Assembly: GCA_947646735.1 (NCBI GenBank)
Contig: CANTFK010000978.1
Coordinates: forward strand, 248,001-312,000
Length of the DNA stretch: 64,000 bases
Direction of reading: 5' to 3'
From: Peronospora farinosa
Taxonomy: Eukaryota > Oomycota > Peronosporomycetes > Peronosporales > Peronosporaceae
The notes under the pieces are model-generated. The model had not been told where the DNA came from. It ran no database searches and saw only the letters and a program-made list of their open reading frames with translations. The position numbers and the translations under genes were made by a program. Shown here piece by piece: positions 1 through 64,000 of the stretch (its first letter is position 1; every line of letters starts with the position of its first letter).

Positions 1-2
1 CA

Positions 3-566
3 TTCCCCACCTGGGAAATGCTTAAAAAGCAATAAACTTGTGTGTTTGCACCGCCTAATCAGGCTTATCGTGTGCGCTCACGTTTCCTAGCTACCCGACA
101 GGGTAAGAAAGAATTGTCGGACAATGTCCAAGAGTTGAGAACTCTCATTGCTGCTATGCAGCAGGACCCACTGGCAGAGGAAGTCCGAGTAACCATTTTT
201 ATGGAAGGACTTCGCACTGGGGTCGCCAGGACGAAAGTTTTCCGTGTCCAGCCTTCGACGTTCGAGGAGGCAGTAAGCATAGCGTTTAACGCTGAAATTA
301 ATTTTAAATCTGCTCGATATGGTCTGCCCTGGTATCAATTAAATACCTCTAACAGGGCGGAACCCATGGACCTCAGTCAAGCTGAAGAAGCTGAGCTTCA
401 AGCTGCTGAGCAGCAAGGTAACATCCGTAGATGTTACATGTGCGAAAGCACTAGGCATCTCCGCCCTAGCTGTCCGTTGCGAAAGCAACGTTCAAATCGG
501 CAGAGCCGAAACCCTGCTCCTAGCCAAAAGGCGAGCACGGCAGGGGAAAACGTCAACTCCCAGTAG
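3..566 (+). pseudogene. gag: gag of element A (C-terminal part), zinc knuckle
   Basis: C-terminal part of a retrotransposon Gag (capsid/nucleocapsid). Reading opens at base 3 with FPTWEMLK, but a TAA at 33-35 interrupts it, so the ORF from 42 is not a true start. The segment APPNQAYRVRSRF aligns with YQPPNNEVLLMARF of element B. A CCHC zinc knuckle, CYMCESTRHLRPSC, lies near the C-terminus; the Gly usually found before the His is Arg here. The stop TAG (564-566) sits inside a hairpin and pol continues in the -1 frame. Confidence 0.85.
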
Positions 567-584
567 GCACGGGGCGCCCTACTG
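561..584 (+). promoter_or_regulatory. gag-stop hairpin of element A (candidate recoding signal)
   Basis: CAGTAGG pairs with CCTACTG across a short loop, and the gag stop TAG is in the 5' stem. The pol frame (-1 relative to gag) is open across the stop. Equivalent hairpins exist in B (11809-11832) and D (53956-53981). No canonical heptamer slippery site is left upstream in A. Confidence 0.6.
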
Positions 585-3500
585 GAAAAGAACTAAATTC
601 TGTTAGATCTTTAGGAGGTAAAGGTAAACAGGGCTTAGCCCCAGGTGGTTCTGTGGATGCTCCCATAGAACAAGATTACAAGCCAGGATTGTTGGTTGTG
701 TCGGCAACTGTTAAGGGTTTTGAGAAACCATGGTCAATTTTAATTGACTCAGGGGCGTCAGGTAATTATGTCCGACGTCGTTCCCTTGAAGGGAGTCAGC
801 TGTATGCTGAGGCGCTAGAAGCGCAAGAGGGTCACAGTATAATTGTGCGTCTCGCAACAGGTGTACGTGTCACCGTTCCTAAAGTTCCGTTGAACTTAGG
901 TGTGAAGTTCTTAGACTTCAATAGCGTTGAACGCTGTCTTGTCCTAGATTTGGACTCGAGATATGATCTCATTCTCGGTATGTCCTGGCTGGAACGCCAT
1001 GAGCCGTGGATCGATTGGAGATCCAAAACTTTAGGCGCAACGCGCAATGTTCCTAGCGAAGCTTTGGAGAGTCATGAACCCACCTTCGCTAGAAAAAAAA
1101 AGTGCTATTGGCGCGAGACATTAGCTGATTCAGTTAGTGTGCTGGACATTGGATTGTCTGAGTTGATAAACTCCGATGTCAACAATAATAGTGTCGAGCA
1201 GAGCTCAATGACACTTAGTGGAACGGCACGTACTCCGTTGAGTGATACTCAAATTAATATTGAGACACTAGATGTCGGTAATGACATCGGCTCTCGTATA
1301 GAGCAAGTGAAGGTCGATGACCTTGTTAGTGATATTGGTTGTAAATGCGATTCACTGGATGTCGGTAATGACATCGGCTCTCGTATAGAGCAAGTGAAGG
1401 TCTATGACCTTGTTAGTGATATTGGCTGTAAATGCGATTCACTGGATGTCGGTAATGACATCGGCTCTCGTATAGAGCAAGTGAAGGTTGATGACCTTGT
1501 TAGTGAGGTCACTGGTACTAGTGACTCACTGGATGTCGGTAATGACATCGGCTCTCGTATAGAGCAAGTGAAGGTCGATGACCTTGTTAGTGAGGTCACT
1601 GATACTAGTGACCCACTGGATGTCGATATTGACATCGGCCCTCGCATAGGGCAGGTGAATGTCAAGGGATCGGTTGACCTTGGGGATGATGATATCCCAA
1701 GTACTTTGAAGAGTACGGTCTCGTCAATGAGACGGCAGCGTCGCCAGATGGCGGCTGCAAGACGCAAAGCGTCTGTTTTATCGCATAGTAATGTCAGTGA
1801 CTAGTTGTACACCCTGGTCAACGGAGTGACAGGTGATGTAGATGGTGAGGTTGAACTTGAGGCCCTCCCATCACTAAATGTTTTTTTAGAGCTAGACGAA
1901 ATGTCTGTGGATGAATTTCATCAGGCCTTGAAGGCAGGTGCTCTATCCGATATGGTGGTCATTCGACCTAACCTCGAGCTGAACTCATCCTCGCTTGTCG
2001 ATGAGACAGTCCTTGAAGATACAAAAGCGGCACTAAGTGCACTTAGTGGGACATCTATTCTGAAGGACCCTTCAGATCCCTACTATCCTTTAGTAAAGGA
2101 ATTCCAGGACGTGGTGTGTCACGATCCACCGTCGGTTCTACCACCTGATAGGGGTGTACGTCATGAAATTGACTTGGTTCCCGGAACCAAATACTGCGTA
2201 ACACGGCAGTGGCCTTTACCAAAAGAACAGTGTGACGTCATTGACGAGTTCTTTCGTGCAAAGCACGCGGCGGGCATGGTGCGCGAGAGTAAATCTCCGC
2301 ACTCGACACCCACTTTCTGTGTTAAGAAACCGAATGGTAAATGGCGTATCGTTCATGCTTATAATAAGCTCAATGCAGCCACTATACGTGCACAGACGCC
2401 AATACCTAGAAAGGATGTTCTTCATAACAATATGGTCGGTTGTACCATGTACAGTGTGCTCGACTTAGTCGATGGTTATTATCAATTGCTCATGCGAGCT
2501 AGTGATATTCCGCTTACTGCTGTTAGTACTCCGAGCGGTATGCTCTGGGAGTGGTTAGTGATGACCCAAGGGCTATCTAATGCTCCGGCTACGTTTAACC
2601 GTTTGGTGACGCACTTGTTTCGACCCCATCGAAGTTATGCACAGACGTACTTCGATGACATTTTTGTCCATAGTCGAGCTGAACATGGGCGGTCAGATAT
2701 TGAGAACCATATTGTTCATTTACGAGCTGTGCTCGAGTTATATGCTAATGCATCTAAGTGCATCTTCGGGACCGAAGAGATTCCCTTTCTAGGGTGCTTC
2801 ATTGGGAAACGGGGCCTACGAGCGGATCCCGCCAAGATCAAAGCCATAGTCGATGGGGCTGTTCCACAGTCTCAGAAGGACTTGCGTAAATGGCTTGGCC
2901 TTGCCAATTACTTACACAAGTACAGCGAGAATTACGCTGATATGGCTCGGCCGTTATCCAATCTCCTTAAAAGGATGTGGAATGGTGTTGGCACGCCGAA
3001 CACGAGGATGCTATTCAAGCGGTGAAGGATAGCCTTTTTCATGATCCTATTTTGGCTTTGCCAGACCCTGATCGACCGTTTAGCGTCGTCTGTGACGCGT
3101 CGGATTTTGCCATTGGCAGTGCTCTGTTACAAACAGATGATGAAGGCCGTGAGCGCGTAATCGCTTTTGAATCTCGCCAGCTGAAAGCTGCAGAAAAGAA
3201 CTATTCAGTTCATGACAAAGAGCTACTTGCGATGAAGTATGCTCTTGTCAAATTCAGAGTTCATCTGCTGGGCTCAAAGCCTTTTGTGATCTATACCGAT
3301 CATGCGTCGTTACGCACTGCGACTCAGTCGCCGCATCTCTCGCAGAGAATGGCCAGATGGCTGTCATTCTTTGCCGAATATAATTTCGAGGTGAAGTATG
3401 AGCCTGGCAAGGAAAATGCTTTGGCTGATGCGTTGTCACGCAGACCTGACTATGAGCTTGCTCATGTTACGAAGTTGTCGTCTTCGATCTTTGATCTAAT

Positions 3501-5242
3501 TCGTACAGCTTACGTTGAAGACTATCATTGTGTAGGCTTTTGGCAGTGACGAGTTAAATAATCGGACATTAAATTGTCGGCACGATTACGTGCGAGCCTT
3601 CATCGATATTCTATTGATCAGGGGCTGTTGTACTATCGTAAAGATGTGGCGGATCCTCCGCGTATTGTGGTTCTTCATGACGAGGATTTGAGGTATCGTA
3701 TTCTCTAAGAGGTACATGACACCGCCATCGGGGGTCATTTGGGTCGTGAAAAGACCTATGGGGCAGTATGCCAAAGTTATTGGTGACCCAAATTATATAA
3801 ATGGGTGAACACATATGTGCGTACGTGTAAAACGTGTCAACGGGTGAAACCCTCGCCCCATTCGGCAGCGCCGCTGGCTAGTTTGCCTATTCCCACTGGG
3901 TGCTGGGAGTCCATTAGTATGGACTTTGTATTTGGCCTACCGAAAGATTCGCATGACAATACAGGTATTGTGGTCTATGTTGACCGCTTGAGCAAGATGG
4001 CTCACTTAGCGGCTGTGCCAGATTCGATCGATGGTGTGGGTACAGCGGAGCTGTTTATCGATCGTGTGTTTCGCCAACATGGCTTGCCAGTGGCAATTGT
4101 TTCTGATCGTGATCCTCGTTTCACGAGTAAATTTTGGAAGTCCGTCTTCCAGGTGCTGGGGACCCGTTTGGACATGTCCACAGCAGATCATCCGCAGACT
4201 GATGGTCAAACCGAACGCGTGAATCGCGTTGTTGAAGATATCCTACGCAGCGTTTGTGCTGAAACACCTAAGCTATGGAGCGCTATGCTCCATGTAGTTG
4301 AGTTTGCACTCGATAATTTCGTGCACGCCTCTACCGGCTACACTCCATTCTATGTCAATGGTCTCACACACCCACGCGTTCCGTTAACGCTACCACCGAG
4401 TGGTTCAGGGCTTGGTGGGGGAGAGGTTGCCGATCGGCTTGCTGATGTCAGCCCTAATACTGTTAAGAAACAGGCAAATGCGTTTCTCGCAACGCCACTA
4501 AATGTCTTACGACATGTGCAAGATGCAATGGCTGATAGTCAAGATAAACAAAAGGAATATGCAGATGCGAAAGGAATAGGTTGTATTAATGATTATGAGG
4601 TCGGAGATCAAGTATTATTGAATGCTAAAATCTACCTACCAATGTAGTATCCGCTGTCTTTAAGACGAAGTTGCGTCCGCGCTTTATCGGACCCTTTACG
4701 GTCATTGCCAAGAAAGGCACAGCGTATACGCTTAATTTGCCGCGCAAATTGCGTACACATCCTGTGTTCTACGTCGGCATGCTGAAACCATATCGGGATC
4801 CGTCCTAAATAGACGCTAAGGCGCTTGCGCCGAGCCCATTGGCATTGTCGCGGGACGAAGCATCTGCGCCAACATGTCAAGCTGACCCTGCACTCGGATT
4901 CGACTCTCTTCCAGGGACTCGAGGCGATAATTAATCGAATGCACAGTCTCACGGAGAGACTGCACCTCTTGAGGTAGCTCGGCATGAGCTTTTGTCGGTA
5001 TACCGTCCCCCTCCGGCTTTGCTTGATGGACAGGGGAACCTTCAGTTCCATGTTGAATGCTGTTGCAGAAACGTCGCCGCCGTGGTCAAAACCAGTATCT
5101 GGTGAAGTGGCAGGGTTATCCCGAGTCGTGGAATTCATGGGAGCTTGAGACTACCCTTCGGCAGGACTGCCCATACGCCGTGGACGTTTTTGAGCGTCGT
5201 GCGCAGGGTCCGCCTGTTGGCGCTGACGCTTCTCACCAGTAA
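563..5242 (+). pseudogene. pol: pol of element A: protease, RT, RNase H, integrase, chromodomain (broken)
   Basis: Protease has DSGASGNYV near 750. RT (about 2080-2900) keeps the catalytic motif YFDDIFVHS. RNase H (2977-3549) shows VCDASDFAIGSAL and YTDHASLRT. Integrase (about 3590-4808) has the HHCC finger ending CKTCQRVKP and the core residues in MDFVFGLPKD, SDRDPRF and QTDGQTERVN. The chromodomain is at 5057-5242 (YLVKWQGYPESWNSWE). Breaks: TAG at 1802-1804, a frameshift between RT and RNase H near 3000, stop codons near 3708 and 3784 (the latter TGG to TGA by alignment with D), a frameshift near 4640, and TAA at 4806-4808. The reading frame therefore changes at least three times. Confidence 0.88.
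1268..1680 (+). repeat. 87-bp tandem repeat inside the pol linker of element A
   Basis: Four units start at 1268, 1355, 1442 and 1529, and a diverged fifth starts at 1616. The period of 87 bp keeps frame and encodes a 29-residue acidic unit beginning LDVGNDIGSRIEQVKVDDLV. It lies between the protease and RT domains, a normally variable linker. Confidence 0.92.
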
Positions 5243-6103
5243 TGGTGAGGGTAGGCGGGTTAGCGGCCTTGGCCTGTCGTGGACTCGCGGCTACAGGGGT
5301 AGCCGAAACATTGGGCTGCTGGGTAGCAGACGCATAATGCGTTCGTTGAGACTTCAATTTTCCCCGGGCCTTCAATTTAGCTTAATCGTAACGCATCTTC
5401 CGCTCGAGTCGAACATCTGCCACATCGGCGCTTGCCCGTAGGACCCACATGCTGCTTAAACGTCGCGCATAATGCGCCCAGCGGCTGAAAGCCGTGTCTT
5501 CTTCGTCCTTGGTTTCCCCCGCGAACAGAAGGATGGGATCACCCTTTATTGGAGGAACTGGCGCACCGCGCACTTTCCTGTTAAGGCGTGCCAAGTATTG
5601 GCTTTGTGTAGTGATGTGGGGTTCCAGATATTGTTGTCGAAGTGCCGTGCGCGTGGCAACATCCTCAGGTGAAATGGCCTCAGGCCCAATGGTTATACTA
5701 AAAAGGGAATGCCCAGACGCTTTCTTTAGGCGTTCTATCACCGTAGGTGGCTTGAACCTGTACTGTCGGTGGTCCTGCAGTCTCGTAATATTCTTCGTCC
5801 GGCGCTTGGCGCCTTCCTCTTGGTCGATGGTCTGCTGTTGCCGCTCGTCGAGTGGGTTGGTAACCGTTACCGTTGATGATACGTCAGGCGGGTCACGTAA
5901 CGCTGTTAGCGCATCTGCAGCACCACGTTCAGGGAACGGATTCGGTGGATTCGATGACTAGTGTCATCTTCACCCGTGAGGGTTGCTTAAGGGGATCCAT
6001 CAGGTCCCACAAAGACGGTGTCACTTTCGTAATCAACCGCTTCGTCAGGGTCACCTTTGATAAGGTTCCGTAGAGTCTGTGACTCACTGCCAGGAGGCGT
6101 CAT
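4816..6103 (-). pseudogene. antisense ORF of element A (aORF-A), degenerate
   Basis: On the minus strand an ATG at 6103 opens MTPPGSESQTLRNL followed by GDPDEAVDYESD, matching the acidic N-terminal motifs of the antisense proteins of B (DEDPSLIVDY) and D (DVDPELVVDY). The middle is seen in pieces at 5741-5382 and 5375-5151. The C-terminus (about 5000 to stop 4816) is a coiled coil with LRETVHSINYRLESLEES and GQLDMLAQML. At least one in-frame stop follows DGSP near 5990, and frame changes occur between the pieces. The gene lies between pol and the 3' LTR and overlaps the chromodomain in antisense. Function is unknown. Confidence 0.65.
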
Positions 6104-6214
6104 GCTGTGTGATGTGAACAAACCGTGAGGTTTTAAGTGTTCGCTAAAGCACTACCTCTATGAGGAAAATTGTCGAGTGACATTCTATGGGAACGTCAGT
6201 CTGGTGGGGGAGGG

Positions 6215-6852
6215 TGTAACGGGGTTACACGACGGTTGTAGCGTCTTTCCGAGAGTTTACGGTTAAACTCCCTTTTGTATTGCATATAATGCATTATTAT
6301 ACTTCTCTTTAGAGAGGTATTAAGTATGAGCGTTAAGATACGGTATTCGGTAATACCGTATCTTATCGATTGAGATTCGATAAATCGATAACGCTGTACT
6401 AAGTACATCATACACAGATGTTTAGACGATACGTCGTCCAATAGCAAAGTCTGCATATAATAATTACTATTATAGTAATTAACCTAGTGTAGTGTACTTA
6501 GAGTAGGACTATTCATAAAATCTTAAAGCATAAATAAAATCAGTTCTCCTTTTGAGTTTAAGATCGCAAGTCGTTCTGACTTGTTCTCTTGTGCACTTCG
6601 TGCGTTGGTTCTCTGAACCTTAAAGCTTCTAGCTTGTTCTTGCACTCTGTGCGTTGGTTCTCTGAACCTTAAGCTTATTGCTTGCTGACTAAAAGTCTCT
6701 CCTACTTCCTTAGAACAGGGTGACTTTAAGTCGTTTAACTAGTTTCTTAGAGCTAAGTGGCTTTTAGCCTTAACTCTATTTAGTTCCCTAGAACTAAGAG
6801 GCTTCCAGCCGAAAGTCTTCCTCTGACTAAAGCGCTGTGCAGCTCAGCTACA
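6215..6852 (+). repeat. 3' LTR of element A
   Basis: Starts TGTAACGGGG directly after a purine tract (GGTGGGGGAGGG) that fits a polypurine tract, and ends GCTACA, about 638 bp. The TGTAAC...TACA ends match those of the LTRs of B and D. It contains strong hairpins (for example AGATACGGTATT paired with AATACCGTATCT around 6335-6362) and a duplicated segment near 6590-6680. The end is inferred by analogy because the 5' LTR is outside the window. Confidence 0.75.
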
Positions 6853-6867
6853 GCGTGGCTCGTCAGC

Positions 6868-7495
6868 GTGGCTCGTCAGCGCGAGTGCCCTCGTCTGTGA
6901 ACACGCCGGCAGCCGTCGAAGAACCGTCCGCCCGCGAAAGAGGCGAGGCGACTGATGAAAAGAGATTCGCGGCCCTCGCCGCAGACTAACCGCCTGGCAA
7001 AGCTCGAGTCTTCGCAGCGCGTTTGGTACGAAGACAAGAGGATGCTTGGAGCTTCGAGAGCGGCATGTTGCGTCCAAGCTTGGAGCGAACATGCGTGGAC
7101 GCCCCATGGCCATAGACGCGCTTGGGCCGCTGAAGGAGAAGCTAGAAGCACCTCGCGTGCGCGCTCGTTGCCCTGATAAAGGCGAGTCTAAGAACGCCTC
7201 GCTCGCGCCGCCGCGCGGACAGCCGTCAACTCAGTATTGCATGTCGGCACGAGCAATCGAGCCTATGGCCGCACCGCGTCAAGAAGCGCCGCCACCTGCG
7301 ACGCAAACGGCGGCAGCGATAGGAAACTACGTAATGCACACCCCGAGTCAGCGAAAACTCAACATTCGCACATTCGATGGGACGGAGCTTTACAAAGGGC
7401 TCGGGAGCGGGTTCTTTAATTTGGGGACGCACCTTCATGCGCGCCGTGAGCCTCGCTGAAGCGATGTGTGGATTCTCGTGGACGGAGGACGTGAA
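6868..7495 (+). mobile_element. Ty1/copia gag fragment, truncated
   Basis: Homologous to 19163-19790, the 5' internal and gag region of the copia element, with visible divergence of several percent. It ends at the codons for WTEDVK, exactly where the copia copy in the right inverted-repeat arm (50247) begins. Encoded fragments include FDGTELYKGLGSGF. No LTR or pol accompanies it. Confidence 0.85.
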
Positions 7496-8994
7496 GGACC
7501 CCTGCATCATAACATTACAATAATATTATAATATATGTGCTAGCAAACCCCTTCGACCATGCGTAGATATAATCGAGATGGCAAACTGACATGGCGCGGA
7601 TTGTATAGGAGTAGTAAGAGACGCAAAATAGAGTGTTGAGCCTGGAGAACATTACGTTGTGCACGAGGCTGTTTCCAAACGGTTCCTATCTTGACGATAT
7701 TGAAGGCGTGCCATTAACAAGTGACAAAGACAAAAAGTAGATTGCCTACCTGATTGTGTGTTTCTACAAAGCAGCATGTCAGCGTTCATGTACGCGTACC
7801 ATACATGTACTGGTGGACAATTGGATTTCTAGCGATTAATAGTTTTTGTCTCTCAGGTTCAGCCAAATCAAAGCTGGTAAAGAGGATAATGTGGTATTTC
7901 AAGTTATGCTCAAACATAACTCCAGCCAGTTATACCGTTTTCTTTAATTGTGATGGCGACTGAGAAACGGCGCAATATGGTGCTGCATTTTGAATTGAAC
8001 CGCCCTGTCATCATGTCGGATGCTGCTGGTGGTTGTAGCACGTTCGGTTGCCGTGCCAAAGAACCTGTTCTCAGTACTGCGTTGCCCAATGGATGATAAA
8101 GAGGCTTTGGAGCTACGATTGAGCCTGGTATCAGCCTGCAAAAGAGTATGCTCCCGTTCTCGTGTCCGACAATCACTTTGAGACGTGATGCAAAAGCTCC
8201 ATTTACTTGACGGAAAACAACATGAAGCTACCAAGCAATTGGCTGTAACGTATCCAAGTCTCGACTACAGGAAGCGTGGAGTCAAGGACGGTACTACTTG
8301 TTGCCATCATTTTGCAATTTCTATCTTACTTTACGTCCCTCGAAGTGACGTAAGAGGAGCTCAATGTGACGCTTGTGTTTCGTACTCTTGGTGACGATGT
8401 TGTAGAGGTTGTACAGGAATTGGATCTCCTTGTAGACGGTCACCACCTGATCGGACTTCCAACAATGGCAGACCATTTCCGTCTCAAGCTACAACCAAGT
8501 GCTCGTTGTGTTGCTACGTTCTACCGTGATGGATCTGAAGCTGACGACACGGCTTTAGCTTTGGGCACACTCATCAAGGTACCATTCTCCACCAAGCTCG
8601 CGAAGGAAGGGGCCTACTCACCCAACAACTGAGAGTGATTTACGAATACTAGTCTATCCAGGAGACGCCTGAAGGTATGCTTGAAGGTGCTAGTATACTG
8701 GCACTTCGTGACTACTAGGAGTGGTGGAGCGCCCACGCCGAAAATGGCCAGTATGGAAAATTGCTGCTTATTGATGAAGACAAGGCAGTGATGAACGGCG
8801 ATGTCGCTGTCGTTTTGACTATCACATCGAGGCAAAGCACTCTCACAGTGTGGACGTGCGTGACATGCGTTCAGGAGCTTCTGTGGGCTTTGAAAAGTTG
8901 TGGGAAGTATTTATAGTGGATAGAGCTTTTGCAACCATCACGGAGTTAAAATTAATTCATTCGCTGTCCAAGATGTACACGGTGTAGCTTTGCT
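7496..8994. other. Degenerate host-like DNA, no recognised gene
   Basis: Codon-like but broken sequence without transposon motifs. The most coding-like piece is 8366-8632 (+), 88 aa (VVEVVQELDLLVDGHHLIGL and RDGSEADDTALALG), preceded by another open piece at 8185-8394. I do not recognise either protein. They could be exons or remnants of one host gene; no convincing start, splice sites or family motif could be fixed. Confidence 0.3.
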
Positions 8995-9078
8995 ATGTCG
9001 ACAGTGACTTGGGGCAGGAGAAACTTGACAGAGGTTTGTGTCTCAGACCTAGCTGATGATTTGCTTATTGTATTTTGC

Positions 9079-10069
9079 TTATCGCTTGCGCCAACCTTTT
9101 TCTTCGAGACCTCGTTTTCGGTGCCGTTTTTTCCTCTTCGAAGTCAGTTGTTCTTCCTCCTGCTCAACGTTTCTCGTCTTTTTATTCTCCTCATCATCAT
9201 CTTCTTTTCCGCGACTGAGAAAGAGCCTCACTATCGCTATGCTCTTCTTCGTTGCCATTACCCGTACTATCGGTGGCCGCCGCTGCTGCAGCAGCAGCAC
9301 CTCGTCGTTTTTTGTTGACGTGAGCTGATACGTGTTGCTGGCAATAAGGGTCGACACCTGCGTGCCGGGGTATGTTTTGCTGGAGATTTGGTCGTTTTAC
9401 TTTCTTCACGTAAATTCGAGTCTACTTCAGAAGCAGAGGCGTCAAGACTTTCCAAGCCACTCACTTCCTTGCTCGCAGACGCAGCAGATACAGATGCGAC
9501 GCGCATGCATTTTCGAGAGTTGCGCGAAGAAAGAGAGGGAGCTGCAGAACCCGTACTATCACTGGCAATACCCGTGCGTTTTCGGATTCGCTTTGACGCG
9601 CGTTGGTGTAAAACGATTCAGGGTCAAGAAATTCTTCGTTGGCTGTCTTACTTCTCGACGCGTGAGATTTAAAGCAGTGGCCTTCATTGCTTGATCATCG
9701 TTCTCGTCTGCGAAACTCTTTTCTACCATGTCGTTATTGCTTTCTCATTGCAAACAGCTTCGTTCTCTTCTTTACGAGCCGCAGCCTCCATTTCCGCTTC
9801 AGCGTCTTCGCAAAGTGCAGCAATTCCACACCCTTTCGTCTCGCTTTAGGCTACTCGCGATACTCTCCATCCGTCACCACATGCTGACAAAAAAGATAAA
9901 TCGGTTCTGCAAACTGCATCCACTCAAAAGTCACACCTTCTGCAACTCGCAACTCGATCCTTTATCTTTGTCAAGTTCACTTGCTTCTCATCGTTTCCAG
10001 CCTACTTCTCTCCTTTTGTCAGTGTAAACATGGCTGGATCCATATCTTTGCTCTTTGCCACCAACACAA
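9079..10069 (-). pseudogene. Basic/acidic low-complexity host gene, 3' part, cut by element B
   Basis: Minus-strand open pieces encode Lys/Arg/Glu-rich protein, for example EDAEAEMEAAARKEENEA, an alanine run after HVNKKRRG, EEEHSDSEALSQSRKRR, and KRKKRHRKRGLEEKG near the end. This composition fits a nuclear protein, but no domain is recognised. Frames change several times, so it is either intron-containing or a pseudogene. The 5' part lies at 18176-18716 on the other side of element B, which carries target duplication CACAA at 10065-10069 and 18176-18180. Confidence 0.45.
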
Positions 10070-10673
10070 TGTAACAGGGTACCTAGTTACACGTAAACAT
10101 TAAGTAATATACTTAATGTTTGGTCTAAAAGTATCCATGATTACTTTTGACCAGTCACTTGGGTGCGACACACAAATGTGATCCACCCTCGTGAATGTGA
10201 TATCCATTGATGGATTCACATGAGAAGGGATGACGCTAGTTGGAGCTAGGCATCACGACGTCTCAGAAGGACGTCAGTTGCGATCTTAAATCTAGATTTA
10301 AGATCATGCGACAGGATACGCTTCTAAAGAGTCGCGTATCCGATCTATATATATATATATATATAGCCAATCAGTAGTTAAACATATATTTAGTTATAAT
10401 TAATTAATATATCTCAGTCTTGAATTTCCTTAAACAGAAACACCACGCACGAGAAGTTGAAAGACTTCTGCGTGACGTCGGTGTTCTAAGTGTTAAGAAG
10501 TTCGTTGCACTCTCGCTTAAGCGAGAGGCAACTGGTGGTACGACTGCTTAAGCAGTCGACCAACCTCCCAACCACCCTCGCACGCGAAGGTAAGACGGTA
10601 TAACCGCTTCCTCGCTTGTGCATAAGGTGTGTGCTCGTAATACGAGGCAACTTCATAGAAGTGCCCGTCTACA
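10070..10673 (+). repeat. 5' LTR of element B
   Basis: TGTAACAGGG ... GTCTACA, 604 bp. It is composed largely of successive inverted repeats, such as AACATTAAGT/ACTTAATGTT, GATCTTAAATC/GATTTAAGATC, GGATACGC/GCGTATCC and TCTCGCTTAAGCGAGA. A (TA)n run near 10345-10365 is 8 bp longer than in the 3' LTR. Confidence 0.93.
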
Positions 10674-10675
10674 CT

Positions 10676-10693
10676 TGGTAGCACTAGTAGTCC
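10676..10693 (+). other. Primer binding site of element B
   Basis: TGGTAGCACTAGTAGTCC begins 2 nt after the 5' LTR. TGG complements the CCA end of a tRNA. Element D has TGGTAGCAC at the equivalent place, so the two probably share a primer tRNA; which tRNA was not determined. Confidence 0.7.
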
Positions 10694-10717
10694 TTCCCAC
10701 GACCCGTCTCTCTGAGC

Positions 10718-11814
10718 GTGCGTGTGGTTGACATGGTCCTTAATATGGACTGGAGTGACTTCCCTCACCTCTCCCAACATCATAGGGAGTTGGCAGAGCA
10801 TATGGCGCAGGGACTTGGTGAACAAGCCCTGGTCAATCTCTTGCATTGTCCTCCTGAGCAACATGTTGCTCAGTTGGAGCAATTTGAGTCGTTTGTGCTC
10901 GGACAGCGTAGAAACGCGTCCGAGGTAAACAGCCAAGCCACCGCTGAGTCCATCACTAAGACTCAGGATGAGCTTAGGCTTGAGCAGGCACGTAATGAGG
11001 CGCTCAACAGGACTGTTGAGACGCTCTCTGCCCGGCTGCTCAACCGAGGCCCATTCGGATGGACCCTCCGAAGTTCGATGGAACTAGCCCTCACACGATT
11101 GTTCACTGGCTATTAGCAGTGTAGCAATGTGGAGTGGCGCAGCTCATCGAAGACGACACCAGAATGGTGTCGTATGCCATGTCCAACTTGCGTGGCAAAG
11201 CGTCAGAGTGGGCATACTCTGCGCTGATGGCTAATGCTGATGCATTTCCATCATGGGCGATCTTTAAGTCATAGATTCGCGCCATGTATCAGCCGCCTAA
11301 CAACGAAGTGTTGCTTATGGCGCGCTTCTTTGGAGCACGACAGGCGAAACACTCTCTGCAAGAGTTTGTGCGGGAGATGCGTTCGCTGTCGGCGTCCATC
11401 AATGGGGAACCGATACTTGAGCGTATCAAGGTGGACACGTTCATGAATGGACTTAGGCATGGCCCATCGCGTCAGGCCCTTTTCAGAAAGGTTCCAGCGA
11501 CGATGGAAGAGGCAATTGACATTGCCTTAGTTGAGGAGCAATCCTACAACAGCGCCTCGGCGACAGCCTATTACAGGCCGTCGTCCGAGAGGTCTGATGC
11601 CACTCCTATGGAGTTAGGCAATGCAGATGTGATCTGCTACAAGTGCGGCAAGCGAGGCCATATGATGGCTCGCTGCTACGCCAAGGTAGCTGCTGGTGCT
11701 AAGGCACCCAGCAAAAGGTCTCCCAATCCGAAGGGAGGTGCGAAAAACCAGCGTGCACGACGCATGGATTCAGCACCTGATCAAGATGGGTCGGTAAATA
11801 TGGGAGCGCAGTAG
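10718..11814 (+). pseudogene. gag: gag of element B (frameshift and nonsense)
   Basis: The N-terminal part (10718 to about 11050) is helical and Gln/Glu-rich (LEQARNEALNRTVETLSARL). A frameshift near 11050 moves to PPKFDGTSPHTIVHWLL, then nonsense codons interrupt near 11105-11131 and 11272. The C-terminal half (11284-11814) is open with QPPNNEVLLMARFFGARQ and the CCHC knuckle CYKCGKRGHMMARC. Gag ends at TAG 11812-11814 within a conserved hairpin; pol follows in the -1 frame. Confidence 0.85.
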
Positions 11815-11832
11815 GGGCGGGATGCCCTACTG
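11809..11832 (+). promoter_or_regulatory. gag-stop hairpin of element B
   Basis: CAGTAGGG pairs with CCCTACTG (8 bp) around an 8-nt loop; the gag TAG is in the stem. The -1 frame is open through it into protease. The nearest slippery-like sequence, G-AAA-AAC about 65 nt upstream, is non-canonical and too far away, so the slip site may have decayed. Confidence 0.6.
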
Positions 11833-14800
11833 TCGCGGACTCTGAAGCTACCCCTAAGCTCAGAGTGATCGAACAAATGGGTAGCATAGTCCCTGAGGTT
11901 CCGAAAGGTCGGAACTCAACCCTTTTGGTCTATAGCGCTCGAGTACGAGGCTATGACCAAGTGATGACCCTTCTCGTGGATTCGGGTGCATCACAAAACT
12001 TTGTGAAACTCGCGGCTCTGAAAAAGAGTCCGGCGAGTATGAGTCGCTTTGCCAGGATGGCAAGCGAGAAAAGGCGATCGTTCGTTTAGCGAACAGCGCG
12101 CTCGTAATATCAGAGGGAGTTCAAGTTGAACTCGCCTTCAGTTTCAGTGACTTTTCTTGTAAAGAGAAGTTCACAGTGCTAGGTATGGAGAGTCCGTATG
12201 ACCTTATCCTAGGCATGCCTTGGTTGGCTAAACACCAACCATGGATAGACTGGCGCACACGCACAGTCGCTAGCTCTACGCAAGACACCGGAAAGGATGT
12301 TCTCCTACGAGAGGATTATGTTACTGATAATATATGTCCAATACAGTCGAGATTGCGATGACAGTATGCCAATCGGTACCAGGTAATACCCAGCTCACTG
12401 AGCCTGGATTAGTCGAAAGTGTACTGACAGAAATTGAGGTGGCAAGAATTCCTACCTAGCTCGAGGAGACTGGTGTAGTGAATGGGACGATGACAAGTAT
12501 TCATGCGTCCAATAGTCCTGCACAGAGCCGAGAGCCTGTGGCAGTTGATGGTGGGATGATAGAAACTCAAGCACCACAAAACCGGCACAGAGCCAAGAGC
12601 CTGGTGGAAGGAGTGCGTTAGCTGAAATAGCAACGACACCTTTTTCCAGGTCAAAGGTCGTGGTGACTCGAACAGAGAGCACCAGACGTATTAAGACGAT
12701 CAAGGGCACGTCGAAATGAGTGACCCTTGGATCAATCTCGGTCCAAGAGGACGGACCTACGAACGAGTTGTTCGAGGCCGTCGAAGACAAAATGCCGGAG
12801 GCATCCTTAGTTGAGGTGCTCCAACTTATCTTGGCATCTGCCGAGGAGATAGTAAATCTCTCGGAGATGACGTGGGATTTGTTCCTGTCCGAACTAAAGG
12901 TAGGAAAGATCCACGAGATAGTCGCACCAGTTCCAGAAGAGAGCGTGGTGGACTGTTGCTCTTCATCCACAATGGATGAGAGCGTCTTGGAGACCGACAA
13001 AAAGAAACGGTTCGCTGCTCAAAGCTGGGATGCCTTGAAGGACAGCCCGTTCTATGATGTTCTGTGGAAACACCGTGATGTGTTTCCAGCAGAAGTGCCG
13101 AGCCGCCTACCGGCCGATAGGGGCATCAGGCACGAAATTGACCTGGAGCCTGGCACCAAGTATTGTGTGACCAGGCAATGGCCGTTGCCGAAGGAACAAG
13201 TCGATCACATCGATGAGTTCTTCGACAAGCGAGCTAAGGCGGGACATGTACGTGAGAGCAAGTCGCCTCACTGCAGCCCGACCTTCTGTGTGCGTAAAGC
13301 AACAGGTGGATGGCGCGTGGTTCACGCTTATAATAAGCTAAACACGGCCACCATTCCAGCTCAAACGCCGATCCCGCGGAAAGATGTTTTGTTGAATTCC
13401 ATGGGAAAGTCAACTATCTTTTCCGCGTTGGATCTGAAGGATGGCTACTATCAGGTTCTCATGAGAGATACTGATGTAGCCAAAACGGCAGTAAGCACCC
13501 CAAGCGGTATGCTGTGGGAGTGGCTTGTGATGCCACAAGGGTTGAAAAATGCTCCGGCAACATTCAACCGAGTGGTGATGCATCAAGTACCGTGCCTACG
13601 CGCCCCATTACTTTAACGATGTATTCGTGCATAGTAGGGGGGAGGACGGTCTGAGTGCAATAGAGTCGCACAAGCGTCATTTAGACGCTGTGTTGCAGAC
13701 TCTGGGTGACGCCCAATTATACCTTAACTTGCAAAAGTGCGTAATAGGGGTCCCCAAGATACCTGTACTGGGCTGCACATGGTGTACGAGCAGACCCAGA
13801 AAAGGTAAAGGCTGTAAAGGAATGACCAGTCCCACGTCATGTGAAGGATCTGCGCCAATTCCTTGGTCTCGCTAATTACTTGCATAAGTACAGCAAGAAT
13901 TATGCGGAGCAGACTAAGCCATTGTCTGATCTTTTAAAAAAGGATACAGAATGGACTTGGTCGAAGGAACAAGAAGATGCGTTCACTTCAGTGAAGCAAT
14001 CTCTTGTAGAGGCACCGGTCTTGGCATTGCCAGACGCGGATAAGTCCTTTAGCGTCGTCTGCGATGCAAGCAATTTTGCATTCGGCAGCGCGCTCATGCA
14101 GAAGGATGACAGCGGCGTTTACCGTGTCATTTCTATCAGTCTCGGCTTTTGAAAGCAGCAAAGCTGAATTACCCTGTGCATGACAAGGAGCTACTTTCAA
14201 TTAAGTATGTCCTTGTGAAGTTTCGGGTGCACCTCTTGGGCAACGAACCTTTTGTGGTTTATACGGATCACGCATCACTGCGGACCGCTATAAATTCACC
14301 GCACCTCTCGCCGAGAATGGCAAGATGGCTAACATTCTTCTCTGGATTTAAATTTCAAAGTTGAATATAATCCAGGTAAGTCGAATGTCTTTACTGACGC
14401 GTTATCGCGCAGACCAGACTTCGAGGCAAGACACCAGGAAAGCGTGTCTCGTGCGAAACACAAGTTGAGTCGCCAACATTGGCAGCGATGAAGGCCTACC
14501 ATGTGACGAGCTCAATGGCCTCCGATATCAAGGAGTGTTACAGGCAGGACGAACATTGTCGCCTGCTGTTGGATCATTTTAGTGGGTAAAAGGTTACCCT
14601 TCCGTCGCACCTCAAAGCGAAACTAAATCGCTTTAGTTACAGTGATGGCCTGTTATGGCATCAACTGTCACCCTGTGATCCCTTGAGAATCTATGTCCCT
14701 CATGACACAGATCTCAAGCTGATGATACTTCACGAGTGCCATGATGCGCCATCTAGTGGGCATCTGGGCCGTGAAAAGACATTCTTACGAGTGTCAGAGG

Positions 14801-16605
14801 AATTTTGGTGGCCCCACCTATATCGGTGGGTGGCCAACTATATTCGCTCTTGTGAAGAGTGTCAGCGCATAAAGCCTGCACTTTTGAACAGTGCGCCACT
14901 GAAGCCACTGCCGATTCCAACTGAATGTTGGAAGTCGGTCAGTTTGGACTTCATGTTTGGCTTACCGCCTGATCATAAAAGCAGGACGGGGCTCGTCGTC
15001 TTTGTAGACAGACCGAGCAAGATGGTGCATATGGCACCATGTAGCACCAAGATCTCAGGAAAAGAGGCTGCCCTCTTGTTCCTGGAATACGTGTATCGAC
15101 TACGCGGGATGCCCGAGTCCATAGTATCGGACCGGGATCCGCGTTTTACGTCGGGTTTTTGGCGACATGTGTTCGAGCTGCTGGGTAGCAAGCTCCACAT
15201 GTCAACCGCTGATCATCCCCAGACCGATGGCCAAACAGAACGGGCCAATCGAGTCGTGGCGGATGTGTTGCGTACAATAGCGACTCCCAAAGAATGGAGC
15301 AAGCAATTGCCATTCGTGGAGCTCGCTATTAATAACAGTGTTCACGCCAGTACGGGTGAAACACCGTTTTACATTAACGGACTGCGTCATCCTCGAACGC
15401 CAGTCTCTTTTGTACGCAGCCCGAGTCTTAGTGGGGGAGGGCCCCTCACTTCGCTCGGTGCGAATGCCAAAGAGGGCCAAGGTTGCCCTAGTGACACTGC
15501 TAATTTAGCAGTGGTCACGACACCTATAGGTGTCACAAAGGAGGCACGGCAAGAAATGCCAGTGCTCCTTGATGATGACACTATAGTGTTGTCAACAGCG
15601 TCGACCCATGAACGACCTCTTGGAGGCGTCATAGGCGAGCTGGATGCTAAAAGCGTGAGCGAAGCTCAGCGCTTTGTGGATGAGCGATTAGCCATCACAC
15701 GTAAAGTACGTGACGCGATGGCAAGCGCACAGGACAAGCAAAAACAATATTCAGACCAGCATGGTCGCAAAAACAATGAACACTTTAGTGTGGGGGACAA
15801 AGTGCTATTAAGTACTGCTACCCTACCTAAACATGCAATTTCTGTACTACCTGGTGGTACTACTAAGCTATTGCCCCGGTTCATTGGGCCATTTACAATG
15901 GTTAAAGAAGTTGGAGACCTAAATTATAGGCTCACTCTCCCACCGTATATGAAGATGCACCCCGTATTTTACGTGTGTCGTCTGAAACGGTATGTTGATC
16001 CAGAAGAGATCACATATCCGCATCGGTCTAACGGGACTGATGGTGACGTCGACTGTGAGTCGAGCGTCGCGACCGATCAGGCGACGAGGAAGCCGAGAGG
16101 CTCCCCGTGTGTGAACGAGGCGATAGAGGACCCGGTGATCAAGGAGGACTCCGCGCTTGACGCGGGTCTCTCATCACCAGTCGCTCTAAGATGTCCAAAC
16201 GGGTCTTCAGGCGGTCATACCCCTGACGGTCCCTCAGCCTCACACCGCGCAGATCCAAAGTCAGTCGCGAGACTTGGCTCTCGAGATCTGTCACCTGTCT
16301 CTTCAGCGCAGCAGACTCAGCCTGCGACTGAACAGCAGCAGGGTAGGCAGCCGCGATTAGGTGGGCGTAGTCGCCGCTCCTATCGGGCGCCACCTGTGTT
16401 GGTGGACACGGAAGGGAATACGCGCTTCCGTGTTGGAAGGCTGTTGGCCCACCGGTTTGTGAAGCGAAAGCTCCAAATCCTTGTCCAATGGAAGGGTTAC
16501 CCAACGAGCTTTGACTCGTGGGAGCCTGTGGACGCTTTGCGCGTTGACGTGCCTGGGCTGGTGGCTGCTTATGGGAAGCAGCACCAGCTGTCTTCTTTCT
16601 GCTAG
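11816..16605 (+). pseudogene. pol: pol of element B: protease, RT, RNase H (broken); integrase and chromodomain intact
   Basis: Protease DSGASQNFV near 11980; a frameshift follows near 12088. The RT ORF is 12720-13616. A small deletion then shifts frame, and the catalytic motif reads YFND (AAC at 13615-13617), so RT is dead. RNase H fragments lie at 13841-14364 (VCDASNFAFGSAL, YTDHASLRT). From 14683 to 16605 one 640-aa ORF carries the integrase HHCC finger (ECHDAPSSGHLGREKTF ... CEECQRIKP), core residues in SLDFMFGLPPD, SDRDPRF and QTDGQTERAN, a GPF module and a C-terminal chromodomain (ILVQWKGYPTSFDSWEP). The last 467 bp overlap the antisense ORF. Confidence 0.9.
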
Positions 16606-17473
16606 GTCCGGAAGGACTAGCAGAAGAAGCGTGGCGAGAATTAATTGGGGGTCGCTTACCGCCCATAATTTCATGCGCACGCTTCATGGCGAAGCTGATT
16701 CGCTGCGACCGCTGTTTCGTTGCATCTTCATGCAAGGTAACACGGCGCCGAAGTTCGGCTTCATAGTCGTCGGCTGTTTCGTTAGAACACAGCACGACTG
16801 GAATTGGGAAAGCACGACCAAGTGCTTTGCCCTGCTTTTTCCACAAAGGAAAGACGCTATAGAATTTATGAGCGTATATAGTGGCACGCTGCAAAAGCGA
16901 TGCGCTAGACCCATCTGAGTTCATCCACTCAGATGGAGGTGGCATTGGTGGCAAGCCACCACTCACGTAGCCGCCCTCACGACGGCGGGCTAGTGAGGCC
17001 GAAGGTGTACTTGGTGGAGCTTTAAGCTCACACTCACCTGAGTCTGACTCTCCATTATGGCTTGTCAAGACATCAGCCTGAGAAGTAACACCTGACTGAG
17101 TCGCGACTACTCCTTTCGAAGTAGCGTGCTCAGTCATAGTTGCTGCGCTCGTAGGCGCAGACGACGAGGCTTTACCTTCGTTTGTAGGAAGCATAGATGC
17201 TTCCTCAAGGACGGGTGCCTCAAATGATGGGGACATATGTCCCATCAATGCACTATGCTCATCGCCACTTTGGGGTGATGGCAGTGGTGTAGTCTGATTG
17301 TAGTCTACAATGAGAGATGGATCTTCATCCACATTATCGTGTGATGGAAGATCCACCCCAGTGCCTGTAGCACTTTGCGACGGCTGCGATAAATCGCGGC
17401 GCGTGCGCTTAGTGCTGGACTGCATGGGTGCCTTTGCAGGCGACCCATCAGCCTTACCACGTTTCGGTGGCAT
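16139..17473 (-). CDS. Antisense ORF of element B (aORF-B), 444 aa, unknown function
   Basis: Complete minus-strand ORF starting MPPKRGKADG, 107 bp inside the 3' LTR. A Ser/Pro/Thr-rich acidic N-terminus contains DEDPSLIVDY. A middle segment has FPIPVVLCSNETADDYEAEL and a basic helix. A disordered Ser/Pro/Gln part follows. The C-terminus is a coiled coil (LKRQVTDLESQVSRLTLDL, TRLDILERL). It overlaps the end of pol by 467 bp, so its coiled coil is antisense to the integrase-chromodomain linker and chromodomain. The N-terminal motif and C-terminal coil recur in the antisense ORFs of A and D, arguing against a chance ORF. Expression would need an antisense promoter in or near the 3' LTR. No known family was recognised. 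Confidence 0.75.
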   Translation of the reverse strand: MPPKRGKADGSPAKAPMQSSTKRTRRDLSQPSQSATGTGVDLPSHDNVDEDPSLIVDYNQTTPLPSPQSGDEHSALMGHMSPSFEAPVLEEASMLPTNEGKASSSAPTSAATMTEHATSKGVVATQSGVTSQADVLTSHNGESDSGECELKAPPSTPSASLARRREGGYVSGGLPPMPPPSEWMNSDGSSASLLQRATIYAHKFYSVFPLWKKQGKALGRAFPIPVVLCSNETADDYEAELRRRVTLHEDATKQRSQRISFAMKRAHEIMGGKRPPINSRHASSASPSGPSRKKTAGAASHKQPPAQARQRAKRPQAPTSQSSLGNPSIGQGFGAFASQTGGPTAFQHGSAYSLPCPPTQVAPDRSGDYAHLIAAAYPAAVQSQAESAALKRQVTDLESQVSRLTLDLRGVRLRDRQGYDRLKTRLDILERLVMRDPRQARSPP

Positions 17474-17579
17474 GAGTACTGAGCAGACTAAAGCGGCGCG
17501 TTTATAAACGGCTCGCCAGTCTCTCTGTCTCTTAGGCGATGTTTATAAAATGTAAACATCGTTCTAAAACGGGGAATGG

Positions 17580-18175
17580 TGTAAGAGGGTACTTAGTTAC
17601 ACGTAAACATTAAGTAATATACTTAATGTTTGGTCTAAAAGTATCCATGATTACTTTTGACCAGTCACTTGGGCGCGACACACAAATGTGATCCACCCTC
17701 GTGAATGTGATATCCATTGATGGATTCACATGAGAAGGGATGACGCTAGTTGAAGCTAGGCATCACGACGTCTCAGAAGGACGTCAGTTGCGATCTTAAA
17801 TCTAGATTTAAGATCATGCGACAGGATACGCTTCTAAAGAGTCGCGTATCCGATCTATATATATATAGCCAATCAGTAGTTAAACATATATTTAGTTATA
17901 ATTAATTAATATATCTCAGTCTTGAATTTCCTTAAACAGAAACACCACGCACGAGAAGTTGAAAGACTTCTGCGTGACGTCGGTGTTCTAAGTGTTAAGA
18001 AGTTCGTTGCACTCTCGCTTAAGCGAGAGGCAACTGGTGGTACGACTGCTTAAGCAGTCGACCAACCTCCCAACCACCCTCGCACGCGAAGGTAAGACGG
18101 TATAACCGCTTCCTCGCTTGTGCATAAGGTGTGTGCTCGTAATACGAGGCAACTTCATAGAAGTGCCCGTCTACA
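17580..18175 (+). repeat. 3' LTR of element B
   Basis: TGTAAGAGGG ... GTCTACA, 596 bp, preceded by the purine-rich ACGGGGAATGG. It matches the 5' LTR apart from a shorter TA run and about five substitutions seen by eye. CACAA follows directly, as expected for the target duplication. Confidence 0.93.
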
Positions 18176-18716
18176 CACAATCTTTGACAATAGATCCAGC
18201 AACATACTCATTCGTAACGTCTTTAAAACTCGCCATCGCAGTCTCCACCTCGTCCGTCTTCGCTTCGTTCTTCTTCACCCTATTTTTCTCCACCTCATTC
18301 TTCTCCACACTCTCTTCTTTCTCGACAACAATCTGCACAATCTCTTTCTCCTTAATCTCTATCTTTTTCTCTTTAACCTCCATTTTATTCTCTTCAATCT
18401 CTGTACGCTCTTCCAACTCTCCATTCTTCTTCTCTTCATTCTTCTTTTCATCTTCCATAATAGCATCCTTCTTCGCTTATATTGTCACCTTTACATCAGT
18501 AGCAGTACCATCTGTTCTAGGAGATGACGTCAGTGTGTCATCACTTGCTGACGATGACACATCACAATTGTCGAAATCTTCAAATCTTCTTCGAGGTCTC
18601 TTCCTCGGTCGTTTTCTCTCTTCTTTCACTCGTTCAATTGATGGATATATGACGTCTTGACATCTTAATCTTCTTCTTTCAAACTTTCTTTTTCTTCTTC
18701 TTGTTCTTCTTCTCAT
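18176..18716 (-). pseudogene. Basic/acidic low-complexity host gene, 5' part, cut by element B
   Basis: Minus-strand coding of highly charged sequence: RERKRPRKRPRRR-like basic clusters at 18660-18580, DFDNCDVSSSASDDTLTSS, then Lys/Glu-rich EDEKKNEEKKNGELEERTE and EVKEKKIEIKEKEI. One stop (about 18477) separates the two open pieces. Nuclear-localisation-like clusters suggest a nuclear protein; no domain was recognised. Coding continues in frame from 18177 into 10069 if element B and one CACAA are ignored. Confidence 0.45.
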
Positions 18717-18849
18717 CGTTTTGACGCTTTAAATTGATCCACAAGTGCCGCTAAATTCGATGCAATGGACGGAACCAAACAGCAAAAAAAGACCCAATGA
18801 AGCCTTTAAAAGAGGTGGTGTCCCCTGCAGTAACAGCTACTGCAAATTA
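18717..18849 (-). other. Probable 5' continuation of the interrupted host gene
   Basis: Minus-strand reading gives ASNLAALVDQFKASKR followed by stops in a Glu-rich stretch, so coding-like sequence reaches into this segment. It ends at the 5' LTR of the copia element (18850). Confidence 0.3.
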
Positions 18850-19086
18850 TGTTAAAAGTTGAGGTTGAAGATTGCGACTTGCGATTAGTGCGAGCCGTCA
18901 TCTGATCATGGATGGTCAATGCAAGTGGGTAGTAGACAAGTTGACTATCGACCATCTATATCGAGATGGTTGGAGCACAGAGTGTTTTGGAGAAATAGTG
19001 GCTAGGAGACATGTAGACAAAAAGACAAAGCAATCAATATACAGAAGCTTATCGCCTTCCTACTGCAACAAGCTTACTTGTTAACA
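18850..19086 (+). repeat. 5' LTR of left copia element
   Basis: TGTTAA ... TTAACA inverted termini, 237 bp. It is followed at once by GGTTATGAGCCCAA, which resembles the half-tRNA primer binding site common in copia elements. Confidence 0.8.
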
Positions 19087-19159
19087 GGTTATGAGCCCAA
19101 TGGCTAGAAAAACTGAAGCGACTGCCAAGACATCAGAAGGTGTCGCACGATCTGCGCCA

Positions 19160-22100
19160 GGGCGTGGCCGTCAGCGCGAGTGCCCTCGTCTGTGAACACG
19201 CCGACAGCCGTCGAAGAACCGTCCGCCCGCGAAGGAGGCGAGGCGACTGATGAAAACATCCTCGCGACCCTCGCCGCAGACAGACCGCCTGGAGAAGCTC
19301 GAGTCTTCGCAGCGCGTTTGGTACGAAGACAAGAGGATGCTTGGAGCTGTAGGGAGCGGCATGTTTGCGTCCAAGCTTGGAGCGAACATGCGTGGACTCC
19401 CCATGGCCATAGACGCGCTTTGGCCGCTGAAGGAGAAACTAAAAGCACCTCGCGTGTGCGCTCGTTGCCCTGATAAGGGCGAGTCTAAGAACGCCTCGCT
19501 CGCGCCGCCGCGCGGACAGCCGTCAACTCAGTATTGCATGTCGGCACGAGCAATCGAGCCTATGGCCGCACCGCGTCAAGAAGCGCCGCCATCTGCGACG
19601 CAAACGGCGGCAGCGATAGGAAACTACGGAATGCAGACCACGAGTCAGCGAGAACTCAACATTTACACTTTCGGTTGGGACAGAGCTTTACAAAGGGCTC
19701 GGGAGCGGGTTCTTTAATTTGGGGACGCACCTTCATGCGCGCCGTGAGACTCGCTGAAGCGTCGTGTGAATTCTCGTGGATGGAGGACGTGAAGGTCGAC
19801 CTTCTTGAACACTTCTTGGCCGGTATTGCGAAGCGCTACTATCACAAACAGGTCGACACTTGGAGGGTGCACAAGACGAGGCTCGTACACTTCATGGAGC
19901 TGCTGGTTCCAACATTCAAGACGAAGATCAGGGCGAGCCAGGCCATGAATCTGTTCATGGCGAAAAAAAAGCGCGACGCATCTGGGCCGAGCACTCCTTT
20001 ACATGGTAGCCGTTAGCGACGCGCGCGTGGCGCCGACTCGCTTTTTCTCAACAAGATCGTGCATCACGATTCGTCAGAGCTGATGAATGTCATGCGAGCG
20101 AAGTAAGACCCGATGCGTTCTGACTAGCTGCGCCAATCTGAGGAGTCAGCGTATTTCAATGCAGTCTATAGAACTCGGCAGCGGCGCGGTCGGATACGAG
20201 GTTGTTGCGGTGCATGTCGAGACGAAGCGCCAAGACACACGAACGTGTCTCTGCTGCGACAGGACGTGGCGCGTCGTGACCTACTGCAAGGCAAGGGTCG
20301 TGTTTGACGACAAGACGAGAAACACGAGCGGCGACATGGTGCTTGCGCTTACGGAGAAATTTGAAGTGGCTCGCACGAAAGGAGCCAAAAGAAAGAAGAA
20401 TAAGAACTTGCAAGGCAAAGAGGCTCGTGCGAGCGACGCGAGCGACAAAGCGCAAGCCTCGACTTACGCGGGCGGCTTCGTGCTAGCCGCAAACGATGCG
20501 ATTGTAATCGATTGAGGCTCGACAGCGGCGCGAGTAGAAACCTTGTGAACGACGAGTCGATTTTTATCTACTTAACTTCCTGCGTCCACGAGATTGCCAT
20601 GGAAGATAGTAAGTCACTGCGGCTGACGTGTGTCGGTATTGTGCGCCTTAAGGTCCTCGCACGCGGTATGAAGATGAATGTGACGCTGATCGAGGTCGAT
20701 ATTGCGTCGCGTCTGGCGAAGAACAAAGTATCGTACGGGAAGCTGTAGAGAAAAGGGTTTGTTATCATGTACGAAGGCAACAAACGCGCAATAGCACGGA
20801 GCAGCGACGGTACAGTCGTGTTCGATAGCAACGTGCTGTACGTTGAGACAAAAGCGACACGCGGGAAGCACAGCGCTAATGTTGCGCTCATGGCCGCGCT
20901 CTCCGCACGTGAGATGTATGATGATGCGGACGGCGTGCACGAATCCTCGCTGCTGCACTGCCATCAGCGACTCCGCCATCTAGCGTTCGATACGGTCGAG
21001 CGTATGGAGCGCAGCCGGCGTCGGGCATTCGAATGACCAGCAAGAAGCGCAAGGCGTGCGTGTCATGCTTCAACGGCAAGCAGACGCGCAAAGCGTAGTC
21101 GAGGCAAGACAGCGGCGCCAACTCGCCAATTGACAAGATCGGCGGCGTCATATGCTCGGACCTCAAAGACCCAATGACGCCGCAGAATCGCCTCGGCAAT
21201 CGATATTTGGCCAATAGGATATACCATAAGTCGAACTACTGCCGTGTGTTCCTCGCACGCTTGAAGGACGCGGTGGCGAAGCCGTATGAAGCGTTTCTCG
21301 TCCATTTCGAGAAGCTCTTTGATTTCAAGGTTCACGTTCTGCGAAAGGACGGCGGTGGCGAGTACGCCAACTTTGACTTGTTTTGCAAGCGCACGGGTGT
21401 CGTGCGCCAAGTGTCGAAAGCGCGCAACCAGGCATCTAGCGGCAAGGGAGAGAGGAGTGCTAAACCTCGCGAGCAGCTGCTGAAAACAGTGGATTCGTCG
21501 GTATTACGCAAGTTCCAGTCGTAATAGGTTCGCTCAGCAAGGCATGATGCAAATTTGATTGTGGAATTATAGTAACTAGAAGATACTGAGTGATAGTCAG
21601 TCTTCTCTTGTGTAGATGCTTGCAAGTGTAATCTCGGCGCTCCGTTAAATTTGCCGTTTTCGTCAAGCTGACCTTTTGCGTAGTGTGTGTGCGTCAGGTC
21701 AAACATGCAACGCATAAGGCTGCTAAACTTTGGTCTTCCTTTTTTGCTGACATTTAGCGCCAGTCGTCAAAAAATCCGTTGCCGCAGCAGTGCAATGGTC
21801 ATTCAATCCGTAAGCCATATGCTATCAGTTGACAAACGCCATTATGTGGCATTTCGGGACGTCAAGCATGATGTTTGCGTGCGCGCTGCCGTTGCAGTTC
21901 TGGGGAAACGCGGTGCAGTACGCCGTCCACATCTTAAACCGAAGTCCAACGCGAGCGAACACGAAGGTAGCGTCGCCAATCGAGGTGCTGACGGGCAAGG
22001 CGCCGGATCTGCGGAGAATCGTCGTCTTCGGATCGTCGTGTAGCGTCTACCGCGACCCGAGCAAGAGCTGCTGAAGCAGCGATCGCAGACAGGCATCATC

Positions 22101-23957
22101 GTGGGCATTTGCGAAGAGACGAAGATCTACAAGGTCCTCTTCAAGCAAGAGAACAAGGTGTATGTCACACAACACGTGAAGAAAATATATAGGCTGTCCG
22201 ATGCGCAGAACTCACGCGATGAAGGTCGGCGATCGAGACGACGAAGCGGAAGGGACAGAGCCAACGGTAGAGGCAGTAGTGGATATCCGCGACGAAATGG
22301 AGCAGCGCAAGATGGTGAAGGCGCTCGCAAGAAGAGCAAGAAGCTGTGTACGCAACAAGTGCACAGAACGAGCAGCGCATCGAAGTGCGAGCAATCAGCT
22401 ACACGCAAGGAGGAGTGGGATGCGAGCGATGAGGCGGTTAGCGTAGTTTTTGAGCGCGATACAATCAAATATGGAGAGTCCATACGCAGCACATAGCGCG
22501 TGGAGTGGCAGACAGCGATGCAAGAGAAGATCGCCGCGCTCAAGAGCAACGACGTGTCGCGCGTCACGAAGCCCAGCCCGGGAGTGAACGCTCTCCACTC
22601 CAAGTGGGTCTTTAAGACCAAGACGGGAGCCGACGGAGAGCTCGAGCGATACAAGGCGAGGCTTGTCGCATGCGGCAATGAGCAAGTGCTCGGCATCCAT
22701 TTTTACAATCTGACCTTTGCCGCTGTGATGGACATCTCGACGGCAAAGGCCGTGCTGGAGTCGCAGCAACGTGGGGCGTGCCGGCCAAGCACGGAGACAT
22801 CCCGAACGCATACGTGCGTGCCGAGAAGGAAGCACACCTCGGCATATAATTGCAGGTGCCACGCGGTATGACCGTGTCAAAGAGCACTCTGTGCAAGATT
22901 GGTGCTACGCATCTAAACGAGGTCGTATTAAAAGTCAAGAGGAGCCTGTACGGGATGAAGCAAGTCGGGAGCCTCTGGAGCCAGTTACTCTATGCGCGAC
23001 TCAGCGATGCGGGGTACGTGTGCTGCTTGTCAGACTTGTGTCTGTTTCACAAGCGCGACGGCGGTGAAATGTTCGTTGTCGTCGTCTACGTCACGACCTG
23101 CTGTCGACGGGAACAAGTGTCGCAACAGTCTAGAACTTCTTTGTGAGCCTTGTGTCGATGTCTATCAAGGACCTTGGTCACGTAAACAAGTTTCTGGTCG
23201 ATTCAGTACGCGCACCTCGTAGCAGTCGATTGGGGATGACTGCTACGATGTGGTAGAGGAAGACGTCGCGCTGCTGGGATACGTCGAGCACAGGTGGTAT
23301 TGTGACCATTAATGCGTTCCAGTCGCTCGTTGGGAACCTACTGTGGGTCGCGCGGCGTTCGCGGCCGGAAATTGTTTTTGCAGTCCACAAAGCGACTAGG
23401 CAGACCCATGCTCCTCGGGTGCTCGAATGGAAGCTCGCCAAGCGTGTCGCGTGGTACCTCAAGGTCACTGCGACGCTCAAGATCGAGATGGCGCCGACAC
23501 GAACGAGTCGTGACGCGCTACAGCTCGAAGCCTACAGAGACGCCGACTTCGCAGCTGACTTAACGGACCGGAAGTCGCTAACGGTAGGCGTGGTGCTGCT
23601 CAATGGGAGCACTAATGTTGTGGAGCGCAAAGAAACAGGGCGGTGTGAGCCTTTCGACGATGGAGGTCGCTCGTGAGCTCATTAGCTTGCATGAGATGCT
23701 CGGAGAGGCGGGCATGGCGCCAGTTGTTCCTATGCTGATGCACATGGACAATCCGGCAGCAATCAGCCATATCGAAGGCTAAATCCTCCTCGATTAAGGA
23801 CAAGCACATCAACTTGCGGCACAAGTATATGCTCGATCTCGCTCGACGCGGCACGGCACAGCACGTTCGATCCGAGCTGATGATTGCGGACCTGATGACA
23901 TAGGCCTTCGAAGCAACCAAGCTGGAGACGCTTCGCAACCTGATGCGGCTTCAGTAA
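19160..23957 (+). pseudogene. gag-pol of left copia element (many breaks)
   Basis: Gag includes KVDLLEHFLAGIAKRYYHKQVDTW (cited in part) and a damaged zinc knuckle CLCCDRTWRVVTYC (about 20243-20286), in which the ligand His is Arg. Protease LDSGASRNLV is at about 20518; 10 bp just before it are missing compared with the right copy. The pre-integrase finger has HCHQRLRHLAFD and CVSCFNGKQ. Integrase core pieces (21174-21524, 21829-22074) are separated by an insertion. RT (22500-23146) keeps GMKQVGSLWSQLLY, but YVDD is destroyed by a 1-bp deletion at about 23092. RNase H pieces are at 23302-23957. It cannot be functional. Confidence 0.85.
21455..21850. mobile_element. Insertion of about 0.4 kb inside the copia integrase region (also in right copy)
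   Basis: Integrase coding breaks after QASSGKGER and resumes near MFACALPLQFWGNAVQYA. The roughly 400 bp between are non-coding, AT-richer and unlike copia. The same insertion sits in the right arm (about 48187-48582), so it predates the duplication. Identity unknown; ends not fixed exactly. Confidence 0.55.
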
Positions 23958-24138
23958 GAGCGCGACGCGGATGAAGGACTGGAAATCGAGAACGAGAGAG
24001 ATGGCTGCGTCATAGTGCGCAACATGGCAGAGGCGCGCGTGAGGAGCTCAAGCTAGAAGGATTTTCAAGGACGCTAAGGAAGGAAAAGAACGTTGAAGGA
24101 TGAAGAGAGAGAAGAGATAAGGCGCAATTGAGAAGGAG

Positions 24139-24367
24139 TGTTGGAGTTGAGGTTGAAGATTGCGATTAGCGCCAGCCGTCATCTGATCATGGATGGTCAG
24201 AGCAAGTGGGTAGTAGACAAGTTGACTATCGACTATCTATATCGAGATGGTTGGAGCACAGAGTGTTTTGGAGAAAGAGTGGCTAGGAGAGAGGCAGACA
24301 AAAAGACAAAGCAATCAATATACAGAATCTTATCGCCTTCCTACTGCAGCAAGCTTACTTGCCAACA
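24139..24367 (+). repeat. 3' LTR of left copia element
   Basis: TGTTGG ... CCAACA inverted termini, 229 bp, preceded by the purine tract GAGAAGGAG. Near-identical copy at 45670-45898 on the minus strand. Confidence 0.85.
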
Positions 24368-25269
24368 AGTTCCAGTATATTCTCATCCTTATCTTAGGCA
24401 CAAGTTGCTGCGACTTCCGCTTGTAAGTACGCGATGGATTTGTGCAACTGTGGTTTGACCTTCATTTGGACTATAGCTGAACAAGGGGAGACAATTGCAT
24501 AATGAAAGAAATGTCTAAACATGGCTACAATTGCACACACAAAAAATCTCCCATGAATCAATTCCAGACTAAAGTTCATGAATGGTGTATCTACAAATCT
24601 GTGTTGGCAACTTGAACACTAGGGGGGGGACTACGTAGACGAATCACTACAGAGCCTGTGGAAGGACCGGCAATGTCTTTCTTTTTCTGTGGCCCTTTGC
24701 GCCAGCAGCACGTACCTCGTTTGGCTTTATAACGCCAGAAATAAACGGCGGACTAAGACGACGAAGGCTAAGATAGGTGTGCTAAAGAAGGTTCGGCAAG
24801 GGATGGTGTGGCAGATCACTGCGACCTGACCTGAACATCCTGCTGTACTCCTTTTTTCCATTCAGTTACTCCTCACGTCAGCTGTCCTTCTGGTACCCGC
24901 ATGACGACCAGGGAGTTTCTTAAGCGGGGCTATTGGATGCGTTGTAGGTGGTGGATCATGTCGACCCTGGCGTATCGTGCATCACAAGATAATCCACGAA
25001 CACCCCGCCTTAAAGGTTCCCTGTCTCTATGGTAAGTTTTCTTCGCCCAAAAGCGCCTGAGGTTCGTTACTAGATTTCCGCGTATCTATCATAAGCTCAT
25101 AATTCCATTTCATCTCAAAACTCCGTAGTGAAATCCCGATCTGTCCTCTTTGGGCCATGTCCAAGGTGGTCCCCCAATGTCCTCTGCAGGTTTTTAAAAT
25201 ACTCCACTCTTCTTGTTCTGCTGAACTTCTCGAATACATAATTTGACCAATTTCTGTGCATACAACAAA
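24368..25269 (-). other. Non-coding remnant between copia LTR and gypsy E remnant (left arm)
   Basis: No gene seen. It begins directly after the copia 3' LTR. The part nearest 25269 should be the 3' LTR or 3' flank of element E on the minus strand, because a purine tract (in the right arm, GCAAGAAGGGGGTAA just before 44768) directly precedes it. LTR ends could not be fixed. Confidence 0.4.
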
Positions 25270-26644
25270 TATTACCCCCTTCTTGCATCATCTTGTCCTT
25301 CCCAAGATGAACTTTCCTCTATAGTTCTCATGACTTTTCAATCCCCAAAGCGATTCCTAGTGACTTTCCTGCGTTCATAGTCCTCAAGTAGTCCACCGCA
25401 ATAAAGGTCCACCTCATCTACCCATAAGGGGTCGGAGTATCCTTCCACTGCAGCAGGTGTTCACATTCAATACGACCATACCGAGTTTTCCTTCCCAAAC
25501 GACTGTCAAGAATTTTCTCTACTTATTACTCATTTTCTCCCCATTCTGCAGCCAAACTGTCCTTTGGCAACAGGGCTACATTAAAATTTACCGGATCCGT
25601 TTCTTCAACCACCAGCACCGTATTCAGTCTGTCGGGATATTGCCGGACTAACTTCAACTTTGAAAGGTGCACCAACGGGTAAATGCGATAACCTGTCCCA
25701 CTAATTTCTAGGTGAGCTACATGGTCAGCCACCATTTCCGTACTCTGAATGGCCCATGCCATTGGTGGGCCAATTTTCGGGCTTAGCTTTCCTTGAACCG
25801 ATCTAGGTACAACCATACTTGGTATTATGCCTCACTTTTGCTTTCAATTACATCTTCATTGTGGGTCTGGCCCGACCTTCCATCGCTGATCGCAATAATT
25901 TGTTGACTTGTTCTTTTGTCCGACGATTCTATCGCTGCACGCCATATCTCCTCCGGCGGGGGTACCAGTCACGCCGTCTGAAACTACTTAATGGTATAGT
26001 GGATTTTAAGATGCTTTGTGCATCTCAACCGTGCACTAGGTAGAACGGACTCTCTATTCGGACCCGATTTTGTGTCGTGTACAACGCAAGTGAAAGCCTT
26101 TCTGCATACGCATCAAAATCTTTCTGGTCCATCTCCGACACATCCATATTAATAGGTCGGGTGATTGTCTGCACCATCTTTTCCACTGTTATATTGGCCT
26201 GCGGCCGGTAGGCCATTGTGGACCGCTGCTGCTGTACAATCGTGCGGTTGAATGCGCCAAAGAAATCTGACATGAAATTAGGTTCCCTGTCGTGTCGGAA
26301 TGCCTTACTGGCTCCAACCGACGATATACACAGTCGTCATATCCTTCTGCCACGGTGAAGCCGACCTAGACAGGCTATCCTTGGCATTTACAAGTAAGTA
26401 AATAGGTACACGCCAATCAGCCTTCCGTATTGCCCTTGAATGTCTTGAGCATAAATGGAATATAATCCATCGCGATAACTCGGAATAAGTAGGTAGCTTG
26501 GATATATATTCTGAGGTTTTTTCTCACAAGCTTAATCCACCCTTGGCGAATTTACAGTCCGCACAAGTAACGACGACCTCGATGTAGTCCTTTTGTAAAA
26601 AAAATGTTTTTGTATCCGCTGGTATGTACGCCCGATTCTCTGGT
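25270..26644 (-). pseudogene. Gypsy E remnant, left arm: integrase and C-terminal module
   Basis: Minus-strand reading gives a zinc-finger fragment VVVTCADCKFAKGG, the integrase core end MAYRPQANITVEKMVQTITR (26273-26025), a C-terminal barrel (25816-25526: YRIYPLVHLSKLKLV) and a chromodomain-like tail (VEKILDSRLGRKTRYGR). Gag, protease, RT and RNase H are absent: sequence jumps from an LTR end (26644) straight to the integrase finger, so this is a deletion derivative. It mirrors 43394-44768. Confidence 0.75.
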
Positions 26645-27450
26645 GTGGTGAAGTGGGTTTTACAAATTTGCTGATGCGATTTTAACTCTTCACTGGCGCC
26701 CGGACTACCGAATTGCGGAGGGGGTACTCCGATTCCGTGTGCAAAGCCTTCCTCACCTTGTGTACCCGTCAGTTGGTCGGGTTGCACTCTTCTCGGTGGA
26801 CTTGAGTTGATGTTGATCCTAGTCGGGTTAGGGATAGGGGGTTTGGTGATCTTGTGGAAATTTTCACACGATCGACCGAGTACTTGTTTGTTGATCTTCC
26901 CAATAGATCCCAATAGTTCAATAAGGCGAAGCTTGAATTGTCTGGCAACTTGAGCAGAACCTTCTGACCACTTGATCCTTCCTGTACTTGCTTGCCTTGC
27001 CCTTACTTGTTATTTCTGCGTCCGATCGCAGTTGAGTTGTTGTGTTGAGATCTCTTCGCCTGGTCAAAACAATCCAGGGTGCACTTGTAGTCGATATTCT
27101 CGGCGTCGGGAGGCCAAATATCCTGCCCGGAATAGAGAAGTCGACACGTGTATTTAGAAGCAAATTGGACTCTGTTTAATGTCAACCAATAAAGTACCAA
27201 AACCTATGATCTTGCCTATCTGTAGTCCAGGATCTATTGCCACGTGTCGCCTTCTTTCAGATAAATCAGGTCTCGTTATGTGACCCATCTCAGATAGCGT
27301 CGTGATCTCGTCGATCTGGATTACAGATCGAGGTTAAGGATCGATTTGTAACTGGTTATGTAACGCGATCCACCGTTCGGATCGAGGTTACTGTTCAATC
27401 GATAATCGATCCGGATTGGTCGATCTGAATTTGTCGATCTGTTGCTCCGT
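26644..27450 (-). repeat. LTR of gypsy E type (left arm)
   Basis: Minus strand ends CACTTCACCACA at 26644. The R/U5-like part (26644 to about 27240) is nearly identical to 31213-31812 of element C. The upstream part (27240-27440) is a GATC-rich segment. The boundary with the next LTR (ending 27452) is approximate. Confidence 0.6.
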
Positions 27451-27451
27451 A

Positions 27452-28077
27452 TGTGGTGAAGTGGGTTTTCAAAATTGTATGATGAGACCCCAAACTACTC
27501 ACTGTGCCGGACTGCTGACTGTCGGAGGAGGTACCCCGATGCCGTATGGACCTTCTCTCACCTTGTGTACCCGTCGGCTGGCGGGTTGCACTCTTCGAAA
27601 GACTTGGTGATGATGTAGATGTCTGCCTTGAGGGAGGTAGGCCGGGGGGCTCGAGTGAATATGCTTCACTCGGTGGGCCGGTAAGTGGCCACTCGATCGA
27701 CTTTGTCGAGAGTGGGCTTAGAGCCGAACTCTTCAGGGAGCTTTTTGTCCCTGGTCTTTTCCTTCTTGTTTCAGGGGTATCAACCACCTGACCTTTACGT
27801 TGCTCCCGGACCGTGAGGTGAGGGAGACCGCTTCCGATAGCGGGTATGGGGGTTTTGCTACTCGAGCGAGCTCACAGGCCAAATATATCCTGGAGCTCTA
27901 TTCGCACTTGAACTTCGCTACACAACTGTCTTCGACGGGGGGCCAAAATATATCCTTTCCCGGAACAGTGAGTAACTTAGAGCAAGTTCTTCTTGGGTGA
28001 CGGAGTCGTGCCACGTAGATCGCAAATTGAGTAGTATTTAATATAGTCCTATCCTTTTAACTCCTTTACTCCTATCC
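27452..28077 (-). repeat. LTR of gypsy F type (left arm), diverged
   Basis: Minus strand ends CACTTCACCACA at 27452 and shares with the E and C LTRs the order of GTGCAACCCG, ACGGGTACACAAGGTGAG, GGTCGATCGTGTG and a GGATAT..TTTGGCC segment. It is otherwise diverged. It lies just upstream of aORF-F, as expected for a 3' LTR of an element whose antisense gene is read away from it. The outer end is not fixed. Confidence 0.5.
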
Positions 28078-28139
28078 TTGTCTGAAGATCTGATTCCTTG
28101 CGTCGACTGGTCTGATCCTTGTGTTAAATGGTCAGGAGT

Positions 28140-28235
28140 GGCTGAACCCCGAGGGGCCGAGGTCGACCGACGGAGACTAAGGTCTACCAACGAGGGACCG
28201 AGTCGAACAATGAAGGACCCTGTTCAACCCCCTTG
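28140..28235 (+). repeat. Approximately 21-bp tandem motif upstream of aORF-F
   Basis: Four diverged units of the type GAGGGACCGAGTCGAACAAT. A similar array lies downstream at 30505-30600, and both are mirrored in the right arm (about 41805-41898 and 39440-39540). Confidence 0.6.
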
Positions 28236-28488
28236 GGTACCGGTAAACCAGTACCCTAATACTGATTTTCTTTTGTGGGGTCCTGCAGATTGTTCTCCGC
28301 CAACGGTCGCTTCACCTCAAAGCCCCTGTCTCTCTGTTCTCTTTTCCCTGACACGCAGTCTATACTCCGAATCCAACTGGATTTTGGGGTCTTCATATCG
28401 CAAAACAAGCACTTCACCACAGACGCCCCCTGCATTTGCTCAGCCGTACAGCGTTAGAGCACGCGCATGTCTTCACCTCTTCCGTCAC

Positions 28489-28545
28489 GTGAGTCCTTCA
28501 CTTTGCCCTTTATTGGTCTTCCATTTCTAACTTGTGTCGTTTCAG
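28489..28545 (+). other. Intron 1 of aORF-F (left copy)
   Basis: GTGAGT donor, TTCTAAC branch-like site and TTTCAG acceptor in 57 bp. It joins MSSPLPS in frame to MSFPGSD. Confidence 0.7.
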
Positions 28546-29088
28546 CAATGTCTTTCCCTGGTTCTGACCCAATGTTTTAAGAGCCGCCCTCGGTCGTCCC
28601 CGAGCCTTCGGTTGACCCTCCATTCGAAGAAGCGTCCTTGGTCGACCTCTACGGTCCAGTCTCTTCACCTTTGAGCTCTGCCGAAACTTTCGCCGTTGAT
28701 AGCTTTCCTGTCTTCACCGCTTTGCCTCCTGCCAAGTCGGCCGATACTTCTGCCACTACGGTCTCCATGTCCGACAATCCGTCTTCCGCGCCAGTCGACG
28801 TGCGCGTAGCTCTGCAGTAACTTCAAGTTAACGTGGACGCGCAATCTCGCCTTATAGAGGACTGCGAAGGTCGACTAAGTGTCGTCCTCCCTTCCGCCAC
28901 CTTATTGTCCGCCCAGTGTGAGCGTCTGGAAGAGGCGCTACGCGACAACTCCCGGCTGGTAGTTCAGCTTCGCGAAGCCCTACAGCACGAGACGGCACTG
29001 GTGGACCCCCTACGATGGAAGATCGACAACAGTCGAATCGGTTACTCTCTTCTCGCAGCGGAGCTCGACCACGCCGACTTTTCCGATG

Positions 29089-29186
29089 GTAAGCCTTCGG
29101 GACCAACTCCTTCTTCGGCGGTCTCGCCCCCGTCCGTATGTCCACCTTCGAAGCCAGCGAAAGATCGCGGTTAACGATCCAGGCAG
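29089..29186 (+). other. Intron 2 of aORF-F (left copy)
   Basis: GTAAGC donor and GGCAG acceptor in 98 bp, with a GGTTAACG branch-like site. Its removal deletes the in-frame TAA near 29172 and joins HADFSD to EVTHVPAKF. In the right copy the acceptor region reads CAGGCGAAAG, so this acceptor is lost there. Confidence 0.6.
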
Positions 29187-30499
29187 AAGTCACCCACGTG
29201 CCTGCCAAATTTACCAAGTCTCTGAGATCCGACATATCCGCGATAACGCTGTCGGGAGTCTCTGGCGGCCGCTCTCCTGTCATGCTGGAGTCTTTGGAAG
29301 ACGATCTCGGCGACGACAGCGAGACGCTTCGGGCGGCCCTGGCCAAGTCTCATTCCTCTGGTCGACGCCCCACTATTAAAAGTTCCTTAAGTCTTCCGCC
29401 GACGCCTACTTCTTCCCAAAGGACCACCTCGACTTCAGGCCTCTCACTGAAACGAGCGATGTTCGGGACTTCTGACTCGGAGACTGAGTCGACCGCAGGG
29501 AAGGAAAATGACACTTCCACGGTTGCGGTCGAAAATCCGCCCCTCCCTACCAACTCTTGTTTGCTCCCCAAGGATGCCATCATCCCTGGATACATACATG
29601 CAGCTGAAGCCCTTCTCTGCCGCGGATGTGGCACCTTGGCCGGTAAACCTTGTCAATTCTTGGTGCATTGTGAAAATGTCTCCAAAAGACTTGGTCGACC
29701 AGTTAGATCTACCTTGGGGGTGGTTCGGTCCACCGGACAAAAACCTTGACCACCCTCCCAAGTGGAAGAAGTCACTGGTGAACCCCACGATGATCCAGAA
29801 ACTGCAGGCTGCTGAGCCTTGGGTAGCAACCCGTGTTCCGATTCCACCCGTTTCCTTCCGGCCTGTCGGCTAGTTTGCCCAGTTAGCGGCGGTCTACACA
29901 CGGTTTGACGAAGAGCATAGCCAAGCGCTCTGGGAGGCGACCCACTGCCTGTGGATCTCCAAGGACTAAGTGCGAGCGAACTTTTTCCTTGCGTCATATT
30001 ACAACGCGCGAAAGAAGCGTTGGAGTCGGGCAAATCGAGCGCGGCGGGAGGTGACCGACTTTATCTTCGTTGAAATGAGTAAGAGCCGATACGGTCTCGA
30101 CATTTTCCTGGAACCCTTCTTCCGACATCTTCCTCAACCCGCCGTGTAGTTTACTAGTCACCTGGTCGTGAGGAGGGATAAAGATACAATCGAACTGATA
30201 GAGGACCTTCAGGTGTCTGATTCCGCGTGGCCGTGGCTCACCCAATATCGGTTGTCTTCGGTGCCTCATCCTGGAACTTTGGTCCCTCGCCTCAAGGGTA
30301 GATTTAGTCCGCCCTCTTAGGTATCCTTTGAACACGAACACTCGTTCTCTTCGACTCTGTTTTTTGTGCGTATGTCCATCTTCCATCTCCTTTGCCATAC
30401 TTTCCTCTGTTTCCAGGTGATCTTGTCAGTCTTTCTTCTTCGTTCTTCATTCTTCTATACATCGGACTCGTGAAAGGTCAAGGTCCTCCCATAAGAAAC

Positions 30500-30600
30500 C
30501 CAGGTTCACCAGTGGGGGACCGAGTCTACTACTGAGGGACCAGGTCTACCAATGAAGGACCCAAATCTCTCAATGGGAGACCAGGTCTGCCTTTCAAGGA
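30500..30600 (+). repeat. Approximately 21-bp tandem motif downstream of aORF-F
   Basis: Units such as GGGACCGAGTCTACTACTGA, GGGACCAGGTCTACCAATGA and GGACCCAAATCTCTCAATGG. Same motif family as 28140-28235. Confidence 0.65.
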
Positions 30601-30715
30601 TCTTGGTACACTACGCTAGTTCTCAAGGCTTTGCATTTCTTTGGAGCGGATATGGCTTGTCTTCTTGCGCTCGAAATCTCGGAGTAAGGCTTCACAATTT
30701 GAATCTACTTTGTGG

Positions 30716-30959
30716 TGAAGCGAAGAGTGAAATTTCAAAGTGTGATCGAATTCTTTCGGTCAAGTCCGAAATGGTTAATATGAACGAATCGCGATCCCGC
30801 AGAAAAAATGTTCGAGACGTTGCAAAATGAAATGAACAACAGTGAATGGTGGAGCTTGCAGCTCTATGTTGAATTAACTACGGCCTAGAACTACGCAACT
30901 GCGATCCCCGGTATTTTTCGATGGCGATCCGCGTGAATACAATCGCTAAGAAGGAGAAT
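30716..30959. other. Unassigned spacer between left arm and element C LTR
   Basis: No gene or repeat recognised in about 240 bp. A purine tract AAGAAGGAGAA directly precedes the C LTR, which would normally mark a 3' LTR, so this could be residual internal sequence of another copy. Confidence 0.4.
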
Positions 30960-31812
30960 TGTTAAGTCCAAAATTGTGGAAGACGGTTTGGTGTAGATAA
31001 CATCACTATGAAAGACTGGTATGAGGGGGACATGACATATCATATAGTTGGACCATTTCACGTTATCTGAAAAACGTAAAAAATGACAAGTCGTGATCCG
31101 GCGGACCGCGATCCGATACAAATGGTATTAGATCCGATCGAGGTAGCGATCCAGATCGAGCTTTTTTGGAGTGGACCACATTACAAGATAGGATTCTTCC
31201 GAAAGAGTGATACAGGGCAATAGATCCTGGACTACAGAGAGGCAAGATCATAGATTATGGTACTTTATTGGTTGACATTAAACAGAGTCCAATTTGCTTC
31301 TAAATACACGTGTCGACTTCTCTATTCCGGGCAGGATATTTGGCCTCCCGACGCCGAGAATATCGACTACAAGTGCACCCTGGATTGTTTTGACCAGGCG
31401 AAGAGATCTCAACACAACAACTCAACTGCGATCGGACGCAGAAATAACAAGTAAGGGCAAGGCAAGCAAGTACAGGAAGGATCAAGTGGTCAGAAGGTTC
31501 TGCTCAAGTTGCCAGACAATTCAAGCTTCGCCTTATTGAACTATTGGGATCTATTGGAAGATCAACAAACAAGTACTCGGTCGATCGTGTGAAAATTTCC
31601 ACAAGATCACCAAACCCCCTATCCCTAACCCGACTAGGATCAACATCAACTCAAGTCCACTGAGAAGAGTGCAACCCGACCAACTGACGGGTACACAAGG
31701 TGAGGAAGGCTTTGCACACGGAATTGGGGTACACCCTCCGTTAGTCGGTATTCCGAGCGCCAGTGGAGAGTCGAAATCATATTATAAATTTTGCGAATCC
31801 CACTCCACCACA
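30960..31812 (+). repeat. 5' LTR of element C
   Basis: TGTTAAGTCC ... CCACCACA, about 853 bp. The 3' two thirds (from 31213) match the E-type LTRs in both arms. The U3-like start contains a GATC-rich cluster (31090-31165). Confidence 0.65.
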
Positions 31813-31813
31813 A

Positions 31814-31831
31814 TGGTGCTCGTACCTGGAT
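31814..31831 (+). other. Primer binding site of element C
   Basis: TGGTGCTCGTACCTGGAT starts 1 nt after the LTR and opens with TGG, complementary to a tRNA CCA end. Confidence 0.65.
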
Positions 31832-32617
31832 CTTTGAGACGCGAGATTTCACCGTGAGTCCCAAGACGATAAAGTTGTTCATGTCAAGAAGAAAACAAGA
31901 CCGAAGAGACACTGGAAGACCGATTGCGAGTGACCCAAGTAGATAAAAAAAGGATCGAAGGACCGACAGGATCTTGGGACGGGCCCGGTCAACATATTTT
32001 AAAAAATAAATCTAAATACCCTCCCTATGTTCTCGTTGAGGACACCTTGGGTCATGACTCCTATCATGATCCAGAGGATTATCAGCCGACGGTGTTAAGT
32101 GAGAGGCTAAGGTCCCCGCAAAAACAACATAACAAGATCGCGCAGTCCAAGCCGACAAAGTTTCTGATGAAGGCGCCAGGAAACACCAAGTCGTTAGGCC
32201 TTGAAAGTCAGGACTGGCATCATGGTCGGACGATGATGTTACGAAGGCTTATCACCTACGCAAGCTGAACGCATTCCTGGAGAGCGGCCCCGTCACAAAT
32301 ACCCTCGAGATTCGGCTGCGTGGGACAGCTTACTGGACCGGTGTCGACCCTACTACAGCTGCAGACCGTCACGGACGCGATCATTGCGCTGGTCACCCTT
32401 CTTCGAGAAGCAAACATGGTCGCAGGACGGGTCGTTCCGGACGATCTGCTGTCCCTGGGATTCGACAGAATTACAAAGACGTAAGAGATTATACACAAAC
32501 GTCTGTCGACCCTCGTCGGTACCACGCCAGCAAAGGGACACCTACTTTTGACGACACACATACATAAACGGTCCAGGGACAACCAGTTGACACTCAAGAC
32601 ATCACGGTTACCCTAAA

Positions 32618-33856
32618 ATGTATGGAGATGCCGTCCACCCAGGGACAAGTCAAGGCCAATCCCAACACCTGATGTCAAGCGTCCAAAGGGAAGCAGCTCC
32701 GTTGTCCCCAGGATCGTCCTCGACTGGATCGGTCACTAGGATGCCCCTAGGCCCTACTGGAGCGGCGCTGCTCCAGGCCCGAGCGCGCAGCTCGGAGAAG
32801 GAACCACGTGGTCTCGAAACGGCGACGCGTGACAAGATTGAAAATCATTCCGGTTTTCAACCAATGGAATTCAGCGAGAGAAAAAATTGGAATTTGCTCT
32901 GCCACGTGACGAAGATGCTGGGGCGGAAGGGCCTACCTTCCCGTTAGGTGATCTGCAGACCCTCTTTGACGCGGCGATGGCAAGTTTTTGAATGAACGTC
33001 AAGTGCCGCGGGCACAGTGTAGCAGGAGGAAGACCAGAGGCGCAAAGGATGACCGCTCACCATGACCAGCATCCAGGCATACAAATGCCAAGAGGTCACA
33101 CGTTGACCGACGTCGACATGGAATCCGTAGGTTCCTGTGAGTTCGACCCGGACAACATGGATTTAAGGGGACCTTAGTCGATGATGGCTAACGCAGCACT
33201 GGGACAAATACCAAATATGGTCCCTCGCATCAAACTCTCAGCGACCTCGGAACTCAAAGAATTTCATGGAAGAGACCAAGACGAAGGCAGGGCGTGCAGC
33301 TGGGTATTGATGGTCACGACAGCATTTATAAGAGACCACGCGCCAGATGACAAACGATGTCTTGTTTTTGGAGGGTTGCTGACTGGACCGGCACAGAATT
33401 GGTACCGTCAACTGGGTCGCTCAGTCCGAAAAAACTAGAAAGGCCTTATCAAAAGTTTATGATTCGGTTCTGTGGCACCGGGGTACCTAGTACTACCATG
33501 CGAAGAAAAGGTTGGAAGAGACCCCGCTGGATTATCTGTACCGCCTGAATGTGCTTGGACTCAGGGCGAAGATGAAGATGAAGGATGGGTCGCCCAAGGT
33601 TCAGAAGGACCATCTCGATCACTACATTTTGACGGTGGACGACCCGGAGCTAGCGAACAAGTTGACTATGTTGCTTCTGGAGAATGTAGAAGAATTGGAG
33701 GGAGTATTGACAGCATGTCAGCGGACGAAGGCACGACGAGGCAAGATGTTGTTTGGATCAAACAAGTTTCGTCAGAATGCACCTGCACTACCAGACAGGC
33801 CAAGAAATTTGAACCACCGCTCTATACATGCAGTGCGGGCGTCCCTGGAAGACTAA
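32618..33856 (+). pseudogene. gag: gag of element C
   Basis: N-terminal leader (32618-32947) then the Gag core at 33181-33438 (LKEFHGRDQDEGRACSW and GPAQNWYRQLGRS), a frameshift, and the rest at 33512-33856 (TPLDYLYRLNVLGLRAKM, DHLDHYILTVDDPELANKL). This is the Gag type in which a conserved WYRQL segment follows LLTGPA. Stops separate the leader from the core. No zinc knuckle was seen. Confidence 0.75.
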
Positions 33857-34425
33857 CGCTCTGAAGACTGAAGCTCAGACCTTTCGGAGAACGAAGGAGA
33901 TCTAAGGCGAGTTTACCTTATGGAGAAAGAAGCAGAAAGTTACATAGGCGTGATTCTTTAAAAAAAACGACCAGGGAGGCCGACAAACACCACCAGGCAG
34001 TGGACCAGCGACCCGGCCCGTCGTCAGCGGTTCCAAATACGAAATGTGCTTATTTCGGGTCCAAGAAACATGGAGATCTGAATTGGTGAAAACGATTGAC
34101 CTGCGACCGCTGTTGAGAAAAGGGTCACCCATCTGATCGATGCCTGTTTGTATGCCGGGGTTGTGGAGAGATTCATGAGATTTGGAAGTGCCAGATGGAG
34201 GAGTTCTACAAATTGTTCCGTCAATGGTATAACCCAGCCAAGCATGCAGAGATGTTCCCGGAGAAACTCGAGAAGATGGCAAATTAGGACGCTCGCCAGG
34301 TTTTGAATCTGGTACGAGTCGAGCGTTCTAATTGTTGTATCTTTGCATATGTGTAAAAGCAGCCCAAGGAGGATACAGGTATTCCGGTCAAGATTGGAAA
34401 TATATCGAAGATTGGAAGTCACCCT

Positions 34426-37400
34426 TTGGTCCATATTGCTTCTTTGAATGAACCTAATAGTTTTGTTCGAGAAAATGCAGTATGGAGTTGGGCTTATTGC
34501 CAGGCGAGTCTAGGGGGTACTGGAAATACCACGCCCCTACTAAATGTTTCAGGCAAGCGAAAGCCTCTGGAAAGGTCCACAACGACCATGCAAATTTGTT
34601 GTTCGATACTGGTGCCGAGATATCCATTCTGGATATCGCCTGTGCTCGTAAGGTAGGCTGCCAAATTGATGAAAGTGAACGACAAGAATGTATTGGTATT
34701 GGGGAGGCCGTATACACCACGGAGGGACGCTATCGCATCAAGGTCACTCAGAATGGGAACTTGGTGTACATCTTTAAGGTGTGGGTAGGCCCTATGGTAG
34801 GCCAAGATGCAATTTTGGGGATGGGCTTCATGGTCTCAGCCGGTATCCGGTTAGACTTGGCTGACGGAACTCCTTGCCTCCTCGATGAAGTCAGGGTACA
34901 GTTGACCGGGCGAAGGACGCTTTACAATACTCGAGTATCGGATGTGAAATTGGGTCGGTATGTACAGATATTCCCTGGAGGATGTACGTAAGTGCCTCTC
35001 AAAAGGTCGACCTCAGAACAGTGGAAATTGTGGGTCACGAGAGGCGAACGATGGGTGACCACCATGATACAAGGGATAGGACGTCGACCGATTTTGAAGA
35101 TAACCAATGTCAGCCCTCGCCCCTTAACATTACACGAAGATACCAAGATAGGTATGTGGTTGACTAGAAATCAAGTATTGAGAAACGCCAGAGTTTGTCT
35201 CGGCGGGCTCTCGAAGATATTCGGAATGGCTAAATCTGGCCTACGAATCTACCACTGACCAAGTCGACCATCACGTCGACCCAACAGAAAAGGAAGAGGG
35301 GCCACTAGAGGAGAGACCAGAGCATAAGACTCCGTAACATATATTACAGCGAACAGCGTCCCCAGCCTCAATGATGAATATGACGCACCAACCGGTACAC
35401 GACGGAAAAGAACAACCGTGCAAAGAGAACGCTAATCTGCAGGATGGGACTGCTAAAGAACGGAGCGTATCTAAAGAAGACATCACCACCAATGAGAAGG
35501 AAGCCAAATTGGTAGACTTGTTACAGGCAGGTGACCAGGTTTGTTCTTTCGAGATTGGGGAACTTTGGGCCGAGGACATAAAACAAGGATGGGCGGTCAT
35601 ACCGGAAATGGACCCCTCATCCGAAGGCATTGATTTAGAAGATATACAGATTCCTGATCCAGATGGGAACACTCCTGAAGAGGTGGACCGGTTGCGACAA
35701 ATAATATGGAAGAAACGACATCTGCTGATGGGCAAAGGTAACGCCTTACCCACGGCCGCCCGAGGAGCGATATGCGATATCGATGTGGGGAACGCAAGAC
35801 CGATCGCGTAACGCGTACGGAAGGTGGCCCCTCAATTCAGAGAGAAGCTAGCCGACCTGATCAAGGGACTGTTATCGGCAAAGATCATTCAGCCTTCCAC
35901 CTCGCCATGGGCCAGCCCAATTGTAATATTCGTGAAGAAGAATGGGGTCGATATTCGATTGTGTATCGACTATCGGTTGGTGAATGATCTCACCCAGCTC
36001 ATGGTATACCCTATGCCGTTGATTAACGAATTACTGTAGGACCTGGACGGAGCTTTGTGGTACTGTTCTCTTGACATGGAAAGTGGTTTTTGGATCGTCA
36101 GTATGCCGAAAGGGCGAGACTAATCTCAGCGTTCGTTACGCCACTGGGATTATTTAAATGGCTTTATCGCCTTTTGAGCTTAAGAATGCGCCTCAGATAA
36201 TGCTGGATAATGCGATATATGGTTTCTTACGGATTTCTCCAGGAACTGCCCCACAGGAAGCAGAGGATTTGTTTTCAGTAATGAATCCAGATGCAAATAT
36301 GGGTCTTTCTATATTGAGTCGACGGTCATACATTGACAATATACGTGTTCCTGCCGAATCGCCGAATGGGTTAGAACTTATTATGCCAGAAAGTGGAGCG
36401 GCTGCTAGACGTGTGTGACTATTGGAATTTGTCGGTCAGAGCCGTCAAGAGCACGTGGGGGTGTCGGAAGGTCGAGTATCTTGGACATCGGGTGTCCAAA
36501 AAGTGACTAGAGGCCCACCCAAAGGACCTTCAGTCTTTGGTCGACCTACCTCTACCGACAACGCTGAAGGATATGCAATCCTTTCTAGGAAGCCTAAATA
36601 ACTACAGCAGATATATCGAAGATTATGCCGTATACGCGTTGATCCTCTTTGAACTGAGAGAGGTGGATTTTCACGCGTGGAGGTGCAAATTGTAGGCTAA
36701 CGATGGAGTAACGGCCAAGGAAGAAGACGACGAAAAATAGTCGAAGGTACAAGTAGCGTTGCACATGCTCAAGAACAAGATTGCTACGGCGCCCATTCTA
36801 CGACATTTCAACCCAGCTAGAGAGGCAGTTATTATTGTCTACGCAAGTGATTGGGCCATCTCGGAGTCATTGGTGTAGAATTACGACGGCTTGTATATGC
36901 CGGTAATGTTCACGAGTCAAATTCTCCAGTCAATCGAATTGAACTATAGCACGCTTGAAAAGCAAGTGCTGGCGTTGTTACGAATATTGGAGACTTGCTT
37001 CACGATTTTGGTCACCCAACCCCTTAAGGTTCTGACGAGGCACTCTACACTAGCCTGGCTAGTGAAGTCTTCGGGGTTGCAAGGTCGCCTGGGGAAATTG
37101 GGCCGCTCTCTTGTCCCAGTGGACTTTGGAGATTGTGAAATGCAAGAAAGGCGAGGACCAGGTACTGGGAGCGTTAGCAGCCAGCATCACGCCTCTAGCG
37201 AATGTGGACTCCATTCTGTCGTCAATTGCTCCCAAGAAGCAAGTGGTCGACCTACCGACGCCCACAGTGGAACCAAACGAAGAACTGTATGTGATAAGTT
37301 TCGATGGGTCGGCCCGGGTGAAACAAGGGGGAGGTGCTTGCAGCGCTATTGTGTGGAGACTCCCTGCATGGACTATAGTCGCAGCTGTATCAAAATATCT

Positions 37401-39421
37401 CGACAAGTCTACAGTGAATGAAGCTGAATATGAGGGCATGTTACTGGGTTTTGACCTGTTGGGGCCAATAAAGCGACGGCGGTTGATTATTTGTGGAGAC
37501 TCCAATCTGGTTATAAGACAGATGCGTAGAGAGATTGAATGCAAAGCTTCAGGTTTATCCCCGTTACGGGCCAAGGCGTTAAGTAAGATCCAGTCGTGGA
37601 CCTCCCATGCAGTCTTACATGTAAAACGAGACTGGAATCAGAGCGCAGACCAGTTGGACAGTGCGGCTTTACATCAGCAGCAAGGGGTGGAATCAATACC
37701 GAGAGGAGAGCGGTCAGGTCTAGAAGCAATCAATCGCTGCCAGAGGTGTTGGTCCCTAGAGACCGGGGTCAGTCGGTCAAGGTATCCGCGTTGACGAGGC
37801 CACGGTGCCCCGTCAGCGTATCCAGAGAAGTTATGCAAGAAGATAAGATACAACAACTCCGGGTGGACCGGATCCGAGATTCGCAAGAAGAAGAGAGCTG
37901 GGAACGAGAGTTGAAAGCATATTTGAAGGGAGACTAGAAATACTTGTCAGTGGAATCGGCTTGAACTTACAGCAAAACGTCTGTAGACTACGAGATAAGT
38001 GAAGAAGGACTGCTAGTTTACTGCCCCGGCCAGAGAATCAAGGGAGACTACCAAGATATAACTGCCAGATTGGTGATACCCGAGAGTCTCCAGGCCGACG
38101 TTCTTCATCACTATCATACGAGTTTGGAAGGCGGCCATCAGGGAATCGGGCGTACCTATCATCGGATCTGCCGATATTGTCATTGGAGGGGTCTGTTCCG
38201 GAGTGTTCAAATATGTGGGTCAGTGCATGGATTGTGAGACTGGGAAAGGGAGGCCTACTTAATCAGGGAAATCTCCGGGAAAGTTGAAGCGACATACCCT
38301 TTACAAATCATCGCGTTGGACCACATACCCTCTCTCCCCAGGTCGTATGAAGAAAACACGGATGGGTCAACCTGTTCACGGGCTATGTGATGGCTAACCT
38401 AGTGCGTCACGGACAGCCCAGACAGTAGCTGAGGGATATGAAGAATGTGTTTTTCGCCGTTTTGGCGCCAGTGAGACGATTCGTCACAATCGAAGCCGGT
38501 GTTTATGTCGGACTTCTTCCGAGCGTTCGGTCGCATGGAGGGTCAACGTCTGAGAGCGATTATGGCCTACCGACCTCAAGCAAACGGCAATGCGGAAAGA
38601 ATGGTACAGATTTCAACGATATCGATTGAGATGTACGTGGCCGACGTGGGACAGCAAGACTAAAATGAGTACGCGGAACGTTTATCGTTCGCATTAAACA
38701 CGGCTCAAGACAGAGTGCAGGAGGAAACACCGTTCTATCTAGTCCATGGATGGGATGCTAGGACCACTCATGAGACTATGTTACCGGTGGTAAACACTCG
38801 ACGTCGAGAATAAGGACCTCGGAGATGGAGATATCGGATTCAGAGTCACTATCAGCGAGCGAGAGGCCAAGTCAACGAGAACCTACGGTCGGCTCGTCAG
38901 GCTCGGGTGCAAGCGAAAAATTAAGGGATGGTCGGCCACGAAATTCAGCCAATTTCCCGGGTATGGCTATACTTAGACCGGGTGAAAGAAGGGTATGCCA
39001 AGAAATTGGCCCACCTCTGGCACGGACCGTTCCGAGTCCAGTAATTAGTCGGAGATCATGCAGTACGTTTGGAACTACGAGGTACATGATACAGACTATT
39101 CTTAATCGTGCACATCTCCAAGATCAAGCCCGTCAGAGAGTTCCTCACTCGACCTAGCAGGAAGCTGGAAGTAGACAGAGCAGATCGAGTTGACTTCGAC
39201 GAATGTCTGTGACCAGAAAATAGCTGGGTGCGGGAATTGGAAGAAAGGGAGTATAAGGTCGAAGAAATTTTGGAGAGTCGTACAGGTACGAAAACGCGGT
39301 ATGGACGGCAACATAGAGGATGTTTCGTGCAATGAAAGGGACACCCTGACCCGTTGTGGTGGACGATGTGAATCTGAATTGCGGAGCTTTACTCCGGGAC
39401 TTCGAGCGCAAGAAGACACTT
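34426..39421 (+). pseudogene. pol: pol of element C with two RNase H domains
   Basis: Protease FDTGAEISILDIACA is in the ORF 34482-34991. RT N-terminal part is at 35824-36039 (KIIQPSTSPWASPIVIFVKK, LCIDYRLVNDLTQ), then broken to about 36600. The RNase H tail is at 36891-37090 (IELNYSTLEKQVLALLRIL). A second RNase H-like domain lies at about 37285-37680. The integrase finger starts near 38100 (HHYHTSLEGGHQGIGRTYH ... CMDCETGKGRP after a frameshift), with core end MAYRPQANGNAERMVQ at about 38560, a barrel and a tail VEEILESRTGTKTRYGRQ at 39270. Many stops; non-functional. Confidence 0.8.
37285..37680 (+). other. Second (cellular/archaeal-like) RNase H domain in element C pol
   Basis: Reads ISFDGSARVKQGGGACSAIV, NEAEYEGMLLGFDLL, CGDSNLVIRQM and HVKRDWNQSADQLDSAAL: the D-E-D-D order of type I RNase H of the archaeal/plant-domain kind, placed after the ordinary retroviral-type RNase H and before integrase. 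Acquisition of such a domain by some oomycete and plant gypsy elements is known from the literature. Confidence 0.75.
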
Positions 39422-39896
39422 GAGAACTAGCGTAGTGTACCAAGATCCTTGAAAGGCAGACCATGTTCTCCTATTGAGAGATTTGGGTCCTTCATTGGTA
39501 GACCTGGTCCCTCAGTAGTAGACTCGGTCCCTCACTGGTGGACCTGGGTTTCCTATGGGAGGACCTTGACCTTTCACGAGTCCGATGTATAGAAGAATGA
39601 AGAACGAAGAAGAAAGACTGACAAGATCACCTGGAAACAGAGGAAAGTATGGCAAAGGAGATGGAAGATGGACATACGCACAAAAAACAGAGTCGAAGAG
39701 AACGAGTGTTCGTGTTCAAAGGATACCTAAGAGGGCGGACTAAATCTACCCTTGAGGCGAGGGACCAAAGTTCCAGGATGAGGCACCGAAGACAACCGAT
39801 ATTGGGTGAGCCACGGCCACGCGGAATCAGACACCTGAAGGTCCTCTATCAGTTCGATTGTATCTGATCCCTCCTCACGACCAGGTGACTAGTAAA

Positions 39897-41571
39897 CTAC
39901 ACGGCGGGTTGAGGAAGATGTCGGAAGAAGGGTTCCAGGAAAATGTCGAGACCGTATCGGCTCTTACTCATTTCAACGAAGATAAAGTCGGTCACCTCCC
40001 GCCGCGCTCGATTTGCCCGACTCCAACGCTTCTTTCGCGCGTTGTAATATGACGCAAGAAAGGAAAAAGTTCGCTCGCGCTTAGTCCTTGGAGATCCACA
40101 GGCAGTGGGTCGCCTCCCAGAGCGCTTGGCTATGCTCTTCGTCAAACCGTGTGTAGACCGCCGCTAACTGGGCAAACTAGCCGACAGGCCGGAAGGAAAC
40201 GGGTGGAATCGGAACACGGGCTGCTACCCAAGGCTCAGCAGCCAGCAGTTTCTGGATCATCGAGGGGATCACCAGTGACTTCTTCCACTTGGGAGGGCGG
40301 TCAAGGTTTTGTCCGGTGGACCGAAGCACCCCCAAGGTAGACCAAATTGTCGACCAAGTCTTTTGGAGACATTGTCACAATGCACCAAGAATTGACAAGG
40401 TTTACCGGCCTAGGTGCCACATCCGCGGCAGAGAAGGGCTTCAGCTGCATGTATGTATCCAGGGATGATGGCATCCTTGGGGAGAGAACAAGAGTCGGTC
40501 GTGAGGAGCGGATTGTCGTCCGCAACCGTGGAAGCGTCATTTTCCTTCCCTGCGGTCGACTCAGTCTCCGAGTCAGAAGTCCCGAACATCGCTCGTTTCA
40601 GTGAGAGGCCTGAAGTCGAGGTGGTCCTTTGGGAAGAAGTAGGCGTCGGCGGAAGACTTAAGGAACTTTTAATAGTGGGGCGTCGACCAGAGGAATGAGA
40701 CTTGGCCAGGGCCGCCCGAAGCGTCTCGCTGTCGTCGCCGAGATCGTCTTCCAAAGACTCCAGCATGACAGGAGAGCGGCTGCCAGAGACTCCCGACAGC
40801 GTTATCGCGGATGTGTCGGATCTCAAAGACTTGGTAAATTTGGCAGGCACGCGGAATGACTTTCGCCTGGATCGTTAACCGCAATCTTTCGCCGGATTCG
40901 AAGGTGGACATACGGACGGGGGCGAGACCGCCGAAGAAGGAGTTGGTCCCGAAGGCTTACCATCGGAAAAGTCGGCGTGGTCGAGCTCCGCTGCGAGAAG
41001 AGAGTAACCGATCCGACTGTTGTCGATCTTCCATCTTAGGGGGTCCACCAGTGCCGTCTCGCGCTGTAGGGCTTCGCGAAGCTGAACTACCAGCCGGGAG
41101 TTGTCGCGTAGCGCCTCTTCCAGACGCTCACACTGGGCGGACAATAAGGTGGCGGAAGGGAGGACGACACTTAGTCGACCTTCGCAGTCCTCTATAAGGC
41201 GAGATTGCGCGTCCACGTTAACTTGAAGTTACTGCAGAGCTACGCGCACGTCGACTGGCGCGGAAGACGGATTGTCGGACATGGAGACCGTAGTGGCAGA
41301 AGTATCGGCCGACTTGGCAGGAGGCAAAGCGGTGAAGACAGGAAAGCTATCAACGGCGACAGTTTCGGCAGAGCTCAAAGGTGAAGAGACTGGACCGTAG
41401 AGGTCGACCAAGGAATGGAGGGTCAACCGAAGGCTCGGGGACGACCGAGGGCGGCTCTTAAAACATTGGGTCAGAACCAGGGAAAGACATTGCTGAAACG
41501 ACACAAGTTAGAAATGGAAGACCAATAAAGGGCAAAGTGAAGGACTCACGTGACGGAAGAGGTGAAGACAT
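39897..41571 (-). pseudogene. aORF-F, coiled-coil gene antisense to gypsy pol (right copy)
   Basis: Mirror of 28467-30149. Pol of element C ends at about 39421 on plus and this gene is read toward it on minus, giving pol / antisense gene / LTR order. The first intron (GTGAGT ... TTTCAG) is kept. An 11-bp deletion near 41400 shifts frame after VDPP, and the second intron has lost its GGCAG acceptor. The central part near 40480-40560 is more diverged from the left copy than the rest. Confidence 0.6.
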
Positions 41572-41960
41572 GCGCGTGCTCTAACGCTGTACGGCTGAGC
41601 AAATGCAGGGGGCGTCTGTGGTGAAGTGCTTGTTTTGCGATATGAAGACCCCAAAATCCAGTTGGATTCGGAGTATAGACTGCGTGTCAGGGAAAAGAGA
41701 ACAGAGAGACAGGGGCTTTGAGGTGAAGCGACCGTTGGCGGAGAACAATCTGCAGGACCCCACAAAAGAAAATCAGTATTAGGGTACTGGTTTACCGGTA
41801 CCCAAGGGGGTTGAACAGGGTCCTTCATTGTTCGACTCGGTCCCTCGTTGGTAGACCTTAGTCTCCGTCGGTCGACCTCGGCCCCTCGGGGTTCAGCCAC
41901 TCCTGACCATTTAACACAAGGATCAGACCAGTCGACGCAAGGAATCAGATCTTCAGACAA

Positions 41961-42586
41961 GGATAGGAGTAAAGGAGTTAAAAGGATAGGACTATATTAA
42001 ATACTACTCAATTTGCGATCTACGTGGCACGACTCCGTCACCCAAGAAGAACTTGCTCTAAGTTACTCACTGTTCCGGGAAAGGATATATTTTGGCCCCC
42101 CGTCGAAGACAGTTGTGTAGCGAAGTTCAAGGGCGAATAGAGCTCCAGGATATATTTGGCCTGTGAGCTCGCTCGAGTAGCAAAACCCCCATACCCGCTA
42201 TCGGAAGCGGTCTCCCTCACCTCACGGTCCGGGAGCATCGTAAAGGTCAGGTGGTTGATACCCCTGAAACAAGAAGGAAAAAGCCAGGGACAAAAAGCTC
42301 CCTGAAGAGTTTGGCTCTAAGCCCACTCTCGACAAGGTCGATCGTGTGGCCACTTACCGGCCCACCGAGTGAAGCATATTCACTCGAGCCCCCCGGCCTA
42401 CCTCCCTCAAGGCAGACATCTACATCATCACCAAGTCTTTCGAAGAGTGCAACCCGCCAGCCGACGGGTACACAAGGTGAGAGAAGGTCCATACGGCATC
42501 GGGGTACCTCCTCCGACAGTCAGCAGTCCGGCACAGTGAGTAGTTTGGGGTCTCATCATACAATTTTGAAAACCCACTTCACCACA
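41961..42586 (+). repeat. LTR of gypsy F type (right arm)
   Basis: Ends CACTTCACCACA at 42586; mirror of 27452-28077. Follows aORF-F on the plus strand, the position of a 3' LTR for the pol ending near 39421. The 5' end is not fixed. Confidence 0.5.
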
Positions 42587-42587
42587 T

Positions 42588-43394
42588 ACGGAGCAACAGA
42601 TCGACAAATTCAGATCGACCAATCCGGATCGATTATCGATTGAACAGTAACCTCGATCCGAACGGTGGATCGCGTTACATAACCAGTTACAAATCGATCC
42701 TTAACCTCGATCTGTAATCCAGATCGACGAGATCATGACGCTATCTGAGATGGGTCACATAACGAGACCTGATTTATCTGAAAGAAGGCGACACGTGGCA
42801 ATAGATCCTGGACTACAGATAGGCAAGATCATAGGTTTTGGTACTTTATTGGTTGACATTAAACAGAGTCCAATTTGCTTCTAAATACACGTGTCGACTT
42901 CTCTATTCCGGGCAGGATATTTGGCCTCCCGACGCCGAGAATATCGACTACAAGTGCACCCTGGATTGTTTTGACCAGGCGAAGAGATCTCAACACAACA
43001 ACTCAACTGCGATCGGACGCAGAAATAACAAGTAAGGGCAAGGCAAGCAAGTACAGGAAGGATCAAGTGGTCAGAAGGTTCTGCTCAAGTTGCCAGACAA
43101 TTCAAGCTTCGCCTTATTGAACTATTGGGATCTATTGGGAAGATCAACAAACAAGTACTCGGTCGATCGTGTGAAAATTTCCACAAGATCACCAAACCCC
43201 CTATCCCTAACCCGACTAGGATCAACATCAACTCAAGTCCACCGAGAAGAGTGCAACCCGACCAACTGACGGGTACACAAGGTGAGGAAGGCTTTGCACA
43301 CGGAATCGGAGTACCCCCTCCGCAATTCGGTAGTCCGGGCGCCAGTGAAGAGTTAAAATCGCATCAGCAAATTTGTAAAACCCACTTCACCACA
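42588..43394 (+). repeat. LTR of gypsy E type (right arm)
   Basis: Ends CACTTCACCACA at 43394. From about 42798 it is nearly identical to the element C LTR. The upstream portion is GATC-rich. Mirror of 26644-27450. Confidence 0.6.
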
Positions 43395-44768
43395 CCAGAG
43401 AATCGGGCGTACATACCAGCGGATACAAAAACATTTTTTTTACAAAAGGACTACATCGAGGTCGTCGTTACTTGTGCGGACTGTAAATTCGCCAAGGGTG
43501 GATTAAGCTTGTGAGAAAAAACCTCAGAATATATATCCAAGCTACCTACTTATTCCGAGTTATCGCGATGGATTATATTCCATTCATGCTCAAGACATTC
43601 AAGGGCAATACGGAAGGCTGATTGGCGTGTACCTATTTACTTACTTGTAAATGCCAAGGATAGCCTGTCTAGGTCGGCTTCACCGTGGCAGAAGGATATG
43701 ACGACTGTGTATATCGTCGGTTGGAGCCAGTAAGGCATTCCGACACGACAGGGAACCTAATTTCATGTCAGATTTCTTTGGCGCATTCAACCGCACGATT
43801 GTACAGCAGCAGCGGTCCACAATGGCCTACCGGCCGCAGGCCAATATAACAGTGGAAAAGATGGTGCAGACAATCACCCGACCTATTAATATGGATGTGT
43901 CGGAGATGGACCAGAAAGATTTTGATGCGTATGCAGAAAGGCTTTCACTTGCGTTGTACACGACACAAAATCGGGTCCGAATAGAGAGTCCGTTCTACCT
44001 AGTGCACGGTTGAGATGCACAAAGCATCTTAAAATCCACTATACCATTAAGTAGTTTCAGACGGCGTGACTGGTACCCCCGCCGGAGGAGATATGGCGTG
44101 CAGCGATAGAATCGTCGGACAAAAGAACAAGTCAACAAATTATTGCGATCAGCGATGGAAGGTCGGGCCAGACCCACAATGAAGATGTAATTGAAAGCAA
44201 AAGTGAGGCATAATACCAAGTATGGTTGTACCTAGATCGGTTCAAGGAAAGCTAAGCCCGAAAATTGGCCCACCAATGGCATGGGCCATTCAGAGTACGG
44301 AAATGGTGGCTGACCATGTAGCTCACCTAGAAATTAGTGGGACAGGTTATCGCATTTACCCGTTGGTGCACCTTTCAAAGTTGAAGTTAGTCCGGCAATA
44401 TCCCGACAGACTGAATACGGTGCTGGTGGTTGAAGAAACGGATCCGGTAAATATTAATGTAGCCCTGTTGCCAAAGGACAGTTTGGCTGCAGAATGGGGA
44501 GAAAATGAGTAATAAGTAGAGAAAATTCTTGACAGTCGTTTGGGAAGGAAAACTCGGTATGGTCGTATTGAATGTGAACACCTGCTGCAGTGGAAGAATA
44601 CTCCGACCCCTCATGGGTAGATGAGGTGGACCTTTATTGCGGTGGACTACTTGAGGACTATGAACGCAGGAAAGTCACTAGGAATTGCTTTGGGGATTGA
44701 AAAGTCATGAGAACTATAGAGGAAAGTTCATCTTGGGAAGGACAAGATGATGCAAGAAGGGGGTAATA
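43394..44768 (+). pseudogene. Gypsy E remnant, right arm: integrase and C-terminal module
   Basis: Mirror of 25270-26644. Integrase finger end (43460-43514), core end MAYRPQANITVEKMVQTITR (43765-44013), barrel (44222-44512) and chromodomain-like tail from 44518, then a purine tract AAGAAGGGGGTAA at about 44755-44768. Gag to RNase H is deleted. Confidence 0.75.
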
Positions 44769-45669
44769 TTTGTTGTATGCACAGAAATTGGTCAAATTAT
44801 GTATTCGAGAAGTTCAGCAGAACAAGAAGAGTGGAGTATTTTAAAAACCTGCAGAGGACATTGGGGGGCCACCTTGGACATGGCCCAAAGAGGACAGATC
44901 GGGATTTCACTAGGGAGTTTTGAGATGAAATGGAATTATGAGCTTATGATAGATACGCGGAAATCTAGTAACGAACCTCAGGCGCTTTTGGGCGAAGAAA
45001 ACTTACCATAGAGACAGGGAACCTTTAAGGCGGGGTGTTCGTGGATTATCTTGTGATGCACGATACGCCAGGGTCGACATGATCCACCACCTACAACGCA
45101 TCCAATAGCCCCGCTTAAGAAACTCCCTGGTCGTCATGCGGGTACCAGAAGGACAGCTGACGTGAGGAGTAACTGAATGGAAAAAAGGAGTACAGCAGGA
45201 TGTTCAGGTCAGGTCGCAGTGATCTGCCACACCATCCCTTGCCGAACCTTCTTTAGCACACCTATCTTAGCCTTCGTCGTCTTAGTCCGCCGTTTATTTC
45301 TGGCGTTATAAAGCCAAACGAGGTACGTGCTGCTGGCGCAAAGGGCCACAGAAAAAGAAAGACATTGCCGGTCCTTCCACAGGCTCTGTAGTGATTCGTC
45401 TACGTAGTCCCCCCCTAGTGTTCAAGTTGCCAACACAGATTTGTAGATACACCATTCATGAACTTTAGTCTGGAATTGATTCATGGGAGATTTTTTGTGT
45501 GTGCAATTGTAGCCATGTTTAGACATTTCTTTCATTATGCAATTGTCTCCCCTTGTTCAGCTATAGTCCAAATGAAGGTCAAACCACAGTTGCACAAATC
45601 CATCGCGTACTTACAAGCGGAAGTCGCAGCAACTTGTGCCTAAGATAAGGATGAGAATATACTGGAACT
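44769..45669 (+). other. Non-coding remnant between gypsy E and copia LTR (right arm)
   Basis: Mirror of 24368-25269. Probably includes the E 3' LTR just after the purine tract. No gene seen. Confidence 0.4.
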
Positions 45670-45898
45670 TGTTGGCAAGTAAGCTTGCTGCAGTAGGAAG
45701 GCGATAAGATTCTGTATATTGATTGCTTTGTCTTTTTGTCTGCCTCTCTCCTAGCCACTCTTTCTCCAAAACACTCTGTGCTCCAACCATCTCGATATAG
45801 ATAGTCGATAGTCAACTTGTCTACTACCCACTTGCTCTGACCATCCATGATCAGATGACGGCTGGCGCTAATCGCAATCTTCAACCTCAACTCCAACA
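45670..45898 (-). repeat. 3' LTR of right copia element
   Basis: TGTTGG ... CCAACA, 229 bp, mirror of 24139-24367. Confidence 0.85.
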
Positions 45899-48800
45899 CT
45901 CCTTCTCAATTGCGCCTTATCTCTTCTCTCTCTTCATCCTTCAACGTTCTTTTCCTTCCTTAGCGTCCTTGAAAATCCTTCTAGCTTGAGCTCCTCACGC
46001 GCGCCTCTGCCATGTTGCGCACTATGACGCAGCCATCTCTCTCGTTCTCGATTTCCAGTCCTTCATCCGCGTCGCGCTCTTACTGAAGCCGCATCAGGTT
46101 GCGAAGCGTCTCCAGCTTGGTTGCTTCGAAGGCCTATGTCATCAGATCCGCAATCATCAGCTCGGATCGAACGTGCTGTGCCGTGCCGCGTCGAGCGAGA
46201 TCGAGCATATACTTGTGCCGCAAGTTGATGTGCTTGTCCTTAATTGAGGAGGATTTCGCCTTCGATATGGCTGATTGCTGCCGGATTGTCCAAGTGCATC
46301 AGCATAGGAACAACCGGCGCCATGCCCGCCTCTCCGAGCATCTCATGCAAGCTAATGAGCTCACGAGCGACCTCCATCGTCGAAAGGCTCACACCGCCCT
46401 GTTTCTTTGCGCTCCACAACATTAGTGCTCCCATTGAGCAGCACCACGCCTACCGTTAGCGACTTCCGGTCCGTTTATTCAGCTGCGAAGTCGGCGTCTC
46501 TGTAGGCTTCGAGCTGTAGCGCGTCACGACTCGTTCGTGTCGGCGCCATCTCGATCTTGAGCGTCGCAGTGACCTTGAGGTACCACGCGACACGCTTGGC
46601 GAGCTTCCATTCGAGCACCCGAGGAGCATGGGTCTGCCTAGTCGCTTTGTGGACTGCAAAAACAATTTCCGGCCGCGAACGCCGCGCGACCCACAGTAGG
46701 TTCCCAACGAGCGACTGGAACGCATTAATGGTCACACTACCACCTGTGCTCGACGTATCCCAGCAGCGCGACGTCTTCCTCTACCACATCGTAGCAGTCA
46801 TCCCCAATCGACTGCTACGAGGTGCGCGTACTGAATCGACCAGAAACTTGTTTACGTGACCAAGGTCCTTGATAGACATCGACACAAGGCTCACAAAGAA
46901 GTTCTAGACTGTTGCGACACTTGTTCCCGTCGACAGCCGGTCGTGACGTAGACGACGACAACGAACATCTCACCGCCGTCGCGCTTGTGAAACAGACACA
47001 AGTCTGACAAGCAGCACACGTACCCCGCATCGCTGAGTCGCGCATAGAGTAACTGGCTCCAGAGGCTCCCGACTTGCTTCATCCCGTACAGGCTCCTCTT
47101 GACTTTTAATACGACCTCGTTTAGATGCGTAGCACCAATCTTGCACAGAGTGCTCTTTGACACGGTCATACCGCGTGGCACCTGCAATTATATGCCGAGG
47201 TGTGCTTCCTTCTCGGCACGCACGTATGCGTTCGGGATGTCTCCGTGCTTGGCCGGCACGCCCCACGTTGCTGCGACTCCAGCACGGCCTTTTCCGTCGA
47301 GATGTCCATCACAGCGGCAAAGGTCAGATTGTAAAAATGGATGCCGAGCACTTGCTCATTGCCGCATGCGACAAGCCTCGCCTTGTATCGCTCGAGCTCT
47401 CCGTCGGCTCCCGTCTTGGTCTTAAAGACCCACTTGGAGTGGAGAGCGTTCACTCCCGGGCTGGGCTTCGTGACGCGCGACACGTCGTTGCTCTTGAGCG
47501 CGGCGATCTTCTCTTGCATCGCTGTCTGCCACTCCACGCGCTATGTGCTGCGTATGGACTCTCCATATTTGATTGTATCGCGCTCAAAAACTACGCTAAC
47601 CGCCTCATCGCTCGCATCCCACTCCTCCTTGCGTGTAGCTGATTGCTCGCACTTCGATGCGCTGCTCGTTCTGTGCACTTGTTGCGTACACAGCTTCTTG
47701 CTCTTCTTGCGAGCGCCTTCACCATCTTGCGCTGCTCCATTTCGTCGCGGATATCCACTACTGCCTCTACCGTTGGCTCTGTCCCTTCCGCTTCGTCGTC
47801 TCGATCGCCGACCTTCATCGCGTGAGTTCTGCGCATCGGACAGCCTATATATTTTCTTCACGTGTTGTGTGACATACACCTTGTTCTCTTGCTTGAAGAG
47901 GACCTTGTAGATCTTCGTCTCTTCGCAAATGGCCACGATGATGCCTGTCTGCGATCGCTGCTTCAGCAGCTCTTGCTCGGGTCGCGGTAGACGCTACACG
48001 ACGATCCGAAGACGACGATTCTCCGCAGATCCGGCGCCTTGCCCGTCAGCACCTCGATTGGCGACGCTATCTTCGTGTTCGCTCGCGTTGGACTTCGGTT
48101 TAAGATGTGGACGGCGTACTGCACCGCGTTTCCCCAGAACTGCAACGGCAGCGCGCACGCAAACATCATGCTTGACGTCCCGAAATGCCACATAATGGCG
48201 TTTGTCAACTGATAGCATATGGCTTACGGATTGAATGACCATTGCACTGCTGCGGCAACGGATTTTTTGACGACTGGCGCTAAATGTCAGCAAAAAAGGA
48301 AGACCAAAGTTTAGCAGCCTTATGCGTTGCATGTTTGACCTGACGCACACACACTACGCAAAAGGTCAGCTTGACGAAAACGGCAAATTTAACGGAGCGC
48401 CGAGATTACACTTGCAAGCATCTACACAAGAGAAGACTGACTATCACTCAGTATCTTCTAGTTACTATAATTCCACAATCAAATTTGCATCATGCCTTGC
48501 TGAGCGAACCTATTACGACTGGAACTTGCGTAATACCGACGAATCCACTGTTTTCAGCAGCTGCTCGCGAGGTTTAGCACTCCTCTCTCCCTTGCCGCTA
48601 GATGCCTGGTTGCGCGCTTTCGACACTTGGCGCACGACACCCGTGCGCTTGCAAAACAAGTCAAAGTTGGCGTACTCGCCACCGCCGTCCTTTCGCAGAA
48701 CGTGAACCTTGAAATCAAAGAGCTTCTCGAAATGGACGAGAAACGCTTCATACGGCTTCGCCACCGCGTCCTTCAAGCGTGCGAGGAACACACGGCAGTA

Positions 48801-50247
48801 GTTCGACTTATGGTATATCCTATTGGCCAAATATCGATTGCCGAGGCGATTCTGCGGCGTCATTGGGTCTTTGAGGTCCGAGCATATGACGCCGCCGATC
48901 TTGTCAATTGGCGAGTTGGCGCCGCTGTCTTTCCTCGACTACGCTTTGCGCGTCTGCTTGCCGTTGAAGCATGACACGCACGCCTTGCGCTTCTTGCTGG
49001 TCATTCGAATGCCCGACGCCGGCTGCGCTCCATACGCTCGACCGTATCGAACGCTAGATGGCGGAGTCGCTGATGGCAGTGCAGCAGCGAGGATTCGTGC
49101 ACGCCGTCCGCATCATCATACATCTTATGTGCGGAGAGCGCGGCCATGAGCGCAACATTAGCGCTGTGCTTCCCGCGTGTCGCTTTTGTCTCAACGTACA
49201 GCACGTTGCTCTCGAACACGACTGTACCGTCGCTGCTCCGTGCTATTGCGCGTTTGTTGCCTTCACAAACCCTTTTCTCTACAGCTTCCCGTACGATACT
49301 TTGTTCTTCGCCAGACGCGACGCAATATCGACCTCGATCAGCGTCACATTCATCTTCATACCGCGTGCGAGGACCTTAAGGCGCACAATACCGACACACG
49401 TCAGCCGCAGTGACTTACTATCTTCCATGGCAATCTCGTGGACGCAAGAAGTTAAGTAGATATAAATCGACTCGTCGTTCACAAGGTTTCTACTCGCGCC
49501 GCTGTCGAGGATCCAGTCACCTCAATCGATTACAATCGCATCGTTTGCGGCTAGCACGAAGCCGCCCGCGTAAGTCGAGGCTTGCGCTTTGTCGCTCGCG
49601 TCGCTCGCACGAGCCTCTTTGCCTTGCAAGTTCTTATTCTTCTTTCTTTTGGCTCCTTTCGTGCGAGCCACTTCAAATTTCTCCGTAAGCGCAAGCACCA
49701 TGTCGCCGCTCGTGTTTCTCGTCTTGTCGTCAAACACGACCCTTGCCTTGCAGTAGGTCACGACGCGCCACGTCCTGTCGCAGCAGAGACACGTTCGTGT
49801 GTCTTGGCGCTTCGTCTCGACATGCACCGCAACAACCTCGTATCCGACCGCGCCGCTGCCGAGTTCTATAGACTGCATTGAAATACGCGGACTCCTCAGA
49901 TTGGCGCAGCTAGTCAGAACGCATCGGGTCGTACTTCGCTCGCATGACATTCATCAGCTCTGACGAATCGTGATGCACGATGTTGTTGAGAAAAAGCGAG
50001 TCGGCGCCACGCGCGCGTCGCTAACGGCTACCATGTAAAGGAGTGCTCGGCCCAGATGCGTCGCGCTTTTTTTTCGCCATGAACAGATTCATGGCCTGGC
50101 TCGCCCTGATCTTCGTCTTGAATGTTGGATCCAGCAACTCCATGAAGTGTACGAGCCTCGTCTTGTGCACCCTCCAAGTGTCGACCTGTTTGTGATAGTA
50201 GCGCTTCGCAATACCGGCCAAGAAGTGTTCAAGGAGGTCGACCTTCG
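45670..50247 (-). mobile_element. Ty1/copia element (right copy), 5'-truncated, degenerate
   Basis: Minus-strand copy of 19791-24367, with its 3' LTR at 45670-45898. Shares with the left copy the damaged zinc knuckle, the integrase insertion and the 1-bp deletion in YVDD. It differs by keeping GDWILDSGASRN at the protease (about 49510). Gag begins abruptly at KVDLLEHF (50247); no 5' LTR or leader is present. Confidence 0.85.
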
Positions 50248-50510
50248 TAGCACAGAGTGATTGATACCTATGCACCAGAAATAGCCGATCAAAGTGGCAA
50301 GGCATTTTCAATACGCACGCAAATTCGCCTTGATTGCGAATACGTAAATGTTCTTAAGAGTCAATAAAACATTTTTTTTCTTAGCCTAGTGTTAACTACG
50401 TCCTTCGAATCCTTACATTGTTCCCAGAGAAAGAAGTTACAAAAGTTTAGGTACCGTTGCATAGCCTTTAAAAGATCGGGCTCTCAAAAGTTATTGTCGA
50501 GGGAGCAGGT
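50248..50510. other. Spacer between inverted repeat and effector gene
   Basis: No gene seen. Just downstream of the effector 3' end on minus, so it may hold its 3' UTR. Confidence 0.4.
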
Positions 50511-50619
50511 TCAAATTGACTCCGGTAAAGCCTCAAAACCTTTAGCCGGAGAGGGTAGCTCGCTCGAGTCTAAACCTTTCTGACGTGTCGCCGGTAGCTC
50601 GTTTATGTCGGAACTTATC

Positions 50620-51000
50620 TTCCGTTTCTCCGGCGGACGCTCTACCGAGTCGAAGCTTTCAGCTGGTAGCTCGTTTAAGTTGATACTTTCAGCTGGTAGC
50701 TCGTTCAAGTCCAAACTTTCAGTCGGTAGCTCGTTTAAGGTGATACCTTCAGCTGATAGCTCGTTCGAGCCCAAACCTTTTTGCCGTTTCGCCGGTATTT
50801 CGTTTATGTCGAAAGTTATCTTCCGTTTTGCCGGTGGACGCTTTACCGAGTCGAAGCTTTCAGCTGGTAGCTCGTTTAAGTTGATACCTTCAGCTGGTAA
50901 CTCGTTCAAGTTCAAACTTTCAGTCGGTAGCTCGTTTAAGGTGTTACTTTCAGCCGGTAGCGCATTCAAGTTGAGGCCTTTTTGTCGTTCCGCCGTTGGA
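50620..51000 (-). repeat. 30-bp tandem repeat encoding LNELPAES units
   Basis: Units of 30 bp (TTTCAGCTGGTAGCTCGTTT on plus) encode ELPAESINLN-like decapeptides. These sit in a longer unit of about 70-75 residues repeated twice, each with RPPxKRKI and KGL segments. Confidence 0.85.
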
Positions 51001-51409
51001 TGCTCTTCCGAGACGAAACTTTCAACCGGTAGCTTGCTCACTGGTGCTTCTGGTCGCGCTTTTGCTTCTGCTAGTGCTTCTGGTCGTGCTTCTGGTCGTG
51101 CTTCTGGCCGTGATTCTAATCGTGCTTCTGATGGTACTTCTGGTGGTGCTTCTGATAGTACTTCTGGTGAGGCTTCTAATGGGGCTTCCGCTTCTGCTAG
51201 TGCTTCTGGTGATGCCTCTGCTAGTGCTTCTGGTGGTGCTTCTGCTAGTGCTTCTAGTGGGGCTTCTGGTGAGGCATCTGGTGGAGCTTCTTTTAGTGCT
51301 GATGCTGGTGCTGCCGGTGCTAGTGCTACTTCTGGTGCTAATGCTGGCGCTGATGTTGATGCTGGCGCTGATGTTGATGCTGACGGTGCTGGTGCTACTG
51401 CTGGTGCTA

Positions 51410-51905
51410 ATGCTGGCGCTGATGTTGATGCTGCCGGTGCTGGTGCTACTGCTGGCGCTGATGTTGATGCTGCCGGTGCTGGTGCTACTGCTGGCGCTGA
51501 TGTTGATGCTGATGTTGATGCTATTGCTGATGCTGCTGGTGGTGCTGGTGTTGATATTGGTGGACGCTCTTCCAGGTCATAATTCTGCGGTTTCGAAGGT
51601 TTCGGCGATCGCTTTTTCAAAGCTTTTTGCAGTTTCAAAGGTTTCGGCAATCTTTTTTTCGCTGATGTTGATGCTGATGCTGCCGGTGCTGGTGCTACTG
51701 CTGGCGCTGATGTTGATGCTGCCGGTGCTGGTGCTACTGCTGGCGCTGATGTTGATGCTGATGTTGATGCTATTGCTGATGCTGCTGGTGGTGCTGGTGT
51801 TGATATTGGTGGACGCTCTTCCAGGTCATAATTCTGCGGTTTCGAAGGTTTCGGCGATCGCTTTTTCAAAGCTTTTTGCAGTTTCAAAGGTTTCGGCAAT
51901 CTTTT
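51410..51905 (-). repeat. 249-bp tandem duplication in the effector tail
   Basis: Two near-identical units with period 249 bp (AATTCTGCGG at 51581 and 51830 on plus) encode KPLKLQKALKKRSPKPSKPQ followed by Ala/Pro-rich sequence. They differ by one A/T in the homopolymer at the unit edge. Confidence 0.9.
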
Positions 51906-52269
51906 TTCGAATCCTTTTGCACTTTCGGAAGTTTTTGCAATCCTGTTTCCAAAAATTCTTGCAGTCTTTGTAGGATAGGTATCTTCCCCATGCTTGTGTC
52001 ATCTAGATCATCCTTGCTCTTCCTCCCCTTACTTACGTTGATTGCATCGATTGCTTTGATTCTGTCGTCTAAAACATCCACAAAAGCATCCTTGCTTTCG
52101 AAATACGATAACAGTACGTCAAGCATCACCTTATCTGCCTTTTCCGGGTTACGGTATCGATCCCGGACGACTTTAACCCACTTGAAAAAGACCGGGCTTT
52201 TCAAAGGGTTGTCTTTCGTCTTGTGGAGCTGCAAAAGGTCGAAAACCTCTCTGTCAGATATGTTGTCGA

Positions 52270-52730
52270 TGTAACGGGGCGAGCCCGTTACATAATATTG
52301 ACACTTATATGAAGTGTCAACAAAAATATTATTATAACTAATAATATTTTGACAATATTACCTTCTCTTATAATATTGTTCCTAGATCTCCTTGAAGTTG
52401 GAGATGCCCTCTCATTGGTTGATATGGGCCATCATATCAACCAACGCGCTGACCAATGACCGATGGACGCGCGCAATGAGTAGAGGGCAAGTTGTCAACA
52501 TACATAGTTGTAGTTTAATATAGTTAACATAGGTTATAACAGATTAGTTTTATTAAGATAGTTAACTATATTAAATACAGTTTTCTTTTCCTCTACTTCT
52601 AAGCGTTTGTTTAGAAGTAAAGCTTCCTCTGCCTCTTGTGTAGGAGAGGTAATTGAGGCACCTGCTTTCACTGTAATCAGTGAAAGTAGACTATACTGTA
52701 ATCAGTATAGTCGGAGGGTGCCCCATTACA
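52270..52730 (+). repeat. 5' LTR of element D
   Basis: TGTAACGGGG ... CCCCATTACA, 461 bp. Largely a chain of hairpins: GTAACGGG/CCCGTTAC, TGACACTT/AAGTGTCA, GTTGATATG/CATATCAAC, CTTTCACTG/CAGTGAAAG, ACTATACTG/CAGTATAGT. Confidence 0.96.
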
Positions 52731-52732
52731 CC

Positions 52733-52750
52733 TGGTAGCACTTCGTGGTC
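52733..52750 (+). other. Primer binding site of element D
   Basis: TGGTAGCACTTCGTGGTC, 2 nt after the LTR; the first nine bases equal those of the element B site. Confidence 0.75.
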
Positions 52751-53962
52751 CGTTCAGCGACCACCGCACCACCCGCTATGGAATCAGCGGGTGATGAACG
52801 TCATCACGCAACGCGTGATGATTTCCGCCATTTGAGTGACCTCAAATGGAATGCGGTTCAGCGTATGGCTGAAACCATTGGCAACCCTGCCGTTGGTGCC
52901 ATGTTGCTCTTTCTTAGCGGAGACGACCAACATGCAACCATCGCCAAGTTCATACAACATGAACTTGACGAAGTTGTAAAGAAACTCACCTTGCTAGAGA
53001 AGCAAGGTTCTCAACAGGTTGAACTGTTGAGAGAACAAGGCGCTCAACAAGCTGACTTGTTGATGCAGCAGGATGCTCAACAGTCTGAACTGTTGAGACA
53101 ACAGCAGGCTAGTGCTGTTGCTGCCGGGTCGACGTATGAACGTCGACCCGAGTCCTTGAAGATTGATGTCTCCAAGTACAAGGCAGTCGAAAGCGACTCC
53201 TTGTTGAGATGGTTCGTCGAGCTCGACGATGCCATTGAGGCTCGTCGCATCGATGACGATGCGATGAAGGTCAAGTTCGCCATGTCAAACTTGGATGGAC
53301 GTGCCAAAGCTTGGGCTCGAGGGCTCAAACTGCACGACCCATACGTTTTCCCAACGTATGACGTCTTCAAGGCGCGGCTCAAACACACGTTTGAACCGCC
53401 TCGCGCCGAATTCAGGGCTCGGGCTGAGCTCCTGAATTTGAAACAGGGTAAGCGTGATATACACGCTTACGCCCAACACGTACGATACCTCGTTAGCTGT
53501 ATCGTACTGAACCCAATCGATGAACACACGCAGGTTACTGTGTTCATCAAGGGTACGACAAATGGTCCTGTCAAGACCCACCTGTTCCGCTTGGAACTAG
53601 AATCGCTGGATCAAGCGATCTCTGCAGCGGAACAGGAGGACTTTAGCCTGCAACAGGCTCACGTCCACTCGGGGTCCTATCGTCCACCGAGACGACAGGA
53701 GGGCGGAGGTCCAGAACCAATGGACCTCTCCTATGTAGAGAGCGAGCGACCTCGCTCTCCAGGGTACAAGCGATTGCAAAAGTGCAATCGCTGTCAGAAG
53801 CTGGGCCACTACGCTTATGAGTGTAGGGCCCCACGCCCAGTGTCTCGTAACACTGGGAGTGACGATCGACCGTCTGCCAAGAAGGGCCAGAGACGTGGGT
53901 CCCACGTTGCTGCGAAATCGCAACAACGTGGTGGACCATCAAAAAACGGTCGGGGTCAGTAG
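52745..53962 (+). CDS. gag: Gag of element D, about 400 aa
   Basis: Intact capsid/nucleocapsid polyprotein. An N-terminal helical region holds a Gln-rich tandem repeat (QQVELLREQGAQQADLL and variants, residues about 95-125). A Ty3-type Gag core follows (LLRWFVELDDAIEARRI, FKARLKHTFEPPRAEFRARA). A CCHC zinc knuckle CNRCQKLGHYAYEC is near residue 350, and the C-terminus is basic. The annotated start is GTG at 52745, so the true ATG is probably the one giving MESAGDERHH at 52779. The stop TAG at 53960-53962 lies in a hairpin, after a slippery heptamer that would shift some ribosomes into pol. Confidence 0.88.
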   Translation: MVRSATTAPPAMESAGDERHHATRDDFRHLSDLKWNAVQRMAETIGNPAVGAMLLFLSGDDQHATIAKFIQHELDEVVKKLTLLEKQGSQQVELLREQGAQQADLLMQQDAQQSELLRQQQASAVAAGSTYERRPESLKIDVSKYKAVESDSLLRWFVELDDAIEARRIDDDAMKVKFAMSNLDGRAKAWARGLKLHDPYVFPTYDVFKARLKHTFEPPRAEFRARAELLNLKQGKRDIHAYAQHVRYLVSCIVLNPIDEHTQVTVFIKGTTNGPVKTHLFRLELESLDQAISAAEQEDFSLQQAHVHSGSYRPPRRQEGGGPEPMDLSYVESERPRSPGYKRLQKCNRCQKLGHYAYECRAPRPVSRNTGSDDRPSAKKGQRRGSHVAAKSQQRGGPSKNGRGQ

Positions 53963-53981
53963 GGGCGGAGCGCCCTACTGA
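53941..53981 (+). promoter_or_regulatory. -1 ribosomal frameshift signal of element D
   Basis: The heptamer A-AAA-AAC (53941-53947) lies in the correct gag phase (codons AAA 53942, AAC 53945). After an 8-nt spacer comes a 9-bp stem TCAGTAGGG/CCCTACTGA (53956-53964 with 53973-53981), and the gag TAG is inside the 5' stem. The -1 frame is open from here into protease. The parts and spacing match known retroviral -1 frameshift sites. Confidence 0.8.
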
Positions 53982-56900
53982 TCCAGCAACGTCAAGAGAG
54001 TTCGCGGGACTCTTGACGAAGGTTGCTCCCAACACACAGTCACTGTGTGTTGCCGCTCCCAGTGATGAGGTATCCCTCATCACATTGAAGATCGAAGTGA
54101 CAAAGAACATGTCACTTCGCGCCCTAGTTGATTGTGGGGCTTCGAACAACTTTGTTCGACGCCAATCGCTAGATGATCGTAGGCTCAAATATGTTACAAT
54201 AAAGAAACGTGTAGTGGGAATTCACTACACGCTTAAAGGCAAAAAGTACAATGATGATTTCATCGTACTTGATCTGGATGACAAATTTGATGTCATCCTA
54301 GGATTACCATGGCTCAGAAGGTACGAGCCATGGGTCAGCTGGCAGCATCAAACCGTGAAGATGCCTGCCGCTTGTTCATCAGATGGCCATCTGATGAATG
54401 TCTTGGAGCGTTCACAAGCGTGTGAATGTACTACGAGTGAGTGTGATGGCCTCACTTGTGGTTCGGTCGTTAGTACGACTGCACAAGAACTCAGCGTGAC
54501 AGACAGTCACGCTGTGGAACAAGCTGCCGGCGGCTGTGCACAAGCACAGGCAGCGCCGAAGGTCCACCACTCGAATAAGTCGAGTGGACCGGGACATGAA
54601 TGCTCGCCTAGAGGGCAGCATTCACCGAAGAGTAAACCGGTTGCCCAGAAGCGGCAACACGGTAATCCTAGATCAACTGGAGAGTTGATCGTAGAGGATC
54701 TCGCTGTGGTTGCGCCACCACAGCTAAAGGAAGTCGATGGAACAGGTTCCATCGAGCCTGCGGGAATAAGTCCCCAGGAAATAATCACTGAGGGAATAAG
54801 TCCCCAGTGCCCTGAGGGAATAAGTCCCCAGGAAGTAACCGAGACGTTAAACGTCTTGGTTAATGACGGATCAAACGTAGGCGCTTATATGTTTGATCTG
54901 ATCGCGCCTCCGAAGTTAACTTCGGAGATAACTCAGTTGCCTACGCTAGAACCTAAAAGGTTCTTGCGTGATCTGCGTAGTGGCAAAGTCAAGCAGATCT
55001 GTGTGCTCGTCGCAGAGGACGAGTACATGACTCACATTCGGTCAGCAACATTTTTTGCCGAGAACGAACGGGTTCTCAGCATCTCCCCAATGGACGAAAG
55101 TGTCCTTGTTGAGAAGACTCGAATTGAACGATATACATCGCAATCCTGGGAGTCGCTGAAGTCAAATCCTTTGTACAAGGATTTGGTCGAATTCAAGGAT
55201 GTATTCCCTGAATCCGTTCCGTGCGAGTTACCTAAGGATAAAGGTACTCGACACGAGATCGAATTTGTTCCTGGCACAAAATATTGTGTCATGAAGCAGT
55301 GTCCACTGCCTCGGGAACAGGTCGAGGCGATCGACAAGTTCTTTGCCGATCGCCTAGCAGCGGGCCATGTGAGGGAGTCAACTTCACCTCACATCTCTCC
55401 GACCTTCTGTGTGCGTAAGGCCACAGGAGGGTGGCGGATAGTGCACGCGTTCAACAAGTTGAACGCTGCAACGATACCGGCGCAAACGCCGATACCGAGA
55501 AAGGACGTAATCATAGATGGTATGTCTAAGAGTACCATCTTTTCGTCCATGGATCTGATGGATGGTTTCTATCAGATCCTAATACGTGAACGGGACATCC
55601 CGTACACAGCAGTGAGCACTCCCAGTGGTATGCTCTGGAAATGGTTGATGATGCCGCAAGGGCTCAGTAATGCACCAGACACATTCAATAGATGTGTCTC
55701 ACATCTATTGAGACCGGTGCGCGAATTCGCACCGAGTTACTTCGATGATGTGTTCGTCCATAGTCGGGCTATGGACGGGAAAACAGACGTGAAAGTCCAT
55801 AGACTCCACGTCCGTAAGGTTCTTACACTTATGCGAGAGCATAAGTTGTACGCCAACCTCAAGAAGTGTATATTCGCAGCTAGCGAAATACCACTTCTAT
55901 AGTGCATCGTCGGAAAGAACGGCGTACGCCATGATCCAAAAAAGATCAAGGCGATCACCGACTGGCCAGTGCCAGTCGATGTCAAGGGACTAAGGAAGTT
56001 CCTTGGGCTAGCGGCGTACTTGCACAAGTACTCGCGCAATTACGCCGAAATGACAGTACATCTTTTTTGTTTACTCAAGAAAAATGTAAAGTGGAATTGG
56101 AACGCTGATTGTCAGCGTTCCTTTGAACGTATCAAGCAAAGCTTGATGCAATCGCCAGTGTTGGCGATTGCCGATCAAGACAGACCATTTCATGTGGTCT
56201 GTGACGCCAGTGATTTTGCAATCGGCTGCGCACTGATGCAATATGATACAGACGGCGCCGAGCGTGTCGTCTGTTATCAATCGCGGCAGCTGCAACCGGC
56301 TGAGCGCAATTACCCGGTGCATGACAAGGAACTCCTTGCCATGAAGTATGCACTGGCTAAGTTTCGCGTCTATCTCTTAGGAGATAGACCGTTCATTGTA
56401 TATACAGACCATGCGTCACTACGCACGGCTGTAAATAGTCCACACCTCTCGCAACGAATGGCGAGATGGTTGTCATTCTTCGCGGAGTACAACTTCTCCG
56501 TGGAGTATAAGCCGGGACGACTTAACGTCGTCGCCGATGCTCTCTCACGTCGGCCTGACCTAGAGCCGACTGTGCAATCCGACAGTGATGTGAACACCAC
56601 TGTCGCCACGCTGAGTACCAGCGTCTTGTCGTCGAGTTTACTCGACGACATTAGAATGGCATGCGCACAAGATAATGATCTTGTACGCCTGATGAAGTAC
56701 CTCAAGGACCCATCCACGCAAGCTAAGAAGAGCTTGCCTGCCATGTATCGATCTTCTCTAGATCGATATACCCAGCGGGACGGCTTACTGTACTACACAG
56801 CCGTCAACAACGACACGCCTCGTGTCGTTGTACCGCCACAACATGATCTCAGGTTACGGATCATGTTTGAATGTGACGATGCACCAATAAGTGGGCATCG

Positions 56901-58806
56901 CGGCCGTGAGAAAACTTACCTCACGGTCAGTCGCGACTTTTACTGGCCACGCCAGTATAAGTTTGCGCGCAAGTACGTGCGTGCTTGCGAGGTGTGTCAA
57001 CGAGTGAAGCCTAGTCCTTCACTCCGTGCACCATTGCAGCCTCTACCTGTTCCGGCAGAGTGCTGGGAGTCCGTATCAATGGACTTCGTCTTTGGGTTTC
57101 CCAAAGACGCTCACGGGAATAATGGTATTCTCGTGTTTGTAGACAGTTTCAGCAAGATGGTACATCTTGTTGCTGTACCTGAGTCGATCACAGCAGAGGG
57201 CTGTGCTCGAGTGTTTATCGATACAATCTTTCGATAGCACGGTTTACCCCGTGAACTTGTGTCCGATAGGGACCCCCGGTTCACGGCTGAGATTTGGCGT
57301 TCCGTGTTCCAAACACTTGGAACACGGCTCACAATGTCTACTTCTGACCATCCAGAAACCGATGGTCAGACTGAACGCGCCAATCGCGTCCTCGAAGAGA
57401 TTCTTCGAGGGTACGTCCACTCGTTTACGAGTTGAAGTGAGTTCTTGTCGATGGTCGAATTCGCCATCAACAACTCCGTGCATGCGTCTACGACGCATAC
57501 ACCGTTCTACGTGAATGGCCTTCGCCATTCACGTGTCCCCACCTTAGTAGAAGGTGACTCTAATTCAAGAGGGGGAGGAACTCGCTCGAGCGAGAACCAA
57601 TCTGGCTCTTGCTCATCACGCGACGACGTTATGGTCGACACGAAAGTAACCGAAGTCGTACCATTCGACTTCAGTGAAGAGGAAGAAAGTAAGAGCGATG
57701 ACGCTCTTACTGACAACGATGCTGAAGATATCAGCATCGTTCGAGGTATCACAAGTGAGAACAGTAATGTTCTCACTGCATTAGTAACCGATATCTCTGC
57801 AGTGCATTCACAATGCACTGAAGCCAAAAGCAACGAGTCAGCTGAGGATTTCCTGCTGACTCGTGAAGCGGTAGTCCGTTTCGTGCAAGACTCCATCGCG
57901 GAAGCGGTGGATAAGCAAAAGCGAAACGCAGACAATAATGGAAGGGCAAATTCTCAAACATTTATTGAAGGTGATTTAATTTTACTGTCAACAGTAAACC
58001 TACCTAAACATGTAGTGACTAACGTGGGCAGCAATAAATTGTTGCCCAAGTACATCGGCCCGTTTCGTGTATTGCGCCGCCTAGGCAACGCATACACGAT
58101 CGAGTTGCCACGCAGGATGCGTACGCATCCTACGTTTTACGTGGGACGTCTTCGTCCGTACGTTCAGTACGCGGCTTCTTCGAACGACGAAGATAGCCAT
58201 TACTCTCAAGAATCCCCTTCATATTCTTGTTGTCACGAACCAGATTCGATATCTGGTCGTGTAGAGATGAGATCTTCCCATGATATTGGACGATCTCCTG
58301 ACGAGCTGTCGCCAGCTCGTTACTCAGAGAAAGAAGCAGCCGTTCATTCTCCAATAGTGCGACAGCATTGTTTGCCCGAGACCTCTCATGGTCAAACCCA
58401 AGCTGTCGCACAATGTCCTCTAAGCGGCGACGCTTATCTCGTTCGTGATCAACATCACAACGGAGCTCACGAGTTACACGGGCAAACCCGTCTAACTCAG
58501 CAGCCAAGTCCGATGAAAGAATCGGACAGGGTTTTCCCTACACCACCGCATCCGCTGGTGGACTCCCATGGTGGGAAGCGCTTCCTCGTGGAACGCTTAC
58601 TAAAGCACCGCGAGGTGAAGGGACGTCGGACGAGTTATCTCGTCCGGTGGCGTGGCTATCCGCCTTCGGCGGATAGCTGGGAACCTCGGGCCCAACTGAT
58701 AGCCGACGTTCCCGGCCTTGTCGAACAGTACGACAAGGGGCACCCGATGGTGAAGGACCATCGGAAAACGAGCTCCCAGCGCGCTCGTAAAGGGATTGCA
58801 AAGTAG
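53948..58806 (+). pseudogene. pol: pol of element D: protease, RT, RNase H, integrase, chromodomain; single frame with three nonsense codons
   Basis: One continuous frame, -1 to gag. Protease DCGASNNFV near 54140. RT (about 55240-55910) keeps YFDDVFVHS. RNase H has VCDASDFAIGCAL and YTDHASLRT (about 56200-56430). Integrase has the finger ECDDAPISGHRGREKTY ... CEVCQRVKP, core SMDFVFGFPKD, SDRDPRF, ETDGQTERAN, and a GPF module near 58060. The chromodomain reads YLVRWRGYPPSADSWEP near 58640. Stops: TAG 55900-55902 (Gly expected), TAG 57235-57237 (Gln expected in FRQHGLP), TGA 57433-57435 (Trp expected). There are no frameshifts. The last 677 bp overlap the antisense ORF. Confidence 0.92.
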
Positions 58807-59848
58807 CAATCCCTTCACGCATTTCGGAAGAGATGCGAGCCCTCCACCAGGGATCAGTAAGGAGGTACGCCTCCTTAGGCGCTTTTGACGAGGTGCTCAG
58901 GCACCCCGGGCATTGGTCGCCCCAAGAGAGGCATAACAGGCCTGCCTCTCTAGATAACCGGTGCAAACGATAGCATGCACCGGAAGTACTTCGTTTCTCA
59001 AACTTATTGCGGCTAGCATAAAGTCTTTGAAACCAAGCCTCTTTCCCAACGTTTAAAACGTTGGTGATAAACGCGTTCCAAGATTGGAGGAACGCGTCAG
59101 CCTCACGCTTCTTGTGTGGGCCATACCATCGATGTTCAAGGAACACATCGATGTAATAATCGTTCTCAGTGCGAAAGTTCTTCGCACTGGCGTCAAGGCC
59201 GTGAAGCTTTGACGCATCAAACAACGGTATGGAGAACCGTTCGTTGGTCTTTCCAGACCAACGATCAAGCAGATGCTTAGGTAGCATCCATGGCTTGCGA
59301 TCAGGAGCAAGACGCAATACGTTGCGGTCTAAAGCCTCCTGCATGGTGTCAACAGAAGTACCGACACCACGAGCATTAGTGTCAACAGAAGTACCGACAC
59401 TATGATTATTGATGTCAGTAGAAGCACTGACATCACCCTTACGGTCCCCACCCGAGTCACTATCCTTCGACTCGTTTGGCGAGTCGTCTGATTCATCAGA
59501 CGACCCGAACATTTCACGGTACATTGATTCACTCAATGTACCACGATCCCTCTTCGTAGCATTAGACGACGAGGTGTCACCCCGGGGAGAGCCCGGGAGT
59601 GGAATAGGTGACTTTGAGCCGGATGCGTCATCCGACTCACCTGAGTAGTCAACGACTAACTCTGGGTCAACATCTTCACGTGGCGAAGCGCTACGTGAAC
59701 CTGCAACAGGCGTTGCAGGCTGATGTTGACTTCCAGCAGACACATTAGTGTCTGCTGGCTGAGGCTGTGAAGCCTCAGTAGCGGCTGCACACAGGCGTGC
59801 AGCCGAGCTCTTGGCTGCCTTAGCAGCGACGCGCATTGACTTTGTCAT
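58130..59848 (-). pseudogene. Antisense ORF of element D (aORF-D), 572 codons with one UAG
   Basis: Starts MTKSMRVAAKAAK at 59848, 95 bp inside the 3' LTR. The N-terminus is Ser/Asp-rich with DVDPELVVDYSGESDD and SPIPLPGSP. The central region may be folded (SIPLFDASKLHGLDASAKN, NDYYIDVFLEHRWYGPHKKR, FQRLYASRNKFEKR). A single TAG at 58538-58540 is followed in the same frame by a coiled coil (LEDIVRQLGFDHERSRAN, LLLSLSNELATARQEIV) that ends in a basic segment at 58130. The overlap with pol has the same phase as in B. An Inr+FPR-like sequence lies 5-18 nt before the ATG. No known family was recognised; a structural or regulatory role is only a guess. Confidence 0.72.
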
Positions 59849-59852
59849 AGCC

Positions 59853-59866
59853 TAATTGTTGAATGA
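59853..59866 (-). promoter_or_regulatory. Inr+FPR-like oomycete core promoter before aORF-D
   Basis: Minus strand reads TCATTCAACAATTA, matching 12 of 14 positions of the oomycete consensus TCATTYYNCAWTTT. It is very close to the ATG (5-18 nt), so it may be fortuitous. Confidence 0.35.
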
Positions 59867-59942
59867 AAGAAAATTCAACAAGTTCTCCTTTCCCATAGTC
59901 ACTAAACAGTCACTAATGTGACTGTTGGTTGAGGGGGAGTGA

Positions 59943-60403
59943 TGTAACGGGGCGAGCCCGTTACATAATATTGACACTTATATGAAGTGTCAACAAAAAT
60001 ATTATTATAACTAATAATATTTTGACAATATTACCTTCTCTTATAATATTGTTCCTAGATCTCCTTGAAGTTGGAGATGCCCTCTCATTGGTTGATATGG
60101 GCCATCATATCAACCAACGCGCTGACCAATGACCGATGGACGCGCGCAATGAGTAGAGGGCAAGTTGTCAACATACATAGTTGTAGTTTAATATAGTTAA
60201 CATAGGTTATAACAGATTAGTTTTATTAAGATAGTTAACTATATTAAATACAGTTTTCTTTTCCTCTACTTCTAAGCGTTTGTTTAGAAGTAAAGCTTCC
60301 TCTGCCTCTTGTGTAGGAGAGGTAATTGAGGCACCTGCTTTCACTGTAATCAGTGAAAGTAGACTATACTGTAATCAGTATAGTCGGAGGGTGCCCCATT
60401 ACA
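59943..60403 (+). repeat. 3' LTR of element D
   Basis: 461 bp, identical by eye to 52270-52730, preceded by the purine tract GAGGGGGAGTGA. Confidence 0.96.
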
Positions 60404-61252
60404 GTCGTCGTGGACCCACTTCGCGATTCGATAGTCCAGCAAACTTCTTGCGAGGTGTTTCGACGGACCAATACCCGATTTTGCTCCCACAACTAGAAAA
60501 TCGGTCAGATCATCGCCCTTGTAATGTTTTTCCAAAACGTTTAACATCTTCTTATTACGTTTGTTCCTGGCTTTTTTGTTAGTGCTCGCATTGCTTTTGG
60601 CCTTAAGGACGGAGTATTTGGTCTTTACGAAAGCGAGCCACTGGGAAAAGATTGGGTTTGTGAAAGGATTCTTTTTTGGCTGATCGAGCTGCAAAAGCTT
60701 AAATACATCTGCCTGACTTTGCCCGTCCTTTATCCACTTCTTGATCTGAGAGGCTAGCAGTTTTTTAGCTTCCCCTTCCTTACCGACTTTATTCTTTTTC
60801 AAAACTAAAGCACTGGCGAGAGCATGATCGTTCTTCAACTTATGTGCTACTAGCTCGAATATCGCCTTGTCTACCACATGTATTGAAGTTTCGTACAATT
60901 CCGCCAACGATATCCTGAATTGGGCTAGCCAGCTGTTTGTTAACTTGTCGGGGGTGAGTTTAAAAACCCTTACCTTGACATTATTAAATAGCGATAGCTT
61001 GTCTTGCTTATCCAAACCTTCAAGTGATTCAAACATATCTGATTGAAAGCTCTTCAAGATGTCGCCAATATCCTTTGTTCTCTCTTCAAGTGTGTCGTCA
61101 AAATTACTTGATCTCATGCTCACGTTTAAGTCAAAATGAGTAGTATTCAATGAAGCATAGTCGTAGGTGGTGCGCATGGTATCCTCACGCATCGCGGAGG
61201 CCACACTCACAGCCGACCATGCGACCAGCGCGAAAAAAACAAGCAGCATCAT
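60404..61252 (-). pseudogene. Secreted LWY-type effector gene, 5' part (before element D)
   Basis: Encodes 283 residues. A signal peptide (residues 1-20, MMLLVFFALVAWSAVSVASA) is followed by a short variable stretch with EER at 56-58. No RxLR is present, so this is an EER-only type. Helical LWY-like units follow, with KWIKDG, ADVFKLLQL and NPFTNPIFSQWLAF, and the start of a second unit ending KWVHDD at the element boundary. Such proteins are translocated into host plant cells and act on host immunity; the target here is unknown. Element D interrupts the gene at 60404, adding LTR-encoded residues before a stop at 60350, so only a truncated protein is expected. Confidence 0.8.
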
Positions 61253-61291
61253 CGTGAGTTATGCTTGACGTCAGTGTGCAGTGGTCTGGCA

Positions 61292-61310
61292 GGCAAAAAA
61301 TGTAAAGTGG
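61292..61310 (-). promoter_or_regulatory. Oomycete Inr+FPR core promoter of the effector gene
   Basis: Minus strand reads CCACTTTACATTTTTTGCC, 40-58 nt upstream of the ATG. CCACTTT fits the Inr consensus YCAYTYY and the following CATTTTTTGC fits the flanking promoter region. Distance to the ATG is typical for oomycete genes. Confidence 0.65.
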
Positions 61311-62397
61311 GGAGCTGTATGTGACCTCGATTGGCTGCCGGAACGTTGAATTGTTGGAAGGCCAGACATCAATAACCCGCCTGGCTATTCTGCACTGAGG
61401 GTATTATCCTTTATCGCCTTTTCTAGCTGTACCACGGAAGTATCTCAAGGGATTGAGCACATCGCGAGCCGTACCCTTATCGACAATACGTAGGACATAA
61501 AACATGTCGAGAATAATTAGCACGCGCTAAGGCAGCTAAAAAGACGACGTCGTCAGCTCTAAAGCGCCGCGTTTCATGTGTACAAGTCTGCGGACGGCGA
61601 CGTACGTGTAAGCGAGTGTTGTGACCGTTGTAGCTCTGCACGGAATGCTGGACGGAGGGCTGGAAGAAACGCTGGATGTACGACAGACCTTTTCTTTCTT
61701 CCGCGTAGCTCTCGTGAATTGGAGGCCTTTATATGAGATTTGAACCATACGTCCAGTATAGAACAGTTGACTGCAGGTAGTTAAAGTAGCCCCCATACCT
61801 CGCATAAAAGTCAGCCATGCACCATTCCTAAACTGTGGCTAGGGCTTTCTTTTTGCGCTGTACTATTCAAATCACACATAAACATGAAATTACAAACGAC
61901 CTGACGATCTGACCGCAGATAATCGTGTAAGTCTCTAGATGGTGCTGCAGTCACAGTTGCTAACATCACACAGGTCTTGGACTTGTTCATCGCTTTGTAA
62001 ATGCAATGTAGCTGCCGCTGGCATGCCAAAGTGAGCGCTGCCGGGGAAGTAAACACATCCAAACGGATCCCCTCGGTCGCTTATTGCGCCACTGATATCT
62101 GAGCTGTGTTCAAAGCCGAGTACGTGGACAAAGTTAGTGTGTCTTCATTGTTGTGATGTATCCTCTACGTTCTATGAGACAAAAAATAATAGTGGCACGC
62201 TCTGATGGTTTGCTTGCGCAATTACAGCGACGTTAGACACTACTATGTTTATGGCCGCTATTTTATATGTATATGTTATTCGATTGTGCTGGTGGCTTGC
62301 ACTGGGATCCACAGTAAATCGACATCAGACACCGGTAGCAAACTCGCAAATTACTTTACGGATTGCCCATTTATATCGATTGATCATTTCTTCATCT
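61311..62397. other. Intergenic region
   Basis: Upstream of the effector gene and downstream of the nucleotidase gene. Short ORFs here lack recognisable motifs; no repeat or RNA gene was recognised. It should hold the effector promoter and the nucleotidase 3' UTR. Confidence 0.5.
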
Positions 62398-63634
62398 TCA
62401 CTCGAAAATTGTGATGCGACCTTCGTGCTCCGGATAGGCCAGCAGCCGCTTTTTCATCATGAAGTCGGCCACGACTTCAGGAACTTTAGCAGCCTCACGT
62501 AGAATATCTCCCTTTAGCCATGATGTGCAGCCATCGCCGCCACTAGCAACAAACTTGGACGTGGCCACGAGGAGCTCCATTTTCATGTCCACCGGCCTGC
62601 CATTGACGTCTACCATTTTAGTAATCGCTGGGGGGTCTGAATGCATGTCGATGGTCAAGCGTAGTCCAGACACATGAGGGTGCGAGCCGCTCTGCTGCGG
62701 GTATTTGCACAAATGCTGAATCAACGCGTCACGTAGGTCGCTAGCTTGAATTCGCACAAGAACAGCAGGCCGCGGAAACGGCATCTCGTGCTTCAAAATG
62801 CCGACTGTGATGTTAGACTTAGCGGAATACTCCTTGTCTCCTCGGATAAAGCCTCCATTGATAAAACCCACATCAGCGAATAATTCACTGCGTAAAGCAT
62901 CTGCGACCATGTTACCTCCATTGCTTTCTCCAGCTCGCAAAAGTGCTGTTCGCGTTGACAATGAAGTTGCCAAGGTAGCCAATACACAGTCATTCTTTCC
63001 CGGATCATTTTCACTTTCCATTTGGCGCATGTATTTGTAAAGAATTTGCTGGCACGCCGGCTGCGGTGGCTGGTATGCGTTTGCAATCATACTCCATTGC
63101 GGCAAGACGACAAGTCCACGTTCGGGATATTTCGCTGACCGCTTCAATTCAAACTCGAGCTTTGCCAACCAAAGAGCGTTTTGTCCTGATTTGTGAATGA
63201 ATGTATTGCCTTCGTACATTGTAAACGGGTCGTGGTCATGTCCACCAAGCACCAAATCGATGCCAGGTACTTGGCGAGCAAGTCTTTTATCCTGCGTAAT
63301 CGACAAATGTGTAAGTGCCAGGATGAAGTCTGCTCCTTTAGCTTTTAAAGCGTCAACACACCGCCGAGAGGTGGAAAAAATATTCTCAAACTCGACGCTA
63401 TCACCCGGAAACGACAACGTCGGGGTTTCCTCCGTGCAAACACCAAATACTCCTAACTTAAGTCCGTCTTTCAGATCAACAATTTCTGTATCCACGACAC
63501 CTTCAAATAGTGCACCTGATGTCGAATCAAGCACATTGGATCCAAACCATTTCGCAGACGAGTTTCGCATGCGTGCTTTGAGTTCACATGGAAGGGGATC
63601 TACGTGATTAACTGTTATGCAGCAAGTACAATTC
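62398..63634 (-). CDS. 5'-nucleotidase / metallophosphatase family protein, 3' exon (partial)
   Basis: A 5'-nucleotidase (UshA/CD73-like) hydrolyses nucleotide phosphates, usually outside the cell. Seen: metallophosphatase end motifs LTHLSITQD and GGHDHD, then the C-terminal nucleotide-binding domain with GESNGGNMVADALR, GFINGGFIRGD and KFVASGGDG, ending in EGRITIFE. The frame stays open upstream of the ATG at 63570 to a TTTCAG acceptor at 63635-63637 (exon begins NCTCCITVNHVDPL), so that ATG is internal. The N-terminal DxH/GNHE part was not found in 63660-64000 and must lie upstream beyond the window or across a longer intron. The exon is intact and looks like a live host gene. Confidence 0.82.
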
Positions 63635-63838
63635 CTGAAATAAGCAATTGATTAAACCCGTATTAATTTATATAATTCCATATACATCAAAACATGTCAA
63701 ACATATGCAAGCGCCAACCATGATTAACTAGAGTCTATAACTTCAACTATTTCAATAGATCGATGCACCTCTTGAGTACCATCGCTGCATTATTTTTCAA
63801 TACACCTTGTACTCTCAAGTAACTACTTGATTAACATC
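63635..63838. other. Likely intron or intergenic DNA at right edge
   Basis: AT-rich, no coding signal. On the minus strand it ends in the TTTCAG acceptor used by the nucleotidase exon. Confidence 0.4.
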
Positions 63839-64000
63839 ATGGCTTTGGCGTTATCCGTGAACCTGAACATATTACGCAAGATATTACAATTGAGCTACTC
63901 GCGAATTTGGTAAGCTCATTGCCACAAGCTCCACACCGCAACATTGACAAGCTATCCTGGGACGAGCTGGTGTCGTTCAAAACGCATTGCGTTGCTTTCT
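63839..64000 (+). CDS. Possible partial exon at window edge, unknown protein
   Basis: Plus-strand open stretch reading GFGVIREPEHITQDITIELL and SLPQAPHRNIDKLSWDELVS, open to the window end. No start or convincing acceptor was found. It looks coding by composition but is short, and it overlaps the region where the nucleotidase 5' exon would be expected on the other strand. Confidence 0.3.

Follow-up and report, generated by a model that had tools for sequence, protein, structure and literature searches.

Antisense genes between pol and the 3' LTR in chromodomain-bearing gypsy families of the oomycete Peronospora farinosa

The window analysed here, a stretch of 64,000 nucleotides of Peronospora farinosa DNA, contains elements of three gypsy families (A, B and D) in which a first-pass annotation had noted an open reading frame on the minus strand (aORF) between pol and the 3' LTR. 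The locus raises the question of whether these frames form a gene with a selected protein, and what such a protein may do, or whether they only mirror the codons of pol.

All three families are chromodomain-bearing, and in each an antisense open gene sits between pol and the 3' LTR. The gene starts approximately 100 bp from the LTR, and its 3' part runs tail-to-tail over the end of pol in a fixed phase (Table 1). A start near the LTR had been claimed, and the measured distances bear this out: the frame begins at 59848 in D, 92 bp from the 3' LTR (59941), at 17473 in B, 106 bp from the LTR (17580), and with an ATG at 6103-6101 in A, where the LTR start (6215) is 111 bp away. The coordinates, strand and layout first given were likewise right, but the minus-strand ORF reported for each element is not one open frame in the A copy of the window and is shortened in the B and D copies. 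All window copies are damaged, A badly and the other two by early stops; the B frame is 37 codons short of its sister copy (444 vs 481 aa), and the D frame continues past its in-frame TAG to 58133. Sister copies encode full-length products of 427 aa (A, L022, the decay of the window copy being judged against an intact copy), 481 aa (B) and 572 aa (D, L002, with 572 codons from the same ATG), and 60-67% of these intact frames lies outside pol. In the intact copies the antisense codon grid is shifted by +1 from the pol grid, as had been proposed for all three families, and a fourth family, E, overlaps the end of its pol in the same phase. Placement of E refers to its position antisense to the pol end.

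Table 1. Positions in the window of the antisense frames and the surrounding element parts
Feature	Position	Strand	Remarks
aORF-A, decayed copy	4816..6103	-	two in-frame stops, two frame changes
Longest open aORF-A piece in window, 191 aa	5385..5957	-	holds most of the conserved core
Element A polypurine stretch and first base of 3' LTR (TGTAACGGGG)	6203..6215	+	read by eye
5' LTR of element B	10070..10674	+	98% identity to 3' LTR
pol of B: integrase, SH3, chromodomain	14722..16605	+	end overlapped by aORF-B
aORF-B, 444 aa in window copy	16139..17473	-	481 aa in sister copy L011
aORF-B part outside pol	16606..17473	-	core related to A core
3' LTR of element B	17580..18176	+	
5' LTR of element D, 463 bp	52268..52730	+	100% identity to 3' LTR
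D pol, two open pieces (54109-55902, 56050-57237)	54109..57237	+	protease, RT, RNase H, integrase start
3' part of D pol: Tf2-1-like SH3 and chromodomain	57451..58806	+	aORF-D overlaps tail-to-tail
aORF-D	58133..59848	-	TAG in frame at 58538-58540 ends window copy at 436 aa
aORF-D part outside pol	58807..59848	-	residues 170-347 form the best conserved core
3' LTR of element D	59941..60403	+	

Homologous frames in other copies, a proposed check on the annotation, were found in the same genome for A, B and D. Family A gave 151 matches, and among the part of these that was listed a 443-aa frame was open without stops in at least 30 rows. Full query cover without a stop was seen in 27 of the 95 family B matches, 14 of the 104 family D matches and 7 of the 130 family E matches, and a search of the genome with a distant D relative revealed no clearly separate D-like family. 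Of 150 scored chromodomain matches, 129 had a row for the aORF of A, D or E within 2.5 kb on the opposite strand.

Selection outside the overlap had been suggested as a further check, and pooled pN/pS there was below 1 in all three families: 0.32 in A (95% 0.25-0.42; four control frames 1.11-1.61), 0.53 in B (95% 0.39-0.73; four control frames 0.83-1.08) and a weak 0.68 in D (95% 0.49-0.92; four control frames 0.76-1.20). The control frames lay mostly near 1, with one D control frame as low as 0.76. Inside the pol overlap the antisense frame gave 0.83 (A), 0.63 (B) and 0.78 (D). Similarly, variants found in at least two copies were distributed over codon positions 1/2/3 as 26/20/59 in A (p 3e-6) and 15/19/35 in B (p 0.0075), while the 16/12/24 of D was not significant (p 0.12); with singletons included, A alone retained the signal, none being seen in B (p 0.28) or D (p 0.73). 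The variant peak shifted to the pol wobble position in the pol-only part of A and D, and no codon position was prominent in the pol overlap of A, B or D. Purifying selection acts on the antisense gene of A and B at the protein level, with a strength close to that on pol within those copies. For D, the within-genome selection signal is weak and the protein is conserved among its relatives. The three E pairs, too few to judge, had 14/14, 2/8 and 15/21 synonymous/nonsynonymous differences outside the overlap (locus L064 left out). The selected accessory protein put forward initially is thus well supported in A and B by codon constraint outside the overlap, and in D mainly by relatives, the codon evidence being weak.

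That the frames are a by-product of pol codons is also unlikely, given the constraint outside pol in A and B, the relatives described below and the stop counts. Where pol alone is present, the +1 phase carries more stops than either other antisense phase in all three families, and it is nonetheless open over about 141 (A), 191 (B) and 224 (D) codons in the overlap; since the common phase is the one richest in stops elsewhere in pol, the antisense frames are hardly derived from it. Moreover, conservation in A and D is highest in the core that lies outside pol, and the N-terminal parts outside pol are not conserved above the level of the overlap (38-45%). An origin from pol codons was rejected on codon constraint, core conservation and stop counts. 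The pattern exceeds chance clearly in A and B and more weakly in D within this genome, with relatives and stop counts lending support.

Whether the frames represent one gene is a separate matter. BLASTP gave nothing convincing for homology of all three proteins, and did not find the acidic N-terminal motif in A vs B or A vs D. This motif (DDLDEAVDY in the intact A copy, against the GDPDEAVDY first given), reported as common to the three families, is present but weak when taken alone (BLASTP B-D E 0.077; hhalign A-D E 0.12). Full-length profile comparison yielded E 6.6e-10 for A-B, with much of the match in the pol overlap, and E 1.5e-4 for D-B, almost wholly in the overlap. When the profiles were limited to the part outside pol, A-B gave E 2.6e-5 over 35 columns, and B-D (E 0.016) and A-D (the E value above) both matched at the acidic motif. 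A first shuffle control produced freak scores >130 in two of three comparisons, the real score being reached by 1/60 shuffles for A-B and 8/60 for A-D, and the control was redone on gap-trimmed profiles. There A-B scored 42.1 vs a maximum of 20.5 in 70 shuffles, B-D 27.7 vs 24.3 in an alignment over the low-complexity N-terminus, and A-D 19.6, equalled in 3/70 shuffles. D-E scored 28.9 vs a maximum of 19.2 in 60 shuffles, at an hhalign probability of only 9%, and the D and E cores have a W.AFI / CP.C pattern in common; A-E and B-E comparisons gave no signal, and the available part of E has neither heptads nor a VDY motif. On these profiles A and B are related and D and E probably so, while a single origin of the A, B, D and E genes is unproven. 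The earlier view of one gene common to A, B and D therefore survives for A/B outside the overlap, but D appears closer to E than to A and the B-D match is marginal.

With a threshold of E 0.001, the searches gave 70 protein relatives for A, 14 for B and 137 for D, 120 of the last being listed, with identities of approximately 30-60%. They come from other Peronospora species for A and D, from Hyaloperonospora and one Phytophthora sojae protein for A, and from unnamed contigs for all three; the viral contigs held none for the A or D profiles. Among the D relatives listed, the largest cluster has 1335 member sequences. Across the families, those relatives that bear a name are annotated as unnamed, hypothetical or uncharacterised proteins of oomycetes. 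A Pfam scan at E 0.1 covered the window B and D proteins, the A piece, 21 A-type and 16 D-type proteins. It returned no informative match for these proteins: no bZIP family, no PF04195 and no Gag, capsid or zinc-knuckle family. PDB searches with the D and A profiles likewise gave no match informative on function and no Gag, capsid or zinc-knuckle family. A genome search for PF04195 was without match, the control genomes being equally silent.

Comparable genes exist in other elements. The brtn gene of Botrytis cinerea, reportedly described by Zhao et al. in 2011, is likened here by description alone: it is an additional antisense gene, Boty, which carries it, is a gypsy element, and the host is a filamentous plant pathogen. 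HBZ of HTLV-1 is an antisense gene near the 3' LTR, with an acidic N-terminus, a basic middle and a C-terminal zipper. The likeness to HBZ is one of architecture only, with no homology shown and no bZIP among the Pfam matches of the scanned proteins. An antisense promoter has been placed in the 3' LTR of HTLV (PMC7264820), and brtn appears in a methods passage of PMC8365987. The plant aORF-3R (Grande gene23, RIRE2, PvRetro13) lies antisense between pol and the 3' LTR in many copies, and Grande GENE23 has been reported as nuclear with its own promoter (PMC7264820). The frames of A, B and D are placed likewise, opposite to gag-pol, are carried by most copies and are conserved as proteins, pN/pS being clear in A/B and weak in D. 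This likeness concerns described position, not sequence, and the present families differ in being oomycete and chromodomain-bearing, with a long fixed-phase overlap with the end of pol. The antisense ORF TRP28 of Retand (PF04195), found in 97% of clusters surveyed (PMC11963269), agrees in place and orientation, but Retand is of a non-chromovirus lineage, whereas the families here bear chromodomains and lack PF04195 among the proteins scanned. Antisense genes at this place are already known from plants (Grande, RIRE2, Retand) and from Botrytis Boty. Within oomycetes, the Chronos LTR retrotransposons have an integrase chromodomain, as here, and an additional RNase H (aRNH; PMC5348765); the window D and B pol pieces matched no further RNase H family. 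The word 'antisense' is absent from the main text of the Chronos paper (PMC5348765), and no oomycete antisense gene of this kind was described in the titles and abstract openings searched.

The whole is best explained, with moderate confidence, by an antisense gene whose selected protein is a putative nuclear accessory regulator of the element, the regulator role being proposed by analogy with the plant antisense ORFs reviewed in PMC7264820. The transcript would begin in or beside the 3' LTR. Weak matches to an initiator-like motif lie close to where the antisense frames of B and D begin, that of B being discounted because it overlaps the polypurine tract, and none lies near the A start. The product would act in the nucleus and combine an acidic N-terminal region with a conserved core and basic stretches. 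A coiled coil at the C-terminus of the A, B and D proteins, suggested by heptads counted without a control, may serve self-association. Most likely it would regulate transcription of its own element, or act in pre-integration complex and chromatin handling with the chromodomain integrase, and overlapping antisense transcription may contribute regulation at the RNA level. A bolder version, tentative and in our view rather doubtful, is that one ancient antisense gene, already present before downy mildews and Phytophthora separated, marks out an oomycete chromodomain-gypsy lineage; one fixed overlap phase with pol would have been kept while the protein diverged past easy recognition into A/B and D/E types. 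The gene would encode a nuclear regulator of HBZ-like kind whose origin was independent of the retroviral one.

Alternatively, the protein could antagonise host silencing or chromatin repression, possibly after capture from a host or virus. A conserved core with a less conserved N-terminal part would suit such a role, as would relatives confined so far to oomycetes and unnamed contigs (among those listed), but no host relative was identified among the named ones and a cluster as large as the largest listed for D is what would be expected of elements, which leaves this unlikely. It is improbable that the product is structural, as a second capsid-like or particle-associated protein: the conserved core and likely coiled coil would permit assembly and the pattern of the D and E cores fits, but the Pfam and PDB searches above brought up no Gag, capsid or zinc-knuckle family. 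Antisense RNA alone, with an incidental protein, could exert control through double-stranded or small RNA; such roles have been discussed for other elements (PMC7264820) and the overlapping transcripts could form double-stranded RNA, but RNA function alone is insufficient because selection in A/B acts on a single reading frame outside the overlap, and we consider it very improbable. Finally, by-products of pol codon composition in young, not yet decayed copies have scarcely any probability, for although the D copy is young by its identical LTRs, between-family similarity falls partly in the pol overlap and D codon evidence is weak within the genome, the larger part of every intact frame is free of pol and clearly constrained in A/B, relatives exist at considerable divergence and the common phase is the stop-rich one.

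Antisense accessory genes of LTR elements have been described chiefly in plants, besides some retroviruses and a single fungal element. The oomycete families have intact copies and relatives beyond this species, and their overlap with pol is fixed; they offer a separate system for measuring and testing selection on genes of this kind. The results also suggest that many 'uncharacterised' downy-mildew proteins may be accessory proteins of transposons rather than products of host genes.

The antisense gene between pol and the 3' LTR is real and common to several families of chromodomain-bearing gypsy elements. The first-pass annotation had placed such a frame in elements A, B and D, and both the layout and the existence of intact sister copies elsewhere in the same genome bear this out, but the copies in the window are damaged: aORF-A carries two stops and two frame changes, aORF-D a single in-frame TAG, and aORF-B is 37 codons short at its end. 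The full-length proteins from sister copies comprise 427 residues in A, 481 in B and 572 in D. The distance from the antisense start to the LTR, annotated as about 95-115 bp, is 106 bp in B and 111 bp in A, though slightly shorter in D (92 bp). Arithmetic on the coordinates of the sister copies confirmed that the antisense codon grid is offset by +1 from the pol grid in all three families, so that antisense second positions lie opposite pol third positions. An integrase, a Tf2-1-like SH3 domain and a chromodomain are encoded by pol of both B and D, while the chromodomains of A and of a fourth family, E, were seen in a genome-wide chromodomain search. Searches of the 46.9 Mb assembly (274 contigs) gave at least 151 matches for A, 95 for B and 104 for D. 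By manual count, stop-free rows spanning the whole window protein numbered 27 of 95 for B and 14 of 104 for D, and 30 rows among the matches listed for A had a stop-free open frame of 443 residues.

Elements and repeats in the window
Feature	Position	Description
LTRs of element D	52268-52730 and 59941-60403	463 bp, identical
LTRs of element B	10070-10674 and 17580-18176	98% identical
Element A	start lies outside window	3' LTR from 6215
Tandem 87-bp units, element A	1241-1675	about five units within open frame 524-1804, after protease-like DSGAS stretch; product SLDVGNDIGSRIEQVKVDDLVS or close to it
Direct repeats flanking element B	6866-7497 and 19162-19795	94% identical, 12.3 kb apart; perhaps LTRs of an older element with B inserted inside
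Large inverted repeat	19791-30627 and 39419-50246	each arm about 10.8 kb long, the two 8.8 kb apart; identity 98.9% with 41 gapped positions; may reflect a recent inverted duplication or misassembly
Dense tandem repeats	50556-51907	spacings 9-18 bp, plus 201-bp and 249-bp duplications; in or next to open frames 50605-51582 and 51131-51973

That the antisense frames are a by-product of pol can be rejected, as the +1 phase is the most stop-rich in the pol-only parts, beyond the reach of the antisense gene, yet is open across the overlap. In these parts it contains 21 stops in A (10 and 9 in the other antisense phases), 29 in B (19 and 14) and 34 in D (28 and 19), and the phases ranked in the same way in the other pol pieces tested, with the exception of 57451-58530 in the window, which is partly overlap. 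At such stop densities, the chance of an open stretch of overlap length (approximately 141, 191 and 224 codons in A, B and D) is about 4e-6 to 5e-5, a rough figure since stops are unevenly spread.

Selection on the antisense gene is clear for A and B and probable for D. In the copies aligned for codon tests (A, n=13; B, n=18; D, n=20), the pooled antisense-frame pN/pS outside the pol overlap was 0.32 for aORF-A (bootstrap 0.25-0.42), 0.53 for aORF-B (0.39-0.73) and 0.68 for aORF-D (0.49-0.92), intervals that are too narrow because pairs are non-independent. Four control frames, serving as a guard against mutation bias, gave 1.11-1.61 (A), 0.83-1.08 (B) and 0.76-1.20 (D). The ratio below 1 proposed as a check was thus clear of the controls in A and B, but D was not cleanly set apart, as its control frames reach down to 0.76. 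The fifth control frame, r2, was low (A 0.39, B 0.62, D 0.72), as expected from the wobble position it has in common with the antisense frame; in the reference copies it contains 7 (A), 8 (B) and 11 (D) stops, the antisense frame none. Values for pol alone were similar (A 0.41, 28 pairs; B 0.47, 21 pairs; D 0.68, 190 pairs), and the antisense genes therefore look about as constrained as pol.

A count by codon position (1/2/3) of the variants outside the overlap that occur in at least two copies gave 26/20/59 for A (p 3e-6), 15/19/35 for B (p 0.0075) and 16/12/24 for D (p 0.12). When singletons were added the signal was kept in A only (p 4e-10; B p 0.28, D p 0.73), a loss that would fit most singletons post-dating insertion. 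In the pol-only part, which serves as an internal control, the peak lies instead at pol's own wobble position in A (10/29/10) and D (82/141/95); the counts in B (4/11/6) were not significant. In the overlap region, no codon position was prominent among the variants of A, B and D copies.

The annotation of one shared gene in A, B and D held in part. A and B are related outside the overlap (GVPILLFAGETEDEEDTAFSRWAH in A, PIPVVLRSNETADDYEAELRRRVT in B; 35 columns aligned at E 2.6e-5, with a score of 42.1 where the highest of 70 shuffles reached 20.5), but the similarity of B and D is marginal and the A-D profile comparison scored no higher than shuffles. D instead aligns with E over approximately 100 columns, beating 60 of 60 shuffles but with an hhalign probability of only 9%, the matching motifs being LQSWNAFI and CPGC in D and LQRSWCAFI and CPTC in E. 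The families thus appear to fall into two or more types (A/B and D/E) that have orientation and phase in common. The pol proteins of A, B and D are 35-67% identical pairwise across aligned parts, and a single origin of the antisense genes is possible.

Family E was discovered through the chromodomain search, in which 150 of 1483 candidates were scored. For 129 of the 150, an antisense match of type A, D or E lay on the opposite strand within 2.5 kb (59 D, 53 A, 17 E); the other 21 were unpaired among the antisense matches compared. E has 130 matches in its own genome; seven of them are full and stop-free, six with an open frame of 471 residues. At two E loci, L064 and L065, the antisense frame has at least 356-357 residues, beginning MNPRRPRNN or MDPRRPRNN, and is likewise in +1 phase (derived on L065). 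Next to the E element, at L065:426-1917, stretches that look by eye like protease and RT belong to a second gypsy-like pol.

Among approximately 8000 scored candidates each, protein relatives numbered 137 for D (120 listed), 70 for A and 14 for B. The top match was in every case a protein named as Peronospora effusa (A 95%, B 96%, D 79% identity), that of D containing an insertion and reaching 93% in an alignment. These identities suggest that the genome belongs to P. effusa or a close relative. Named A relatives came from P. effusa, P. matthiolae, P. destructor, Hyaloperonospora arabidopsidis and H. brassicae, together with a single protein of Phytophthora sojae (30% identity); those of D, among the matches listed, from P. 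effusa and P. matthiolae, where one cluster has 1335 member sequences; and those of B only from P. effusa and P. farinosa, the latter a partial match at 96%. Remoter B relatives (47-62%) are from unnamed contigs, as are many of A and D. Alignments of selected proteins (D, n=16; A, n=21; B, n=8) placed the best conserved part of D (median 57%, against 39-44% in the overlap) and of A (61%, against 42%) in the core outside pol, while in B the core (60%) was on a level with the coiled coil within the overlap (62%). The N-terminal parts were 38-45% conserved, not above the overlap.

Pfam and PDB searches returned weak matches only, many to coiled-coil proteins, and the Pfam searches found no bZIP domain in the A, B and D proteins scanned. 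By simple counts, the annotated acidic N-terminus is present in A, B and D, although mild in B; the annotated coiled coil corresponds to a C-terminal run with hydrophobic residues at 9-10 of 12 heptad a/d positions, counted with no control. A basic stretch starting near residue 240 is likewise present in all three, and the E protein has many RS and basic residues. The layout resembles that of HBZ of HTLV-1. Considered with the plant analogy, in which PMC7264820 describes the Grande antisense ORF product as nuclear, the residue counts suggest that the antisense proteins may be nuclear accessory regulators.

PMC7264820 and PMC11963269 describe a recognised class of genes that lie antisense between pol and the 3' LTR, and Boty brtn is a further one (mentioned in a passage of PMC8365987). 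Among the titles and abstract openings listed, from literature that most subscription journals lie outside, none describes such a gene in oomycetes, and 'antisense' is absent from the main text of the oomycete retrotransposon paper PMC5348765. The oomycete antisense genes belong to this known kind.
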